From Muricea muricata (Eukaryota > Cnidaria > Anthozoa > Malacalcyonacea > Plexauridae), in assembly GCA_963855995.1 (NCBI GenBank), contig OY979731.1:1-64000 (forward strand): 64,000 bases of DNA. The letters are read 5' to 3'. The notes under the pieces are model-generated. The model did no database searches. It was not told where the DNA came from and worked only from the letters and a program-made list of their open reading frames with translations. Position 1 is the first letter of the stretch. Each line of letters begins with the position of its first letter. The position numbers and the translations under genes are program-made. Below, piece by piece: positions 1 through 64,000 of this stretch.

Positions 1-152
1 AACAATACTTGGTCCCTTTCACCATGGTTATGCTCTCTTTTTTAAGCGTCAATGTTAAATACCGTTTTCAAAGCCATCTTTTATAGCAATACTTGGTCCA
101 TTTCACCATGGTTATGCTCTCTTTTTTAAGCGACAATGTTAAATACCGTTTT
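1..152 (+). repeat. 84-bp internal tandem duplication (left copy partial)
   Basis: Positions 1-68 and 69-152 are tandem copies of one segment, the first cut by the window edge. They differ by GTC/GAC in the AAGCGxC motif and a few other bases. The following CAAA marks the junction. Confidence 0.85.
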
Positions 153-173
153 CAAACACGGTTTGTTAATTGT

Positions 174-245
174 TGTGGTGTGTCGTAGTGGTTAAGGTGA
201 GTGTCTTCCATGCCGCAGTTTGGGGTTCGAATCCCGGCGACGTCT
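174..245 (+). pseudogene. tRNA-derived module, divergent left-edge copy
   Basis: A box TGTCGTAGTGG (181-191) and B box GGTTCGAATCC (224-234). The D-arm region reads GGTTAAGG, a common tRNA D-loop form, where most copies have GGTCAAGG. Acceptor and anticodon stems are still not well paired. This may be closer to the ancestral tRNA-like sequence than the bulk copies. Confidence 0.8.
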
Positions 246-297
246 ATTTTATACTTTTGAGTCAAAGTTGTTTTTTTTTGAGTTTTTTTCTTTATTA

Positions 298-339
298 TTA
301 GGGTCAGGGTTAGTGTTAGGGTTATTTTTGGGGTTGATT
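298..339 (+). repeat. Telomere-like hexamer tract, best preserved form
   Basis: The first hexamers are TTAGGG, TCAGGG and TTAGTG, then TTAGGG, TTATTT, TTGGGG and TTGATT, all in one phase. Two of the seven are exact TTAGGG, against one in most copies. Confidence 0.68.
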
Positions 340-692
340 GACAATAATATTAATGCAAAAAAAATTTTTTTAAGCACCTCTAGACTCTTAAATTCAGGTA
401 TTGCAAAAACCGTGATGCCATGGTACGTCACGTTTCCGCGGTGTTAATGCACCACAATCTTTGCAAGCAGCAGAGACTAACGTACATATATACAAACGGT
501 GATTCTATACTCTCGATGATCGGACCCGAATCTGGAATTCCAGGGTTTTAGCGCTCACGGCCTGGGGGCCGCTTCTACCCTCTCCTAACAGTTCGAATTC
601 GGGCCAGGGATGGTGGATATTAGGCGAAGCCAGTCAATTGGATGTTAATGTTGGCGACAACAACGTCCAATTCTGTCAGGGCGCCAAATGTC

Positions 693-860
693 CAAAGCCA
701 TCTTTTATAACAATACTTGGTCCCTTTCACCATGGTTATGCTCTCTTTTTTAAGCGTCAATGTTAAATACCGTTTTCAAAGCCATCTTTTATAGCAATAC
801 TTTGTCCATTTCACCATGGTTATGCTCTCTTTTTTAAGCGACAATGTTAAATACCGTTTT
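693..860 (+). repeat. 84-bp internal tandem duplication
   Basis: Two 84-bp copies (693-776 and 777-860) both start with CAAAGCCATC and are followed by CAAACACGG. The shared CAAA at both breakpoints suggests the duplication arose by slippage or microhomology-mediated repair. Confidence 0.88.
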
Positions 861-881
861 CAAACACGGTTTGTTGATTGT

Positions 882-953
882 TGTGGTGTGTCGTAGTGGT
901 TAAGGTGAGTGTCTTCCATGCCGCAGTTTGGGGTTCGAATCCCGGCGACGTCT
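882..953 (+). pseudogene. tRNA-derived module, divergent left-edge copy
   Basis: Same variant as the preceding module (GTGGTGTG before the A box, GGTTAAGGTGAGTG after it) with a perfect B box. It is followed by the usual T-runs and by a telomere-like tract starting TTAGGG. Confidence 0.8.
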
Positions 954-1005
954 ATTTTATACTTTTGAGTCAAAGTTGTTTTTTTTTGAGTTTTTTTCTT
1001 TATTA

Positions 1006-1047
1006 TTAGGGTCAGGGTTAGTGTTAGGGTTATTTTTGGGGTTGATT
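1006..1047 (+). repeat. Telomere-like hexamer tract, best preserved form
   Basis: Same sequence state as the 298-339 copy, preceded by TTTATTA rather than the bulk TTTATAA. Confidence 0.68.
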
Positions 1048-1401
1048 GACAATAATATTAATGCAAAAAAAAATTTTTTCAAGCACCTCTAGACTCTTAA
1101 ATTCAGGTATTGCAAAAACCGTGACGCCATGGTACGTCACGTTTCCGCGGTGTTAATGCACCACAATCTTTGCAAGCAGCAGAGGCTAACGTACATATAT
1201 ACAAACGGTGATTCTATACTATCGATGGTCGGATCCGAATCTGGAATCCCAGGGTTTTAGCGCTCACGGCCTGAAGGCCGCTTCTACCCTCCCCTAACAG
1301 TTCCAATTCGGGCCAGGGATGGTGGATATTAGGCAAAGGCAGCCAATTGGATGTTAATGTTGGCGACAACAACGTCCAACTCTGTCAGGGCGCCAAATGT
1401 C

Positions 1402-1569
1402 CAAAGCCATCTTTTATAACAATACTTGGTCCCTTTCACCATGGTTATGCTCTCTTTTTTAAGCGACAATGTTAAATACCGTTTTCAAAGCCATCTTTTA
1501 TAGCAATACTTGGTCCATTTCACCATGGTTATGGTCTCTTTTTTAAGCGACAATGTTAAATACCGTTTT
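1402..1569 (+). repeat. 84-bp internal tandem duplication
   Basis: Two 84-bp copies (1402-1485 and 1486-1569) have the same CAAA breakpoints as the neighbouring long-form units. A private GGTCTC replaces GCTCTC in the second copy near 1530. Confidence 0.88.
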
Positions 1570-1590
1570 CAAACACGGTTTGTTGATTGT

Positions 1591-1662
1591 TGTGCTGTGT
1601 CGCAGTGGTCAAGGTGAATGTCTTCCATGCCGCAGTTTGGGGTTCGAATCCCGGCGACGTCT
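1591..1662 (+). pseudogene. tRNA-derived module, intermediate copy
   Basis: The A box is TGTCGCAGTGG and the D-loop GGTCAAGGTGAATG, intermediate between the left-edge variant and the bulk. The B box is perfect. The downstream long T run is 12, among the longest in the window. Confidence 0.8.
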
Positions 1663-1716
1663 ATTTTACACTTTTGATTCAAAGTTGTTTTTTTTTTTGA
1701 GTTTTTTTCTTTATAA

Positions 1717-1758
1717 TTAGGGTCAGGGTTAGTGTTAGGGTTATTTTTGGGGTTGATT
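1717..1758 (+). repeat. Telomere-like hexamer tract, transitional form
   Basis: This copy keeps TTAGGG in the first hexamer but has the bulk-type TATAA upstream. It is intermediate between the left edge and the TTAAGG-bearing majority to the right. Confidence 0.65.
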
Positions 1759-1975
1759 GACAATAATATTAATGCAAAAAAAATTTTTTTAAGCACCTCT
1801 AGACTCTTAAATTAAGGTATTGCAAAAACCGTGACGCCATGGTACGTCACGTTTCCGCGGTGTTAATGCACCACAATCTTTGCAAGCAGCAGAGGCTAAC
1901 GTACATATATACAAACGGTGAGTCTATACTATTGATGGTCGAATTCGAATCTGGAATCCCAGGGTTTTAGCACTC

Positions 1976-4900
1976 ATGGTCTGGGGGCCGCTTCTACCCT
2001 CCCCTAACAGTTCGAATTCGGGCCAGGGATGGTGGACACAAGGCGAAGGCAGTCAATTGGATGTTAATGTTGGCGACAACAACGTCCAATTCCGCCAGGG
2101 CGCCAAATGTCCAAAGCCATCTTTTATAACAATACTTGGTCCATTTCACCATGGTTATGCTCTCTTTTTTAAGCGACAATGTTAAATACCGTTTTCAAAC
2201 ACGGTTTGTTCATTGTTGTGCTGTGTCGTAGTGGTCGAGGTGAATGTCTTCCATGCCGCAGTTTGGGGTTCGAATCCCGGCGATGTCTATTTTATACTTT
2301 TGAGTCAAAGTTTTTTTTTTTGAGTTTTTTTCTTTATAATTAAGGTCAGGGTTAGTGTTAGGGTTATTTTTGGGGTTGATTGACAATAATATTAATGCAA
2401 AAAAATTTTTTTAAGCACCTCTAGACTCTTAAATTCAGGTATTACAAAAAGCGTGACGCGATGGTACGTCACGTTTCCGCGGTGTTAATGCACCACAATC
2501 TTTGCAAGCAGCAGAGGCTAACGTACATATATACAAACGGTGATTCTATACTATCGATGGTCGAATTCGAATCTGGAATTCCAGGGTTTTAGCACTTATG
2601 GTCTGGGGGCCGCTTCCACCCTCCCCTAACAGTTCGAATTCGGGCCAGGGATGGTGGATATTAGGCGAAGGCAGTCAATTGGATGTTAATGTTGGCGACA
2701 ACAACGTCCAATTCCGCCAGGGCGCCAAATGTCCAAAGCCATCTTTTATAACAATACTCTGTCCATTTCACCATGGTTATGCTCTCTTTTTTAAGCGACA
2801 ATGTTAAATACCGTTTTTAAACACGGTTTGTTGATTGTTGTGCTGTGTCGTACTGGTCAAGGTAAATGTCTTCCATACCGCAGTTTGGGGTTCGAATCCC
2901 GGCGACGTCTATTTTATACTTTTGAGTCAAAGTTTTTTTTTTTGAAATTTTTTCTTTATAATTAAGGTCAGGGTTAGTGTTAGGGTTATTTTTGGGGTTG
3001 ATTGACAATAATATTAATGCAAAAAAATTTTTTTAAGCACCTCTAGACTCTTAAATTCAGGTATTGCAAAAAGTGTGACGCGATGGTACGTCACGTTTCC
3101 GCGGTGTTAATGCACCACAATCTTTGCAAGCAGCAGAGGCTAACGTACATATATACAAACGGTGATTCTATACTATCGATGGTCGAATTCGAATCTGGAA
3201 TTCCAGGGTTTTAGCACTTATGGTCTGGGGGCCGCTTCTACCCTCCCCTAACAGCTCGAATTCGGGCCAGGGATGGTGGATATTAGGCGAAGGCAGTCAA
3301 TTGGATGTTAATGTTGGCGACAACAACGTCCAATTCCGCCAGGGCGCCAAATGTCCAAAGCCATCTTTTATAACAATACTCTGTCCATTTCACCATGGTT
3401 ATGCTCTCTTTTTTAAGCGACAATGTTAAATACCGTTTTCAAACACGGTTTGTTGATTGTTGTGCTGTGTCGTAGTGGTCGAGGTGAATGTCTTCCATGC
3501 CGCAGTTTGGGGTTCGAATCCCGGCGACGTCTATTTTATACTTTTGAGTCAAAGTTGTTTTTTTTGAGTTTTTTTCTTTATAATTAAGGTCAGGGTTAGT
3601 GTTAGGGTTATTTTTGGGGTTGATTGACAATAATATTAATGCAAAAAAATTTTTTTAAGCACCTCTAGACTCTTAAATTCAGGTATTGCAAAAAGCGTGA
3701 CGCGATGGTACGTCACGTTTCCGCGGTGTTAATGCACCACAATCTTTGCAAGCAGCAGAGGCTAACGTACATATATACAAACGGTGATTCTATACTATCG
3801 ATGGTCGAATTCGAATCTGGAATTCCAGGGTTTTAGCACTCATGGTCTGGGGGCCGCTTCTACCCTCCCCTAACAGTTCGAATTCGGGCCAGGGATGGTG
3901 GACACAAGGCGAAGGCAGTCAATTGGATGTTAATGTTGGCGACAACAACGTCCAATTCCGCCAGGGCGCCAAATGTCCAAAGCCATCTTTTATAACAATA
4001 CTTGGTCCATTTCACCATGGTTATGCTCTCTTTTTTAAGCGACAATGTTAAATACCGTTTTCAAACACGGTTTGGTGATTGTTGTGCTGTGTCGTAGTGG
4101 TCAAGGTAAATGTCTTCCATGCCGCAGTTTGGGGTTCGAATCCCGGCGATGTCTATTTTATACTTTTGAGTCATAGTTTTTTTTTTTGAGTTTTTTTCTT
4201 TATAATTAAGGTCAGGGTTAGTGTTAGGGTTATTTTTGGGGTTGATTAACAATAATATTAATGCAAAAAAATTTTTTTAAGCACCTCTAGACTCTTAAAT
4301 TCAGGTATTGCAAAAAGCGTGACGCGATGATACGTCACGTTTCCGCGGTGTTAATGCACCACAATCTTTGCAAGCAGCAGAGGCTAACGTACATATATAC
4401 AAACGGTGATTCTATACTATCGATGGTCGAATTCGAATCTGGAATTCCAGGGTTTTAGCACTCATGGTCTGGGGGCCGCTTCTACCCCCCCCTAACAGTT
4501 CGAATTCGGGCCAGGGATGGTGGATACAAGGCGAAGGCAGTCAATTGGATGTTAATGTTGGCGACAACAACGTCCAATTCCGCCAGGGCGCCAAATGTCC
4601 AAAGCCATCTTTTATAACAATACTCTGTCCATTTCACCATGGTTATGCTCTCTTTTTTAAGCGACAATGTTAAATACCGTTTTCAAACACGGTTTGTTGA
4701 TTGTTGTGCTGTGTCGTAGTGGTCAAGGTAAATGTCTTCCATGCCGCAGTTTGGGGTTCGAATCCCGGCGACGTCTATTTTATACTTTTGAGTCAAAGTT
4801 TTTTTTTTTGAGTTTTTTTCTTTATAATTAAGGTCAGGGTTAGTGTTAGGGTTATTTTTGGGGTTGATTGACAATAATATTAATGCAAAAAAATTTTTTT

Positions 4901-5926
4901 AAGCACCTCTAGACTCTTAAATTCAGGTATTGCAAAAAGCGTGACGCGATGGTTTGTCACGTTTCCGCGGTGTTAATGCACCACAATCTTTGCAAGCAGC
5001 AGAGGCTAACGTACATATATACAAACGGTGATTCTATACTATCGATGGTCGAATTCGAATCTGGAATTCCAGGGTTTTAGCACTTATGGTCTGGGGGCCG
5101 CTTCCACCCTCCCCTAACAGTTCGAATTCGGGCCAGGGATGGTGGATATTAGGCGAAGGCAGTCAATTGGATGTTAATGTTGGCGACAACAACGTCCAAT
5201 TCCGCCAGGGCGCCAAATGTCCAAAGCCATCTTTTATAACAATACTCTGTCCATTTCACCATGGTTATGCTCTCTTTTTTAAGCGACAATGTTAAATACC
5301 GTTTTTAAACACGGTTTGTTGATTGTTGTGCTGTGTCGTACTGGTCAAGGTAAATGTCTTCCATACCGCAGTTTGGGGTTCGAATCCCGGCGACGTCTAT
5401 TTTATACTTTTGAGTCAAAGTTTTTTTTTTTGAAATTTTTTCTTTATAATTAAGGTCAGGGTTAGTGTTAGGGTTATTTTTGGGGTTGATTGACAATAAT
5501 ATTAATGCAAAAAAATTTTTTTAAGCACCTCTAGACTCTTAAATTCAGGTATTGCAAAAAGTGTGACGCGATGGTACGTCACGTTTCCGCGGTGTTAATG
5601 CACCACAATCTTTGCAAGCAGCAGAGGCTAACGTACATATATACAAACGGTGATTCTATACTATCGATGGTCGAATTCGAATCTGGAATTCCAGGGTTTT
5701 AGCACCTATAGTCTGGGGGCCGCTTCTACCCTCCCCTAACAGTTCGAATTCGGGCCAGGGATGGTGGACACAAGGCGAAGGCAGTCAATTGGATGTTAAT
5801 GTTGGCGACAACAACGTCCAATTCCGCCAGGGCGCCAAATGTCCAAAGCCATCTTTTATAACAATACTCTGTCCATTTCACCATGGTTATGCTCTCTTTT
5901 TTAAGCGACAATGTTAAATACCGTTT
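1976..5926 (+). repeat. Short-form monomers with interspersed near-identical pairs
   Basis: Regular 622-bp units begin at 1976. The unit at 1976 is closely matched by that at 3842 (1866 bp away). The segment at about 2500-3210 is matched by about 4988-5698 (2488 bp away), sharing the rare TGTCGTACTGG A box, CCATACCGC and TTGAAATTT. These are traces of local three- and four-unit exchanges. The monomer at 5708 has ATA at the usual ATG. No gene is seen. Confidence 0.8.
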
Positions 5927-8408
5927 TCAAACACGGTTTGTTGATTGTTGTGCTGTGTCGTAGTGGTCGAGGTGAATGTCTTCCATGCCGCAGTTTGGGG
6001 TTCGAATCCCGGCGACGTCTATTTTATACTTTTGAGTCAAAGTTTTTTTTTTTGAGTTTTTTTCTTTATAATTAAGGTCAGGGTTAGTGTTAGGGTTATT
6101 TTTGGGGTTGATTGACAATAATATTAATGCAAAAAAAATTTTTTAAGCACCTCTAGACTCTTAAATTCAGGTATTGCAAAAAGCGTGACGCGATGGTACG
6201 TCACGTTTCCGCGGTGTTAATGCACCACAATCTTTGCAAGCAGCAGAGGCTAACGTACATATATACAAACGGTGATTCTATACTATCGATGGTCGAATTC
6301 GAATCTGGAATTCCAGGGTTTTAGCACTCATGGTCTGGGGGCCGCTTCTACCCTCCCCTAACAGTTCGAATTCGGCCCAGGGATGGTGGATACAAGGCGA
6401 AGGCAGTCAATTGGATGTTAATGTTGGCGACAACAACGTCCAATTCCGCCAGGGCGCCAAATGTCCAAAGCCATCTTTTATAGCGATACTTGGTCTATTT
6501 CACCATGGTTATGCTCTCTTTTTAAGCGACAATGTTAAATACCGTTTTCAAACACGGTTTGGTGATTGTTGTGCTGTGTCGTAGTGGTCAAGGTAAATGT
6601 CTTCCATGCCGCAGTTTGGGGTTCGAATCCCGGCGACGTCTATTTTATACTTTTGAGTCATAGTTTTTTTTTTTGAGTTTTTTTCTTTATAATTAAGGTC
6701 AGGGTTAGTGTTAGGGTTATTTTTGGGGTTGATTGACAATAATATTAATGCAAAAAAATTTTTTTAAGCACCTCTAGACTCTTAAATTCAGGTATTGCAA
6801 AAAGCGTGACGCGATGGTACGTCACGTTTCCGCGGTGTTAATGCACCACAATCTTTGCAAGCAGCAGAGGCTAACGTACATATATACAAACGGTGATTCT
6901 ATACTATCGATGGTCGAATTCGAATCTGGAATTCCAGGGTTTTAGCACTTATGGTCTGGGGGCCGCTTCTACCCTCCCCTAACAGTTCGAATTCGGGCCG
7001 GGGATGGTGGATATGAGGCGAAGGCAGTCAATTGGATGTTAATGTTGGCGACAACAACGTCCAATTCCGCCAGGGCGCCAAATGCCCAAAGCCATCTTTT
7101 ATAAATATACTCTGTCCATTTCACCATGGTTATGCTCTCTTTTTTAAGCGACAATGTTAAATACCGTTTTCAAACACGGTTTGTTGATTGTTGTGCTGTG
7201 TCGTAGTGGTCGAGGTGAATGTCTTCCATGCCGCAGTTTGGGGTTCGAATCCCGGCGACGTCTATTTTATACTTTTGAGTCAAAGTTTTTTTTTTTGAGT
7301 TTTTTTCTTTATAATTAAGGTCAGGGTTAGTGTTAGGGTTATTTTTGGGGTTGATTGACAATAATATTAATGCAAAAAAAATTTTTTAAGCACCTCTAGA
7401 CTCTTAAATTCAGGTATTGCAAAAAGCGTGACGCGATGGTACGTCACGTTTCCGCGGTGTTAATGCACCACAATCTTTGCAAGCAGCAGAGGCTAACGTA
7501 CATATATACAAACGGTGATTCTATACTATCGATGGTCGAATTCGAATCTGGAATTCCAGGGTTTTAGCACTCATGGTCTGGGGGCCGCTTCTACCCTCCC
7601 CTAACAGTTCGAATTCGGCCCAGGGATGGTGGATACAAGGCGAAGGCAGTCAATTGGATGTTAATGTTGGCGACAACAACGTCCAATTCCGCCAGGGCGC
7701 CAAATGTCCAAAGCCATCTTTTATAGCGATACTTGGTCTATTTCACCATGGTTATGCTCTCTTTTTAAGCGACAATGTTAAATACCGTTTTCAAACACGG
7801 TTTGGTGATTGTTGTGCTGTGTCGTAGTGGTCAAGGTAAATGTCTTCCATGCCGCAGTTTGGGGTTCGAATCCCGGCGACGTCTATTTTATACTTTTGAG
7901 TCATAGTTTTTTTTTTTGAGTTTTTTTCTTTATAATTAAGGTCAGGGTTAGTGTTAGGGTTATTTTTGGGGTTGATTGACAATAATATTAATGCAAAAAA
8001 ATTTTTTTAAGCACCTCTAGACTCTTAAATTCAGGTATTGCAAAAAGCGTGACGCGATGGTACGTCACGTTTCCGCGGTGTTATTGCACCACAATCTTTG
8101 CAAGCAGCAGAGGCTAACGTACATATATACAAACGGTGATTCTATACTATCGATGGTCGAATTCGAATCTGGAATTCCAGGGTTTTAGCACTTATGGTCT
8201 GGGGGCCGCTTCTACCCTCCCCTAACAGTTCGAATTCGGGCCGGGGATGGTGGATATGAGGCGAAGGCAGTCAATTGGATGTTAATGTTGGCGACAACAA
8301 CGTCCAATTCCGCCAGGGCGCCAAATGCCCAAAGCCATCTTTTATAAATATACTCTGTCCATTTCACCATGGTTATGCTCTCTTTTTTAAGCGACAATGT
8401 TAAATACC
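5927..8408 (+). repeat. Tandem dimer duplication (1243-bp period)
   Basis: About 5927-7165 and 7170-8408 are near-identical two-monomer blocks. They share CGGCCCAGGG, the TATAAATATAC change near 7100 and 8343, CGGGCCGGGG and TGGATATGAGG. A difference seen is TTATTGCACC near 8083 against TTAATGCACC. The copies at 6951 and 8194 contain an in-frame TGA (ATATGAGG) in the recurrent + strand frame. Confidence 0.85.
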
Positions 8409-9055
8409 GTTTTTAAACACGGTTTGTTGATTGTTGTGCTGTGTCGTAGTGGTCAAGGTAAATGTCTTCCATGCCGCAGTTTGGGGTTCGAATCCCGGCG
8501 ACGTCTATTTTATACTTTTGAGTCAAAGTTTTTTTTTTGAGTTTTTTTCTTTATAATTAAGGTCAGGGTTAGTGTTAGGGTTATTTTTGGGGTTGATTGA
8601 CAATAATATTAATGCAAAAAAATTTTTTTAAGCACCTCTAGACTCTTAAATTCAGGTATTGCAAAAAGCGTGACGCGATGGTACGTCACGTTTCCGCGGT
8701 GTTAATGCACCACAATCTTTGCAAGCAGCAGAGGCTAACGTACATATATACAAACAGTGATTCTATACTATCGATGGTCGAATTCGAATCTGGAATTCCA
8801 GGGTTTTAGCACTCATGGTCTGGGGGCCGCTTCCACCCTCCCCTAACAGTTCGAATTCGGGCCAGGGATGGTGGACACAAGGCGAAGGCAGTCAATTGGA
8901 TGTTAATGTTGGCGACAACAACGTCCAATTCCGCCAGGGCGCCAAATGTCCAAAGCCATCTTTTATAACAATACTTGGTCCATTTCACCATGGTTATGCT
9001 CTCTTTTTTAAGCGACAATGTTAAATACCGTTTTCAAACACGGTTTGTTGATTGT

Positions 9056-9127
9056 TGTGCTGTGTCGTAGTGGTCGAGGTGAATGTCTTCCATGCCGCAG
9101 TTTCGGGTTCGAATCCCGGCGACGTCT
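9056..9127 (+). pseudogene. tRNA-derived module with repaired T stem
   Basis: A single G-to-C change at 9104 gives CGGG before TTCGAAT. This restores the 50-64 pair of the T stem, which is mismatched in the other copies examined. It may be chance, a back mutation or a relic of the ancestral tRNA state. The rest of the cloverleaf remains degraded. Confidence 0.75.
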
Positions 9128-11437
9128 ATTTTATACTTTTGAGTCAAAGTTTTTTTTTTTGAGTTTTTTTCTTTATAATTAAGGTCAGGGTTAGTGTTAG
9201 GGTTATTTTTGGGGTTGATTGACAATAATATTAATGCAAAAAAATTTTTTTAAGCACCTCTAGACTCTTAAATTCAGGTATTGCAAAAAGCGTGACGCGA
9301 TGGTACGTCACGTTTCCGCGGTGTTAATGCACCACAATCTTTGCAAGCAGCAGAGGCTAACGTACATATATACAAACGGTGATTCTATACTATCGATGGT
9401 CGAATTCGAATCTGGAATTCCAGGGTTTTAGCACTTATGGTCTGGGGGCCGCTTCTACCCTCCCCTAACAGTTCGAATTCGGGCCAGGGATGGTGGATAC
9501 AAGGCGAAGGCAGTCAATTGGATGTTAATGTTGGCGACAACAACGTCCAATCCCGCCAGGGCGCCAAATGTCCAAAGCCATCTTTTATAGCAATACTTGG
9601 TCAATTTTACCATGGTTATGCTCTCTTTTTAAGCGACAATGTTAAATACCGTTTTCAAACACGGTTTGGTGATTGTTGTGCTGTGTCGTAGTGGTCAAGG
9701 TAAATGTCTTCCATGCCGCAGTTTGGGGTTCGAATCCCGGCGACGTCTATTTTATACTTTTGAGTCAAAGTTTTTTTTTTTTGAGTTTTTTTCTTTATAA
9801 TTAAGGTCAGGGTTAGTGTTAGGGTTATTTTTGGGGTTGATTGACAATAATATTAATGCAAAAAAATTTTTTTAAGCACCTCTAGACTCTTAAATTCAGG
9901 TATTGCAAAAAGCGTGACGCGATGGTACGTCACGTTTCCGCGGTGTTAATGCACCACAATCTTTGCAAGCAGCAGAGGCTAACGTACATATATACAAACG
10001 GTGATTCTATACTATCGATGGTCGAATTCGAATCTGGAATTCCAGGGTTTTAGCACTCATGGTCTGGGGGCCGCTTCTACCCTCCCCTAACAGTTCGAAT
10101 TCGGGCCAGGGATGTGGATATTAGGCGAAGGCAGTCAATTGGATGTCAATGTTGGCCACAACAACGTCCAATTCCGCCAGGGCGCCAAATGTCCAAAGCC
10201 ATCTTTCATAACAATACTCTGTCCATTTCACCATGAATATGCTCTCTTTTTTAAGCGACAATGTTAAATACCGTTTTCAAACACGGTTTGTTGATTGTTG
10301 TGCTGTGTCGTAGTGGTCAAGGTAAATGTCTTCCATGCCGCAGTTTGGGGTTCGAATCCCGGCGACGTCTATTTTATACTTTTGAGTCAAAGTTTTTTTT
10401 TTTGAGTTTTTTTCTTTATAATTAAGGTCAGGGTTAGTGTTAGGGTTATTTTTGGGGTTGATTGACAATAATATTAATGCAAAAAAATTTTTTTAAGCAC
10501 CTCTAGACTCTTAAATTCAGGTATTGCAAAAAGCGTGACGCGATGGTACGTCACGTTTCCGCGGTGTTAATGCACCACAATCTTTGCAAGCAGCAGAGGC
10601 TAACGTACATATATACAAACGGTGATTCTATACTATCGATGGTCGAATTCGAATCTGGAATTCCAGGGTTTCGGCACTCATGGTCTCGGGGCCGCTTCTA
10701 CCCTCCCCTAACAGTTCGAATTCGGGCCAGGGATGGTGGATATTAGGCGAAGGCCGTCAATTGGATGTTAATGTTGGCGACAACAACGTCCAATTCCGCC
10801 AGGGCGCCAAATGTCCAAAGCCATCTTTTATAACAATACTCTGTCCATTTCACCATGGTTATGCTCTCTTTTTTAAGCGACAATGTTAAATACCGTTTTC
10901 AAACACGGTTTGTTGATTGTTGTGCTGTGTCGTAGTGGTCAAGGTAAATGTCTTCCATGCCGCAGTTTGGGGTTCGAATCCCGGCGACGTCTATTTTATA
11001 CTTTTGAGTCAAAGTTTTTTTTTTTGAGTTTTTTTCTTTATAATTAAGGTCAGGGTTAGTGTTAGGGTTATTTTTGGGGTTGATTGACAATAATATTAAT
11101 GCAAAAAAATTTTTTTAAGCACCTCTAGACTCTTAAATTCAGGTATTGCAAAAAGCGTGACGCGATGGTACATCACGTTTCCGCGGTGTTAATGCACCAC
11201 AATCTTTGCAAGCAGCAGAGGCTAACGTACATATATACAAACGGTGATTCTATACTATCGATGGTCGAATTCGAATCTGGAATTCCAGGGTTTTAGCACT
11301 CATGGTCTGGGGGCTGCTTCTACCCTCCCCTAACAGTTCGAATTCGGGCCAAAGATGGTGGATATTAGGCGAAGGCAGTCAATTGGATGTCAATGTTAAC
11401 GACAACAACGTCCAATTCTGTCAGGGCGCCAAATGTC

Positions 11438-11597
11438 CAAAGCCATCTTTCATAACAATACTTGGTCCATTTCACCATGGTTATGCTCTCTTTTTTAAGC
11501 GACAATACCGTTTTCAAAGCCATTTTTTATAGCAATACTTGGTCAATTTCACCATGGTTATGCTCTCTTTTTAAGCGACAATGTTAAATACCGTTTT
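11438..11597 (+). repeat. Internal tandem duplication in an isolated long-form monomer
   Basis: The first copy (11438-11514) is 77 bp because it has lost the bases between GACAA and ACCG. The second (11515-11597) is 83 bp with the five-T variant. The monomer also has CTGTCAGG, the long-form marker, yet sits among short-form units, so it was probably moved here by unequal exchange or conversion. Confidence 0.85.
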
Positions 11598-13687
11598 CAA
11601 ACACGGTTTGTTGATTGTTGTGCTGTGTCGTAGTGGTCAAGGTAAATGTCTTCCATGCCGCAGTTTGGGGTTCGAATCTCGGCGACGTCTATTTTATACT
11701 TTTGAGTCAAAGTTTTTTTTACTGAGTTTTTTTCTTTATAATTAAGGTCAGGGTTAGTGTTAGGGTTATTTTTGGGGTTGATTGACAATAATATTAATGC
11801 AAAAAAATTTTTTTAAGCACCTCTAGACTCTTAAATTCAGGTATTGCAAAAAGCGTGACGCGATGGTACGTCACGTTTCCGCGGTGTTAATGCACCACAA
11901 TCTTTGCAAGCAGCAGAGGCTAACGTACATATATACAAACGGTGATTCTATACTATCGATGGTCGAATTCGAATCTAGAATTCCAGGGTTTTAGCACTCA
12001 TGGTCTGGGGGCTGCTTCTACCCTCCCCTAACAGTTCGAATTCGGGCCAAGGATGGTGGGTATTAGGCGAAGGCAGTCAATTGGATGTTAATGTTGGCGA
12101 CAACAACGTCCAATTCCGCCAGGGCGCCAAATGTCCAAAGCCATCTTTTATAACAATACTCTGTCCATTTCACCATGGTTATGCTCTCTTTTTTAAGCGA
12201 CAATGTTAAATACCGTTTTTAAACACGGTTTGTTGATTGTTGTGCTGTGTCGTAGTGGTCAAGGTAAATGTCTTCCATGCCGCAGTTTGGGGTTCGAATC
12301 CCGGCGACGTCTATTTTATACTTTTGAGTCAAAGTTTTTTTTTTTGAGTTTTTTTCTTTATAATTAAGGTCAGGGTTAGTGTTAGGGTTATTTTTGGGGT
12401 TGATTGACAATAATATTCATACAAAAAAATTTTTTTAAGCACCTCTAGACTCTTAAATTCAGGTATTGCAAAAAGCGTGACGCGATGGTACGTCACGTTT
12501 CCGCGGTGTTAATGCACAACAATCTTTGCAAGCAGCAGGGGCTAACGTACATATATACAAACGGTGATTCTATACTATCGATGGTCGAATTCGATTCTGG
12601 AATTCCAGATTTTTAGCACTTATGGTCGGGGGGCCGCTTCTACCCTCCCCTAACAGTTTGAATTCGGCCCAGGGATGGTGGATACAAGGCGAAGGCAGTC
12701 AATTGGGTGTTAATGTTGGCGATAACAACGTCCAATTCCGCCAGGGCGCCAAATGTCCAAAGCCATCTTTTATAACAATACTTGGTCCTTTTCACCATGG
12801 TTATGCTCTCTTTTTTAAGCGACAATGTTAAATACCGTTTTTAAACGCGGTTTGTTGATTGTTGTGCTGTGTCGTAGTGGTCAAGGTAAATGTCTTCCAT
12901 GCCGCAGTTTGGGGTTCGAATCCCGGCGACGTCTATTTTATACTTTTGAGTCAAAGTTTTTTTTTTTGAGTTTTTTTCTTTATAATTAAGGTCAGGGTTA
13001 GTGTTAGGGTTATTTTTGGGGTTGATTGACAATAATATTAATGCAAAAAAATTTTTTTAAGCACCTCTAGACTCTTAAATTCAGGTATTCCAAAAAGCGT
13101 GACGCGATGGTACGTCACGTTTCCGCGGTATTAATGCACCACAATCTTTGCAAGCAGCAGAGGCTAACGTACATATATACAAACGGTGATTCTATACTAT
13201 CGATGGTCGAATTCGAATCTGGAATTCCAGGGTTTTAGCACTTATGGTCTGGGGGCCGCTTCTACCCTCCCCTAACAGTTCGAATTCGGGCCAGGGATGG
13301 TGGACACAAGGCGAAGGCAGTCAATTGGGTGTTAATGTTGGCGACAACAACGTCAAATTCCGCCAGGGCGCCAAATGTCCAAAGCCATCTTTTATAACAA
13401 TACTTGGTCCATTTCACCATGGTTATGCTCTCTTTTTTAAGCGACAATGTTAAATACCGTTTTCAAACACGGTTTGTTGATTGTTGTGCTGTGTCGTAGT
13501 GGTCGAGGTGTATGTCTTCCATGCCGCAGTTTGGGGTTCGAATCCCGGCGACGTCTATTTTATACTTTTGAGTCAAAGTTGTTTTTTTTTTAGTTTTTTT
13601 CTTTATAATTAAGGTCAGGGTTAGTGTTAGGGTTATTTTTGGGGTTGATTGACAATAATATTAATGCAAAAAAAATTTTTTTAAGCA

Positions 13688-14149
13688 CCCAAAGATGTCC
13701 AAAGCCATCTTTTATAACAATAATTGGTCCATTTCACCATGGTTATGCTCTCTTTTTTAAGCGACAATGTTAAATACCGTTTTCAAACACGGTTTGTTGA
13801 TTGTTGTGCTGTGTCGTAGTGGTCGAGGTGAATGTCTTCCATGCCGCAGTTTGGGGTTCGAATCCCGGCGACGTCTATTTTATACTTTTGAGTCAAAAGT
13901 GTTTTTTTTTGAGTTTTTTTCTTTATAATTAAGGTCAGGGTTAGTGTTAGGGTTATTTTTGGGGTTGATTGACAATAATATTACTGCAAAAAAAATTTTT
14001 TTAAGCACCTCTAGACTCTTAAATTCAGGTATTGCAAAAAGCGTGACGCGATGGTACGTCACGTTTCCGCGGTGTTAATGCACCACAATCGGTGATTCTA
14101 TACTATCGATGGTCGAATTCGAATCTGGAATTCCAGGGTTTTAGCACTT
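13688..14149 (+). repeat. Truncated monomer with two deletions
   Basis: At about 13688-13695 the sequence jumps from AAGCACC, downstream of the A/T tract, directly to the ATGTCCAAAGCC segment. This removes roughly 300 bp including the CRE-like repeat, the palindromes, the unit start and the quasi-palindrome. A second deletion of 38 bp falls between 14090 and 14091 (CACAATC joined to GGTGATTC). A tRNA-like module and telomere-like tract survive. Start-to-start distance across it is 906 bp (13244 to 14150). Confidence 0.88.
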
Positions 14150-17138
14150 ATGGTCTGGGGGCCGCTTTTACCCTCCCCTAACAGTTCGAACTCGGGCCAG
14201 GGATGGTGGATACAAGGCGAAGGCAGTCAATTGGATGTTAATGTTGGCGACAACAACGTCCAATCCCGCCAGGGCGCCAAATGTCCAAAGCCATCTTTTA
14301 TAACAATACTCTGTCCATTTCACCATGGTTATGCTCTCTTTTTAAGCGACAATGTTAAATACCGTTTTCAAACACGGTTTGTTGATTGTTGTGCTGTGTC
14401 GTAGTGGTCAAGGTAAATGTCTTCCATGCCGCAGTTTGGGGTTCGAATCCCGGCGACGTCTATTTTATACTTTTGAGTCAAAGTTTTTTTTTTGGAGTTT
14501 TTTTCTTTATAATTAAGGTCAGGGTTAGTGTTAGGGTTATTTTTGGGGTTGATTGACAATAATATTAATGCAAAAAAATTTTTTTAAGCACCTCTAGACT
14601 CTTAAATTCAGGTATTGCAAAAAGCGTGACGCGATGGTACGTCACGTTTCCGCGGTGTTAATGCACCACAATCTTTGCAAGCAGCAGAGGCTAACGTACA
14701 TATATACAAACGGTGATTCTATACTATCGATGGTCGAATTCGAATCTGGAATTCCAGGGTTTTAGCACTTATGGTCTGGGGGCCGCTTCCAGCCTCCCCT
14801 AACAGTTCGAATTCGGGCCAGGGATGGTGGGTATTAGGCGAAGGCAGTCAATTGGATGTTAATGTTGGCGACAACAACGTCCAATTCCGCCAGGGCGCCA
14901 AATGTCCAAAGCCATCTTTTATAACAATACTCTGTCCATTTCACCATGGTTATGCTCTCTTTTTTAAGCGACAATGTTAAATGCCGTTTTTAAACACGGT
15001 TTGTTGATTGTTGTGCTGTGTCGTAGTGGTCAAGGTAAATGTCTTCCATGCCGCAGTTTGGGGTTCGAATCCCGGCGACGTCTATTATATACTTTTGAGT
15101 CAAAGTTTTTTTTTTTGAGTTTTTTTCTTTATAATTAAGGTCAGGGTTAGTGTTAGGGTTATTTTGGGGGTTGATTGACAATAATATTAATGCAAAAAAA
15201 TTTTTTTAAGCACCTCTAGACTCTTAAATTAAGGTATTGCAAAAAGCGTGACGCGATGGTACGTCACGTTTCCGCGGTGTTAATGCACCACAATCTTTGC
15301 AAGCAGCAGAGGCTAACGTACATATATACAAACGGTGATTCTATACTATCGATGGTCGAATTCGATTCTGGAATTCCAGGGTTTTAGCACTTATGGTCTG
15401 GGGGCCGCTTCTACCCTCCCCTAACAGTTCGAATTCGGGCCAGGGATGGTGGATACAAGGCGAAGGCAGTCAATTGGGTGTTAATGTTGGCGACAACAAC
15501 GTCCAATTCCGCCAGGGCGCCAAATGTCCAAAGCCATCTTTTATAACAATACTCTTTCCATTTCACTATGGTTATGCTCTCTTTTTTAAGCGACAATGTT
15601 AAATACCGTTTTTAAACACGGTTTGTTGATGGTTGTGCTGTGTCGTAGTGGTCAAGGTAAATGTCTTCCATGCCGCAGTTTGGGGTTCGAGTCCCGGCGA
15701 CGTCTATTTTATACTTTTGAGTCATAGTTTTTTTTTTTGAGTTTTTTTCTTTATAATTAAGGTCAGGGTTAGTGTTAGGGTTATTTTTGGGGTTGATTGA
15801 CAATAATATTAATGCAAAAAAATTTTTTTAAGCACCTCTAGACTCTTAAATTCAGGTATTGCAAAAAGCGTGACGCGATGGTACGTCACGTTTCCGCGGT
15901 GTTAATGCACCACAATCTTTGCAAGCAGCAGAGGCTAACGTACATATATACAAACGGTGATTCTATACTATCGATGGTCGAATTCGAACCTGGAATTTTA
16001 GGGTTTTAGCACTCATGGTCTGGGGGCCGCTTCTACCCTCCCCTAACAGTCCGAATTCGGGCCAGGGATGGTGGATACAAGGCGAAGGCAGTCAATTGGA
16101 TGTTAATGTTGGCGACAACAACGTCCAATTCCGCCAGGGCGCCAAATGTCCAAAGCCATCTTTTATAGCAATACTCTGTCCATTTCACCATGGTTATGCT
16201 CTCTTTTTTAAGCGACAATGTTAAATACCGTTTTTAAACACGGTTTGTTGATTGTTGTGCTGTGTCGTAGTGGTCAAGGTAAATGTCTTCCATGCCGCAG
16301 TTTGGGGTTCGAATCCCGGCGACGTCTATTTTATACTTTTAAGTCAAAGTTTTTTTTTTGAGTTTTTTTCTTTATAATTAAGGTCAGGGTTAGTGTTAGG
16401 GTTATTTTTGGGGTTGATTGACAATAATATTAATGCAAAAAAATTTTTTTAAGCACCTCTAGACTCTTAAATTCAGGTATTGCAAAAAGCGTGACGCGAT
16501 GGTACGTAACGTTTCCGCGGTGTTAATGCACCACAATCTTTGCAAGCAGCAGAGGCTAACGTACATATATACAAACGGTGATTCTATACTATCGATGGTC
16601 GAATTCGAATCTGGAATTCCAGGGTTTTAGCACTTATGGTCTGGGGGCCGCTTCTACCCTCCCCTAACAGTTCGAATTCGGGCCAGGGATGGTGGATACA
16701 AGGCGAAGGCGGTCAATTGGATGTTAATGTTGGCGACAACAACGTCCAATTCCGCCAGGGCGCCAAATGTCCAAAGCCATCTTTTATAGCAATACTTGGT
16801 CAATTTCACCATGGTTATGCTCTCTTTTTAAGCGACAATGTTAAATACCGTTTTCAAACACGGTTTGGTGATTGTTGTGCTGTGTCGTAGTGATCAAGGT
16901 AAATGTCTTCCATGCCGCAGTTTGGGGTTCGAATCCCGGCGACGTCTATTTTATACTTTTGAGTCAAAGTTTTTTTTTTTGAGTTTTTTTCTTTATAATT
17001 AAGGTCAGGGTTAGTGTTAGGGTTATTTTTGGGGTTGATTGACAATAATATTATTGCAAAAAAATTTTTTTAAGCACCTCTAGACTCTTAAATTCAGGTA
17101 TTGCAAAAAGCGTGACGCGATGGTACGTCACGTTTCCG
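14150..17138 (+). repeat. Short-form monomers, mixed subtypes
   Basis: Five units. The 14150 unit carries TCGAACTCGG and CTTTTACCC, also found in the 18505 and 25343 units, and may be related to their source. Nothing but satellite is visible. Confidence 0.8.
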
Positions 17139-20100
17139 CGGTGTTAATGCACCACAATCTTTGCAAGCAGCAGAGGCTAACGTACATATATACAAACGGT
17201 GATTCTATACTATCGATGGTCGAATTCGATTCTGGAATTCCAGGGTTTTAGCACTCATGGTCTGGGGGCCGCTTCTACCCTCCCCTAACAGTTTGAATTC
17301 GGGCCAGGGATGGTGGATACAAGGCGAAGGCAGTCAATTGGGTGTTAATGTTGGCGACAACAACGTCCAATTCCGCCAGGGCGCCAAATGTCCAAAGCCA
17401 TCTTTTATAACAATACTTGGTCCATTTCACCATGGTTATGCTCTCTTTTTTAGGCGACAATGTTAAATACCGTTTTCAAACACGGTTTGTTGATTGTTGT
17501 GCTGTGTCGTAGTGGTCGAGGTGAATGTCTTCCATGCCGCAGTTTGGGGTTCGAATCCCGGCGACGTCTATTTTATACTTTTGAGTCAAAAGTGGTTTTT
17601 TTTGAGTTTTTTTCTTTATAATTAAGGTCAGGGTTAGTGTTAGGGTTATTTTTGGGGTTGATTGACAATAATATTACTGCAAAAAAAATTTTTTTAAGCA
17701 CCTCTAGACTCTTAAATTCAGGTATTGCAAAAAGCGTGACGCCATGGTACGTCACGTTTCCGCGGTGTTAATGCACCACAATCTTTGCAAGCAGCAGAGG
17801 CTAACGTACATATATACAAACGGTGATTCTATACTATCGATGGTCGAATTCGATTCTGGAATTCCAGGGTTTTAGCACTCATGGTCTGGGGGCCGCTTCT
17901 ACCCTCCCCTAACAGTTTGAATTCGGGCCAGGGATGGTGGATACAAGGCGAAGGCAGTCAATTGGGTGTTAATGTTGGCGACAACAACGTCCAATTCCGC
18001 CAGGGCGCCAAATGTCTAAAGCCATCTTTTATAACAATACTTGGTCCATTTCACCATGGTTATGCTCTCTTTTTTAGGCGACAATGTTAAATACCGTTTT
18101 CAAACACGGTTTGTTGATTGTTGTGCTGTGTCGTAGTGGTCGAGGTGAATGTCTTCCATGCCGCAGTTTGGGGTTCGAATCCCGGCGACGTCTATTTTAT
18201 ACTTTTGAGTCAAAAGTGGTTTTTTTTGAGTTTTTTTCTTTATAATTAAGGTCAGGGTTAGTGTTAGGGTTATTTTTGGGGTTGATTGACAATAATATTA
18301 CTGCAAAAAAAATTTTTTTAAGCACCTCTAGACTCTTAAATTCAGGTATTGCAAAAAGCGTGACGCCATGGTACGTCACGTTTCCGCGGTGTTAATGCAC
18401 CACAATCTTTGCAAGCAGCAGAGGCTAACGTACATATATACAAACGGTGATTCTATACTATCGATGGTCGAATTCGAATCTGGAATTTCAGGGTTTTAGC
18501 ACTTATGGTCTGGGGGCCGCTTTTACCCTCCCCTAACAGTTCGAACTCGGGCCAGGGATGGTGGATACAAGGCGAAGGCAGTCAATTGGATGTTAATGAA
18601 TTGGACAACAACGTCCAATTCAGCCAGGGCGCCAAATGTCCAAAGCCATCTTTTATAACAATACTCTGTCCATTTCACCATGGTTATGCTCTCTTTTTAA
18701 GCGACAATGTTAAATACCGTTTTCAAACACGGTTTGTTGATTGTTGTGCTGTGTCGTAGTGGTCAAGGTAAATGTCTTCCATGCCGCAGTTTGGGGTTCG
18801 AATCCCATCGACGTCTATTTTATACTTTTGAGTCAAAGTTGTTTTTTTTTTAGTTTTTTTCTTTATAATTAAGGTCAGGGTTAGTGTTAGGGTTATTTTT
18901 GGGGTTGATTGACAATAATATTAATGCAAAAAAATTTTTTTAAGCTTCTCTAGACTCTTAAATTCAGGTATTGCAAAAAGCGTGACGCGATGGTACGTCA
19001 CGTTTCCGCGGTGTTAATGCACCACAATCTTTGCAAGCAGCAGAGGCTAACGTACATATATACAAACGGTGATTCTATACTATCGATGGTCGAATTCGAA
19101 TCTGGAATTCCAGGGTTTTAGCACTTATGGTCTGGGGGCCGCTTCTACCCTCCCCTAACAGTTCGAATTCGGGCCAGGGATGGTGGGTATTAGGCGAAGG
19201 CAGTCAATTGGATGTTAATGTTGGCGACAACAACGTCCAATTCCGCCAGGGCGCCAAATGTCCAAAGCCATCTTTTATAACAATACTCTGTCCATTTCAC
19301 CATGGTTATGCTCTCTTTTTTAAGCGACAATGTTAAATACCGTTTTCAAACACGGTTTGTTGATTGTTGTGCTGTGTCGTAGTGGTCAAGGTAAATGTCT
19401 TCCATGCCGCAGTTTGGGGTTCGAATCCCGGCGACGTCTATTATATGCTTTTGAGTCAAAGTTTTTTTTTTTGAGTTTTTTTCTTTATAATTAAGGTCAG
19501 GGTTAGTGTTAGGGTTATTTTGGGGGTTGATTGACAATAATATTAATGCAAAAAAATTTTTTTAAGCACCTCTAGACTCTTAAATTAAGGTATTGCAAAA
19601 AGCGTGACGCGATGGTACGTCACGTTTCCGCGGTGTTAATGCACCACAATCTTTGCAAGCAGCAGAGGCTAACGTACATATATACAAACGGTGATTCTAT
19701 ACTATCGATGGTCGAATTCGATTCTGGAATTCCAGGGTTTTAGCACTTATGGTCTGGGGGCCGCTTCTACCCTCCCCTAACAGTTCGAATTCGGGCCAGG
19801 GATGGTGGATACAAGGCGAAGGCAGTCAATTGGGTGTTAATGTTGGCGACAACAACGTCCAATTCCGCCAGGGCGCCAAATGTCCAAAGCCATCTTTTAT
19901 AACAATACTCTGTCCATTTCACCATGGTTATGCTCTCTTTTTTAAGCGACAATGTTAAATACCGTTTTTAAACACGGTTTGTTGATTGTTGTGCTGTGTC
20001 GTAGTGGTCAAGGTAAATGTCTTCCATGCCGCAGTTTGGGGTTCGAATCCCGGCGACGTCTATTTTATACATTTAAGTCAAAGTTTTTTTTTTGAGTTTT

Positions 20101-21829
20101 TTTCTTTATAATTAAGGTCAGGGTTAGTGTTAGGGTTATTTTTGGGGTTGATTGACAATAATATTAATGCAAAAAAATTTTTTTAAGCACCTCTAGACTC
20201 TTAAATTCAGGTATTGCAAAAAGCGTGACGCGATGGTACGTCACGTTTCCGCGGTGTTAATGCACCACAATCTTTGCAAGCAGCAGAGGCTAACGTACAT
20301 ATATACAAACGGTGATTCTATACTATCGATGGTCGAATTCGAATCTGGAATTCCAGGGTTTTAGCACTCATGGTCTGGGGGCCGCTTCTACCCTCCCCTG
20401 ACAGTTCGAATTCGGGCCAGGGATGGTGGATACAAGGCGAAGGCAGTCAATTGGATGTTAATGTTGGCGACAACAACGTCCAATTCCGCCAGGGCGCCAA
20501 ATGTCCAAAGCCATCTTTTATAGCAATACTTGGTCAATTTCACCATGGTTATGCTCTCTTTTTAAGCGACAATGTTAAATACCGTTTTCAAACACGGTTT
20601 GGTGATTGTTGTGCTGTGTCGTAGTGGTCAAGGTACATGTCTTCCATGCCGCAGTTTGGGGTTCGAATCCTGGCGACGTCTATTTTATACTTTTGAGTCA
20701 AAGTTTTTTTTTTTGAGTTTTTTTCTTTATAATTAAGGTCAGGGTTAGTGTTAGGGTTATTTTTATGGTTGATTGACAATAATATTAATGCAAAAAAATT
20801 TTTTTAAGCACCTCTAGACTCTTAAATTCAGGTATTGCAAAAAGCGTGACGCGATGGTACGTCACGTTTCCGCGGTGTTAATGCACCACAATCTTTGCAA
20901 GCAGCAGAGGCTAACGTACATATATACAAACGGTGATTCTATACTATCGATGGTCGAATTCGAATCTGGAATTCCAGGGCTTTAGCACTTATGGTCTGGG
21001 GGCCGCTTCCACCCTCCCCTAACAGTCCGAATTCGGGCCAGGGATGGTGGATACAAGGCGAAGGCAGTCAATTGGATGTTAATGTTGGCGACAACAACGT
21101 CCAATTCCGCCAGGGCGCCAAATGTCCAAAGCCATCTTTTATAGCAATACTTGGTCAATTTCACCATGGTTATGCTCTCTTTTTAAGCGACAATGTTAAA
21201 TACCGTTTTTAAACACGGTTTGGTGATTGTTGTGCTGTGTTCTAGTGGTCAAGGTAAATGTCTTCCATGCCGCAGTTTGGGGTTCGAATCCCGGCGACGT
21301 CTATTTTATACTTTTGAGTCAAAGTTTTTTTTTTGAGTTTTTTTCTTTATAATTAAGGTCAGGGTTAGTGTTAGGGTTATTTTTGGGGTTGATTGACAAT
21401 AATATTAATGCAAAAAAATTTTTTTAAGCACCTCTAGACTCTTAAATTCAGGTATTGCAAAAAGCGTGACGCGATGGTACGTAACGTTTCCGCGGTGTTA
21501 ATGCACCACAATCTTTGCAAGCAGCAGAGGCTAACGTACATATATACAAACGGTGATTCTATACTATCGATGGTCGAATTCGAATCTGGAATTCCAGGGT
21601 TTTAGCACTCATGGTCTGGGGGCCGCTCCTACCCTCCCCTAACAGTTCGAATTCGGGCCAGGGATGGTGGACACAAGGCGAAGGCAGTCAATTGGATGTT
21701 AATGTTGGCGACAACAACGTCCAATTCCGCCAGGGCGCCAAATGTCCAAAGCCATCTTTTATAGCAATACTTGGTCAATTTCACCATGGTTATGCTCTCT
21801 TTTTAAGCGACAATGTTAAATACCGTTTT
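17139..21829 (+). repeat. Segmental duplication A, copy 1 (4.69 kb)
   Basis: This block matches 23977-28667 at a fixed offset of 6838 bp, equal to 11 monomers. I found four substitutions between them: 18017 T/C, 20071 A/T, 20400 G/A and 21052 T/C. Flanking bases differ at 17138 (G against A) and 21830 (C against T). Inside, units at 17257 and 17881 are themselves near-identical neighbours. Confidence 0.88.
18597..18622. other. Perfect 10-bp inverted repeat from clustered change in quasi-palindrome
   Basis: TGAATTGGAC and GTCCAATTCA flank AACAAC. In the consensus the left arm is TGTTGGCGAC and the right arm ends TTCC. The six-base cluster TTGGCG to AATTGG copies the complement of the right arm, and the C-to-A change at 18622 matches the left arm. 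This is the signature of a template switch or hairpin-templated correction. Confidence 0.85.
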
Positions 21830-23976
21830 CAAACACGGTTTGGTGATTGTTGTGCTGTGTCGTAGTGGTCAAGGTAAATGTCTTCCATGCCGCAGTTTGG
21901 GGTTCGAATCCCGGCGACGTCTATTTTATACTTTTGAGTCAAAGTTTTTTTTTTTGAGTTTTTTTCTTTATAATTAAGGTCAGGGTTAGTGTTAGGGTTA
22001 TTTTTGGGGTTGATTGACAATAATATTAATGCAAAAAAAATTTTTTTAAGCACCTCTAGACTCTTAAATTCAGGTATTGCAAAAAGCGTGACGCGATGGT
22101 ACGTCACGTTTCCACGGTGTTAATGCACCACAATCTTTGCAAGCAGCAGAGGCTAACGTACATATATACAAACGGTGATTCTATACTATCGATGGTCGAA
22201 TTCGATTCTGGAATTCCAGGGTTTTAGCACTCATGGTCTGGGGGCCGCTTCTACCCTCCCCTAACAGTTTGAATTCGGGCCAGGGATGGTGGACACAAGG
22301 CGAAGGCAGTCAATTGGGTGTTAATGTTGGCGACAACAACGTCCAATTCCGCCAGGGCGCCAAATGTCCAAAGCCATCTTTTATAGCAATACTTGGTCAA
22401 TTTCACCATGGTTATGCTCTCTTTTTAAGCGACAATGTTAAATACCGTTTTTAAACACGGTTTGGTGATTGTTGTGCTGTGTTCTAGTGGTCAAGGTAAA
22501 TGTCTTCCATGCCGCAGTTTGGGGTTCGAATCCCGGCGACGTCTATTTTATACTTTTGAGTCAAAGTTTTTTTTTTGAGTTTTTTTCTTTATAATTAAGG
22601 TCAGGGTTAGTGTTAGGGTTATTTTTGGGGTTGATTGACAATAATATTAATGCAAAAAAAATTTTTTTAAGCACCTCTAGACTCTTAAATTCAGGTATTG
22701 CAAAAAGCGTGACGCGATGGTACGTCACGTTTCCACGGTGTTAATGCACCACAATCTTTGCAAGCAGCAGAGGCTAACGTACATATATACAAACGGTGAT
22801 TCTATACTATCGATGGTCGAATTCGATTCTGGAATTCCAGGGTTTTAGCACTCATGGTCTGGGGGCCGCTTCTACCCTCCCCTAACAGTTTGAATTCGGG
22901 CCAGGGATGGTGGATACAAGGCGAAGGCAGTCAATTGGGTGTTAATGTTGGCGACAACAACGTCCAATTCCGCAAGGGCGCCAAATGTCCAAAGCCATCT
23001 TTTATAGCAATACTTGGTCAATTTCACCATGGTTATGCTCTCTTTTTAAGCGACAATGTTAAATACCGTTTTTAAACACGGTTTGGTGATTGTTGTGCTG
23101 TGTTCTAGTGGTCAAGGTAAATGTCTTCCATGCCGCAGTTTGGGGTTCGAATCCCGGCGACGTCTATTTTATACTTTTGAGTCAAAGTTTTTTTTTTGAG
23201 TTTTTTTCTTTATAATTAAGGTCAGGGTTAGTGTTAGGGTTATTTTTGGGGTTGATTGACAATAATATTAATGCAAAAAAATTTTTTTAAGCACCTCTAG
23301 ACTCTTAAATTCAGGTATTGCAAAAAGCGTGACGCGATGGTACGTAACGTTTCCGCGGTGTTAATGCACCACAATCTTTGCAAGCAGCAGAGGCTAACGT
23401 ACATATATACAAACGGTGATTCTATACTATCGATGGTCGAATTCGAATCTGGAATTCCAGGGTTTTAGCACTCATGGTCTGGGGGCCGCTCCTACCCTCC
23501 CCTAACAGTTCGAATTCGGGCCAGGGATGGTGGACACAAGGCGAAGGCAGTCAATTGGATGTTAATGTTGGCGACAACAACGTCCAATTCCGCCAGGGCG
23601 CCAAATGTCCAAAGCCATCTTTTATAGCAATACTTGGTCAATTTCACCATGGTTATGCTCTCTTTTTAAGCGACAATGTTAAATACCGTTTTCAAACACG
23701 GTTTGGTGATTGTTGTGCTGTGTCGTAGTGGTCAAGGTAAATGTCTTCCATGCCGCAGTTTGGGGTTCGAATCCCGGCGACGTCTATTTTATACTTTTGA
23801 GTCAAAGTTTTTTTTTTGAGTTTTTTTCTTTATAATTAAGGTCAGGGTTAGTGTTAGGGTTATTTTTGGGGTTGATTGACAATAATATTAATGCAAAAAA
23901 AATTTTTTTAAGCACCTCTAGACTCTTAAATTCAGGTATTGCAAAAAGCGTGACGCGATGGTACGTCACGTTTCCA

Positions 23977-26900
23977 CGGTGTTAATGCACCACAATCTTT
24001 GCAAGCAGCAGAGGCTAACGTACATATATACAAACGGTGATTCTATACTATCGATGGTCGAATTCGATTCTGGAATTCCAGGGTTTTAGCACTCATGGTC
24101 TGGGGGCCGCTTCTACCCTCCCCTAACAGTTTGAATTCGGGCCAGGGATGGTGGATACAAGGCGAAGGCAGTCAATTGGGTGTTAATGTTGGCGACAACA
24201 ACGTCCAATTCCGCCAGGGCGCCAAATGTCCAAAGCCATCTTTTATAACAATACTTGGTCCATTTCACCATGGTTATGCTCTCTTTTTTAGGCGACAATG
24301 TTAAATACCGTTTTCAAACACGGTTTGTTGATTGTTGTGCTGTGTCGTAGTGGTCGAGGTGAATGTCTTCCATGCCGCAGTTTGGGGTTCGAATCCCGGC
24401 GACGTCTATTTTATACTTTTGAGTCAAAAGTGGTTTTTTTTGAGTTTTTTTCTTTATAATTAAGGTCAGGGTTAGTGTTAGGGTTATTTTTGGGGTTGAT
24501 TGACAATAATATTACTGCAAAAAAAATTTTTTTAAGCACCTCTAGACTCTTAAATTCAGGTATTGCAAAAAGCGTGACGCCATGGTACGTCACGTTTCCG
24601 CGGTGTTAATGCACCACAATCTTTGCAAGCAGCAGAGGCTAACGTACATATATACAAACGGTGATTCTATACTATCGATGGTCGAATTCGATTCTGGAAT
24701 TCCAGGGTTTTAGCACTCATGGTCTGGGGGCCGCTTCTACCCTCCCCTAACAGTTTGAATTCGGGCCAGGGATGGTGGATACAAGGCGAAGGCAGTCAAT
24801 TGGGTGTTAATGTTGGCGACAACAACGTCCAATTCCGCCAGGGCGCCAAATGTCCAAAGCCATCTTTTATAACAATACTTGGTCCATTTCACCATGGTTA
24901 TGCTCTCTTTTTTAGGCGACAATGTTAAATACCGTTTTCAAACACGGTTTGTTGATTGTTGTGCTGTGTCGTAGTGGTCGAGGTGAATGTCTTCCATGCC
25001 GCAGTTTGGGGTTCGAATCCCGGCGACGTCTATTTTATACTTTTGAGTCAAAAGTGGTTTTTTTTGAGTTTTTTTCTTTATAATTAAGGTCAGGGTTAGT
25101 GTTAGGGTTATTTTTGGGGTTGATTGACAATAATATTACTGCAAAAAAAATTTTTTTAAGCACCTCTAGACTCTTAAATTCAGGTATTGCAAAAAGCGTG
25201 ACGCCATGGTACGTCACGTTTCCGCGGTGTTAATGCACCACAATCTTTGCAAGCAGCAGAGGCTAACGTACATATATACAAACGGTGATTCTATACTATC
25301 GATGGTCGAATTCGAATCTGGAATTTCAGGGTTTTAGCACTTATGGTCTGGGGGCCGCTTTTACCCTCCCCTAACAGTTCGAACTCGGGCCAGGGATGGT
25401 GGATACAAGGCGAAGGCAGTCAATTGGATGTTAATGAATTGGACAACAACGTCCAATTCAGCCAGGGCGCCAAATGTCCAAAGCCATCTTTTATAACAAT
25501 ACTCTGTCCATTTCACCATGGTTATGCTCTCTTTTTAAGCGACAATGTTAAATACCGTTTTCAAACACGGTTTGTTGATTGTTGTGCTGTGTCGTAGTGG
25601 TCAAGGTAAATGTCTTCCATGCCGCAGTTTGGGGTTCGAATCCCATCGACGTCTATTTTATACTTTTGAGTCAAAGTTGTTTTTTTTTTAGTTTTTTTCT
25701 TTATAATTAAGGTCAGGGTTAGTGTTAGGGTTATTTTTGGGGTTGATTGACAATAATATTAATGCAAAAAAATTTTTTTAAGCTTCTCTAGACTCTTAAA
25801 TTCAGGTATTGCAAAAAGCGTGACGCGATGGTACGTCACGTTTCCGCGGTGTTAATGCACCACAATCTTTGCAAGCAGCAGAGGCTAACGTACATATATA
25901 CAAACGGTGATTCTATACTATCGATGGTCGAATTCGAATCTGGAATTCCAGGGTTTTAGCACTTATGGTCTGGGGGCCGCTTCTACCCTCCCCTAACAGT
26001 TCGAATTCGGGCCAGGGATGGTGGGTATTAGGCGAAGGCAGTCAATTGGATGTTAATGTTGGCGACAACAACGTCCAATTCCGCCAGGGCGCCAAATGTC
26101 CAAAGCCATCTTTTATAACAATACTCTGTCCATTTCACCATGGTTATGCTCTCTTTTTTAAGCGACAATGTTAAATACCGTTTTCAAACACGGTTTGTTG
26201 ATTGTTGTGCTGTGTCGTAGTGGTCAAGGTAAATGTCTTCCATGCCGCAGTTTGGGGTTCGAATCCCGGCGACGTCTATTATATGCTTTTGAGTCAAAGT
26301 TTTTTTTTTTGAGTTTTTTTCTTTATAATTAAGGTCAGGGTTAGTGTTAGGGTTATTTTGGGGGTTGATTGACAATAATATTAATGCAAAAAAATTTTTT
26401 TAAGCACCTCTAGACTCTTAAATTAAGGTATTGCAAAAAGCGTGACGCGATGGTACGTCACGTTTCCGCGGTGTTAATGCACCACAATCTTTGCAAGCAG
26501 CAGAGGCTAACGTACATATATACAAACGGTGATTCTATACTATCGATGGTCGAATTCGATTCTGGAATTCCAGGGTTTTAGCACTTATGGTCTGGGGGCC
26601 GCTTCTACCCTCCCCTAACAGTTCGAATTCGGGCCAGGGATGGTGGATACAAGGCGAAGGCAGTCAATTGGGTGTTAATGTTGGCGACAACAACGTCCAA
26701 TTCCGCCAGGGCGCCAAATGTCCAAAGCCATCTTTTATAACAATACTCTGTCCATTTCACCATGGTTATGCTCTCTTTTTTAAGCGACAATGTTAAATAC
26801 CGTTTTTAAACACGGTTTGTTGATTGTTGTGCTGTGTCGTAGTGGTCAAGGTAAATGTCTTCCATGCCGCAGTTTGGGGTTCGAATCCCGGCGACGTCTA

Positions 26901-28667
26901 TTTTATACTTTTAAGTCAAAGTTTTTTTTTTGAGTTTTTTTCTTTATAATTAAGGTCAGGGTTAGTGTTAGGGTTATTTTTGGGGTTGATTGACAATAAT
27001 ATTAATGCAAAAAAATTTTTTTAAGCACCTCTAGACTCTTAAATTCAGGTATTGCAAAAAGCGTGACGCGATGGTACGTCACGTTTCCGCGGTGTTAATG
27101 CACCACAATCTTTGCAAGCAGCAGAGGCTAACGTACATATATACAAACGGTGATTCTATACTATCGATGGTCGAATTCGAATCTGGAATTCCAGGGTTTT
27201 AGCACTCATGGTCTGGGGGCCGCTTCTACCCTCCCCTAACAGTTCGAATTCGGGCCAGGGATGGTGGATACAAGGCGAAGGCAGTCAATTGGATGTTAAT
27301 GTTGGCGACAACAACGTCCAATTCCGCCAGGGCGCCAAATGTCCAAAGCCATCTTTTATAGCAATACTTGGTCAATTTCACCATGGTTATGCTCTCTTTT
27401 TAAGCGACAATGTTAAATACCGTTTTCAAACACGGTTTGGTGATTGTTGTGCTGTGTCGTAGTGGTCAAGGTACATGTCTTCCATGCCGCAGTTTGGGGT
27501 TCGAATCCTGGCGACGTCTATTTTATACTTTTGAGTCAAAGTTTTTTTTTTTGAGTTTTTTTCTTTATAATTAAGGTCAGGGTTAGTGTTAGGGTTATTT
27601 TTATGGTTGATTGACAATAATATTAATGCAAAAAAATTTTTTTAAGCACCTCTAGACTCTTAAATTCAGGTATTGCAAAAAGCGTGACGCGATGGTACGT
27701 CACGTTTCCGCGGTGTTAATGCACCACAATCTTTGCAAGCAGCAGAGGCTAACGTACATATATACAAACGGTGATTCTATACTATCGATGGTCGAATTCG
27801 AATCTGGAATTCCAGGGCTTTAGCACTTATGGTCTGGGGGCCGCTTCCACCCTCCCCTAACAGTCCGAATTCGGGCCAGGGATGGTGGACACAAGGCGAA
27901 GGCAGTCAATTGGATGTTAATGTTGGCGACAACAACGTCCAATTCCGCCAGGGCGCCAAATGTCCAAAGCCATCTTTTATAGCAATACTTGGTCAATTTC
28001 ACCATGGTTATGCTCTCTTTTTAAGCGACAATGTTAAATACCGTTTTTAAACACGGTTTGGTGATTGTTGTGCTGTGTTCTAGTGGTCAAGGTAAATGTC
28101 TTCCATGCCGCAGTTTGGGGTTCGAATCCCGGCGACGTCTATTTTATACTTTTGAGTCAAAGTTTTTTTTTTGAGTTTTTTTCTTTATAATTAAGGTCAG
28201 GGTTAGTGTTAGGGTTATTTTTGGGGTTGATTGACAATAATATTAATGCAAAAAAATTTTTTTAAGCACCTCTAGACTCTTAAATTCAGGTATTGCAAAA
28301 AGCGTGACGCGATGGTACGTAACGTTTCCGCGGTGTTAATGCACCACAATCTTTGCAAGCAGCAGAGGCTAACGTACATATATACAAACGGTGATTCTAT
28401 ACTATCGATGGTCGAATTCGAATCTGGAATTCCAGGGTTTTAGCACTCATGGTCTGGGGGCCGCTCCTACCCTCCCCTAACAGTTCGAATTCGGGCCAGG
28501 GATGGTGGACACAAGGCGAAGGCAGTCAATTGGATGTTAATGTTGGCGACAACAACGTCCAATTCCGCCAGGGCGCCAAATGTCCAAAGCCATCTTTTAT
28601 AGCAATACTTGGTCAATTTCACCATGGTTATGCTCTCTTTTTAAGCGACAATGTTAAATACCGTTTT
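23977..28667 (+). repeat. Segmental duplication A, copy 2 (4.69 kb)
   Basis: Near-exact copy of 17139-21829, including private changes such as the perfect 26-nt inverted repeat, CCCATCGACG in the T arm, AAGCTTCTCTAG, TATTATATGC and TTTTTATGGTTG. Between the copies lie about 2.1 kb of similar monomers, where units at 22233 and 22854 form another close pair. Confidence 0.88.
25435..25460. other. Second copy of the templated inverted repeat
   Basis: Identical to 18597-18622 and 6838 bp downstream. It was carried by segmental duplication A rather than arising independently. Confidence 0.85.
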
Positions 28668-29690
28668 TAAACACGGTTTGGTGATTGTTGTGCTGTGTCG
28701 TAGTGATCAAGGTAAATGTCTTCCATGCCGCAGTTTGGGGTTCGAATCCCGGCGACGTCTATTTTATACTTTTGAGTCAAAGTTTTTTTTTTTGAGTTTT
28801 TTTCTTTATAATTAAGGTCAGGGTTAGTGTTAGGGTTATTTTTGGGGTTGATTGACAATAATATTAATGCAAAAAAATTTTTTTAAGCACCTCTAGACTC
28901 TTAAATTCAGGTATTGCAAAAAGCGTGACGCGATGGTACGTCACGTTTCCGCGGTGTTAATGCACCACAATCTTTGCAAGCAGCAGAGGCTAACGTACAT
29001 ATATACAAACGGTGATTCTATACTATCGATGGTCGAATTCGAATCTGGAATTCCAGGGTTTTAGCACTTATGGTCTGGGGGCCGCTTCTACCCTCCCCTA
29101 ACAGTTCGAATTCGGGCCAGGGATGGTGGATACAAGGCGAAGGCAGTCAATTGGATGTTAATGTTGGCGACAACAACGTCCAATTCCGCCAGGGCGCCAA
29201 ATGTCCAAAGCCATCTTTTATAACAATACTCTGTCCATTTCACCATGGTTATGCTCTCTTTTTAAGCGACAATGTTAAATACCGTTTTCAAACACGGTTT
29301 GTTGATTGTTGTGCTGTGTCGTAGTGGTCAAGGTAAATGTCTTCCATGCCGCAGTTTGGGGTTCGAATCCCGGCGACGTCTATTTTATACTTTTGAGTCA
29401 AAGTTTTTTTTTTTGAGTTTTTTTCTTTATAATTAAGGTCAGGGTTAGTGTTAGGGTTATTTTTGGGGTTGATTGACAATAATATTAATGCAAAAAAATT
29501 TTTTTAAGCACCTCTAGACTCTTAAATTCAGGTATTGCAAAAAGCGTGACGCGATGGTACGTCACGTTTCCGCGGTGTTAATGCACCACAATCTTTGCAA
29601 GCAGCAGAGGCTAACGTACATATATACAAACGGTGATTCTATACTATCGATGGTCGAATTCGAATCTGGAATTCCAGGGTTTTAGCACTT

Positions 29691-32600
29691 ATGGTCTGGG
29701 GGCCGCTTCTACCCCCCCCCTAACAGTTCGAATTCGGGCCAGGGATGGTGGGTATTAGGCGAAGGCAGTCAATTGGATGTTAATGTTGGCGACAACAACG
29801 TCCAATTCCGCCAGGGCGCCAAATGTCCAAAGCCATCTTTTATAACAACACTCTGTCCATTTCACCATGGTTATGCTCTCTTTTTTAAGCGACAATGTTA
29901 AATACCGTTTTTAAACACGGTTTGTTGATTGTTGTGCTGTGTCGTAGTGGTCAAGGTAAATGTCTTCCATGCCGCAGTTTGGGGTTCGAATCCCGGCGAC
30001 GTCTATTTTATACTTTTGAGTCAAAGTTTTTTTTTTTGAGTTTTTTTCTTTATAATTAAGGTCAGGGTTAGTGTTAGGGTTATTTTTGGGGTTGATTGAC
30101 AATAATATTAATGCAAAAAAATTTTTTTAAGCACCTCTAGACTCTTAAATTCAGGTATTGCAAAAAGCGTGACGCGATGGTACGTCACGTTTCCGCGGTG
30201 TTAATGCACCACAATCTTTGCAAGCAGCAGAGGCTAACGTACATATATACAAACGGTGATTCTATACTATCGATGGTCGAATTCGAATCTGGAATTCCAG
30301 GGTTTTAGCACTTATGGTCTGGGGGCCGCTTCTACCCTCCCCTAACAGTTCGAATTCGGGCCAGGGATGGTGGATACAAGGCGAAGGCAGTCAATTGGAT
30401 GTTAATGTTGGCGACAACAACGTCCAATTCCGCCAGGGCGCCAAATGTCCAAAGCCATCTTTTATAACAATACTCTGTCCATTTCACCATGGTTATGCTC
30501 TCTTTTTAAGCGACAATGTTAAATACCGTTTTCAAACACGGTTTGTTGATTGTTGTGCTGTGTCGTAGTGGTCAAGGTAAATGTCTTCCATGCCGCAGTT
30601 TGGGGTTCGAATCCCGGCGACGTCTATTTTATACTTTTGAGTCAAAGTTTTTTTTTTTGAGTTTTTTTCTTTATAATTAAGGTCAGGGTTAGTGTTAGGG
30701 TTATTTTTGGGGTTGATTGACAATAATATTAATGCAAAAAAATTTTTTTAAGCACCTCTAGACTCTTAAATTCAGGTATTGCAAAAAGCGTGACGCGATG
30801 GTACGTCACGTTTCCGCGGTGTTAATGCACCACAATCTTTGCAAGCAGCAGAGGCTAACGTACATATATACAAACGGTGATTCTATACTATCGATGGTCG
30901 AATTCGAATCTGGAATTCCAGGGTTTTAGCACTTATGGTCTGGGGGCCGCTTCTACCCCCCCCTAACAGTTCGAATTCGGGCCAGGGATGGTGGGTATTA
31001 GGCGAAGGCAGTCAATTGGATGTTAATGTTGGCGACAACAACGTCCAATTCCGCCAGGGCGCCAAATGTCCAAAGCCATCTTTTATAACAACACTCTGTC
31101 CATTTCACCATGGTTATGCTCTCTTTTTTAAGCGACAATGTTAAATACCGTTTTTAAACACGGTTTGTTGATTGTTGTGCTGTGTCGTAGTGGTCAAGGT
31201 AAATGTCTTCCATGCCGCAGTTTGGGGTTCGAATCCCGGCGACGTCTATTTTATACTTTTGAGTCAAAGTTTTTTTTTTTGAGTTTTTTTCTTTATAATT
31301 AAGGTCAGGGTTAGTGTTAGGGTTATTTTTGGGGTTGATTGACAATAATATTAATGCAAAAAAATTTTTTTAAGCACCTCTAGACTCTTAAATTCAGGTA
31401 TTGCAAAAAGCGTGACGCGATGGTACGTCACGTTTCCGCGGTGTTAATGCACCACAATCTTTGCAAGCAGCAGAGGCTAACGTACATATATACAAACGGT
31501 GATTCTATACTATCGATGGTCGAATTCGAATCTGGAATTCCAGGGTTTTAGCACTTATGGTCTGGGGGCCGCTTCTACCCCCCCCTAACAGTTCGAATTC
31601 GGGCCAGGGATGGTGGGTATTAGGCGAAGGCAGTCAATTGGATGTTAATGTTGGCGACAACAACGTCCAATTCCGCCAGGGCGCCAAATGTCCAAAGCCA
31701 TCTTTTATAACAACACTCTGTCCATTTCACCATGGTTATGCTCTCTTTTTTAAGCGACAATGTTAAATACCGTTTTCAAACACGGTTTGTTGATTGTTGT
31801 GCTGTGTCGTAGTGGTCAAGGTAAATGTCTTCCATGCCGCAGTTTGGGGTTCGAATCCCGGCGACGTCTATTTTATACTTTTGAGTCAAAGTTTTTTTTT
31901 TTGAGTTTTTTTCTTTATAATTAAGGTCAGGGTTAGTGTTAGGGTTATTTTTGGGGTTGATTGACAATAATATTAATGCAAAAAAATTTTTTTAAGCACC
32001 TCTAGACTCTTAAATTCAGGTATTGCAAAAAGCGTGACGCGATGGTACGTCACGTTTCCGCGGTGTTAATGCACCACAATCTTTGCAAGCAGCAGAGGCT
32101 AACGTACATATATACAAACGGTGATTCTATACTATCGATGGTCGAATTCGAATCTGGAATTCCAGGGTTTTAGCACTTATGGTCTGGGGGCCGCTTCTAC
32201 CCCCCCCCTAACAGTTCGAATTCGGGCCAGGGATGGTGGGTATTAGGCGAAGGCAGTCAATTGGATGTTAATGTTGGCGACAACAACGTCCAATTCCGCC
32301 AGGGCGCCAAATGTCCAAAGCCATCTTTTATAACAACACTCTGTCCATTTCACCATGGTTATGCTCTCTTTTTTAAGCGACAATGTTAAATACCGTTTTT
32401 AAACACGGTTTGTTGATTGTTGTGCTGTGTCGTAGTGGTCAAGGTAAATGTCTTCCATGCCGCAGTTTGGGGTTCGAATCCCGGCGACGTCTATTATATA
32501 CTTTTGAGTCAAAGTTTTTTTTTTTGAGTTTTTTTCTTTATAATTAAGGTCAGGGTTAGTGTTAGGGTTATTTTTGGGGTTGATTGACAATAATATTAAT

Positions 32601-32830
32601 GCAAAAAAATTTTTTTAAGCACCTCTAGACTCTTAAATTCAGGTATTGCAAAAAGCGTGACGCGATGGTACGTCACGTTTCCGCGGTGTTAATGCACCAC
32701 AATCTTTGCAAGCAGCAGAGGCTAACGTACATATATACAAACGGTGATTCTATACTATCGATGGTCGAATTCGATTCTGGAATTCCAGGGTTTTAGCACT
32801 TATGGTCTGGGGGCCGCTTCTACCCCCCCC
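29691..32830 (+). repeat. Monomers with C8-C9 tract expansion
   Basis: The consensus TACCCTCCCC near the unit start has become an uninterrupted C run of 8 (30935, 31557 and 32802 units) or 9 (29691 and 32179 units). The T-to-C change made a homopolymer that then slipped. The C9 copies are frameshifted in the recurrent + strand frame. C8 also occurs alone at 4464 and 38388. Confidence 0.8.
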
Positions 32831-35800
32831 TAACAGTTCGAATTCGGGCCAGGGATGGTGGATACAAGGCGAAGGCAGTCAATTGGGTGTTAATGTTGGC
32901 GATGACAACGTCCAATTCCGCCAGGGCGCCAAATGTCCAAAGCCATCTTTTATAACAATACTCTGTCCATTTCACCATGGTTATGCTCTCTTTTTTAAGC
33001 GACAATGTTAAATACCGTTTTTAAACACGGTTTGTTGATTGTTGTGCTGTGTCGTAGTGGTCAAGGTAAATGTCTTCCATGCCGCAGTTTGGGGTTCGAA
33101 TCCCGGCGACGTCTATTTTATACTTTTAAGTCAAAGTTTTTTTTTTGAGTTTTTTTCTTTATAATTAAGGTCAGGGTTAGTGTTAGGGTTATTTTTGGGG
33201 TTGATTGACAATAATATTAATGCAAAAAAATTTTTTTAAGCACCTCTAGACTCTTAAATTCAGGTATTGCAAAAAGCGTGACGCGATGGTACGTCACGTT
33301 TCCGCGGTGTTAATGCACCACAATCTTTGCAAGCAGCAGAGGCTAACGTACATATATACAAACGGTGATTCTATACTATCGATGGTCGAATTCGAATCTG
33401 GAATTCCAGGGTTTTAGCACTCATGGTCTGGGGGCCGCTTCTACCCTCCCCTAACAGTTCGAATTCGGGCCAGGGATGGTGGATACAAGGCGAAGGCAGT
33501 CAATTGGATGTTAAAGTTGGCGACAACAACGTCCAATTCCGCCAGGGCGCCAAATGTCCAAAGCCATCTTTTATAGCAATACTTGGTCAATTTCACCATG
33601 GTTATGCTCTCTTTTTAAGCGACAATGTTAAATACCGTTTTCAAACACGGTTTAGTGATTGTTGTGCTGTGTCGTAGTGGTCAAGGTAAATGTCTTCCAT
33701 GCCGCAGTTTGGGGTTCGAATCCCGGCGACGTCTATTTTATACTTTTGAGTCAAAGTTTTTTTTTTTGAGTTTTTTTCTTTATAATTAAGGTCAGGGTTA
33801 GTGTTAGGGTTATTTTTGGGGTTGATTGACAATAATATTAATGCAAAAAAATTTTTTTAAGCACCTCTAGACTCTTAAATTCAGGTATTGCAAAAAGCGT
33901 GACGCGATGGTACGTCACGTTTCCGCGGTGTTAATGCACCACAATCTTTGCAAGCAGCAGAGGCTAACGTACATATATACAAACGGTGATTCTATACTAT
34001 CGATGGTCGAATTCGAATCTGGAATTCCAGGGCTTTAGCACTTATGGTCTGGGGGCCGCTTCTACCCTCCCCTAACAGTCCGAATTCGGGCCAGGGATGG
34101 TGGACACAAGGCGAAGGCAGTCAATTGGATGTTAATGTTGGCGACAACAACGTCCAATTCCGCCAGGGCGCCAAATGTCCAAAGCCATCTTTTATAGCAA
34201 TACTTGGTCAATTTCACCATGGTTATGCTCTCTTTTTAAGCGACAATGTTAAATACCGTTTTTAAACACGGTTTGTTGATTGTTGTGCTGTGTCGTAGTG
34301 GTCAAGGTAAATGTCTTCCATGCCGCAGTTTGGGGTTCGAATCCCGGCGACGTCTATTTTATACTTTTGATTCAAAGTTTTTTTTTTGAGTTTTTTTCTT
34401 TATAATTAAGGTCAGGGTTAGTGTTAGGGTTATTTTTGGGGTTGATTGACAATAATATTAATGCAAAAAAATTTTTTTAAGCACCTCTAGACTCTTAAAT
34501 TCAGGTATTGCAAAAAGCGTGACGCGATGGTACGTCACGTTTCCGCGGTGTTAATGCACCACAATCTTTGCAAGCAGCAGAGGCTAACGTACATATATAC
34601 AAACGGTGATTCTATACTATCGATGGTCGAATTCGAATCTGGAATTCCAGGGTTTTAGCACTCATGGTCTGGGGGCCGCTTCTACCCTCCCCTAACAGTT
34701 CGAATTCGGGCCAGGGATGGTGGATACAAGGCGAAGGCAGTCAATTGGATGTTAATGTTGGCGACAACAACGTCCAATTCCGCCAGGGCGCCAAATGTCC
34801 AAAGCCATCTTTTATAGCAATACTTGGTCAATTTCACCATGGTTATGCTCTCTTTTTAAGCGACAATGTTAAATACCGTTTTCAAACACGGTTTGGTGAT
34901 TGTTGTGCTGTGTCGTAGTGGTCAAGGTAAATGTCTTCCATGCCGCAGTTTGGGGTTCGAATCCCGGCGACGTCTATTTTATACTTTTGAGTCAAAGTTT
35001 TTTTTTTGAGTTTTTTTCTTTATAATTAAGGTCAGGGTTAGTGTTAGGGTTATTTTTGGAGTTGATTGACAATAATATTAATGCAAAAAAATTTTTTTAA
35101 GCACCTCTAGACTCTTAAATTCAGGTATTGCAAAAAGCGTGACGCGATGGTGCGTAACGTTTCCGCGGTGTTAATGCACCACAATCTTTGCAAGCAGCAG
35201 AGGCTAACGTACATATATACAAACGGTGATTCTATACTATCGATGGTCGAATTCGAATCTGGAATTCCAGGGTTTTAGCACTTATGGTCTGGGGGCCGCT
35301 TCTACCCTCCCCTAACAGTTCGAATTCGGGCCAGGGATGGTGGATACAAGGCGAAGGCAGTCAATTGGATGTTAATGTTGGCGACAACAACGTCCAATTC
35401 CGCCAGGGCGCCAAATGTCCAAAGCCATCTTTTATAGCAATACTTGGTCAATTTCACCATGGTTATGCTCTCTTTTTAAGCGACAATGTTAAATACCGTT
35501 TTTAAACACGGTTTGGTGATTGTTGTGCTGTGTCGTAGTGGTCAAGGTAAATGTCTTCCATGCCGCAGTTTGGGGTTCGAATCCCGGCGACGTCTATTTT
35601 ATACTTTTGAGTCAAAGTTTTTTTTTTGAGTTTTTTTCTTTATAATTAAGGTCAGGGTTAGTGTTAGGGTTATTTTTGGGGTTGATTGACAATAATATTA
35701 ATGCAAAAAAATTTTTTTAAGCACCTCTAGACTCTTAAATTCAGGTATTGCAAAAAGCGTGACGCGATGGTACGTAACGTTTCCGCGGTGTTAATGCACC

Positions 35801-36603
35801 ACAATCTTTGCAAGCAGCAGAGGCTAACGTACATATATACAAACGGTGATTCTATACTATCGATGGTCGAATTCGAATCTGGAATTCCAGGGTTTTAGCA
35901 CCTATGGTCTGGGGGCCGCTTCTACCCTCCCCTAACAGTTCGAATTCGGGCCAGGGATGGTGGATACAAGGCGAAGGCAGTCAAATGGATGTTAATGTTG
36001 GCGACAACAACGTCCAATTCCGCCAGGGCGCCAAATGTCCAAAGCCATCTTTTATAGCAATACTTGGTCAATTTCACCATGGTTATGCTCTCTTTTTAAG
36101 CGACAATGTTAAATACCGTTTTCAAACACGGTTTGGTGATTGTTGTGCTGTGTCGTAGTGATCAAGGTAAATGTCTTCCATGCCGCAGTTTGGGGTTCGA
36201 ATCCCGGCGACGTCTATTTAATACTTTTGAGTGAAAGTTTTTTTTTTTGAGTTTTTTTCTTTATAATTAAGGTCAGGGTTAGTGTTAGGGTTATTTTTGG
36301 GGTTGATTGACAATAATATTAATGCAAAAAAATTTTTTTAAGCACCTCTAGACTCTTAAATTCAGGTATTGCAAAAAGCGTGACGCGATGGTACGTCACG
36401 TTTCCGCGGTGTTAATGCACCACAATCTTTGCAAGCAGCAGAGGCTAACGTACATATATACAAACGGTGATTCTATACTATCGATGGTCGAATTCGAATC
36501 TGGAATTCCAGGGTTTTAGCACTTATGGTCTGGGGGCCGCTTCTACCCTCCCCTAACAGTTCGAATTCGGGCCAGGGATGGTGGACACAAGGCGAAGGCA
36601 GTC

Positions 36604-36640
36604 AATTGGATGTTAATGTTGGCGACAACAACGTCCAATT
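36604..36640. other. 37-nt quasi-palindrome (hairpin-forming)
   Basis: AATTGGA at the left pairs with TCCAATT at the right. Inward, four more pairs form (one T-G wobble), then a 2x2 internal mismatch, then four more pairs (one wobble) around a GGC loop. Nearly the whole segment can fold as a hairpin in DNA or RNA. It is kept in most copies; two copies (18.6 and 25.4 kb) carry clustered changes that make a perfect inverted repeat. Confidence 0.75.
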
Positions 36641-36736
36641 CCGCCAGGGCGCCAAATGTCCAAAGCCATCTTTCATAGCAATACTTGGTCAATTTCACCA
36701 TGGTTATGCTCTCTTTTTAAGCGACAATGTTAAATA

Positions 36737-36752
36737 CCGTTTTCAAACACGG
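36737..36752. other. 16-bp near-palindrome immediately upstream of tRNA module
   Basis: CCGTTTTC and AAACACGG face each other with no loop. In copies with CCGTTTTT the match is 7 of 8 pairs. The T/C state at the eighth base splits the monomers into two groups and also decides whether the + strand open frame continues, so it is a useful subfamily marker. Confidence 0.6.
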
Positions 36753-36771
36753 TTTGGTGATTGTTGTGCTG

Positions 36772-36782
36772 TGTCGTAGTGG
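36772..36782 (+). promoter_or_regulatory. Pol III A box (TGTCGTAGTGG)
   Basis: It matches the type 2 Pol III A-box consensus TRGCNNAGYNGG closely, the main departure being T for G at the third base. Recurrent variants mark monomer lineages: TGTTCTAGTGG near 21.24, 22.48, 23.10 and 28.08 kb; TGTCGTACTGG near 2.85 and 5.34 kb; and GTGATC following AGT near 16.89, 28.70, 36.16 and 47.95 kb. Confidence 0.75.
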
Positions 36783-36814
36783 TCAAGGTAAATGTCTTCC
36801 ATGCCGCAGTTTGG

Positions 36815-36825
36815 GGTTCGAATCC
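36815..36825 (+). promoter_or_regulatory. Pol III B box (GGTTCGAATCC), perfect consensus
   Basis: It is an exact match to the TFIIIC-binding B-box consensus GGTTCGANTCC. It is intact in nearly all copies. Exceptions seen: ATCT at about 11.68 kb, GAGTTCG at 53581-53587, and the still acceptable TTCGAGTCC near 15.69 kb and TTCGATTCC near 56.78 and 63.71 kb. Copies near 18.80, 20.67, 25.64 and 27.51 kb are altered just downstream, in the T-stem/acceptor region. Confidence 0.85.
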
Positions 36826-36837
36826 CGGCGACGTCTA

Positions 36838-36879
36838 TTTTATACTTTTGAGTCAAAGTTTTTTTTTTTGAGTTTTTTT
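36838..36879 (+). terminator. Candidate Pol III terminator T-runs
   Basis: Just after the tRNA-like end come TTTT (36838-36841), TTTT (36846-36849), T11 (36859-36869) and T7 (36873-36879). Runs of four or more T on the coding strand end Pol III transcription in animals, so a transcript starting near the A box would be roughly 75-115 nt. The long T run varies by a base or two between copies and accounts for much of the 620-622 bp spread. Confidence 0.6.
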
Positions 36880-36887
36880 CTTTATAA

Positions 36888-36929
36888 TTAAGGTCAGGGT
36901 TAGTGTTAGGGTTATTTTTGGGGTTGATT
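36888..36929 (+). repeat. Degenerate telomere-like hexamer tract (7 units)
   Basis: Split into sixes without gaps, the tract reads TTAAGG, TCAGGG, TTAGTG, followed by an exact TTAGGG, then TTATTT, TTGGGG and TTGATT. The common phase, the TT start of six of seven units and the G-rich ends of five fit a decayed (TTAGGG)n array rather than chance. It explains the N-P periodicity of the reverse-strand translation. It is present in every complete monomer. Confidence 0.65.
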
Positions 36930-36946
36930 GACAATAATATTAATGC

Positions 36947-36960
36947 AAAAAAATTTTTTT
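36947..36960. other. A7T7 palindromic A-tract
   Basis: Seven A followed by seven T form a perfect 14-bp palindrome just after the telomere-like tract. With the T-runs 70-100 bp upstream, it gives each monomer a cluster of rigid A/T tracts that could bend DNA or position nucleosomes. Some copies carry A8T7 or shorter T tracts. Function is inferred only. Confidence 0.6.
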
Positions 36961-37000
36961 AAGCACCTCTAGACTCTTAAATTCAGGTATTGCAAAAAGC

Positions 37001-37020
37001 GTGACGCGATGGTACGTCAC
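37001..37020. other. Inverted repeat GTGACG-8 nt-CGTCAC
   Basis: A perfect 6-bp inverted repeat has an 8-nt spacer. Each arm carries a TGACG/CGTCA half-site of the kind bound by CREB/ATF bZIP proteins, though no binding is shown. A common variant changes the spacer to CCATGGTA, for example near 1130, 1840, 17740, 18365, 24580, 25203, 56260 and 63190. A few copies damage the right arm (GTAACG near 16.51, 21.48, 23.35, 28.32, 35.15, 35.78 and 47.57 kb). Confidence 0.6.
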
Positions 37021-37120
37021 GTTTCCGCGGTGTTAATGCACCACAATCTTTGCAAGCAGCAGAGGCTAACGTACATATATACAAACGGTGATTCTATACT
37101 ATCGATGGTCGAATTCGAAT

Positions 37121-37132
37121 CTGGAATTCCAG
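37121..37132. other. Perfect 12-bp palindrome CTGGAATTCCAG
   Basis: A perfect palindrome lies two bases after TCGAATTCGA, itself a 10-bp palindrome (37109-37118). It is present in most copies. Copies ending AATCCCAG (near 1246, 1958, 47056, 56384 and 63310) have lost perfect symmetry. Confidence 0.8.
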
Positions 37133-40100
37133 GGTTTTAGCATTCATGGTCTGGGGGCCGCTTCTACCCTCCCCTAACAGTTCGAATTCGGGCCAGGGAT
37201 GGTGGATATTAGGCGAAGGCAGTCAATTGGATGTTAATGTTGGCGACAACAACGTCCAATTCCGCCAGGGCGCCAAATGTCCAAAGCCATCTTTTATAAC
37301 AATACTCTGTCCATTTCACCATGGTTATGCTCTCTTTTTTAAGCGACAATGTTAAATACCGTTTTTAAACACGGTTTGTTGATTGTTGTGCTGTGTCGTA
37401 GTGGTCAAGGTAAATGTCTTCCATGCCGCAGTTTGGGGTTCGAATCCCGGCGACGTCTATTTTATACTTTCGAGTCAAAGTTTTTTTTTTTGAGTTTTTT
37501 TCTTTATAATTAAGGTCAGGGTTAGTGTTAGGGTTATTTTTGGGGTTGATTGACAATAATATTAATGCAAAAAAATTTTTTTAAGCACCTCTAGACTCTT
37601 AAATTCAGGTATTGCAAAAAGCGTGACGCGATGGTACGTCACGTTTCCGCGGTGTTAATGCACCACAATCTTTGCAAGCAGCAGAGGCTAACGTACATAT
37701 ATACAAACGGTGATTCTATACTATCGATGGTCGAATTCGAATCTGGAATTCCAGGGTTTTAGCACTTATGGTCTGGGGGCCGCTTCTACCCTCCCCTAAC
37801 AGTTCGAATTCGGGCCAGGGATGGTGGATACAAGGCGAAGGCAGTCAATTGGATGTTAATGTTGGCGACAACAACGTCCAATTCCGCCAGGGCGCCAAAT
37901 GTCCAAAGCCATCTTTTATAGCAATACTTGGTCAATTTCACCATGGTTATGCTCTCTTTTTAAGCGACAATGTTAAATACCGTTTTTAAACACGGTTTGG
38001 TGATTGTTGTGCTGTGTCGTAGTGGTCAAGGTAAATGTCTTCCATGCCGCAGTTTGGGGTTCGAATCCCGGCGACGTCTATTTTATACTTTTGAGTCAAA
38101 GTTTTTTTTTTGAGTTTTTTTCTTTATAATTAAGGTCAGGGTTAGTGTTAGGGTTATTTTTGGGGTTGATTGACAATAATATTAATGCAAAAAAATTTTT
38201 TTAAGCACCTCTAGACTCTTAAATTCAGGTATTGCAAAAAGCGTGACGCGATGGTACGTCACGTTTCCGCGGTGTTAATGCACCACAATCTTTGCAAGCA
38301 GCAGAGGCTAACGTACATATATACAAACGGTGATTCTATACTATCGATGGTCGAATTCGAATCTGGAATTCCAGGGTTTTAGCACTTATGGTCTGGGGGC
38401 CGCTTCTACCCCCCCCTAACAGTTCGAATTCGGGCCAGGGATGGTGGATATTAGGCGAAGGCAGTCAATTGGATGTTAATGTTGGCGACAACAACGTCCA
38501 ATTCCGCCAGGGCGCCAAATGTCCAAAGCCATCTTTTATAACAATACTCTGTCCATTTCACCATGGTTATGCTCTCTTTTTTAAGCGACAATGTTAAATA
38601 CCGTTTTTAAACACGGTTTGTTGATTGTTGTGCTGTGTCGTAGTGGTCAAGGTAAATGTCTTCCATGCCGCAGTTTGGGGTTCGAATCCCGGCGACGTCT
38701 ATTTTATACTTTTAAGTCAAAGTTTTTTTTTTGAGTTTTTTTCTTTATAATTAAGGTCAGGGTTAGTGTTAGGGTTATTTTTGGGGTTGATTGACAATAA
38801 TATTAATGCAAAAAAATTTTTTTAAGCACCTCTAGACTCTTAAATTCAGGTATTGCAAAAAGCGTGACGCGATGGTACGTCACGTTTCCGCGGTGTTAAT
38901 GCACCACAATCTTTGCAAGCAGCAGAGGCTAACGTACATATATACAAACGGTGATTCTATACTATCGATGGTCGAATTCGAATCTGGAATTCCAGGGTTT
39001 TAGCACCCATGGTCTGGGGGCCGCTTCTACCCTCCCCTAACAGTTCGAATTCGGGCCAGGGATGGTGGATATTAGGCGAAGGCAGTCAATTGGATGTTAA
39101 TGTTGGCGACAACAACGTCCAATTCCGCCAGGGCGCCAAATGTCCAAAGCCATCTTTTATAACAATACTCTGTCCATTTCACCATGGTTATGCTCTCTTT
39201 TTTAAGCGACAATGTTAAATACCGTTTTTAAACACGGTTTGTTGATTGTTGTGCTGTGTCGTAGTGGTCAAGGTAAATGTCTTCCATGCCGCAGTTTGGG
39301 GTTCGAATCCCGGCGACGTCTATTTTATACTTTTAAGTCAAAGTTTTTTTTTTGAGTTTTTTTCTTTATAATTAAGGTCAGGGTTAGTGTTAGGGTTATT
39401 TTTGGGGTTGATTGACAATAATATTAATGCAAAAAAATTTTTTTAAGCACCTCTAGACTCTTAAATTCAGGTATTGCAAAAAGCGTGACGCGATGGTACG
39501 TCACGTTTCCGCGGTGTTAATGCACCACAATCTTTGCAAGCAGCAGAGGCTAACGTACATATATACAAACGGTGATTCTATACTATCGATGGTCGAATTC
39601 GAATCTGGAATTCCAGGGTTTTAGCACTCATGGTCTGGGGGCCGCTTCTACCCTCCCCTAACAGTTCGAATTCGGGCCAGGGATGGTGGATACAAGGCGA
39701 AGGCAGTCAATTGGATGTTAATGTTGGCGACAACAACGTCCAATTCCGCCAGGGCGCCAAATGTCCAAAGCCATCTTTTATAACAATACTCTGTCCATTT
39801 CACCATGGTTATGCTCTCTTTTTTAAGCGACAATGTTAAATACCGTTTTTAAACACGGTTTGTTGATTGTTGTGCTGTGTCGTAGTGGTCAAGGTAAATG
39901 TCTTCCATGCCGCAGTTTGGGGTTCGAATCCCGGCGACGTCTATTTTATACTTTTAAGTCAAAGTTTTTTTTTTGAGTTTTTTTCTTTATAATTAAGGTC
40001 AGGGTTAGTGTTAGGGTTATTTTTGGGGTTGATTGACAATAATATTAATGCAAAAAAATTTTTTTAAGCACCTCTAGACTCTTAAATTCAGGTATTGCAA

Positions 40101-40250
40101 AAAGCGTGACGCGATGGTACGTCACGTTTCCGCGGTGTTAATGCACCACAATCTTTGCAAGCAGCAGAGGCTAACGTACATATATACAAACGGTGATTCT
40201 ATACTATCGATGGTCGAATTCGAATCTGGAATTCCAGGGTTTTAGCACTC

Positions 40251-43200
40251 ATGGTCTGGGGGCCGCTTCTACCCTCCCCTAACAGTTCGAATTCGGGCCA
40301 GGGATGGTGGATACAAGGCGAAGGCAGTCAATTGGATGTTAATGTTGGCGACAACAACGTCCAATTCCGCCAGGGCGCCAAATGTCCAAAGCCATCTTTT
40401 ATAGCAATACTTGGTCAATTTCACCATGGTTATGCTCTCTTTTTAAGCGACAATGTTAAATACCGTTTTTAAACACGGTTTGGTGATTGTTGTGCTGTGT
40501 CGTAGTGGTCAAGGTACATGTCTTCCATGCCGCAGTTTGGGGTTCGAATCCCGGCGACGTCTATTTTATACTTTTGAGTCAAAGCTTTTTTTTTGAGTTT
40601 TTTTCTTTATAATTAAGGTCAGGGTTAGTGTTAGGGTTATTTTTCGGGTTGATTGACAATAATATTAATGCAAAAAAATTTTTTTAAGCACCTCTAGACT
40701 CTTAAATTCAGGTATTGCAAAAAGCGTGACGCGATGGTACGTCACGTTTCCGCGGTGTTAATGCACCACAATCTTTGCAAGCAGCAGAGGCTAACGTACA
40801 TATATACAAACGGTGATTCTATACTATCGATGGTCGAATTCGAATCTGGAATTCCAGGGCTTTAGCACTTATGGTCTGGGGGCCGCTTCTACCCTCCCCT
40901 AACAGTCCGAATTCGGGCCAGGGATGGTGGATACAAGGCGAAGGCAGTCAATTGGATGTTAATGTTTTCGACAACAACGTCCAATTCCGCCAGGGCGCCA
41001 AATGTCCAAAGCCATCTTTTATAGCAATACTTGGTCAATTTCACCATGGTTATGCTCTCTTTTTAAGCGACAATGTTAAATACCGTTTTTAAACACGGTT
41101 TGGTGATTGTTGTGCTGTGTCGTAGTGGTCAAGGTAAATGTCTTCCATGCCGCAGTTTGGGGTTCGAATCCCGGCGACGTCTATTTTATACTTTTGAGTC
41201 AAAGTTTTTTTTTTGAGTTTTTTTCTTTATAATTAAGGTCAGGGTTAGTGTTAGGGTTATTTTTGGGGTTGATTGACAATAATATTAATGCAAAAAAATT
41301 TTTTTAAGCACCTCTAGACTCTTAAATTCAGGTATTGCAAAAAGCGTGACGCGATGGTACGTCACGTTTCCGCGGTGTTAATGCACCACAATCTTTGCAA
41401 GCAGCAGAGGCTAACGTACATATATACAAACGGTGATTCTATACTATCGATGGTCGAATTCGAATCTGGAATTCCAGGGTTCTAGCACTTATGGTCTGGG
41501 GGCCGCTTCTACCCTCCCCTAACAGTCCGAATTCGGGCCAGGGATGGTGGATACAAGGCGAAGGCAGTCAATTGGATGTTAATGTTGGCGACAACAACGT
41601 CCAATTCCGCCAGGGCGCCAAATGTCCAAAGCCATCTTTCATAACAATACTTGGTCCATTTCACCATGGTTATGCTCTCTTTTTTAAGCGACAATGTTAA
41701 ATACCGTTTTCAAACACGGTTTGTTGATTGTTGTGCTGTGTCGTAGTGGTCGAGGTGAATGTCTTCCATGCCGCAGTTTGGGGTTCGAATCCCGGCGACG
41801 TCTATTTTATACTTTTGAGTCATAGTTTTTTTTTGAGTTTTTTTCTTTATAATTAAGGTCAGGGTTAGTGTTAGGGTTATTTTTGGGGTTGATTGACAAT
41901 AATATTAATGCAAAAAAATTTTTTTAAGCACCTCTAGACTCTTAAATTCAGGTATTGCAAAAAGCGTGACGCGATGGTACGTCACGTTTCCGCGGTGTTA
42001 ATGCACCACAATCTTTGCAAGCAGCAGAGGCTAACGTACATATATACAAACGGTGATTCTATACTATCGATGGTCGAATTCGAATCTGGAATTCCAGGGT
42101 TTTAGCACTTATGGTCTGGGGGCCGCTTCTACCCTCCCCTAACAGTTCGAATTCGGGCCAGGGATGGTGGATATTAGGCGAAGGCAGTCAATTGGATGTT
42201 AATGTTGGCGACAACAACGTCCAATTCCGCCAGGGCGCCAAATGTCCAAAGCCATCTTTTATAACAATACTCTGTCCATTTCACCATGGTTATGCTCTCT
42301 TTTTTAAGCGACAATGTTAAATACCGTTTTTAAACACGGTTTGTTGATTGTTGTGCTGTGTCGTAGTGGTCAAGGTGAATGTCTTCCATGCCGCAGTTTG
42401 GGGTTCGAATCCCGGCGACGTCTATTTTATACTTTTAAGTCAAAGTTTTTTTTTTGAGTTTTTTTCTTTATAATTAAGGTCAGGGTTAGTGTTAGGGTTA
42501 TTTTTGGGATTGATTGGCAATAATATTAATGCAAAAAAATTTTTTTAAGCACCTCTAGACTCTTAAATTCAGGTATTGCAAAAAGCGTGACGCGATGGTA
42601 CGTCACGTTTCCGCGGTGTTAATGCACCACAATCTTTGCAAGCAGCAGAGGCTAACGTACATATATACAAACGGTGATTCTATACTATCGATGGTCGAAT
42701 TCGAATCTGGAATTCCAGGGTTTTAGCACTCATGGTCTGGGGGCCGCTTCTACCCTCCCCTAACAGTTCGAATTCGGGCCAGGGATGGTGGACACAAGGC
42801 GAAGGCAGTCAATTGGATGTTAATGTTGGCGACAACAACGTCCAATTCCGCCAGGGCGCCAAATGTCCAAAGCCATCTTTTATAGCAATACTTGGTCAAT
42901 TTCACCATGGTTATGCTCTCTTTTTAAGCGACAATGTTAAATACCGTTTTCAAACACGGTTTGGTGATTGTTGTGCTGTGTCGTAGTGGTCAAGGTACAT
43001 GTCTTCCATGCCGCAGTTTGGGGTTCGAATCCCGGCGACGTCTATTTTATACTTTTGAGTCAAAGCTTTTTTTTTGAGTTTTTTTCTTTATAATTAAGGT
43101 CAGGGTTAGTGTTAGGGTTATTTTTCGGGTTGATTGACAATAATATTAATGCAAAAAAATTTTTTTAAGCACCTCTAGACTCTTAAATTCAGGTATTGCA

Positions 43201-45833
43201 AAAAGCGTGACGCGATGGTACGTCACGTTTCCGCGGTGTTAATGCACCACAATCTTTGCAAGCAGCAGAGGCTAACGTACATATATACAAACGGTGATTC
43301 TATACTATCGATGGTCGAATTCGAATCTGGAATTCCAGGGCTTTAGCACTTATGGTCTGGGGGCCGCTTCTACCCTCCCCTAACAGTCCGAATTCGGGCC
43401 AGGGATGGTGGATACAAGGCGAAGGCAGTCAATTGGATGTTAATGTTGGCGACAACAACGTCCAATTCCGCCAGGGCGCCAAATGTCCAAAGCCATCTTT
43501 TATAGCAATACTTGGTCAATTTCACCAAGGTTATGCTCTCTTTTTAAGCGACAATGTTAAATACCGTTTTTAAACACGGTTTGGTGATTGTTGTGCTGTG
43601 TCGTAGTGGTCAAGGTAAATGTCTTCCATGCCGCAGTTTGGGGTTCGAATCCCGGCGACGTCTATTTTATACTTTTGAGTCAAAGTTTTTTTTTTGAGTT
43701 TTTTTCTTTATAATTAAGGTCAGGGTTAGTGTTAGGGTTATTTTTGGGGTTGATTGACAATAATATTAATGCAAAAAAATTTTTTTAAGCACCTCTAGAC
43801 TCTTAAATTCAGGTATTGCAAAAAGCGTGACGCGATGGTACGTCACGTTTCCGCGGTGTTAATGCACCACAATCTTTGCAAGCAGCAGAGGCTAACGTAC
43901 ATATATACAAACGGTGATTCTATACTATCGATGGTCGAATTCGAATCTGGAATTCCAGGGTTCTAGCACTTATGGTCTGGGGGCCGCTTCTACCCTCCCC
44001 TAACAGTCCGAATTCGGGCCAGGGATGGTGGATACAAGGCGAAGGCAGTCAATTGGATGTTAATGTTGGCGACAACAACGTCCAATTCCGCCAGGGCGCC
44101 AAATGTCCAAAGCCATCTTTCATAACAATACTTGGTCCATTTCACCATGGTTATGCTCTCTTTTTTAAGCGACAATGTTAAATACCGTTTTCAAACACGG
44201 TTTGTTGATTGTTGTGCTGTGTCGTAGTGGTCGAGGTGAATGTCTTCCATGCCGCAGTTTGGGGTTCGAATCCCGGCGACGTCTATTTTATACTTTTGAG
44301 TCATAGTTTTTTTTTGAGTTTTTTTCTTTATAATTAAGGTCAGGGTTAGTGTTAGGGTTATTTTTGGGGTTGATTGACAATAATATTAATGCAAAAAAAT
44401 TTTTTTAAGCACCTCTAGACTCTTAAATTCAGGTATTGCAAAAAGCGTGACGCGATGGTACGTCACGTTTCCGCGGTGTTAATGCACCACAATTTTTGCA
44501 AGCAGCAGAGGCTAACGTACATATATACAAACGGTGATTCTATACTATCGATGGTCGAATTCGAATCTGGAATTCCAGGGTTTTAGCACTTATGGTCTGG
44601 GGGCCGCTTCTACCCTCCCCTAACAGTTCGAATTCGGGCCAGGGATGGTGGACATTAGGCGAAGGCAGTCAATTGGATGTTAATGTTGGCGACAACAACG
44701 TCCAATTCCGCCAGGGCGCCAAATGTCCAAAGCCATCTTTTATAACAATACTCTGTCCATTTCACCATGGTTATGCTCTCTTTTTTAAGCGACAATGTTA
44801 AATACCGTTTTTAAACACGGTTTGTTGATTGTTGTGCTGTGTCGTAGTGGTCAAGGTAAATGTCTTCCATGCCGCAGTTTGGGGTTCGAATCCCGGCGAC
44901 GTCTATTTTATACTTTTAAGTCAAAGTTTTTTTTTTGAGTTTTTTTCTTTATAATTAAGGTCAGGGTTAGTGTTAGGGTTATTTTTGGGATTGATTGGCA
45001 ATAATATTAATGCAAAAAAATTTTTTTAAGCACCTCTAGACTCTTAAATTCAGGTATTGCAAAAAGCGTGACGCGATGGTACGTCACGTTTCCGCGGTGT
45101 TAATGCACCACAATCTTTGCAAGCAGCAGAGGCTAACGTACATATATACAAACGGTGATTCTATACTATCGATGGTCGAATTCGAATCTGGAATTCCAGG
45201 GTTTTAGCACTCATGGTCTGGGGGCCGCTTCTACCCTCCCCTAACAGTTCGAATTCGGGCCAGGGATGGTGGACACAAGGCGAAGGCAGTCAATTGGATG
45301 TTAATGTTGGCGACAACAACGTCCAATTCCGCCAGGGCGCCAAATGTCCAAAGCCATCTTTTATAGCAATACTTGGTCAATTTCACCATGGTTATGCTCT
45401 CTTTTTAAGCGACAATGTTAAATACCGTTTTCAAACACGGTTTGGTGATTGTTGTGCTGTGTCGTAGTGGTCAAGGTACATGTCTTCCATGCCGCAGTTT
45501 GGGGTTCGAATCCCGGCGACGTCTACTTTATACTTTTGAGTCAAAGTTTTTTTTTTTGAGTTTTTTTCTTTATAATTAAGGTCAGGGTTAGTGTTAGGGT
45601 TATTTTTGGGGTTGATTGACAATAATATTAATGCAAAAAAATTTTTTTAAGCACCTCTAGACTCTTAAATTCAGGTATTGCAAAAAGCGTGACGCGATGG
45701 TACGTCACGTTTCCGCGGTGTTAATGCACCACAATCTTTGCAAGCAGCAGAGGCTAACGTACATATATACAAACGGTGATTCTATACTATCGATGGTCGA
45801 ATTCGAATCTGGAATTCCAGGGCTTTAGCACTT
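40251..45833 (+). repeat. Four-monomer higher-order repeat (2481 bp)
   Basis: Units 40251, 40871, 41491 and 42111 are repeated as 42732, 43352, 43972 and 44592; 45213 begins a third, partial cycle. Position-specific markers recur at the same offset: CAAAGCTTTT and TTTTTCGGGTTG in the first unit, GGGCTTTAGC in the second, GGTTCTAGC and CATAGTTTT in the third, GGGATTGATTGGC in the fourth. Private changes such as AATGTTTTCGAC in 40871 came after the duplication. Confidence 0.88.
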
Positions 45834-48315
45834 ATGGTCTGGGGGCCGCTTCTACCCTCCCCTAACAGTCCGAATTCGGGCCAGGGATGGTGGATACAAG
45901 GCGAAGGCAGTCAATTGGATGTTAATGTTGGCGACAACAACGTCCAATTCCGCCAGGGCGCCAAATGTCCAAAGCCATCTTTTATAGCAATACTTGGTCA
46001 ATTTCACCATGGTTATGCTCTCTTTTTAAGCGACAATGTTAAATACCGTTTTCAAACACGGTTTGGTGATTGTTGTGCTGTGTCGTAGTGGTCAAGGTAC
46101 ATGTCTTCCATGCCGCAGTTTGGGGTTCGAATCCCGGCGACGTCTACTTTATACTTTTGAGTCAAAGTTTTTTTTTTTGAGTTTTTTTCTTTATAATTAA
46201 GGTCAGGGTTAGTGTTAGGGTTATTTTTGGGGTTGATTGACAATAATATTAATGCAAAAAAATTTTTTTAAGCACCTCTAGACTCTTAAATTCAGGTATT
46301 GCAAAAAGCGTGACGCGATGGTACGTCACGTTTCCGCGGTGTTAATGCACCACAATCTTTGCAAGCAGCAGAGGCTAACGTACATATATACAAACGGTGA
46401 TTCTATACTATCGATGGTCGAATTCGAATCTGGAATTCCAGGGCTTTAGCACTTATGGTCTGGGGGCCGCTTCTACCCTCCCCTAACAGTCCGAATTCGG
46501 GCCAGGGATGGTGGATACAAGGCGAAGGCAGTCAATTGGATGTTAATGTTGGCGACAACAACGTCCAATTCCGCCAGGGCGCCAAATGTCCAAAGCCATC
46601 TTTTATAGCAATACTTGGTCAATTTCACCATGGTTATGCTCTCTTTTTAAGCGACAATGTTAAATACCGTTTTTAAACACGGTTTGGTGATTGTTGTGCT
46701 GTGTCGTAGTGGTCAAGGTACATGTCTTCCATGCCGCAGTTTGGGGTTCGAATCCCGGCGACGTCTATTTTATACTTTTGAGTCATAGTTTTTTTTTTGA
46801 GTTTTTTTCTTTATAATTAAGGTCAGGGTTAGTGTTAGGGTTATTTTTGGGGTTGATTGACAATAATATTAATGCAAAAAAATTTTTTTAAGCACCTCTA
46901 GACTCTTAAATTCAGGTATTGCAAAAAGCGTGACGCGATGGTACGTCACGTTTCCGCGGTGTTAATGCACCACAATCTTTGCAAGCAGCAGAGGCTAACG
47001 TACATATATACAAACGGTGATTCTATACTATCGATGGTCGAATTCGAATCTGGAATCCCAGGGCTTTAGCACTTATGGTCTGGGGGCCGCTTCTACCCTC
47101 CCCTAACAGTCCGAATTCGGGCCAGGGATGGTGGATACAAGGCGAAGGCAGTCAATTGGATGTTAATGTTGGCGACAACAACGTCCAATTCCGCCAGGGC
47201 GCCAAATGTCCAAAGCCATCTTTCATAGCAATACTTGGTCAATTTCACCATGGTTATGCTCTCTTTTTAAGCGACAATGTTAAATACCGTTTTTAAACAC
47301 GGTTTGGTGATTGTTGTGCTGTGTCGTAGTGGTCAAGGTGAATGTCTTCCATGCCGCAGTTTGGGGTTCGAATCCCGGCGACGTCTATTTTATACTTTTG
47401 AGTCAAAGTTTTTTTTTTGAGTTTTTTTCTTTATAATTAAGGTCAGGGTTAGTGTTAGGGTTATTTTTGGGGTTGATTGACAATAATATTAATGCAAAAA
47501 AATTTTTTTAAGCACCTCTAGACTCTTAAATTCAGGTATTGCAAAAAGCGTGACGCGATGGTACGTAACGTTTCCGCGGTGTTAATGCACCACAATCTTT
47601 GCAAGCAGCAGAGGCTAACGTACATATATACAAACGGTGATTCTATACTATCGATGGTCGAATTCGAATCTGGAATTCCAGGGTTTTAGCACTCATGGTC
47701 TGGGGGCCGCTTCTACCCTCCCCTAACAGTTCGAATTCGGGCCAGGGATGGTGGATACAAGGCGAAGGCAGTCAATTGGATGTTAATGTTGGCGACAACA
47801 ACGTCCAATTCCGCCAGGGCGCCAAATGTCCAAAGCCATCTTTTATAGCAATACTTGGTCAATTTCACCATGGTTATGCTCTCTTTTTAAGCGACAATGT
47901 TAAATACCGTTTTCAAACACGGTTTGGTGATTGTTGTGCTGTGTCGTAGTGATCAAGGTAAATGTCTTTCATGCCGCAGTTTGGGGTTCGAATCCCGGCG
48001 ACGTCTATTTTATACTTTTGAGTCAAAGTTTTTTTTTTTGAGTTTTTTTCTTTATAATTAAGGTCAGGGTTAGTGTTAGGGTTATTTTTTGGGTTGATTG
48101 ACAATAATATTAATGCAAAAAAATTTTTTTAAGCACCTCTAGACTCTTAAATTCAGGTATTGCAAAAAGCGTGACGCGATGGTACGTCACGTTTCCGCGG
48201 TGTTAATGCACCACAATCTTTGCAAGCAGCAGAGGCTAACGTACATATATACAAACGGTGATTCTATACTATCGATGGTCGAATTCGAATCTGGAATTCC
48301 AGGGTTTTAGCACTT
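45834..48315 (+). repeat. Simple tandem monomers between higher-order blocks
   Basis: Units 45213 and 45834 share CGTCTACTTTATAC. Units 45834, 46455 and 47075 share GGGCTTTAGC, CAGTCCGAATTC and the five-T subtype, so single-unit duplication dominates here. Nothing else is seen. Confidence 0.78.
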
Positions 48316-51300
48316 ATGGTCTGGGGGCCGCTTCCACCCTCCCCTAACAGTTCGAATTCGGGCCAGGGATGGTGGATACAAGGCGAAGGCAGTCAATTGG
48401 ATGTTAATGTTGGCGACAACAACGCCCAATTCCGCCAGGGCGCCAAATGTCCAAAGCCATCTTTTATAACAATACTTGGTCCATTTCACCATGGTTATGC
48501 TCTCTTTTTTAAGCGACAATGTTAAATACTGTTTTCAAACACGGTTTGTTGATTGTTGTGCTGTGTCGTAGTGGTCGAGGTGAATGTCTTCCATGCCGCA
48601 GTTTGGGGTTCGAATCCCGGCGACGTCTATTTTTTATACTTTTGAGTCAAAGTTTTTTTTTTTGAGTTTTTTTCTTTATAATTAAGGTCAGGGTTAGTGT
48701 TAGGGTTATTTTTGGGGTTGATTGACAATAATGATAATGCAAAAAAATTTTTTTAAGCACCTCTAGACTCTTAAATTCAGGTATTGCAAAAAGCGTGACG
48801 CGATGGTACGTCACGTTTCCGCGGTGTTAATGCACCACAATCTTTGCAAGCAGCAGAGGCTAACGTACATATATACAAACGGTGATTCTATACTATCGAT
48901 GGTCGAATTCGAATCTGGAATTCCAGGATTTTAGCACTCATTGTCTGGGGGCCGCTTCTACCCTCCCCTAACAGTTCGAATTCGGGCCAGGGATGGTGGA
49001 TATTAGGCGAAGGCAGTCAATTGGATGTTAATGTTGGCGACAACAACGTCCAATTCCGCCAGGGCGCCAAATGTCCAAAGCCATCTTTTATAACAATACT
49101 CTGTCCATTTCACCATGGTTATGCTCTCTTTTTTAAGCGACAATGTTAAATACCGTTTTTAAACACGGTTTGTTGATTGTTGTGCTGTGTCGTAGTGGTC
49201 AAGGTAAATGTCTTCCATGCCGCAGTTTGGGGTTCGAATCCCGGCGACGTCTATTTTATACTTTTGAGTCAAAGTTTTTTTTTTGAGTTTTTTTCTTTAT
49301 AATTAAGGTCAGGGTTAGTGTTAGGGTTATTTTTGGGGTTGATTGACAATAATATTAATGCAAAAAAATTTTTTTAAGCACCTCTAGACTCTTAAATTCA
49401 GGTATTGCAAAAAGCGTGACGCGATGGTACGTCACGTTTCCGCGGTGTTAATGCACCACAATCTTTGCAAGCAGCAGAGGCTAACGTACATATATACAAA
49501 CGGTGATTCTACACTATCGATGGTCGAATTCGAATCTGGAATTCCAGGGTTCTAGCACTTATGGTCTGGGGGCCGCTTCTACCCTCCCCTAACAGTCCGA
49601 ATTCGGGCCAGGGATGGTGGACACAAGGCGAAGGCAGTCAATTGGATGTTAATGTTGGCGACAACAACGTCCAATTTCGCCAGGGCGCCAAATGTCCAAA
49701 GCCATCTTTTATAACAATACTTGGTCCATTTCACCATGGTTATGCTCTCTTTTTTAAGCGACAATGTTAAATACCGTTTTCAAACACGGTTTGTTGATTG
49801 TTGTGCTGTGTCGTAGTGGTCAAGGTAAATGTCTTCCATGCCGCAGTTTGGGGTTCGAATCCCGGCGACGTCTATTTTATACTTTTGAGTCAAAGTTTTT
49901 TTTTTTGAGTTTTTTTCTTTATAATTAAGGTCAGGGTTAGTGTTAGGGTTATTTTTGGGGTTGATTGACAATAATATTAATGCAAAAAAATTTTTTTAAG
50001 CACCTCTAGACTCTTAAATTCAGGTATTGCAAAAAGCGTGACGCGATGGTACGTCACGTTTCCGCGATGTTAATGCACCACAATCTTTGCAAGCAGCAGA
50101 GGCTAACGTACATATATACAAACGGTGATTCTATACTATCGATGGTCGAATTCGAATCTGGAATTCCAGGGTTCTAGCACTTATGGTCTGGGGGCCGCTT
50201 CTACCCTCCCCTAACAGTTCGAATTCGGGCCAGGGATGGTGGATACAAGGCGAAGGCAGTCAATTGGATGTTAATGTTGGCGACAACAACGCCCAATTCC
50301 GCCAGGGCGCCAAATGTCCAAAGCCATCTTTTATAACAATGTTTGGTCCATTTCACCATGGTTATGCTCTCTTTTTTAAGCGACAATGTTAAATACTGTT
50401 TTCAAACACGGTTTGTTGATTGTTGTGCTGTGTCGTAGTGGTCGAGGTGAATGTCTTCCATGCCGCAGTTTGGGGTTCGAATCCCGGCGACGTCTATTTT
50501 TTATACTTTTGAGTCAAAGTTTTTTTTTTGAGTTTTTTTCTTTATAATTAAGGTCAGGGTTAGTGTTAGGGTTATTTTTGGGGTTGATTGACAATAATGA
50601 TAATGCAAAAAAATTTTTTTAAGCACCTCTAGACTCTTAAATTCAGGTATTGCAAAAAGCGTGACGCGATGGTACGTCACGTTTCCGCGGTGTTAATGCA
50701 CCACAATCTTTGCAAGCAGCAGAGGCTAACGTACATATATACAAACGGTGATTCTATACTATCGATGGTCGAATTCGAATCTGGAATTCCAGGATTTTAG
50801 CACTCATTGTCTGGGGGCCGCTTCTACCCTCCCCTAACAGTTCGAATTCGGGCCAGGGATGGTGGATATTAGGCGAAGGCAGTCAATTGGATGTTAATGT
50901 TGGCGACAACAACGTCCAATTCCGCCAGGGCGCCAAATGTCCAAAGCCATCTTTTATAACAATACTCTGTCCATTTCACCATGGTTATGCTCTCTTTTTT
51001 AAGCGACAATGTTAAATACCGTTTTTAAACACGGTTTGTTGATTGTTGTGCTGTGTCGTAGTGGTCAAGGTAAATGTCTTCCATGCCGCAGTTTGGGGTT
51101 CGAATCCCGGCGACGTCTATTTTATACTTTTGAGTCAAAGTTTTTTTTTTGAGTTTTTTTCTTTATAATTAAGGTCAGGGTTAGTGTTAGGGTTATTTTT
51201 GGGGTTGATTGACAATAATATTAATGCAAAAAAATTTTTTTAAGCACCTCTAGACTCTTAAATTCAGGTATTGCAAAAAGCGTGACGCGATGGTACGTCA

Positions 51301-54300
51301 CGTTTCCGCGGTGTTAATGCACCACAATCTTTGCAAGCAGCAGAGGCTAACGTACATATATACAAACGGTGATTCTACACTATCGATGGTCGAATTCGAA
51401 TCTGGAATTCCAGGGTTCTAGCACTTATGGTCTGGGGGCCGCTTCTACCCTCCCCTAACAGTCCGAATTCGGGCCAGGGATGGTGGACACAAGGCGAAGG
51501 CAGTCAATTGGATGTTAATGTTGGCGACAACAACGTCCAATTTCGCCAGGGCGCCAAATGTCCAAAGCCATCTTTTATAACAATACTTGGTCCATTTCAC
51601 CATGGTTATGCTCTCTTTTTTAAGCGACAATGTTAAATACCGTTTTCAAACACGGTTTGTTGATTGTTGTGCTGTGTCGTAGTGGTCAAGGTAAATGTCT
51701 TCCATGCCGCAGTTTGGGGTTCGAATCCCGGCGACGTCTATTTTATACTTTTGAGTCAAAGTTTTTTTTTTTGAGTTTTTTTCTTTATAATTAAGGTCAG
51801 GGTTAGTGTTAGGGTTATTTTTGGGGTTGATTGACAATAATATTAATGCAAAAAAATTTTTTTAAGCACCTCTAGACTCTTAAATTCAGGTATTGCAAAA
51901 AGCGTGACGCGATGGTACGTCACGTTTCCGCGGTGTTAATGCACCACAATCTTTGCAAGCAGCAGAGGCTAACGTACATATATACAAACGGTGATTCTAT
52001 ACTATCGATGGTCGAATTCGAATCTGGAATTCCAGGGTTCTAGCACTTATGGTCTGGGGGCCGCTTCTACCCTCCCCTAACAGTTCGAATTCGGGCCAGG
52101 GATGGTGGATACAAGGCGAAGGCAGTCAATTGGATGTTAATGTTGGCGACAACAACGCCCAATTCCGCCAGGGCGCCAAATGTCCAAAGCCATCTTTTAT
52201 AACAATGTTTGGTCCATTTCACCATGGTTATGCTCTCTTTTTTAAGCGACAATGTTAAATACTGTTTTCAAACACGGTTTGTTGATTGTTGTGCTGTGTC
52301 GTAGTGGTCGAGGTGAATGTCTTCCATGCCGCAGTTTGGGGTTCGAATCCCGGCGACGTCTATTTTTTATACTTTTGAGTCAAAGTTTTTTTTTTGAGTT
52401 TTTTTCTTTATAATTAAGGTCAGGGTTAGTGTTAGGGTTATTTTTGGGGTTGATTGACAATAATGATAATGCAAAAAAATTTTTTTAAGCACCTCTAGAC
52501 TCTTAAATTCAGGTATTGCAAAAAGCGTGACGCGATGGTACGTCACGTTTCCGCGGTGTTAATGCACCACAATCTTTGCAAGCAGCAGAGGCTAACGTAC
52601 ATATATACAAACGGTGATTCTATACTATCGATGGTCGAATTCGAATCTGGAATTCCAGGATTTTAGCACTCATTGTCTGGGGGCCGCTTCTACCCTCCCC
52701 TAACAGTTCGAATTCGGGCCAGGGATGGTGGATATTAGGCGAAGGCAGTCAATTGGATGTTAATGTTGGCGACAACAACGTCCAATTCCGCCAGGGCGCC
52801 AAATGTCCAAAGCCATCTTTTATAACAATACTCTGTCCATTTCACCATGGTTATGCTCTCTTTTTTAAGCGACAATGTTAAATACCGTTTTTAAACACGG
52901 TTTGTTGATTGTTGTGCTGTGTCGTAGTGGTCAAGGTAAATGTCTTCCATGCCGCAGTTTGGGGTTCGAATCCCGGCGACGTCTATTTTATACTTTTGAG
53001 TCAAAGTTTTTTTTTTGAGTTTTTTTCTTATAATTAAGGTCAGGGTTAGTGTTAGGGTTATTTTAGGGGTTGATTGACAATAATATTAATGCAAAAAAAT
53101 TTTTTTAAGCACCTCTAGACTCTTAAATTCAGGTATTGCAAAAAGCGTGACGCGATGGTACGTCACGTTTCCGCGGTGTTAATGCACCACAATCTTTGCA
53201 AGCAGCAGAGGCTAACGTACATATATACAAACGGTGATTCTACACTATCGATGGTCGAATTCGAATCTGGAATTCCAGGGTTCTAGCACTTATGGTCTGG
53301 GGGCCGCTTCTACCCTCCCCTAACAGTCCGAATTCGGGCCAGGGATGGTGGACACAAGGCGAAGGCAGTCAATTGGATGTTAATGTTGGCGACAACAACG
53401 TCCAATTTCGCCAGGGCGCCAAATGTCCAAAGCCATCTTTTATAACAATACTTGGTCCATTTCACCATGGTTATGCTCTCTTTTTTAAGCGACAATGTTA
53501 AATACCGTTTTCAAACACGGTTTGTTGATTGTTGTGCTGTGTCGTAGTGGTCAAGGTAAATGTCTTCCATGCCGCAGTTTGGAGTTCGAATCCCGGCGAC
53601 GTCTATTTTATACTTTTGAGTCAAAGTTTTTTTTTTTGAGTTTTTTTCTTTATAATTAAGGTCAGGGTTAGTGTTAGGGTTATTTTTGGGGTTGATTGAC
53701 AATAATATTAATGCAAAAAAATTTTTTTAAGCACCTCTAGACTCTTAAATTCAGGTATTGCAAAAAGCGTGACGCGATGGTACGTCACGTTTCCGCGGTG
53801 TTAATGCACCACAATCTTTGCAAGCAGCAGAGGCTAACGTACATATATACAAACGGTGATTCTATACTATCGATGGTCGAATTCGAATCTGGAATTCCAG
53901 GGTTCTAGCACTTATGGTCTGGGGGCCGCTTCTACCCTCCCCTAACAGTTCGAATTCGGGCCAGGGATGGTGGATACAAGGCGAAGGCAGTCAATTGGAT
54001 GTTAATGTTGGCGACAACAACGCCCAATTCCGCCAGGGCGCCAAATGTCCAAAGCCATCTTTTATAACAATGTTTGGTCCATTTCACCATGGTTATGCTC
54101 TCTTTTTTAAGCGACAATGTTAAATACTGTTTTCAAACACGGTTTGTTGATTGTTGTGCTGTGTCGTAGTGGTCGAGGTGAATGTCTTCCATGCCGCAGT
54201 TTGGGGTTCGAATCCCGGCGACGTCTATTTTTTATACTTTTGAGTCAAAGTTTTTTTTTTGAGTTTTTTTCTTTATAATTAAGGTCAGGGTTAGTGTTAG

Positions 54301-56538
54301 GGTTATTTTTGGGGTTGATTGACAATAATGATAATGCAAAAAAATTTTTTTAAGCACCTCTAGACTCTTAAATTCAGGTATTGCAAAAAGCGTGACGCGA
54401 TGGTACGTCACGTTTCCGCGGTGTTAATGCACCACAATCTTTGCAAGCAGCAGAGGCTAACGTACATATATACAAACGGTGATTCTATACTATCGATGGT
54501 CGAATTCGAATCTGGAATTCCAGGATTTTAGCACTCATTGTCTGGGGGCCGCTTCTACCCTCCCCTAACAGTTCGAATTCGGGCCAGGGATGGTGGATAT
54601 TAGGCGAAGGCAGTCAATTGGATGTTAATGTTGGCGACAACAACGTCCAATTCCGCCAGGGCGCCAAATGTCCAAAGCCATCTTTTATAACAATACTCTG
54701 TCCATTTCACCATGGTTATGCTCTCTTTTTTAAGCGACAATGTTAAATACCGTTTTTAAACACGGTTTGTTGATTGTTGTGCTGTGTCGTAGTGGTCAAG
54801 GTAAATGTCTTCCATGCCGCAGTTTGGGGTTCGAATCCCGGCGACGTCTATTTTATACTTTTGAGTCAAAGTTTTTTTTTTGAGTTTTTTTCTTATAATT
54901 AAGGTCAGGGTTAGTGTTAGGGTTATTTTAGAGGTTGATTGACAATAATATTAATGCAAAAAAATTTTTTTAAGCACCTCTAGACTCTTAAATTCAGGTA
55001 TTGCAAAAAGCGTGACGCGATGGTACGTCACGTTTCCGCGGTGTTAATGCACCACAATCTTTGCAAGCAGCAGAGGCTAACGTACATATATACAAACGGT
55101 GATTCTATACTATCGATGGTCGAATTCGAATCTGGAATTCCAGGGTTTTAGCACTCATGGTCTGGGGGCCGCTTCTACCCTCCCCTAACAGTTCGAATTC
55201 GGGCCAGGGATGGTGGATATTAGGCGAAGGCAGTCAATTGGATGTTAACGTTGGCGACAACAACGTCCAATTCCGCCAGGGCGCCAAATGTCCAAAGCCA
55301 TCTTTTATAACAATACTCTGTCCATTTCACCATGGTTATGCTCTCTTTTTTAAGCGACAATGTTAAATACCGTTTTCAAACACGGTTTGTTGATTGTTGT
55401 GCTGTGTCGTAGTGGTCAAGGTAAATGTCTTCCATGCCGCAGTTTGGGGTTCGAATCCCGGCGACGTCTATTTTATACTTTTGAGTCAAAGTTTTTTTTT
55501 TGAGTTTTTTTCTTTATAATTAAGGTCAGGGTTAATGTTAGGGTTATTTTTGGGGTTGATTGACAATAATATTAATGCAAAAAAATTTTTTTAAGCACCT
55601 CTAGACTCTTAAATTCAGGTATTGCAAAAAGCGTGACGCGATGGTACGTCACGTTTCCGCGGTGTTAATGCACCACAATCTTTGCAAGCAGCAGAGGCTA
55701 ACGTACATATATACAAACGGTGATTCTATACTATCGATGGTCGAATTCGAATCTGGAATTCCAGGGTTCTAGCACTCATGGTCTGGGGGCCGCTTCTACC
55801 CTCCCCCAACAGTCCGAATTCGGGCCAGGGATGGTGGACACAAGGCGAAGGCAGTCAATTGGATGTTAATGTTGGCGACAACAACGTCCAATTTCGCCAG
55901 GGCGCCAAATGTCCAAAGCCATCTTTTATAACAATACTTGGTCCATTTCACCATGGTTATGCTCTCTTTTTTAAGCGACAATGTTAAATACCGTTTTCAA
56001 ACACGGTTTGTTGATTGTTGTGCTGTGTCGTAGTGGTCGAGGTGAATGTCTTCCATGCCGCAGTTTGGGGTTCGAATCCCGGCGACGTCTATTTTATACT
56101 TTTGAGTCAAAGTTGTTTTTTTTTGAGTTTTTTTCTTTATAATTAAGGTGAGGGTTAGTGTTAGGGTTATTTTTGGGGTTGATTGACAATAATATTAATG
56201 CAAAAAAAATTTTTTTAAGCACCTCTAGACTCTTAAATTCTGGTATTGCAAAAAGCGTGACGCCATGGTACGTCACGTTTCCGCGGTGTTAATGCACCAC
56301 AATCTTTGCAAGCAGCAGAGGCTAACGTACATATATACAAACGGTGATTCTATACTATCGATGGTCGAATTCGAATCTGGAATCCCAGGGTTTTAGCACT
56401 CATGGTCTTGGGGCCGCTTCTACCCTCCCCTAACAGCTCGAATTCGGGCCAGGGAATGGTGGATATTAGGCGAAGGCAGTCAATTGGATGTTAATGTTGG
56501 CGACAACAACGTCCAATTCTGTCAGGGCGCCAAATGTC

Positions 56539-56705
56539 CAAAGCCATCTTTTATAACAATACTTGGTCCATTTCACCATGGTTATGCTCTCTTTTTTAAG
56601 CGACAATGTTAAATACCGTTTTCAAAGCCATCTTTTATAGCAATACTTGGTCAATTTCACCATGGTTATGCTCTCTTTTTAAGCGACAATGTTAAATACC
56701 GTTTT
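56539..56705 (+). repeat. Internal tandem duplication in long-form monomer
   Basis: Copies at 56539-56622 (84 bp) and 56623-56705 (83 bp) again start with CAAA. The monomer (56402-57108) also carries CTGTCAGG, a one-base insertion in CAGGGAATGG and a T-rich telomere-like tract (near 56873). It interrupts the trimer pattern around it. Confidence 0.88.
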
Positions 56706-56726
56706 CAAACACGGTTTGGTGATTGT

Positions 56727-56798
56727 TGTGCTGTGTCGTAGTGGTCAAGGTAAATGTCTTCCATGCCGCAGTTTGGGGTTCGATTCCCGGCGACGTCT
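56727..56798 (+). pseudogene. tRNA-derived module with TTCGATTCC B box
   Basis: The T-loop reads TTCGATT, which still fits GGTTCGANTCC, so the Pol III promoter logic is intact. It follows the long-form internal duplication. The same variant recurs 6927 bp downstream. Confidence 0.75.
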
Positions 56799-59700
56799 AT
56801 TTTATACTTTTGAGTCAAAGTTTTTTTTTTTAGTTTTTTTCTTTATAATTAAGGTCAGGGTTAGTGTTAGGGTTTTTTTTTGGGGTTTATTGACAATAAT
56901 ATTAATGCAAAAAAAATTTTTTTAAGCACCTCTAGACTCTTAAATTCAGGTATTGCAAAAAGCGTGACGCGATGGTACGTCACGTTTCCGCGGTGTTAAT
57001 GCACCACAATCTTTGCAAGCAGCAGAGGCTAACGTACATATATACAAACGGTGATTCTATACTATCGATGGTCGAATTCGAATCTGGAATTCCAGGGTTT
57101 TAGCACTTATGGTCTGGGGGCCGCTTCTACCCTCCCCTAACAGTTCGAATTCGGGCCAGGGATGGTGGATACAAGGCGAAGGCAGTCAATTGGATGTTAA
57201 TGTTGGCGACAACAACGCCCAATTCCGCCAGGGCGCCAAATGTCCAAAGCCATCTTTTATAACAATACTTGGTCCATTTCACCATGGTTATGCTCTCTTT
57301 TTTAAGCGACAATGTTAAATACTGTTTTCAAACACGGTTTGTTGATTGTTGTGCTGTGTCGTAGTGGTCGAGGTGAATGTCTTCCATGCCGCAGTTTGGG
57401 GTTCGAATCCCGGCGACGTCTATTTTTTATACTTTTGAGTCAAAGTTTTTTTTTTTGAGTTTTTTTCTTTATAATTAAGGTCAGGGTTAGTGTTAGGGTT
57501 ATTTTTGGGGTTGATTGACAATAATGATAATGCAAAAAAATTTTTTTAAGCACCTCTAGACTCTTAAATTCAGGTATTGCAAAAAGCGTGACGCGATGGT
57601 ACGTCACGTTTCCGCGGTGTTAATGCACCACAATCTTTGCAAGCAGCAGACGCTAACGTACATATATACAAACGGTGATTCTATACTATCGATGGTCGAA
57701 TTCGAATCTGGAATTCCAGGATTTTAGCACTCATTGTCTGGGGGCCGCTTCTACCCTCCCCTAACAGTTCGAATTCGGGCCAGGGATGGTGGATATTAGG
57801 CGAAGGCAGTCAATTGGATGTTAATGTTGGCGACAACAACGTCCAATTCCGCCAGGGCGCCAAATGTCCAAAGCCATCTTTTATAACAATACTCTGTCCA
57901 TTTCACCATGGTTATGCTCTCTTTTTTAAGCGACAATGTTAAATACCGTTTTTAAACACGGTTTGTTGATTGTTGTGCTGTGTCGTAGTGGTCAAGGTAA
58001 ATGTCTTCCATGCCGCAGTTTGGGGTTCGAATCCCGGCGACGTCTATTTTATACTTTTGAGTCAAAGTTTTTTTTTTGAGTTTTTTTCTTTATAATTAAG
58101 GTCAGGGTTAGTGTTAGGGTTATTTTTGGGGTTGATTGACAATAATATTAATGCAAAAAAATTTTTTTAAGCACCTCTAGACTCTTAAATTCAGGTATTG
58201 CAAAAAGCGTGACGCGATGGTACGTCACGTTTCCGCGGTGTTAATGCACCACAATCTTTGCAAGCAGCAGAGGCTAACGTACATATATACAAACGGTGAT
58301 TCTACACTATCGATGGTCGAATTCGAATCTGGAATTCCAGGGTTCTAGCACTTATGGTCTGGGGGCCGCTTCTACCCTCCCCTAACAGTCCGAATTCGGG
58401 CCAGGGATGGTGGACACAAGGCGAAGGCAGTCAATTGGATGTTAATGTTGGCGACAACAACGTCCAATTTCGCCAGGGCGCCAAATGTCCAAAGCCATCT
58501 TTTATAACAATACTTGGTCCATTTCACCATGGTTATGCTCTCTTTTTTAAGCGACAATGTTAAATACCGTTTTCAAACACGGTTTGTTGATTGTTGTGCT
58601 GTGTCGTAGTGGTCAAGGTAAATGTCTTCCATGCCGCAGTTTGGGGTTCGAATCCCGGCGACGTCTATTTTATACTTTTGAGTCAAAGTTTTTTTTTTTG
58701 AGTTTTTTTCTTTATAATTAAGGTCAGGGTTAGTGTTAGGGTTATTTTTGGGGTTGATTGACAATAATATTAATGCAAAAAAATTTTTTTAAGCACCTCT
58801 AGACTCTTAAATTCAGGTATTGCAAAAAGCGTGACGCGATGGTACGTCACGTTTCCGCGGTGTTAATGCACCACAATCTTTGCAAGCAGCAGAGGCTAAC
58901 GTACATATATACAAACGGTGATTCTATACTATCGATGGTCGAATTCGAATCTGGAATTCCAGGGTTCTAGCACTTATGGTCTGGGGGCCGCTTCCACCCT
59001 CCCCTAACAGTTCGAATTCGGGCCAGGGATGGTGGATACAAGGCGAAGGCAGTCAATTGGATGTTAATGTTGGCGACAACAACGCCCAATTCCGCCAGGG
59101 CGCCAAATGTCCAAAGCCATCTTTTATAACAATGTTTGGTCCATTTCACCATGGTTATGCTCTCTTTTTTAAGCGACAATGTTAAATACTGTTTTCAAAC
59201 ACGGTTTGTTGATTGTTGTGCTGTGTCGTAGTGGTCGAGGTGAATGTCTTCCATGCCGCAGTTTGGGGTTCGAATCCCGGCGACGTCTATTTTTTATACT
59301 TTTGAGTCAAAGTTTTTTTTTTGAGTTTTTTTCTTTATAATTAAGGTCAGGGTTAGTGTTAGGGTTATTTTTGGGGTTGATTGACAATAATGATAATGCA
59401 AAAAAATTTTTTTAAGCACCTCTAGACTCTTAAATTCAGGTATTGCAAAAAGCGTGACGCGATGGTACGTCACGTTTCCGCGGTGTTAATGCACCACAAT
59501 CTTTGCAAGCAGCAGAGGCTAACGTACATATATACAAACGGTGATTCTATACTATCGATGGTCGAATTCGAATCTGGAATTCCAGGATTTTAGCACTCAT
59601 TGTCTGGGGGCCGCTTCTACCCTCCCCTAACAGTTCGAATTCGGGCCAGGGATGGTGGATATTAGGCGAAGGCAGTCAATTGGATGTTAATGTTGGCGAC

Positions 59701-62700
59701 AACAACGTCCAATTCCGCCAGGGCGCCAAATGTCCAAAGCCATCTTTTATAACAATACTCTGTCCATTTCACCATGGTTATGCTCTCTTTTTTAAGCGAC
59801 AATGTTAAATACCGTTTTTAAACACGGTTTGTTGATTGTTGTGCTGTGTCGTAGTGGTCAAGGTAAATGTCTTCCATGCCGCAGTTTGGGGTTCGAATCC
59901 CGGCGACGTCTATTTTATACTTTTGAGTCAAAGTTTTTTTTTTGAGTTTTTTTCTTATAATTAAGGTCAGGGTTAGTGTTAGGGTTATTTTAGGGGTTGA
60001 TTGACAATAATATTAATGCAAAAAAATTTTTTTAAGCACCTCTAGACTCTTAAATTCAGGTATTGCAAAAAGCGTGACGCGATGGTACGTCACGTTTCCG
60101 CGGTGTTAATGCACCACAATCTTTGCAAGCAGCAGAGGCTAACGTACATATATACAAACGGTGATTCTACACTATCGATGGTCGAATTCGAATCTGGAAT
60201 TCCAGGGTTCTAGCACTTATGGTCTGGGGGCCGCTTCTACCCTCCCCTAACAGTCCGAATTCGGGCCAGGGATGGTGGACACAAGGCGAAGGCAGTCAAT
60301 TGGATGTTAATGTTGGCGACAACAACGTCCAATTTCGCCAGGGCGCCAAATGTCCAAAGCCATCTTTTATAACAATACTTGGTCCATTTCACCATGGTTA
60401 TGCTCTCTTTTTTAAGCGACAATGTTAAATACCGTTTTCAAACACGGTTTGTTGATTGTTGTGCTGTGTCGTAGTGGTCAAGGTAAATGTCTTCCATGCC
60501 GCAGTTTGGGGTTCGAATCCCGGCGACGTCTATTTTATACTTTTGAGTCAAAGTTTTTTTTTTTGAGTTTTTTTCTTTATAATTAAGGTCAGGGTTAGTG
60601 TTAGGGTTATTTTTGGGGTTGATTGACAATAATATTAATGCAAAAAAATTTTTTTAAGCACCTCTAGACTCTTAAATTCAGGTATTGCAAAAAGCGTGAC
60701 GCGATGGTACGTCACGTTTCCGCGGTGTTAATGCACCACAATCTTTGCAAGCAGCAGAGGCTAACGTACATATATACAAACGGTGATTCTATACTATCGA
60801 TGGTCGAATTCGAATCTGGAATTCCAGGGTTCTAGCACTTATGGTCTGGGGGCCGCTTCTACCCTCCCCTAACAGTTCGAATTCGGGCCAGGGATGGTGG
60901 ATACAAGGCGAAGGCAGTCAATTGGATGTTAATGTTGGCGACAACAACGCCCAATTCCGCCAGGGCGCCAAATGTCCAAAGCCATCTTTTATAACAATGT
61001 TTGGTCCATTTCACCATGGTTATGCTCTCTTTTTTAAGCGACAATGTTAAATACTGTTTTCAAACACGGTTTGTTGATTGTTGTGCTGTGTCGTAGTGGT
61101 CGAGGTGAATGTCTTCCATGCCGCAGTTTGGGGTTCGAATCCCGGCGACGTCTATTTTTTATACTTTTGAGTCAAAGTTTTTTTTTTGAGTTTTTTTCTT
61201 TATAATTAAGGTCAGGGTTAGTGTTAGGGTTATTTTTGGGGTTGATTGACAATAATGATAATGCAAAAAAATTTTTTTAAGCACCTCTAGACTCTTAAAT
61301 TCAGGTATTGCAAAAAGCGTGACGCGATGGTACGTCACGTTTCCGCGGTGTTAATGCACCACAATCTTTGCAAGCAGCAGAGGCTAACGTACATATATAC
61401 AAACGGTGATTCTATACTATCGATGGTCGAATTCGAATCTGGAATTCCAGGATTTTAGCACTCATTGTCTGGGGGCCGCTTCTACCCTCCCCTAACAGTT
61501 CGAATTCGGGCCAGGGATGGTGGATATTAGGCGAAGGCAGTCAATTGGATGTTAATGTTGGCGACAACAACGTCCAATTCCGCCAGGGCGCCAAATGTCC
61601 AAAGCCATCTTTTATAACAATACTCTGTCCATTTCACCATGGTTATGCTCTCTTTTTTAAGCGACAATGTTAAATACCGTTTTTAAACACGGTTTGTTGA
61701 TTGTTGTGCTGTGTCGTAGTGGTCAAGGTAAATGTCTTCCATGCCGCAGTTTGGGGTTCGAATCCCGGCGACGTCTATTTTATACTTTTGAGTCAAAGTT
61801 TTTTTTTTGAGTTTTTTTCTTATAATTAAGGTCAGGGTTAGTGTTAGGGTTATTTTAGAGGTTGATTGACAATAATATTAATGCAAAAAAATTTTTTTAA
61901 GCACCTCTAGACTCTTAAATTCAGGTATTGCAAAAAGCGTGACGCGATGGTACGTCACGTTTCCGCGGTGTTAATGCACCACAATCTTTGCAAGCAGCAG
62001 AGGCTAACGTACATATATACAAACGGTGATTCTATACTATCGATGGTCGAATTCGAATCTGGAATTCCAGGGTTTTAGCACTCATGGTCTGGGGGCCGCT
62101 TCTACCCTCCCCTAACAGTTCGAATTCGGGCCAGGGATGGTGGATATTAGGCGAAGGCAGTCAATTGGATGTTAACGTTGGCGACAACAACGTCCAATTC
62201 CGCCAGGGCGCCAAATGTCCAAAGCCATCTTTTATAACAATACTCTGTCCATTTCACCATGGTTATGCTCTCTTTTTTAAGCGACAATGTTAAATACCGT
62301 TTTCAAACACGGTTTGTTGATTGTTGTGCTGTGTCGTAGTGGTCAAGGTAAATGTCTTCCATGCCGCAGTTTGGGGTTCGAATCCCGGCGACGTCTATTT
62401 TATACTTTTGAGTCAAAGTTTTTTTTTTGAGTTTTTTTCTTTATAATTAAGGTCAGGGTTAATGTTAGGGTTATTTTTGGGGTTGATTGACAATAATATT
62501 AATGCAAAAAAATTTTTTTAAGCACCTCTAGACTCTTAAATTCAGGTATTGCAAAAAGCGTGACGCGATGGTACGTCACGTTTCCGCGGTGTTAATGCAC
62601 CACAATCTTTGCAAGCAGCAGAGGCTAACGTACATATATACAAACGGTGATTCTATACTATCGATGGTCGAATTCGAATCTGGAATTCCAGGGTTCTAGC

Positions 62701-63465
62701 ACTCATGGTCTGGGGGCCGCTTCTACCCTCCCCCAACAGTCCGAATTCGGGCCAGGGATGGTGGACACAAGGCGAAGGCAGTCAATTGGATGTTAATGTT
62801 GGCGACAACAACGTCCAATTTCGCCAGGGCGCCAAATGTCCAAAGCCATCTTTTATAACAATACTTGGTCCATTTCACCATGGTTATGCTCTCTTTTTTA
62901 AGCGACAATGTTAAATACCGTTTTCAAACACGGTTTGTTGATTGTTGTGCTGTGTCGTAGTGGTCGAGGTGAATGTCTTCCATGCCGCAGTTTGGGGTTC
63001 GAATCCCGGCGACGTCTATTTTATACTTTTGAGTCAAAGTTGTTTTTTTTTGAGTTTTTTTCTTTATAATTAAGGTGAGGGTTAGTGTTAGGGTTATTTT
63101 TGGGGTTGATTGACAATAATATTAATGCAAAAAAAATTTTTTTAAGCACCTCTAGACTCTTAAATTCTGGTATTGCAAAAAGCGTGACGCCATGGTACGT
63201 CACGTTTCCGCGGTGTTAATGCACCACAATCTTTGCAAGCAGCAGAGGCTAACGTACATATATACAAACGGTGATTCTATACTATCGATGGTCGAATTCG
63301 AATCTGGAATCCCAGGGTTTTAGCACTCATGGTCTTGGGGCCGCTTCTACCCTCCCCTAACAGCTCGAATTCGGGCCAGGGAATGGTGGATATTAGGCGA
63401 AGGCAGTCAATTGGATGTTAATGTTGGCGACAACAACGTCCAATTCTGTCAGGGCGCCAAATGTC

Positions 63466-63632
63466 CAAAGCCATCTTTTATAACAATACTTGGTCCATTT
63501 CACCATGGTTATGCTCTCTTTTTTAAGCGACAATGTTAAATACCGTTTTCAAAGCCATCTTTTATAGCAATACTTGGTCAATTTCACCATGGTTATGCTC
63601 TCTTTTTAAGCGACAATGTTAAATACCGTTTT
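63466..63632 (+). repeat. Internal tandem duplication, duplicate of the 56.5-kb copy
   Basis: This lies exactly 6927 bp downstream of the copy at 56539 and shares all of its private changes, including the one-base insertion and TTCGATTCC in the B box. It is part of the large segmental duplication that reaches the right window edge. Confidence 0.88.
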
Positions 63633-63653
63633 CAAACACGGTTTGGTGATTGT

Positions 63654-63725
63654 TGTGCTGTGTCGTAGTGGTCAAGGTAAATGTCTTCCATGCCGCAGTT
63701 TGGGGTTCGATTCCCGGCGACGTCT
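63654..63725 (+). pseudogene. tRNA-derived module, last complete copy in window
   Basis: A box at 63661-63671 and a TTCGATT-type B box, a duplicate of the 56727-56798 module. T-runs and a T-rich version of the telomere-like tract follow. Confidence 0.78.
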
Positions 63726-64000
63726 ATTTTATACTTTTGAGTCAAAGTTTTTTTTTTTAGTTTTTTTCTTTATAATTAAGGTCAGGGTTAGTGTTAGGGT
63801 TTTTTTTTGGGGTTTATTGACAATAATATTAATGCAAAAAAAATTTTTTTAAGCACCTCTAGACTCTTAAATTCAGGTATTGCAAAAAGCGTGACGCGAT
63901 GGTACGTCACGTTTCCGCGGTGTTAATGCACCACAATCTTTGCAAGCAGCAGAGGCTAACGTACATATATACAAACGGTGATTCTATACTATCGATGGTC

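What the first reader, a model, noticed from the sequence alone, without database searches (positions are those of the whole stretch)
174..63725. About 103 same-strand tRNA-derived Pol III promoters in a satellite
Every monomer carries a near-consensus A box, a (nearly always perfect) B box at normal tRNA spacing, and T-run terminators, while the cloverleaf itself is degraded. The array could produce a short (75-115 nt) Pol III RNA, or act as a dense platform for TFIIIC, which is known to bind B boxes without Pol III and to influence chromatin boundaries and genome organisation. The motifs are seen directly; activity is inferred.
Basis: partly seen in the sequence, partly recalled or inferred. 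Interest (0 to 1): 0.75.

Follow-up and report, generated by a model that had tools for sequence, protein, structure and literature searches.

The report
Chromosome-end satellite with tRNA-type promoters
A repeat near chromosome ends of what is probably a soft-coral relative carries tRNA-type start signals, but these signals change about as fast as the rest of the repeat, so they look more like passengers than a maintained function.

Summary
The window lies inside one array of a 622-bp satellite, with 103 copies on the plus strand and none on the minus. All 103 have an A-like box 43 bp before the B box; 101 of 103 B boxes fit GGTTCGANTCC; all have T-runs behind. Two corrections: the A box always misses at least one consensus position, and ARAGORN (whole window) and Rfam (10 kb of it) recognise no tRNA.

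The satellite is subtelomeric. Probes find 1,370-1,396 copies in the 453-Mb assembly. The array end plus flank recurs exactly at 24 places on 13 contigs, 23 of them measured within 330 kb of a contig end.

In 170 monomer segments from 14 arrays, A plus B boxes change as often as other places of the same geometry (57% as slow or slower). No separate dispersed population appears at up to 3 mismatches.

Best reading: an inherited Pol III promoter carried along in a satellite homogenised between chromosome ends. Transcription is possible and untested. Precedents exist in amphibians and reptiles. New member of a known kind.

The parts
1..64000 (+). Whole window: part of one head-to-tail array of the 622-bp satellite; it is cut at base 1 (contig start) and ends 1,715 bp beyond the window, at C16:65,715
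174..292 (+). First complete tRNA-like promoter unit (head plus T-runs) of the array; limits are my reading
   Evidence: read; boxes
181..191 (+). A-like box TGTCGTAGTGG, first copy
224..234 (+). B box GGTTCGAATCC, first copy
247..250 (+). First T4 run (terminator-like) behind the B box, first copy
2102..2723 (+). A typical 622-bp monomer, phased as in the consensus
   Evidence: cut positions
693..864 (+). 84-bp module present twice in a long (708-bp) monomer
13375..14009 (+). Irregular stretch: a 320-bp partial copy (B-box probe starts 13,530 and 13,850)
63661..63671 (+). Last A-like box in the window
   Evidence: spacing 43
63704..63714 (+). Last B box in the window

Best explanation
This is a subtelomeric satellite whose 622-bp monomer contains a tRNA-type (A box, B box, T-run) Pol III promoter unit inherited from an older Pol III element. 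The array grows and shrinks by unequal exchange. It spreads between chromosome ends as part of larger subtelomeric duplications, together with one constant flank. The boxes stay intact because the whole monomer is kept about 98% alike, not because the boxes are specially protected. Shown: array, motifs, end location, shared flank, equal change rates of A plus B, head and body travelling together. Inferred: descent of the head from a Pol III element, and the exchange mechanism. Unknown: whether any copy is transcribed or bound by TFIIIC.
For: Change rates: 152 full monomers from 6 arrays: A 0.91, B 0.45, rest 0.91 parsimony changes per site; 48% of same-geometry placements are as slow or slower. 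170 segments of 460 bp from 14 arrays: A 1.09, B 0.45, other 0.89; 57%. In the window alone, 99 monomers: divergence from consensus A 1.38%, B 0.37%, whole 1.44%. The slowest 30-bp block is cons 391-420, outside the head. In one short array 2 of 3 full monomers carry a changed B box and were still copied nearly identically. Head and body counts agree: 1,370 (B-box probe), 1,396 (A-box probe), 1,382 (body probe), reversed controls 0. Homogenisation reaches across chromosomes: mean difference within the window array 2.41%, to C8 2.45%, to C2 2.15 and 2.73%, to C3 3.14%; five monomers near array ends differ more from the other groups (3.3-4.2%). Location: 24 exact junctions on 13 contigs; 10 of these 24 were read and all 10 end at consensus position 220, the other nine flanks 95.5-100% identical to that of the window's array over 400 bp. 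Telomere repeats lie at the right end of C16 and, behind 5,000 N, at the left end of C8.
Against: The B box alone changes at about half the background rate and is more often intact than 77% of 11-mers, weakly in favour of constraint. Preservation of both boxes while the rest of the tRNA likeness decayed suggests the promoter was once under selection, before or during amplification. Gene conversion breaks the tree assumption behind the change counts. Low divergence (about 2-4%) gives little power for 22 sites. Not all contig ends could be shown to be telomeric: the C2 start has no telomere repeat, the C1 and C3 starts read N.
Confidence: 0.65

Rival explanations
1. An active Pol III transcription unit is maintained in each monomer and makes a 75-115-nt RNA with a role, for example at chromosome ends.
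For: Complete promoter layout in 103 of 103 copies of the window with T-runs; B box intact in 164 of 170 segments of 14 arrays; the last unit has a perfect B box in 10 of 10 arrays read; B box alone changes less than the rest.
Against: A+B together change no more slowly than elsewhere; the A box always lacks a consensus base; no structure in the predicted RNA beyond shuffles. 11-mers of the monomer are intact in a median 92% of segments anyway.
Confidence: 0.12
2. The arrays act as TFIIIC-binding boundary platforms (like extra-TFIIIC sites) at the edges of subtelomeric blocks, with or without Pol III.
For: Arrays meet one constant flank near contig ends. Five of five neighbouring junction pairs 170-228 kb apart are + then -, i.e. 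arrays on both sides facing inward. ETC sites with extended B boxes and insulator roles are described (PMC12409998, passages).
Against: Not general: on C2 the - array at 21-46 kb and the + array at 195-232 kb face away from each other, and on C4 the listed copies at both places are -. Over all 24 junctions, 14 point to the contig interior and 10 to its end (my count). The blocks look like copies of each other, so the five pairs are not independent. A+B show no constraint.
Confidence: 0.1
3. The Pol III unit mattered for amplification: TFIIIC/Pol III complexes stalled replication forks and favoured unequal exchange, so tRNA-type sequences tend to become satellites in this genome.
For: The same genome holds other tandem tRNA-type arrays: a 346-bp tRNA-Lys satellite on C1 and a unit of about 2,144 bp with Pro, Ile, Arg and Leu tRNAs. 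Fork pausing and recombination at yeast tRNA genes are reviewed in PMC5368702 (passages).
Against: Large tRNA clusters are known from Nematostella, zebrafish and stickleback (PMC2888827, passages), so co-occurrence may be ordinary; nothing here shows stalling.
Confidence: 0.1
4. The boxes are a chance match in a satellite unrelated to tRNA.
For: With both boxes masked, the head is no more tRNA-like than shuffles (271 of 1,000); ARAGORN and Rfam find no tRNA.
Against: 9 of 60,000 shuffles give the pair; with only the B box masked 9 of 1,000 shuffles score as well; the head is the best tRNA match of the monomer's windows.
Confidence: 0.03

Closest known systems
OAX / satellite I of Xenopus, PolIII/TAN (Hirt) of the newt Cynops, Rana/polIII (as described in the Background section of PMC10702118)
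   Same: Long tandem repeats with a tRNA-like segment; PolIII/TAN is transcribed in vitro according to that paper; for them too no matching dispersed SINE is confirmed there.
   Different: Amphibians; other monomer lengths (about 360 and 250 nt for the newt and frog ones); sequences were not compared here; transcription untested here.
SINE-derived satellites (sSats) of squamate reptiles, PMC10702118
   Same: Tandem arrays with tRNA-type promoter box(es) in some of them, subtelomeric preference, homogenised between loci.
   Different: Their units are short (67 nt in snakes, 115 nt in one gecko variant, passages) and map to known SINE families; here the unit is 622 bp and no dispersed parent was found at up to 3 mismatches.
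Tandem tRNA gene arrays (Entamoeba, PMC2652664 abstract and outline; Nematostella, zebrafish and stickleback clusters, PMC2888827 passages)
   Same: Many copies of tRNA-type promoters close together, in tandem in Entamoeba.
   Different: Those carry tRNA genes; this satellite is not recognised as tRNA. The host genome also has arrays of that kind.
Extra-TFIIIC (ETC) sites, PMC12409998 passages
   Same: B-box motifs that could bind TFIIIC without Pol III.
   Different: ETC sites are defined by occupancy, which is unknown here; that review counts eight in yeast and over 1,800 in human, and the passages do not describe satellites.

Membership tests
Satellite DNA | Long head-to-tail array of near-identical units | tested here: met
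   103 copies, mean consensus identity 98.4% (99 monomers), 94 of 102 spacings 620-624 bp
Satellite DNA | Homogenised within and between arrays | tested here: met
   within the window array 2.41%; between the larger groups (C16, C8, C2, C3) 2.11-3.14%
Subtelomeric satellite | Arrays near chromosome ends on many chromosomes | tested here: met
Type-2 Pol III promoter | A box, B box, usual spacing, T-run downstream | tested here: met
   103 of 103 with spacing 43 and T-runs; A box with one or two mismatches; spacing 32-93 bp in yeast per PMC12409998
Type-2 Pol III promoter | Transcription by Pol III / TFIIIC binding | not testable with these tools
   no RNA or ChIP data
tRNA gene array | Unit recognised as a tRNA | tested here: not met
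   ARAGORN 0 in the whole window; Rfam no tRNA in window 1-10,000, 2,180-2,800 and L022, while the tRNA-Lys array L058 gives many in the same call
SINE-derived satellite | Unit matches a dispersed SINE family of the same genome | tested here: not met
   A-box probe 1,396, B-box probe 1,370, body probe 1,382; the places listed (about 100 of 1,396) all lie within 330 kb of contig ends; more diverged relatives not excluded
SINE-derived satellite | A terminal unit extends to a SINE end | tested here: inconclusive
   10 of 10 array ends read are truncated at consensus position 220 with one common flank; whether the flank holds a SINE end was not tested
ETC (extra TFIIIC) site | TFIIIC bound, no TFIIIB or Pol III | not testable with these tools
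   no occupancy data
Selectively maintained promoter | A and B boxes evolve more slowly than the rest | tested here: not met
   A plus B; B box alone is lower (0.45 against 0.89 changes per site) but 38% of 11-bp windows are as low

The most novel reading that the evidence does not exclude
Dense, same-strand arrays of tRNA-type promoters form TFIIIC-bound borders of 170-230-kb subtelomeric blocks that move between chromosome ends. The promoter units face inward on both sides, so the satellite works as a portable boundary for subtelomeric genes rather than as inert filler.
Probability: 0.06. Interest if true: 0.78.

Novelty: new member of a known kind. Interest (0 to 1): 0.4.

Why it matters
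If the promoters are live, many chromosome ends of this animal would carry long rows of Pol III start sites, a natural test of whether TFIIIC arrays insulate telomere-near DNA. If they are silent, the case shows how a complete promoter layout can persist across some 1,400 copies without special protection, a useful caution for reading promoter motifs in satellites. It also extends tRNA-type satellites, described for amphibians and reptiles in the paper I read (PMC10702118), to a probable cnidarian.

Tried and rejected
A strict scan with TRGYNNARNNGG chose a shifted A-box frame (TGGTCAAGGTGA) in many copies; the 43-bp spacing to TGTCGTAGTGG was used instead because it fits the tRNA alignment.

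An array-end insertion model (mobile element with fixed ends) was considered because two arrays ended at the same position. The same flank behind all ten ends read points to shared segmental duplication instead, so the fixed end is no evidence of transposition.

A link to a MITE-like element beside the C8 array (terminal inverted repeats, T-run, tRNA-like segment) was tested against the consensus: matches were short, telomere-like or T-rich (best E 0.002), so not accepted.

The tRNA-Lys satellite of C1 was used as a second case: its tRNA part is not slower than its spacer either (1.23 against 0.90 changes per site, 71 phased units from 30 loci).

Identification of the species failed; Eunicella cavolini (489,969,558 bp in 46 scaffolds) and Gorgonia ventalina (339.18 Mb, abstract shown) do not fit the assembly size.

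Rows left out: 3 of 102 phased monomers (lengths 320, 586, 545) from the window consensus; monomers outside 600-720 bp; 13 of 183 segments over 15% different, among them the truncated end units. The and 91 groups count the window and its continuation L009 apart, so 7 and 15 groups are 6 and 14 arrays.
Full report
What was checked. The window is C16:1-64,000 of a 453-Mb, 74-contig assembly. A 4,341-bp piece of contig C74 reads as cox2, atp8 and atp6 on one strand and cox1 with the start of nad1 on the other (gene names are my reading, COX1 also by Pfam). From recalled knowledge this is a common octocoral order, so the host is probably an octocoral. mtMutS was not looked for and the species is not identified.

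The array. 103 B-box units lie on the plus strand and none on the minus. I phased 102 monomers and aligned the 99 of 600-720 bp into a 622-bp consensus with mean identity 98.4%. The array begins before the contig start and ends at C16:65,715, in the T-run behind the last promoter unit.

The promoter. In all 103 copies an A-like box, TGTCGTAGTGG in 92, stands 43 bp before the B box. 98 of 103 B boxes are exact GGTTCGAATCC and 101 of 103 fit GGTTCGANTCC. Terminator-like T4+ runs follow at 12 bp (96) or 20 bp (7), and a run of 8-12 T within 60 bp in all. The A box carries one mismatch to the recalled consensus in 97 copies and two in 6. Such a pair arises in 9 of 60,000 shuffled monomers.

Is it tRNA-derived? 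ARAGORN finds no tRNA in the window, nor does Rfam in the stretches given to it (1-10,000 and 2,180-2,800), while the same tool finds many in a tRNA-Lys array and none in a C3 stretch of this satellite. Aligned to seven tRNAs taken from this genome, the head is the best 72-bp window of the monomer (32, against 26 for the best of 1,123 windows that start away from it). With the B box masked 9 of 1,000 shuffles score as well; with both boxes masked 271 of 1,000 do. So the boxes, and little else, survive of a tRNA-type ancestor. That suggests selection on the promoter in the past and says nothing about the present.

Where else it is. Probes for B box (53 bp), A box (35 bp) and body (53 bp) find 1,370, 1,396 and 1,382 copies at up to 3 mismatches, reversed controls 0, about 0.19% of the genome (my arithmetic). 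Head and body travel together, so there is no sign of a separate dispersed SINE at this distance; the listings showed only about 100 places each. The array end with its flank occurs 24 times, all exact over 36 bp, on C2-C8, C10-C13, C15 and C16. C16 ends in telomere repeats and C8 starts with 5,000 N and then telomere repeats; the C2 start has none and the C1 and C3 starts read N. The last unit before the flank was read in 10 of 24: all end at consensus position 220, all have a perfect B box, 8 have the consensus A box, and the next 400 bp of the other nine are 95.5-100% identical to the flank of the window's array.

Block layout. Five neighbouring junction pairs, 170-228 kb apart, are + then -: arrays facing inward on both sides. 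Relative to the contig end, 14 of 24 junctions point inward and 10 outward (my count, taking C15 as a right end).

Does selection hold the boxes? In the window, divergence from consensus is 1.38% for A, 0.37% for B and 1.44% overall; 70% and 38% of 11-bp windows are as low as A and B. On a tree of 152 monomers from 6 arrays, A 0.91, B 0.45, rest 0.91 changes per site, and 48% of same-geometry placements are as slow or slower. With 170 segments of 460 bp from 14 arrays the values are 1.09, 0.45 and 0.89, and 57%. A and B together are ordinary. B alone is lowish: 5 changes against about 9.8 expected, and more often intact than 77% of 11-mers, yet 38% of windows change as little. In the short array at C16:11.27 Mb, 2 of 3 full monomers have a changed B box. 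Gene conversion and low divergence limit the test.

Mechanism. Differences within the window array (2.41%) are close to those to C8 and C2 (2.15-2.73%) and somewhat below those to C3 (3.14%); five monomers near array ends differ more (3.3-4.2% to the other groups). This is the pattern of unequal exchange plus exchange between chromosome ends. Under it the boxes remain intact as passengers. Pol III transcription may still occur; no data here bear on it.

Comparison. PMC10702118 (Background, Discussion and the localisation section read, others as passages) lists tRNA-like tandem repeats in Xenopus (OAX), newt, frog and, doubtfully, a salamander, and describes subtelomeric SINE-derived satellites in reptiles. 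tRNA gene arrays are known in Entamoeba (PMC2652664, abstract and outline) and large clusters in Nematostella and some fish (PMC2888827, passages). Among the capped listings of my searches, in an open-access library only, no title or abstract start described such a satellite in a cnidarian; that is weak evidence of absence. The case is a new member of a known kind.

Noticed in passing
L027-L058, C1:68.228 to at least 68.750 Mb: A second, different satellite: 346-bp unit with a tRNA-Lys(TTT) gene recognised by ARAGORN and Rfam in most units read; 1,131 of 1,135 matches of a 46-bp probe are on the contig's minus strand. Its tRNA part changes no slower than its spacer.
   Followed up: partly
L059, C1:53.088 Mb onward: Tandem array of about 2,144 bp per unit with tRNA-Pro(AGG), tRNA-Ile(TAT), tRNA-Arg(TCG) and, once in the 6 kb read, tRNA-Leu(TAG).
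   Followed up: partly
C1:55.3-58.4 Mb and 68.79-68.91 Mb: Many spaced matches to a tRNA-Ser arm (209 genome-wide at up to 1 mismatch; four pieces read, Ser(AGA) and Ser(GCT) found), so C1:53-69 Mb seems rich in tRNA arrays.
   Followed up: no
whole assembly: GGGTTCGANTCCC occurs 6,774 times against 5 for the reversed pattern, so extended B boxes are strongly over-represented.
   Followed up: partly
L015:8101-8464 and a second copy at L015:598-962 (C8): MITE-like element with 34-bp terminal inverted repeats, T-run and an imperfect tRNA-like A/B segment beside the satellite array; both copies seem to share flanks, so one is a duplicate (the tRNA-like segment and an 8-bp target duplication are my reading).
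   Followed up: partly
L014:1-5376 and 6076-7200 (C16 right arm): T-rich tandem repeats, recurring about every 557 bp in part, next to and between pieces of the satellite.
   Followed up: no
L009:5725-5844 (C16:69,725-69,844): A possible exon of a leucine carboxyl methyltransferase gene (Pfam LCM, E 7e-4, 20 bits, below the 22.3 cut-off) about 4 kb beyond the array end.
   Followed up: no
L019, C1:38.415 Mb: A second COX1 match with one stop codon, probably a nuclear copy of the mitochondrial gene.
   Followed up: no
C4:84-826 and C16:1: C4 (minus strand) and C16 (plus strand) have copies of this satellite at or within the first bases of the contig, suggesting assembly breaks in it.
   Followed up: no
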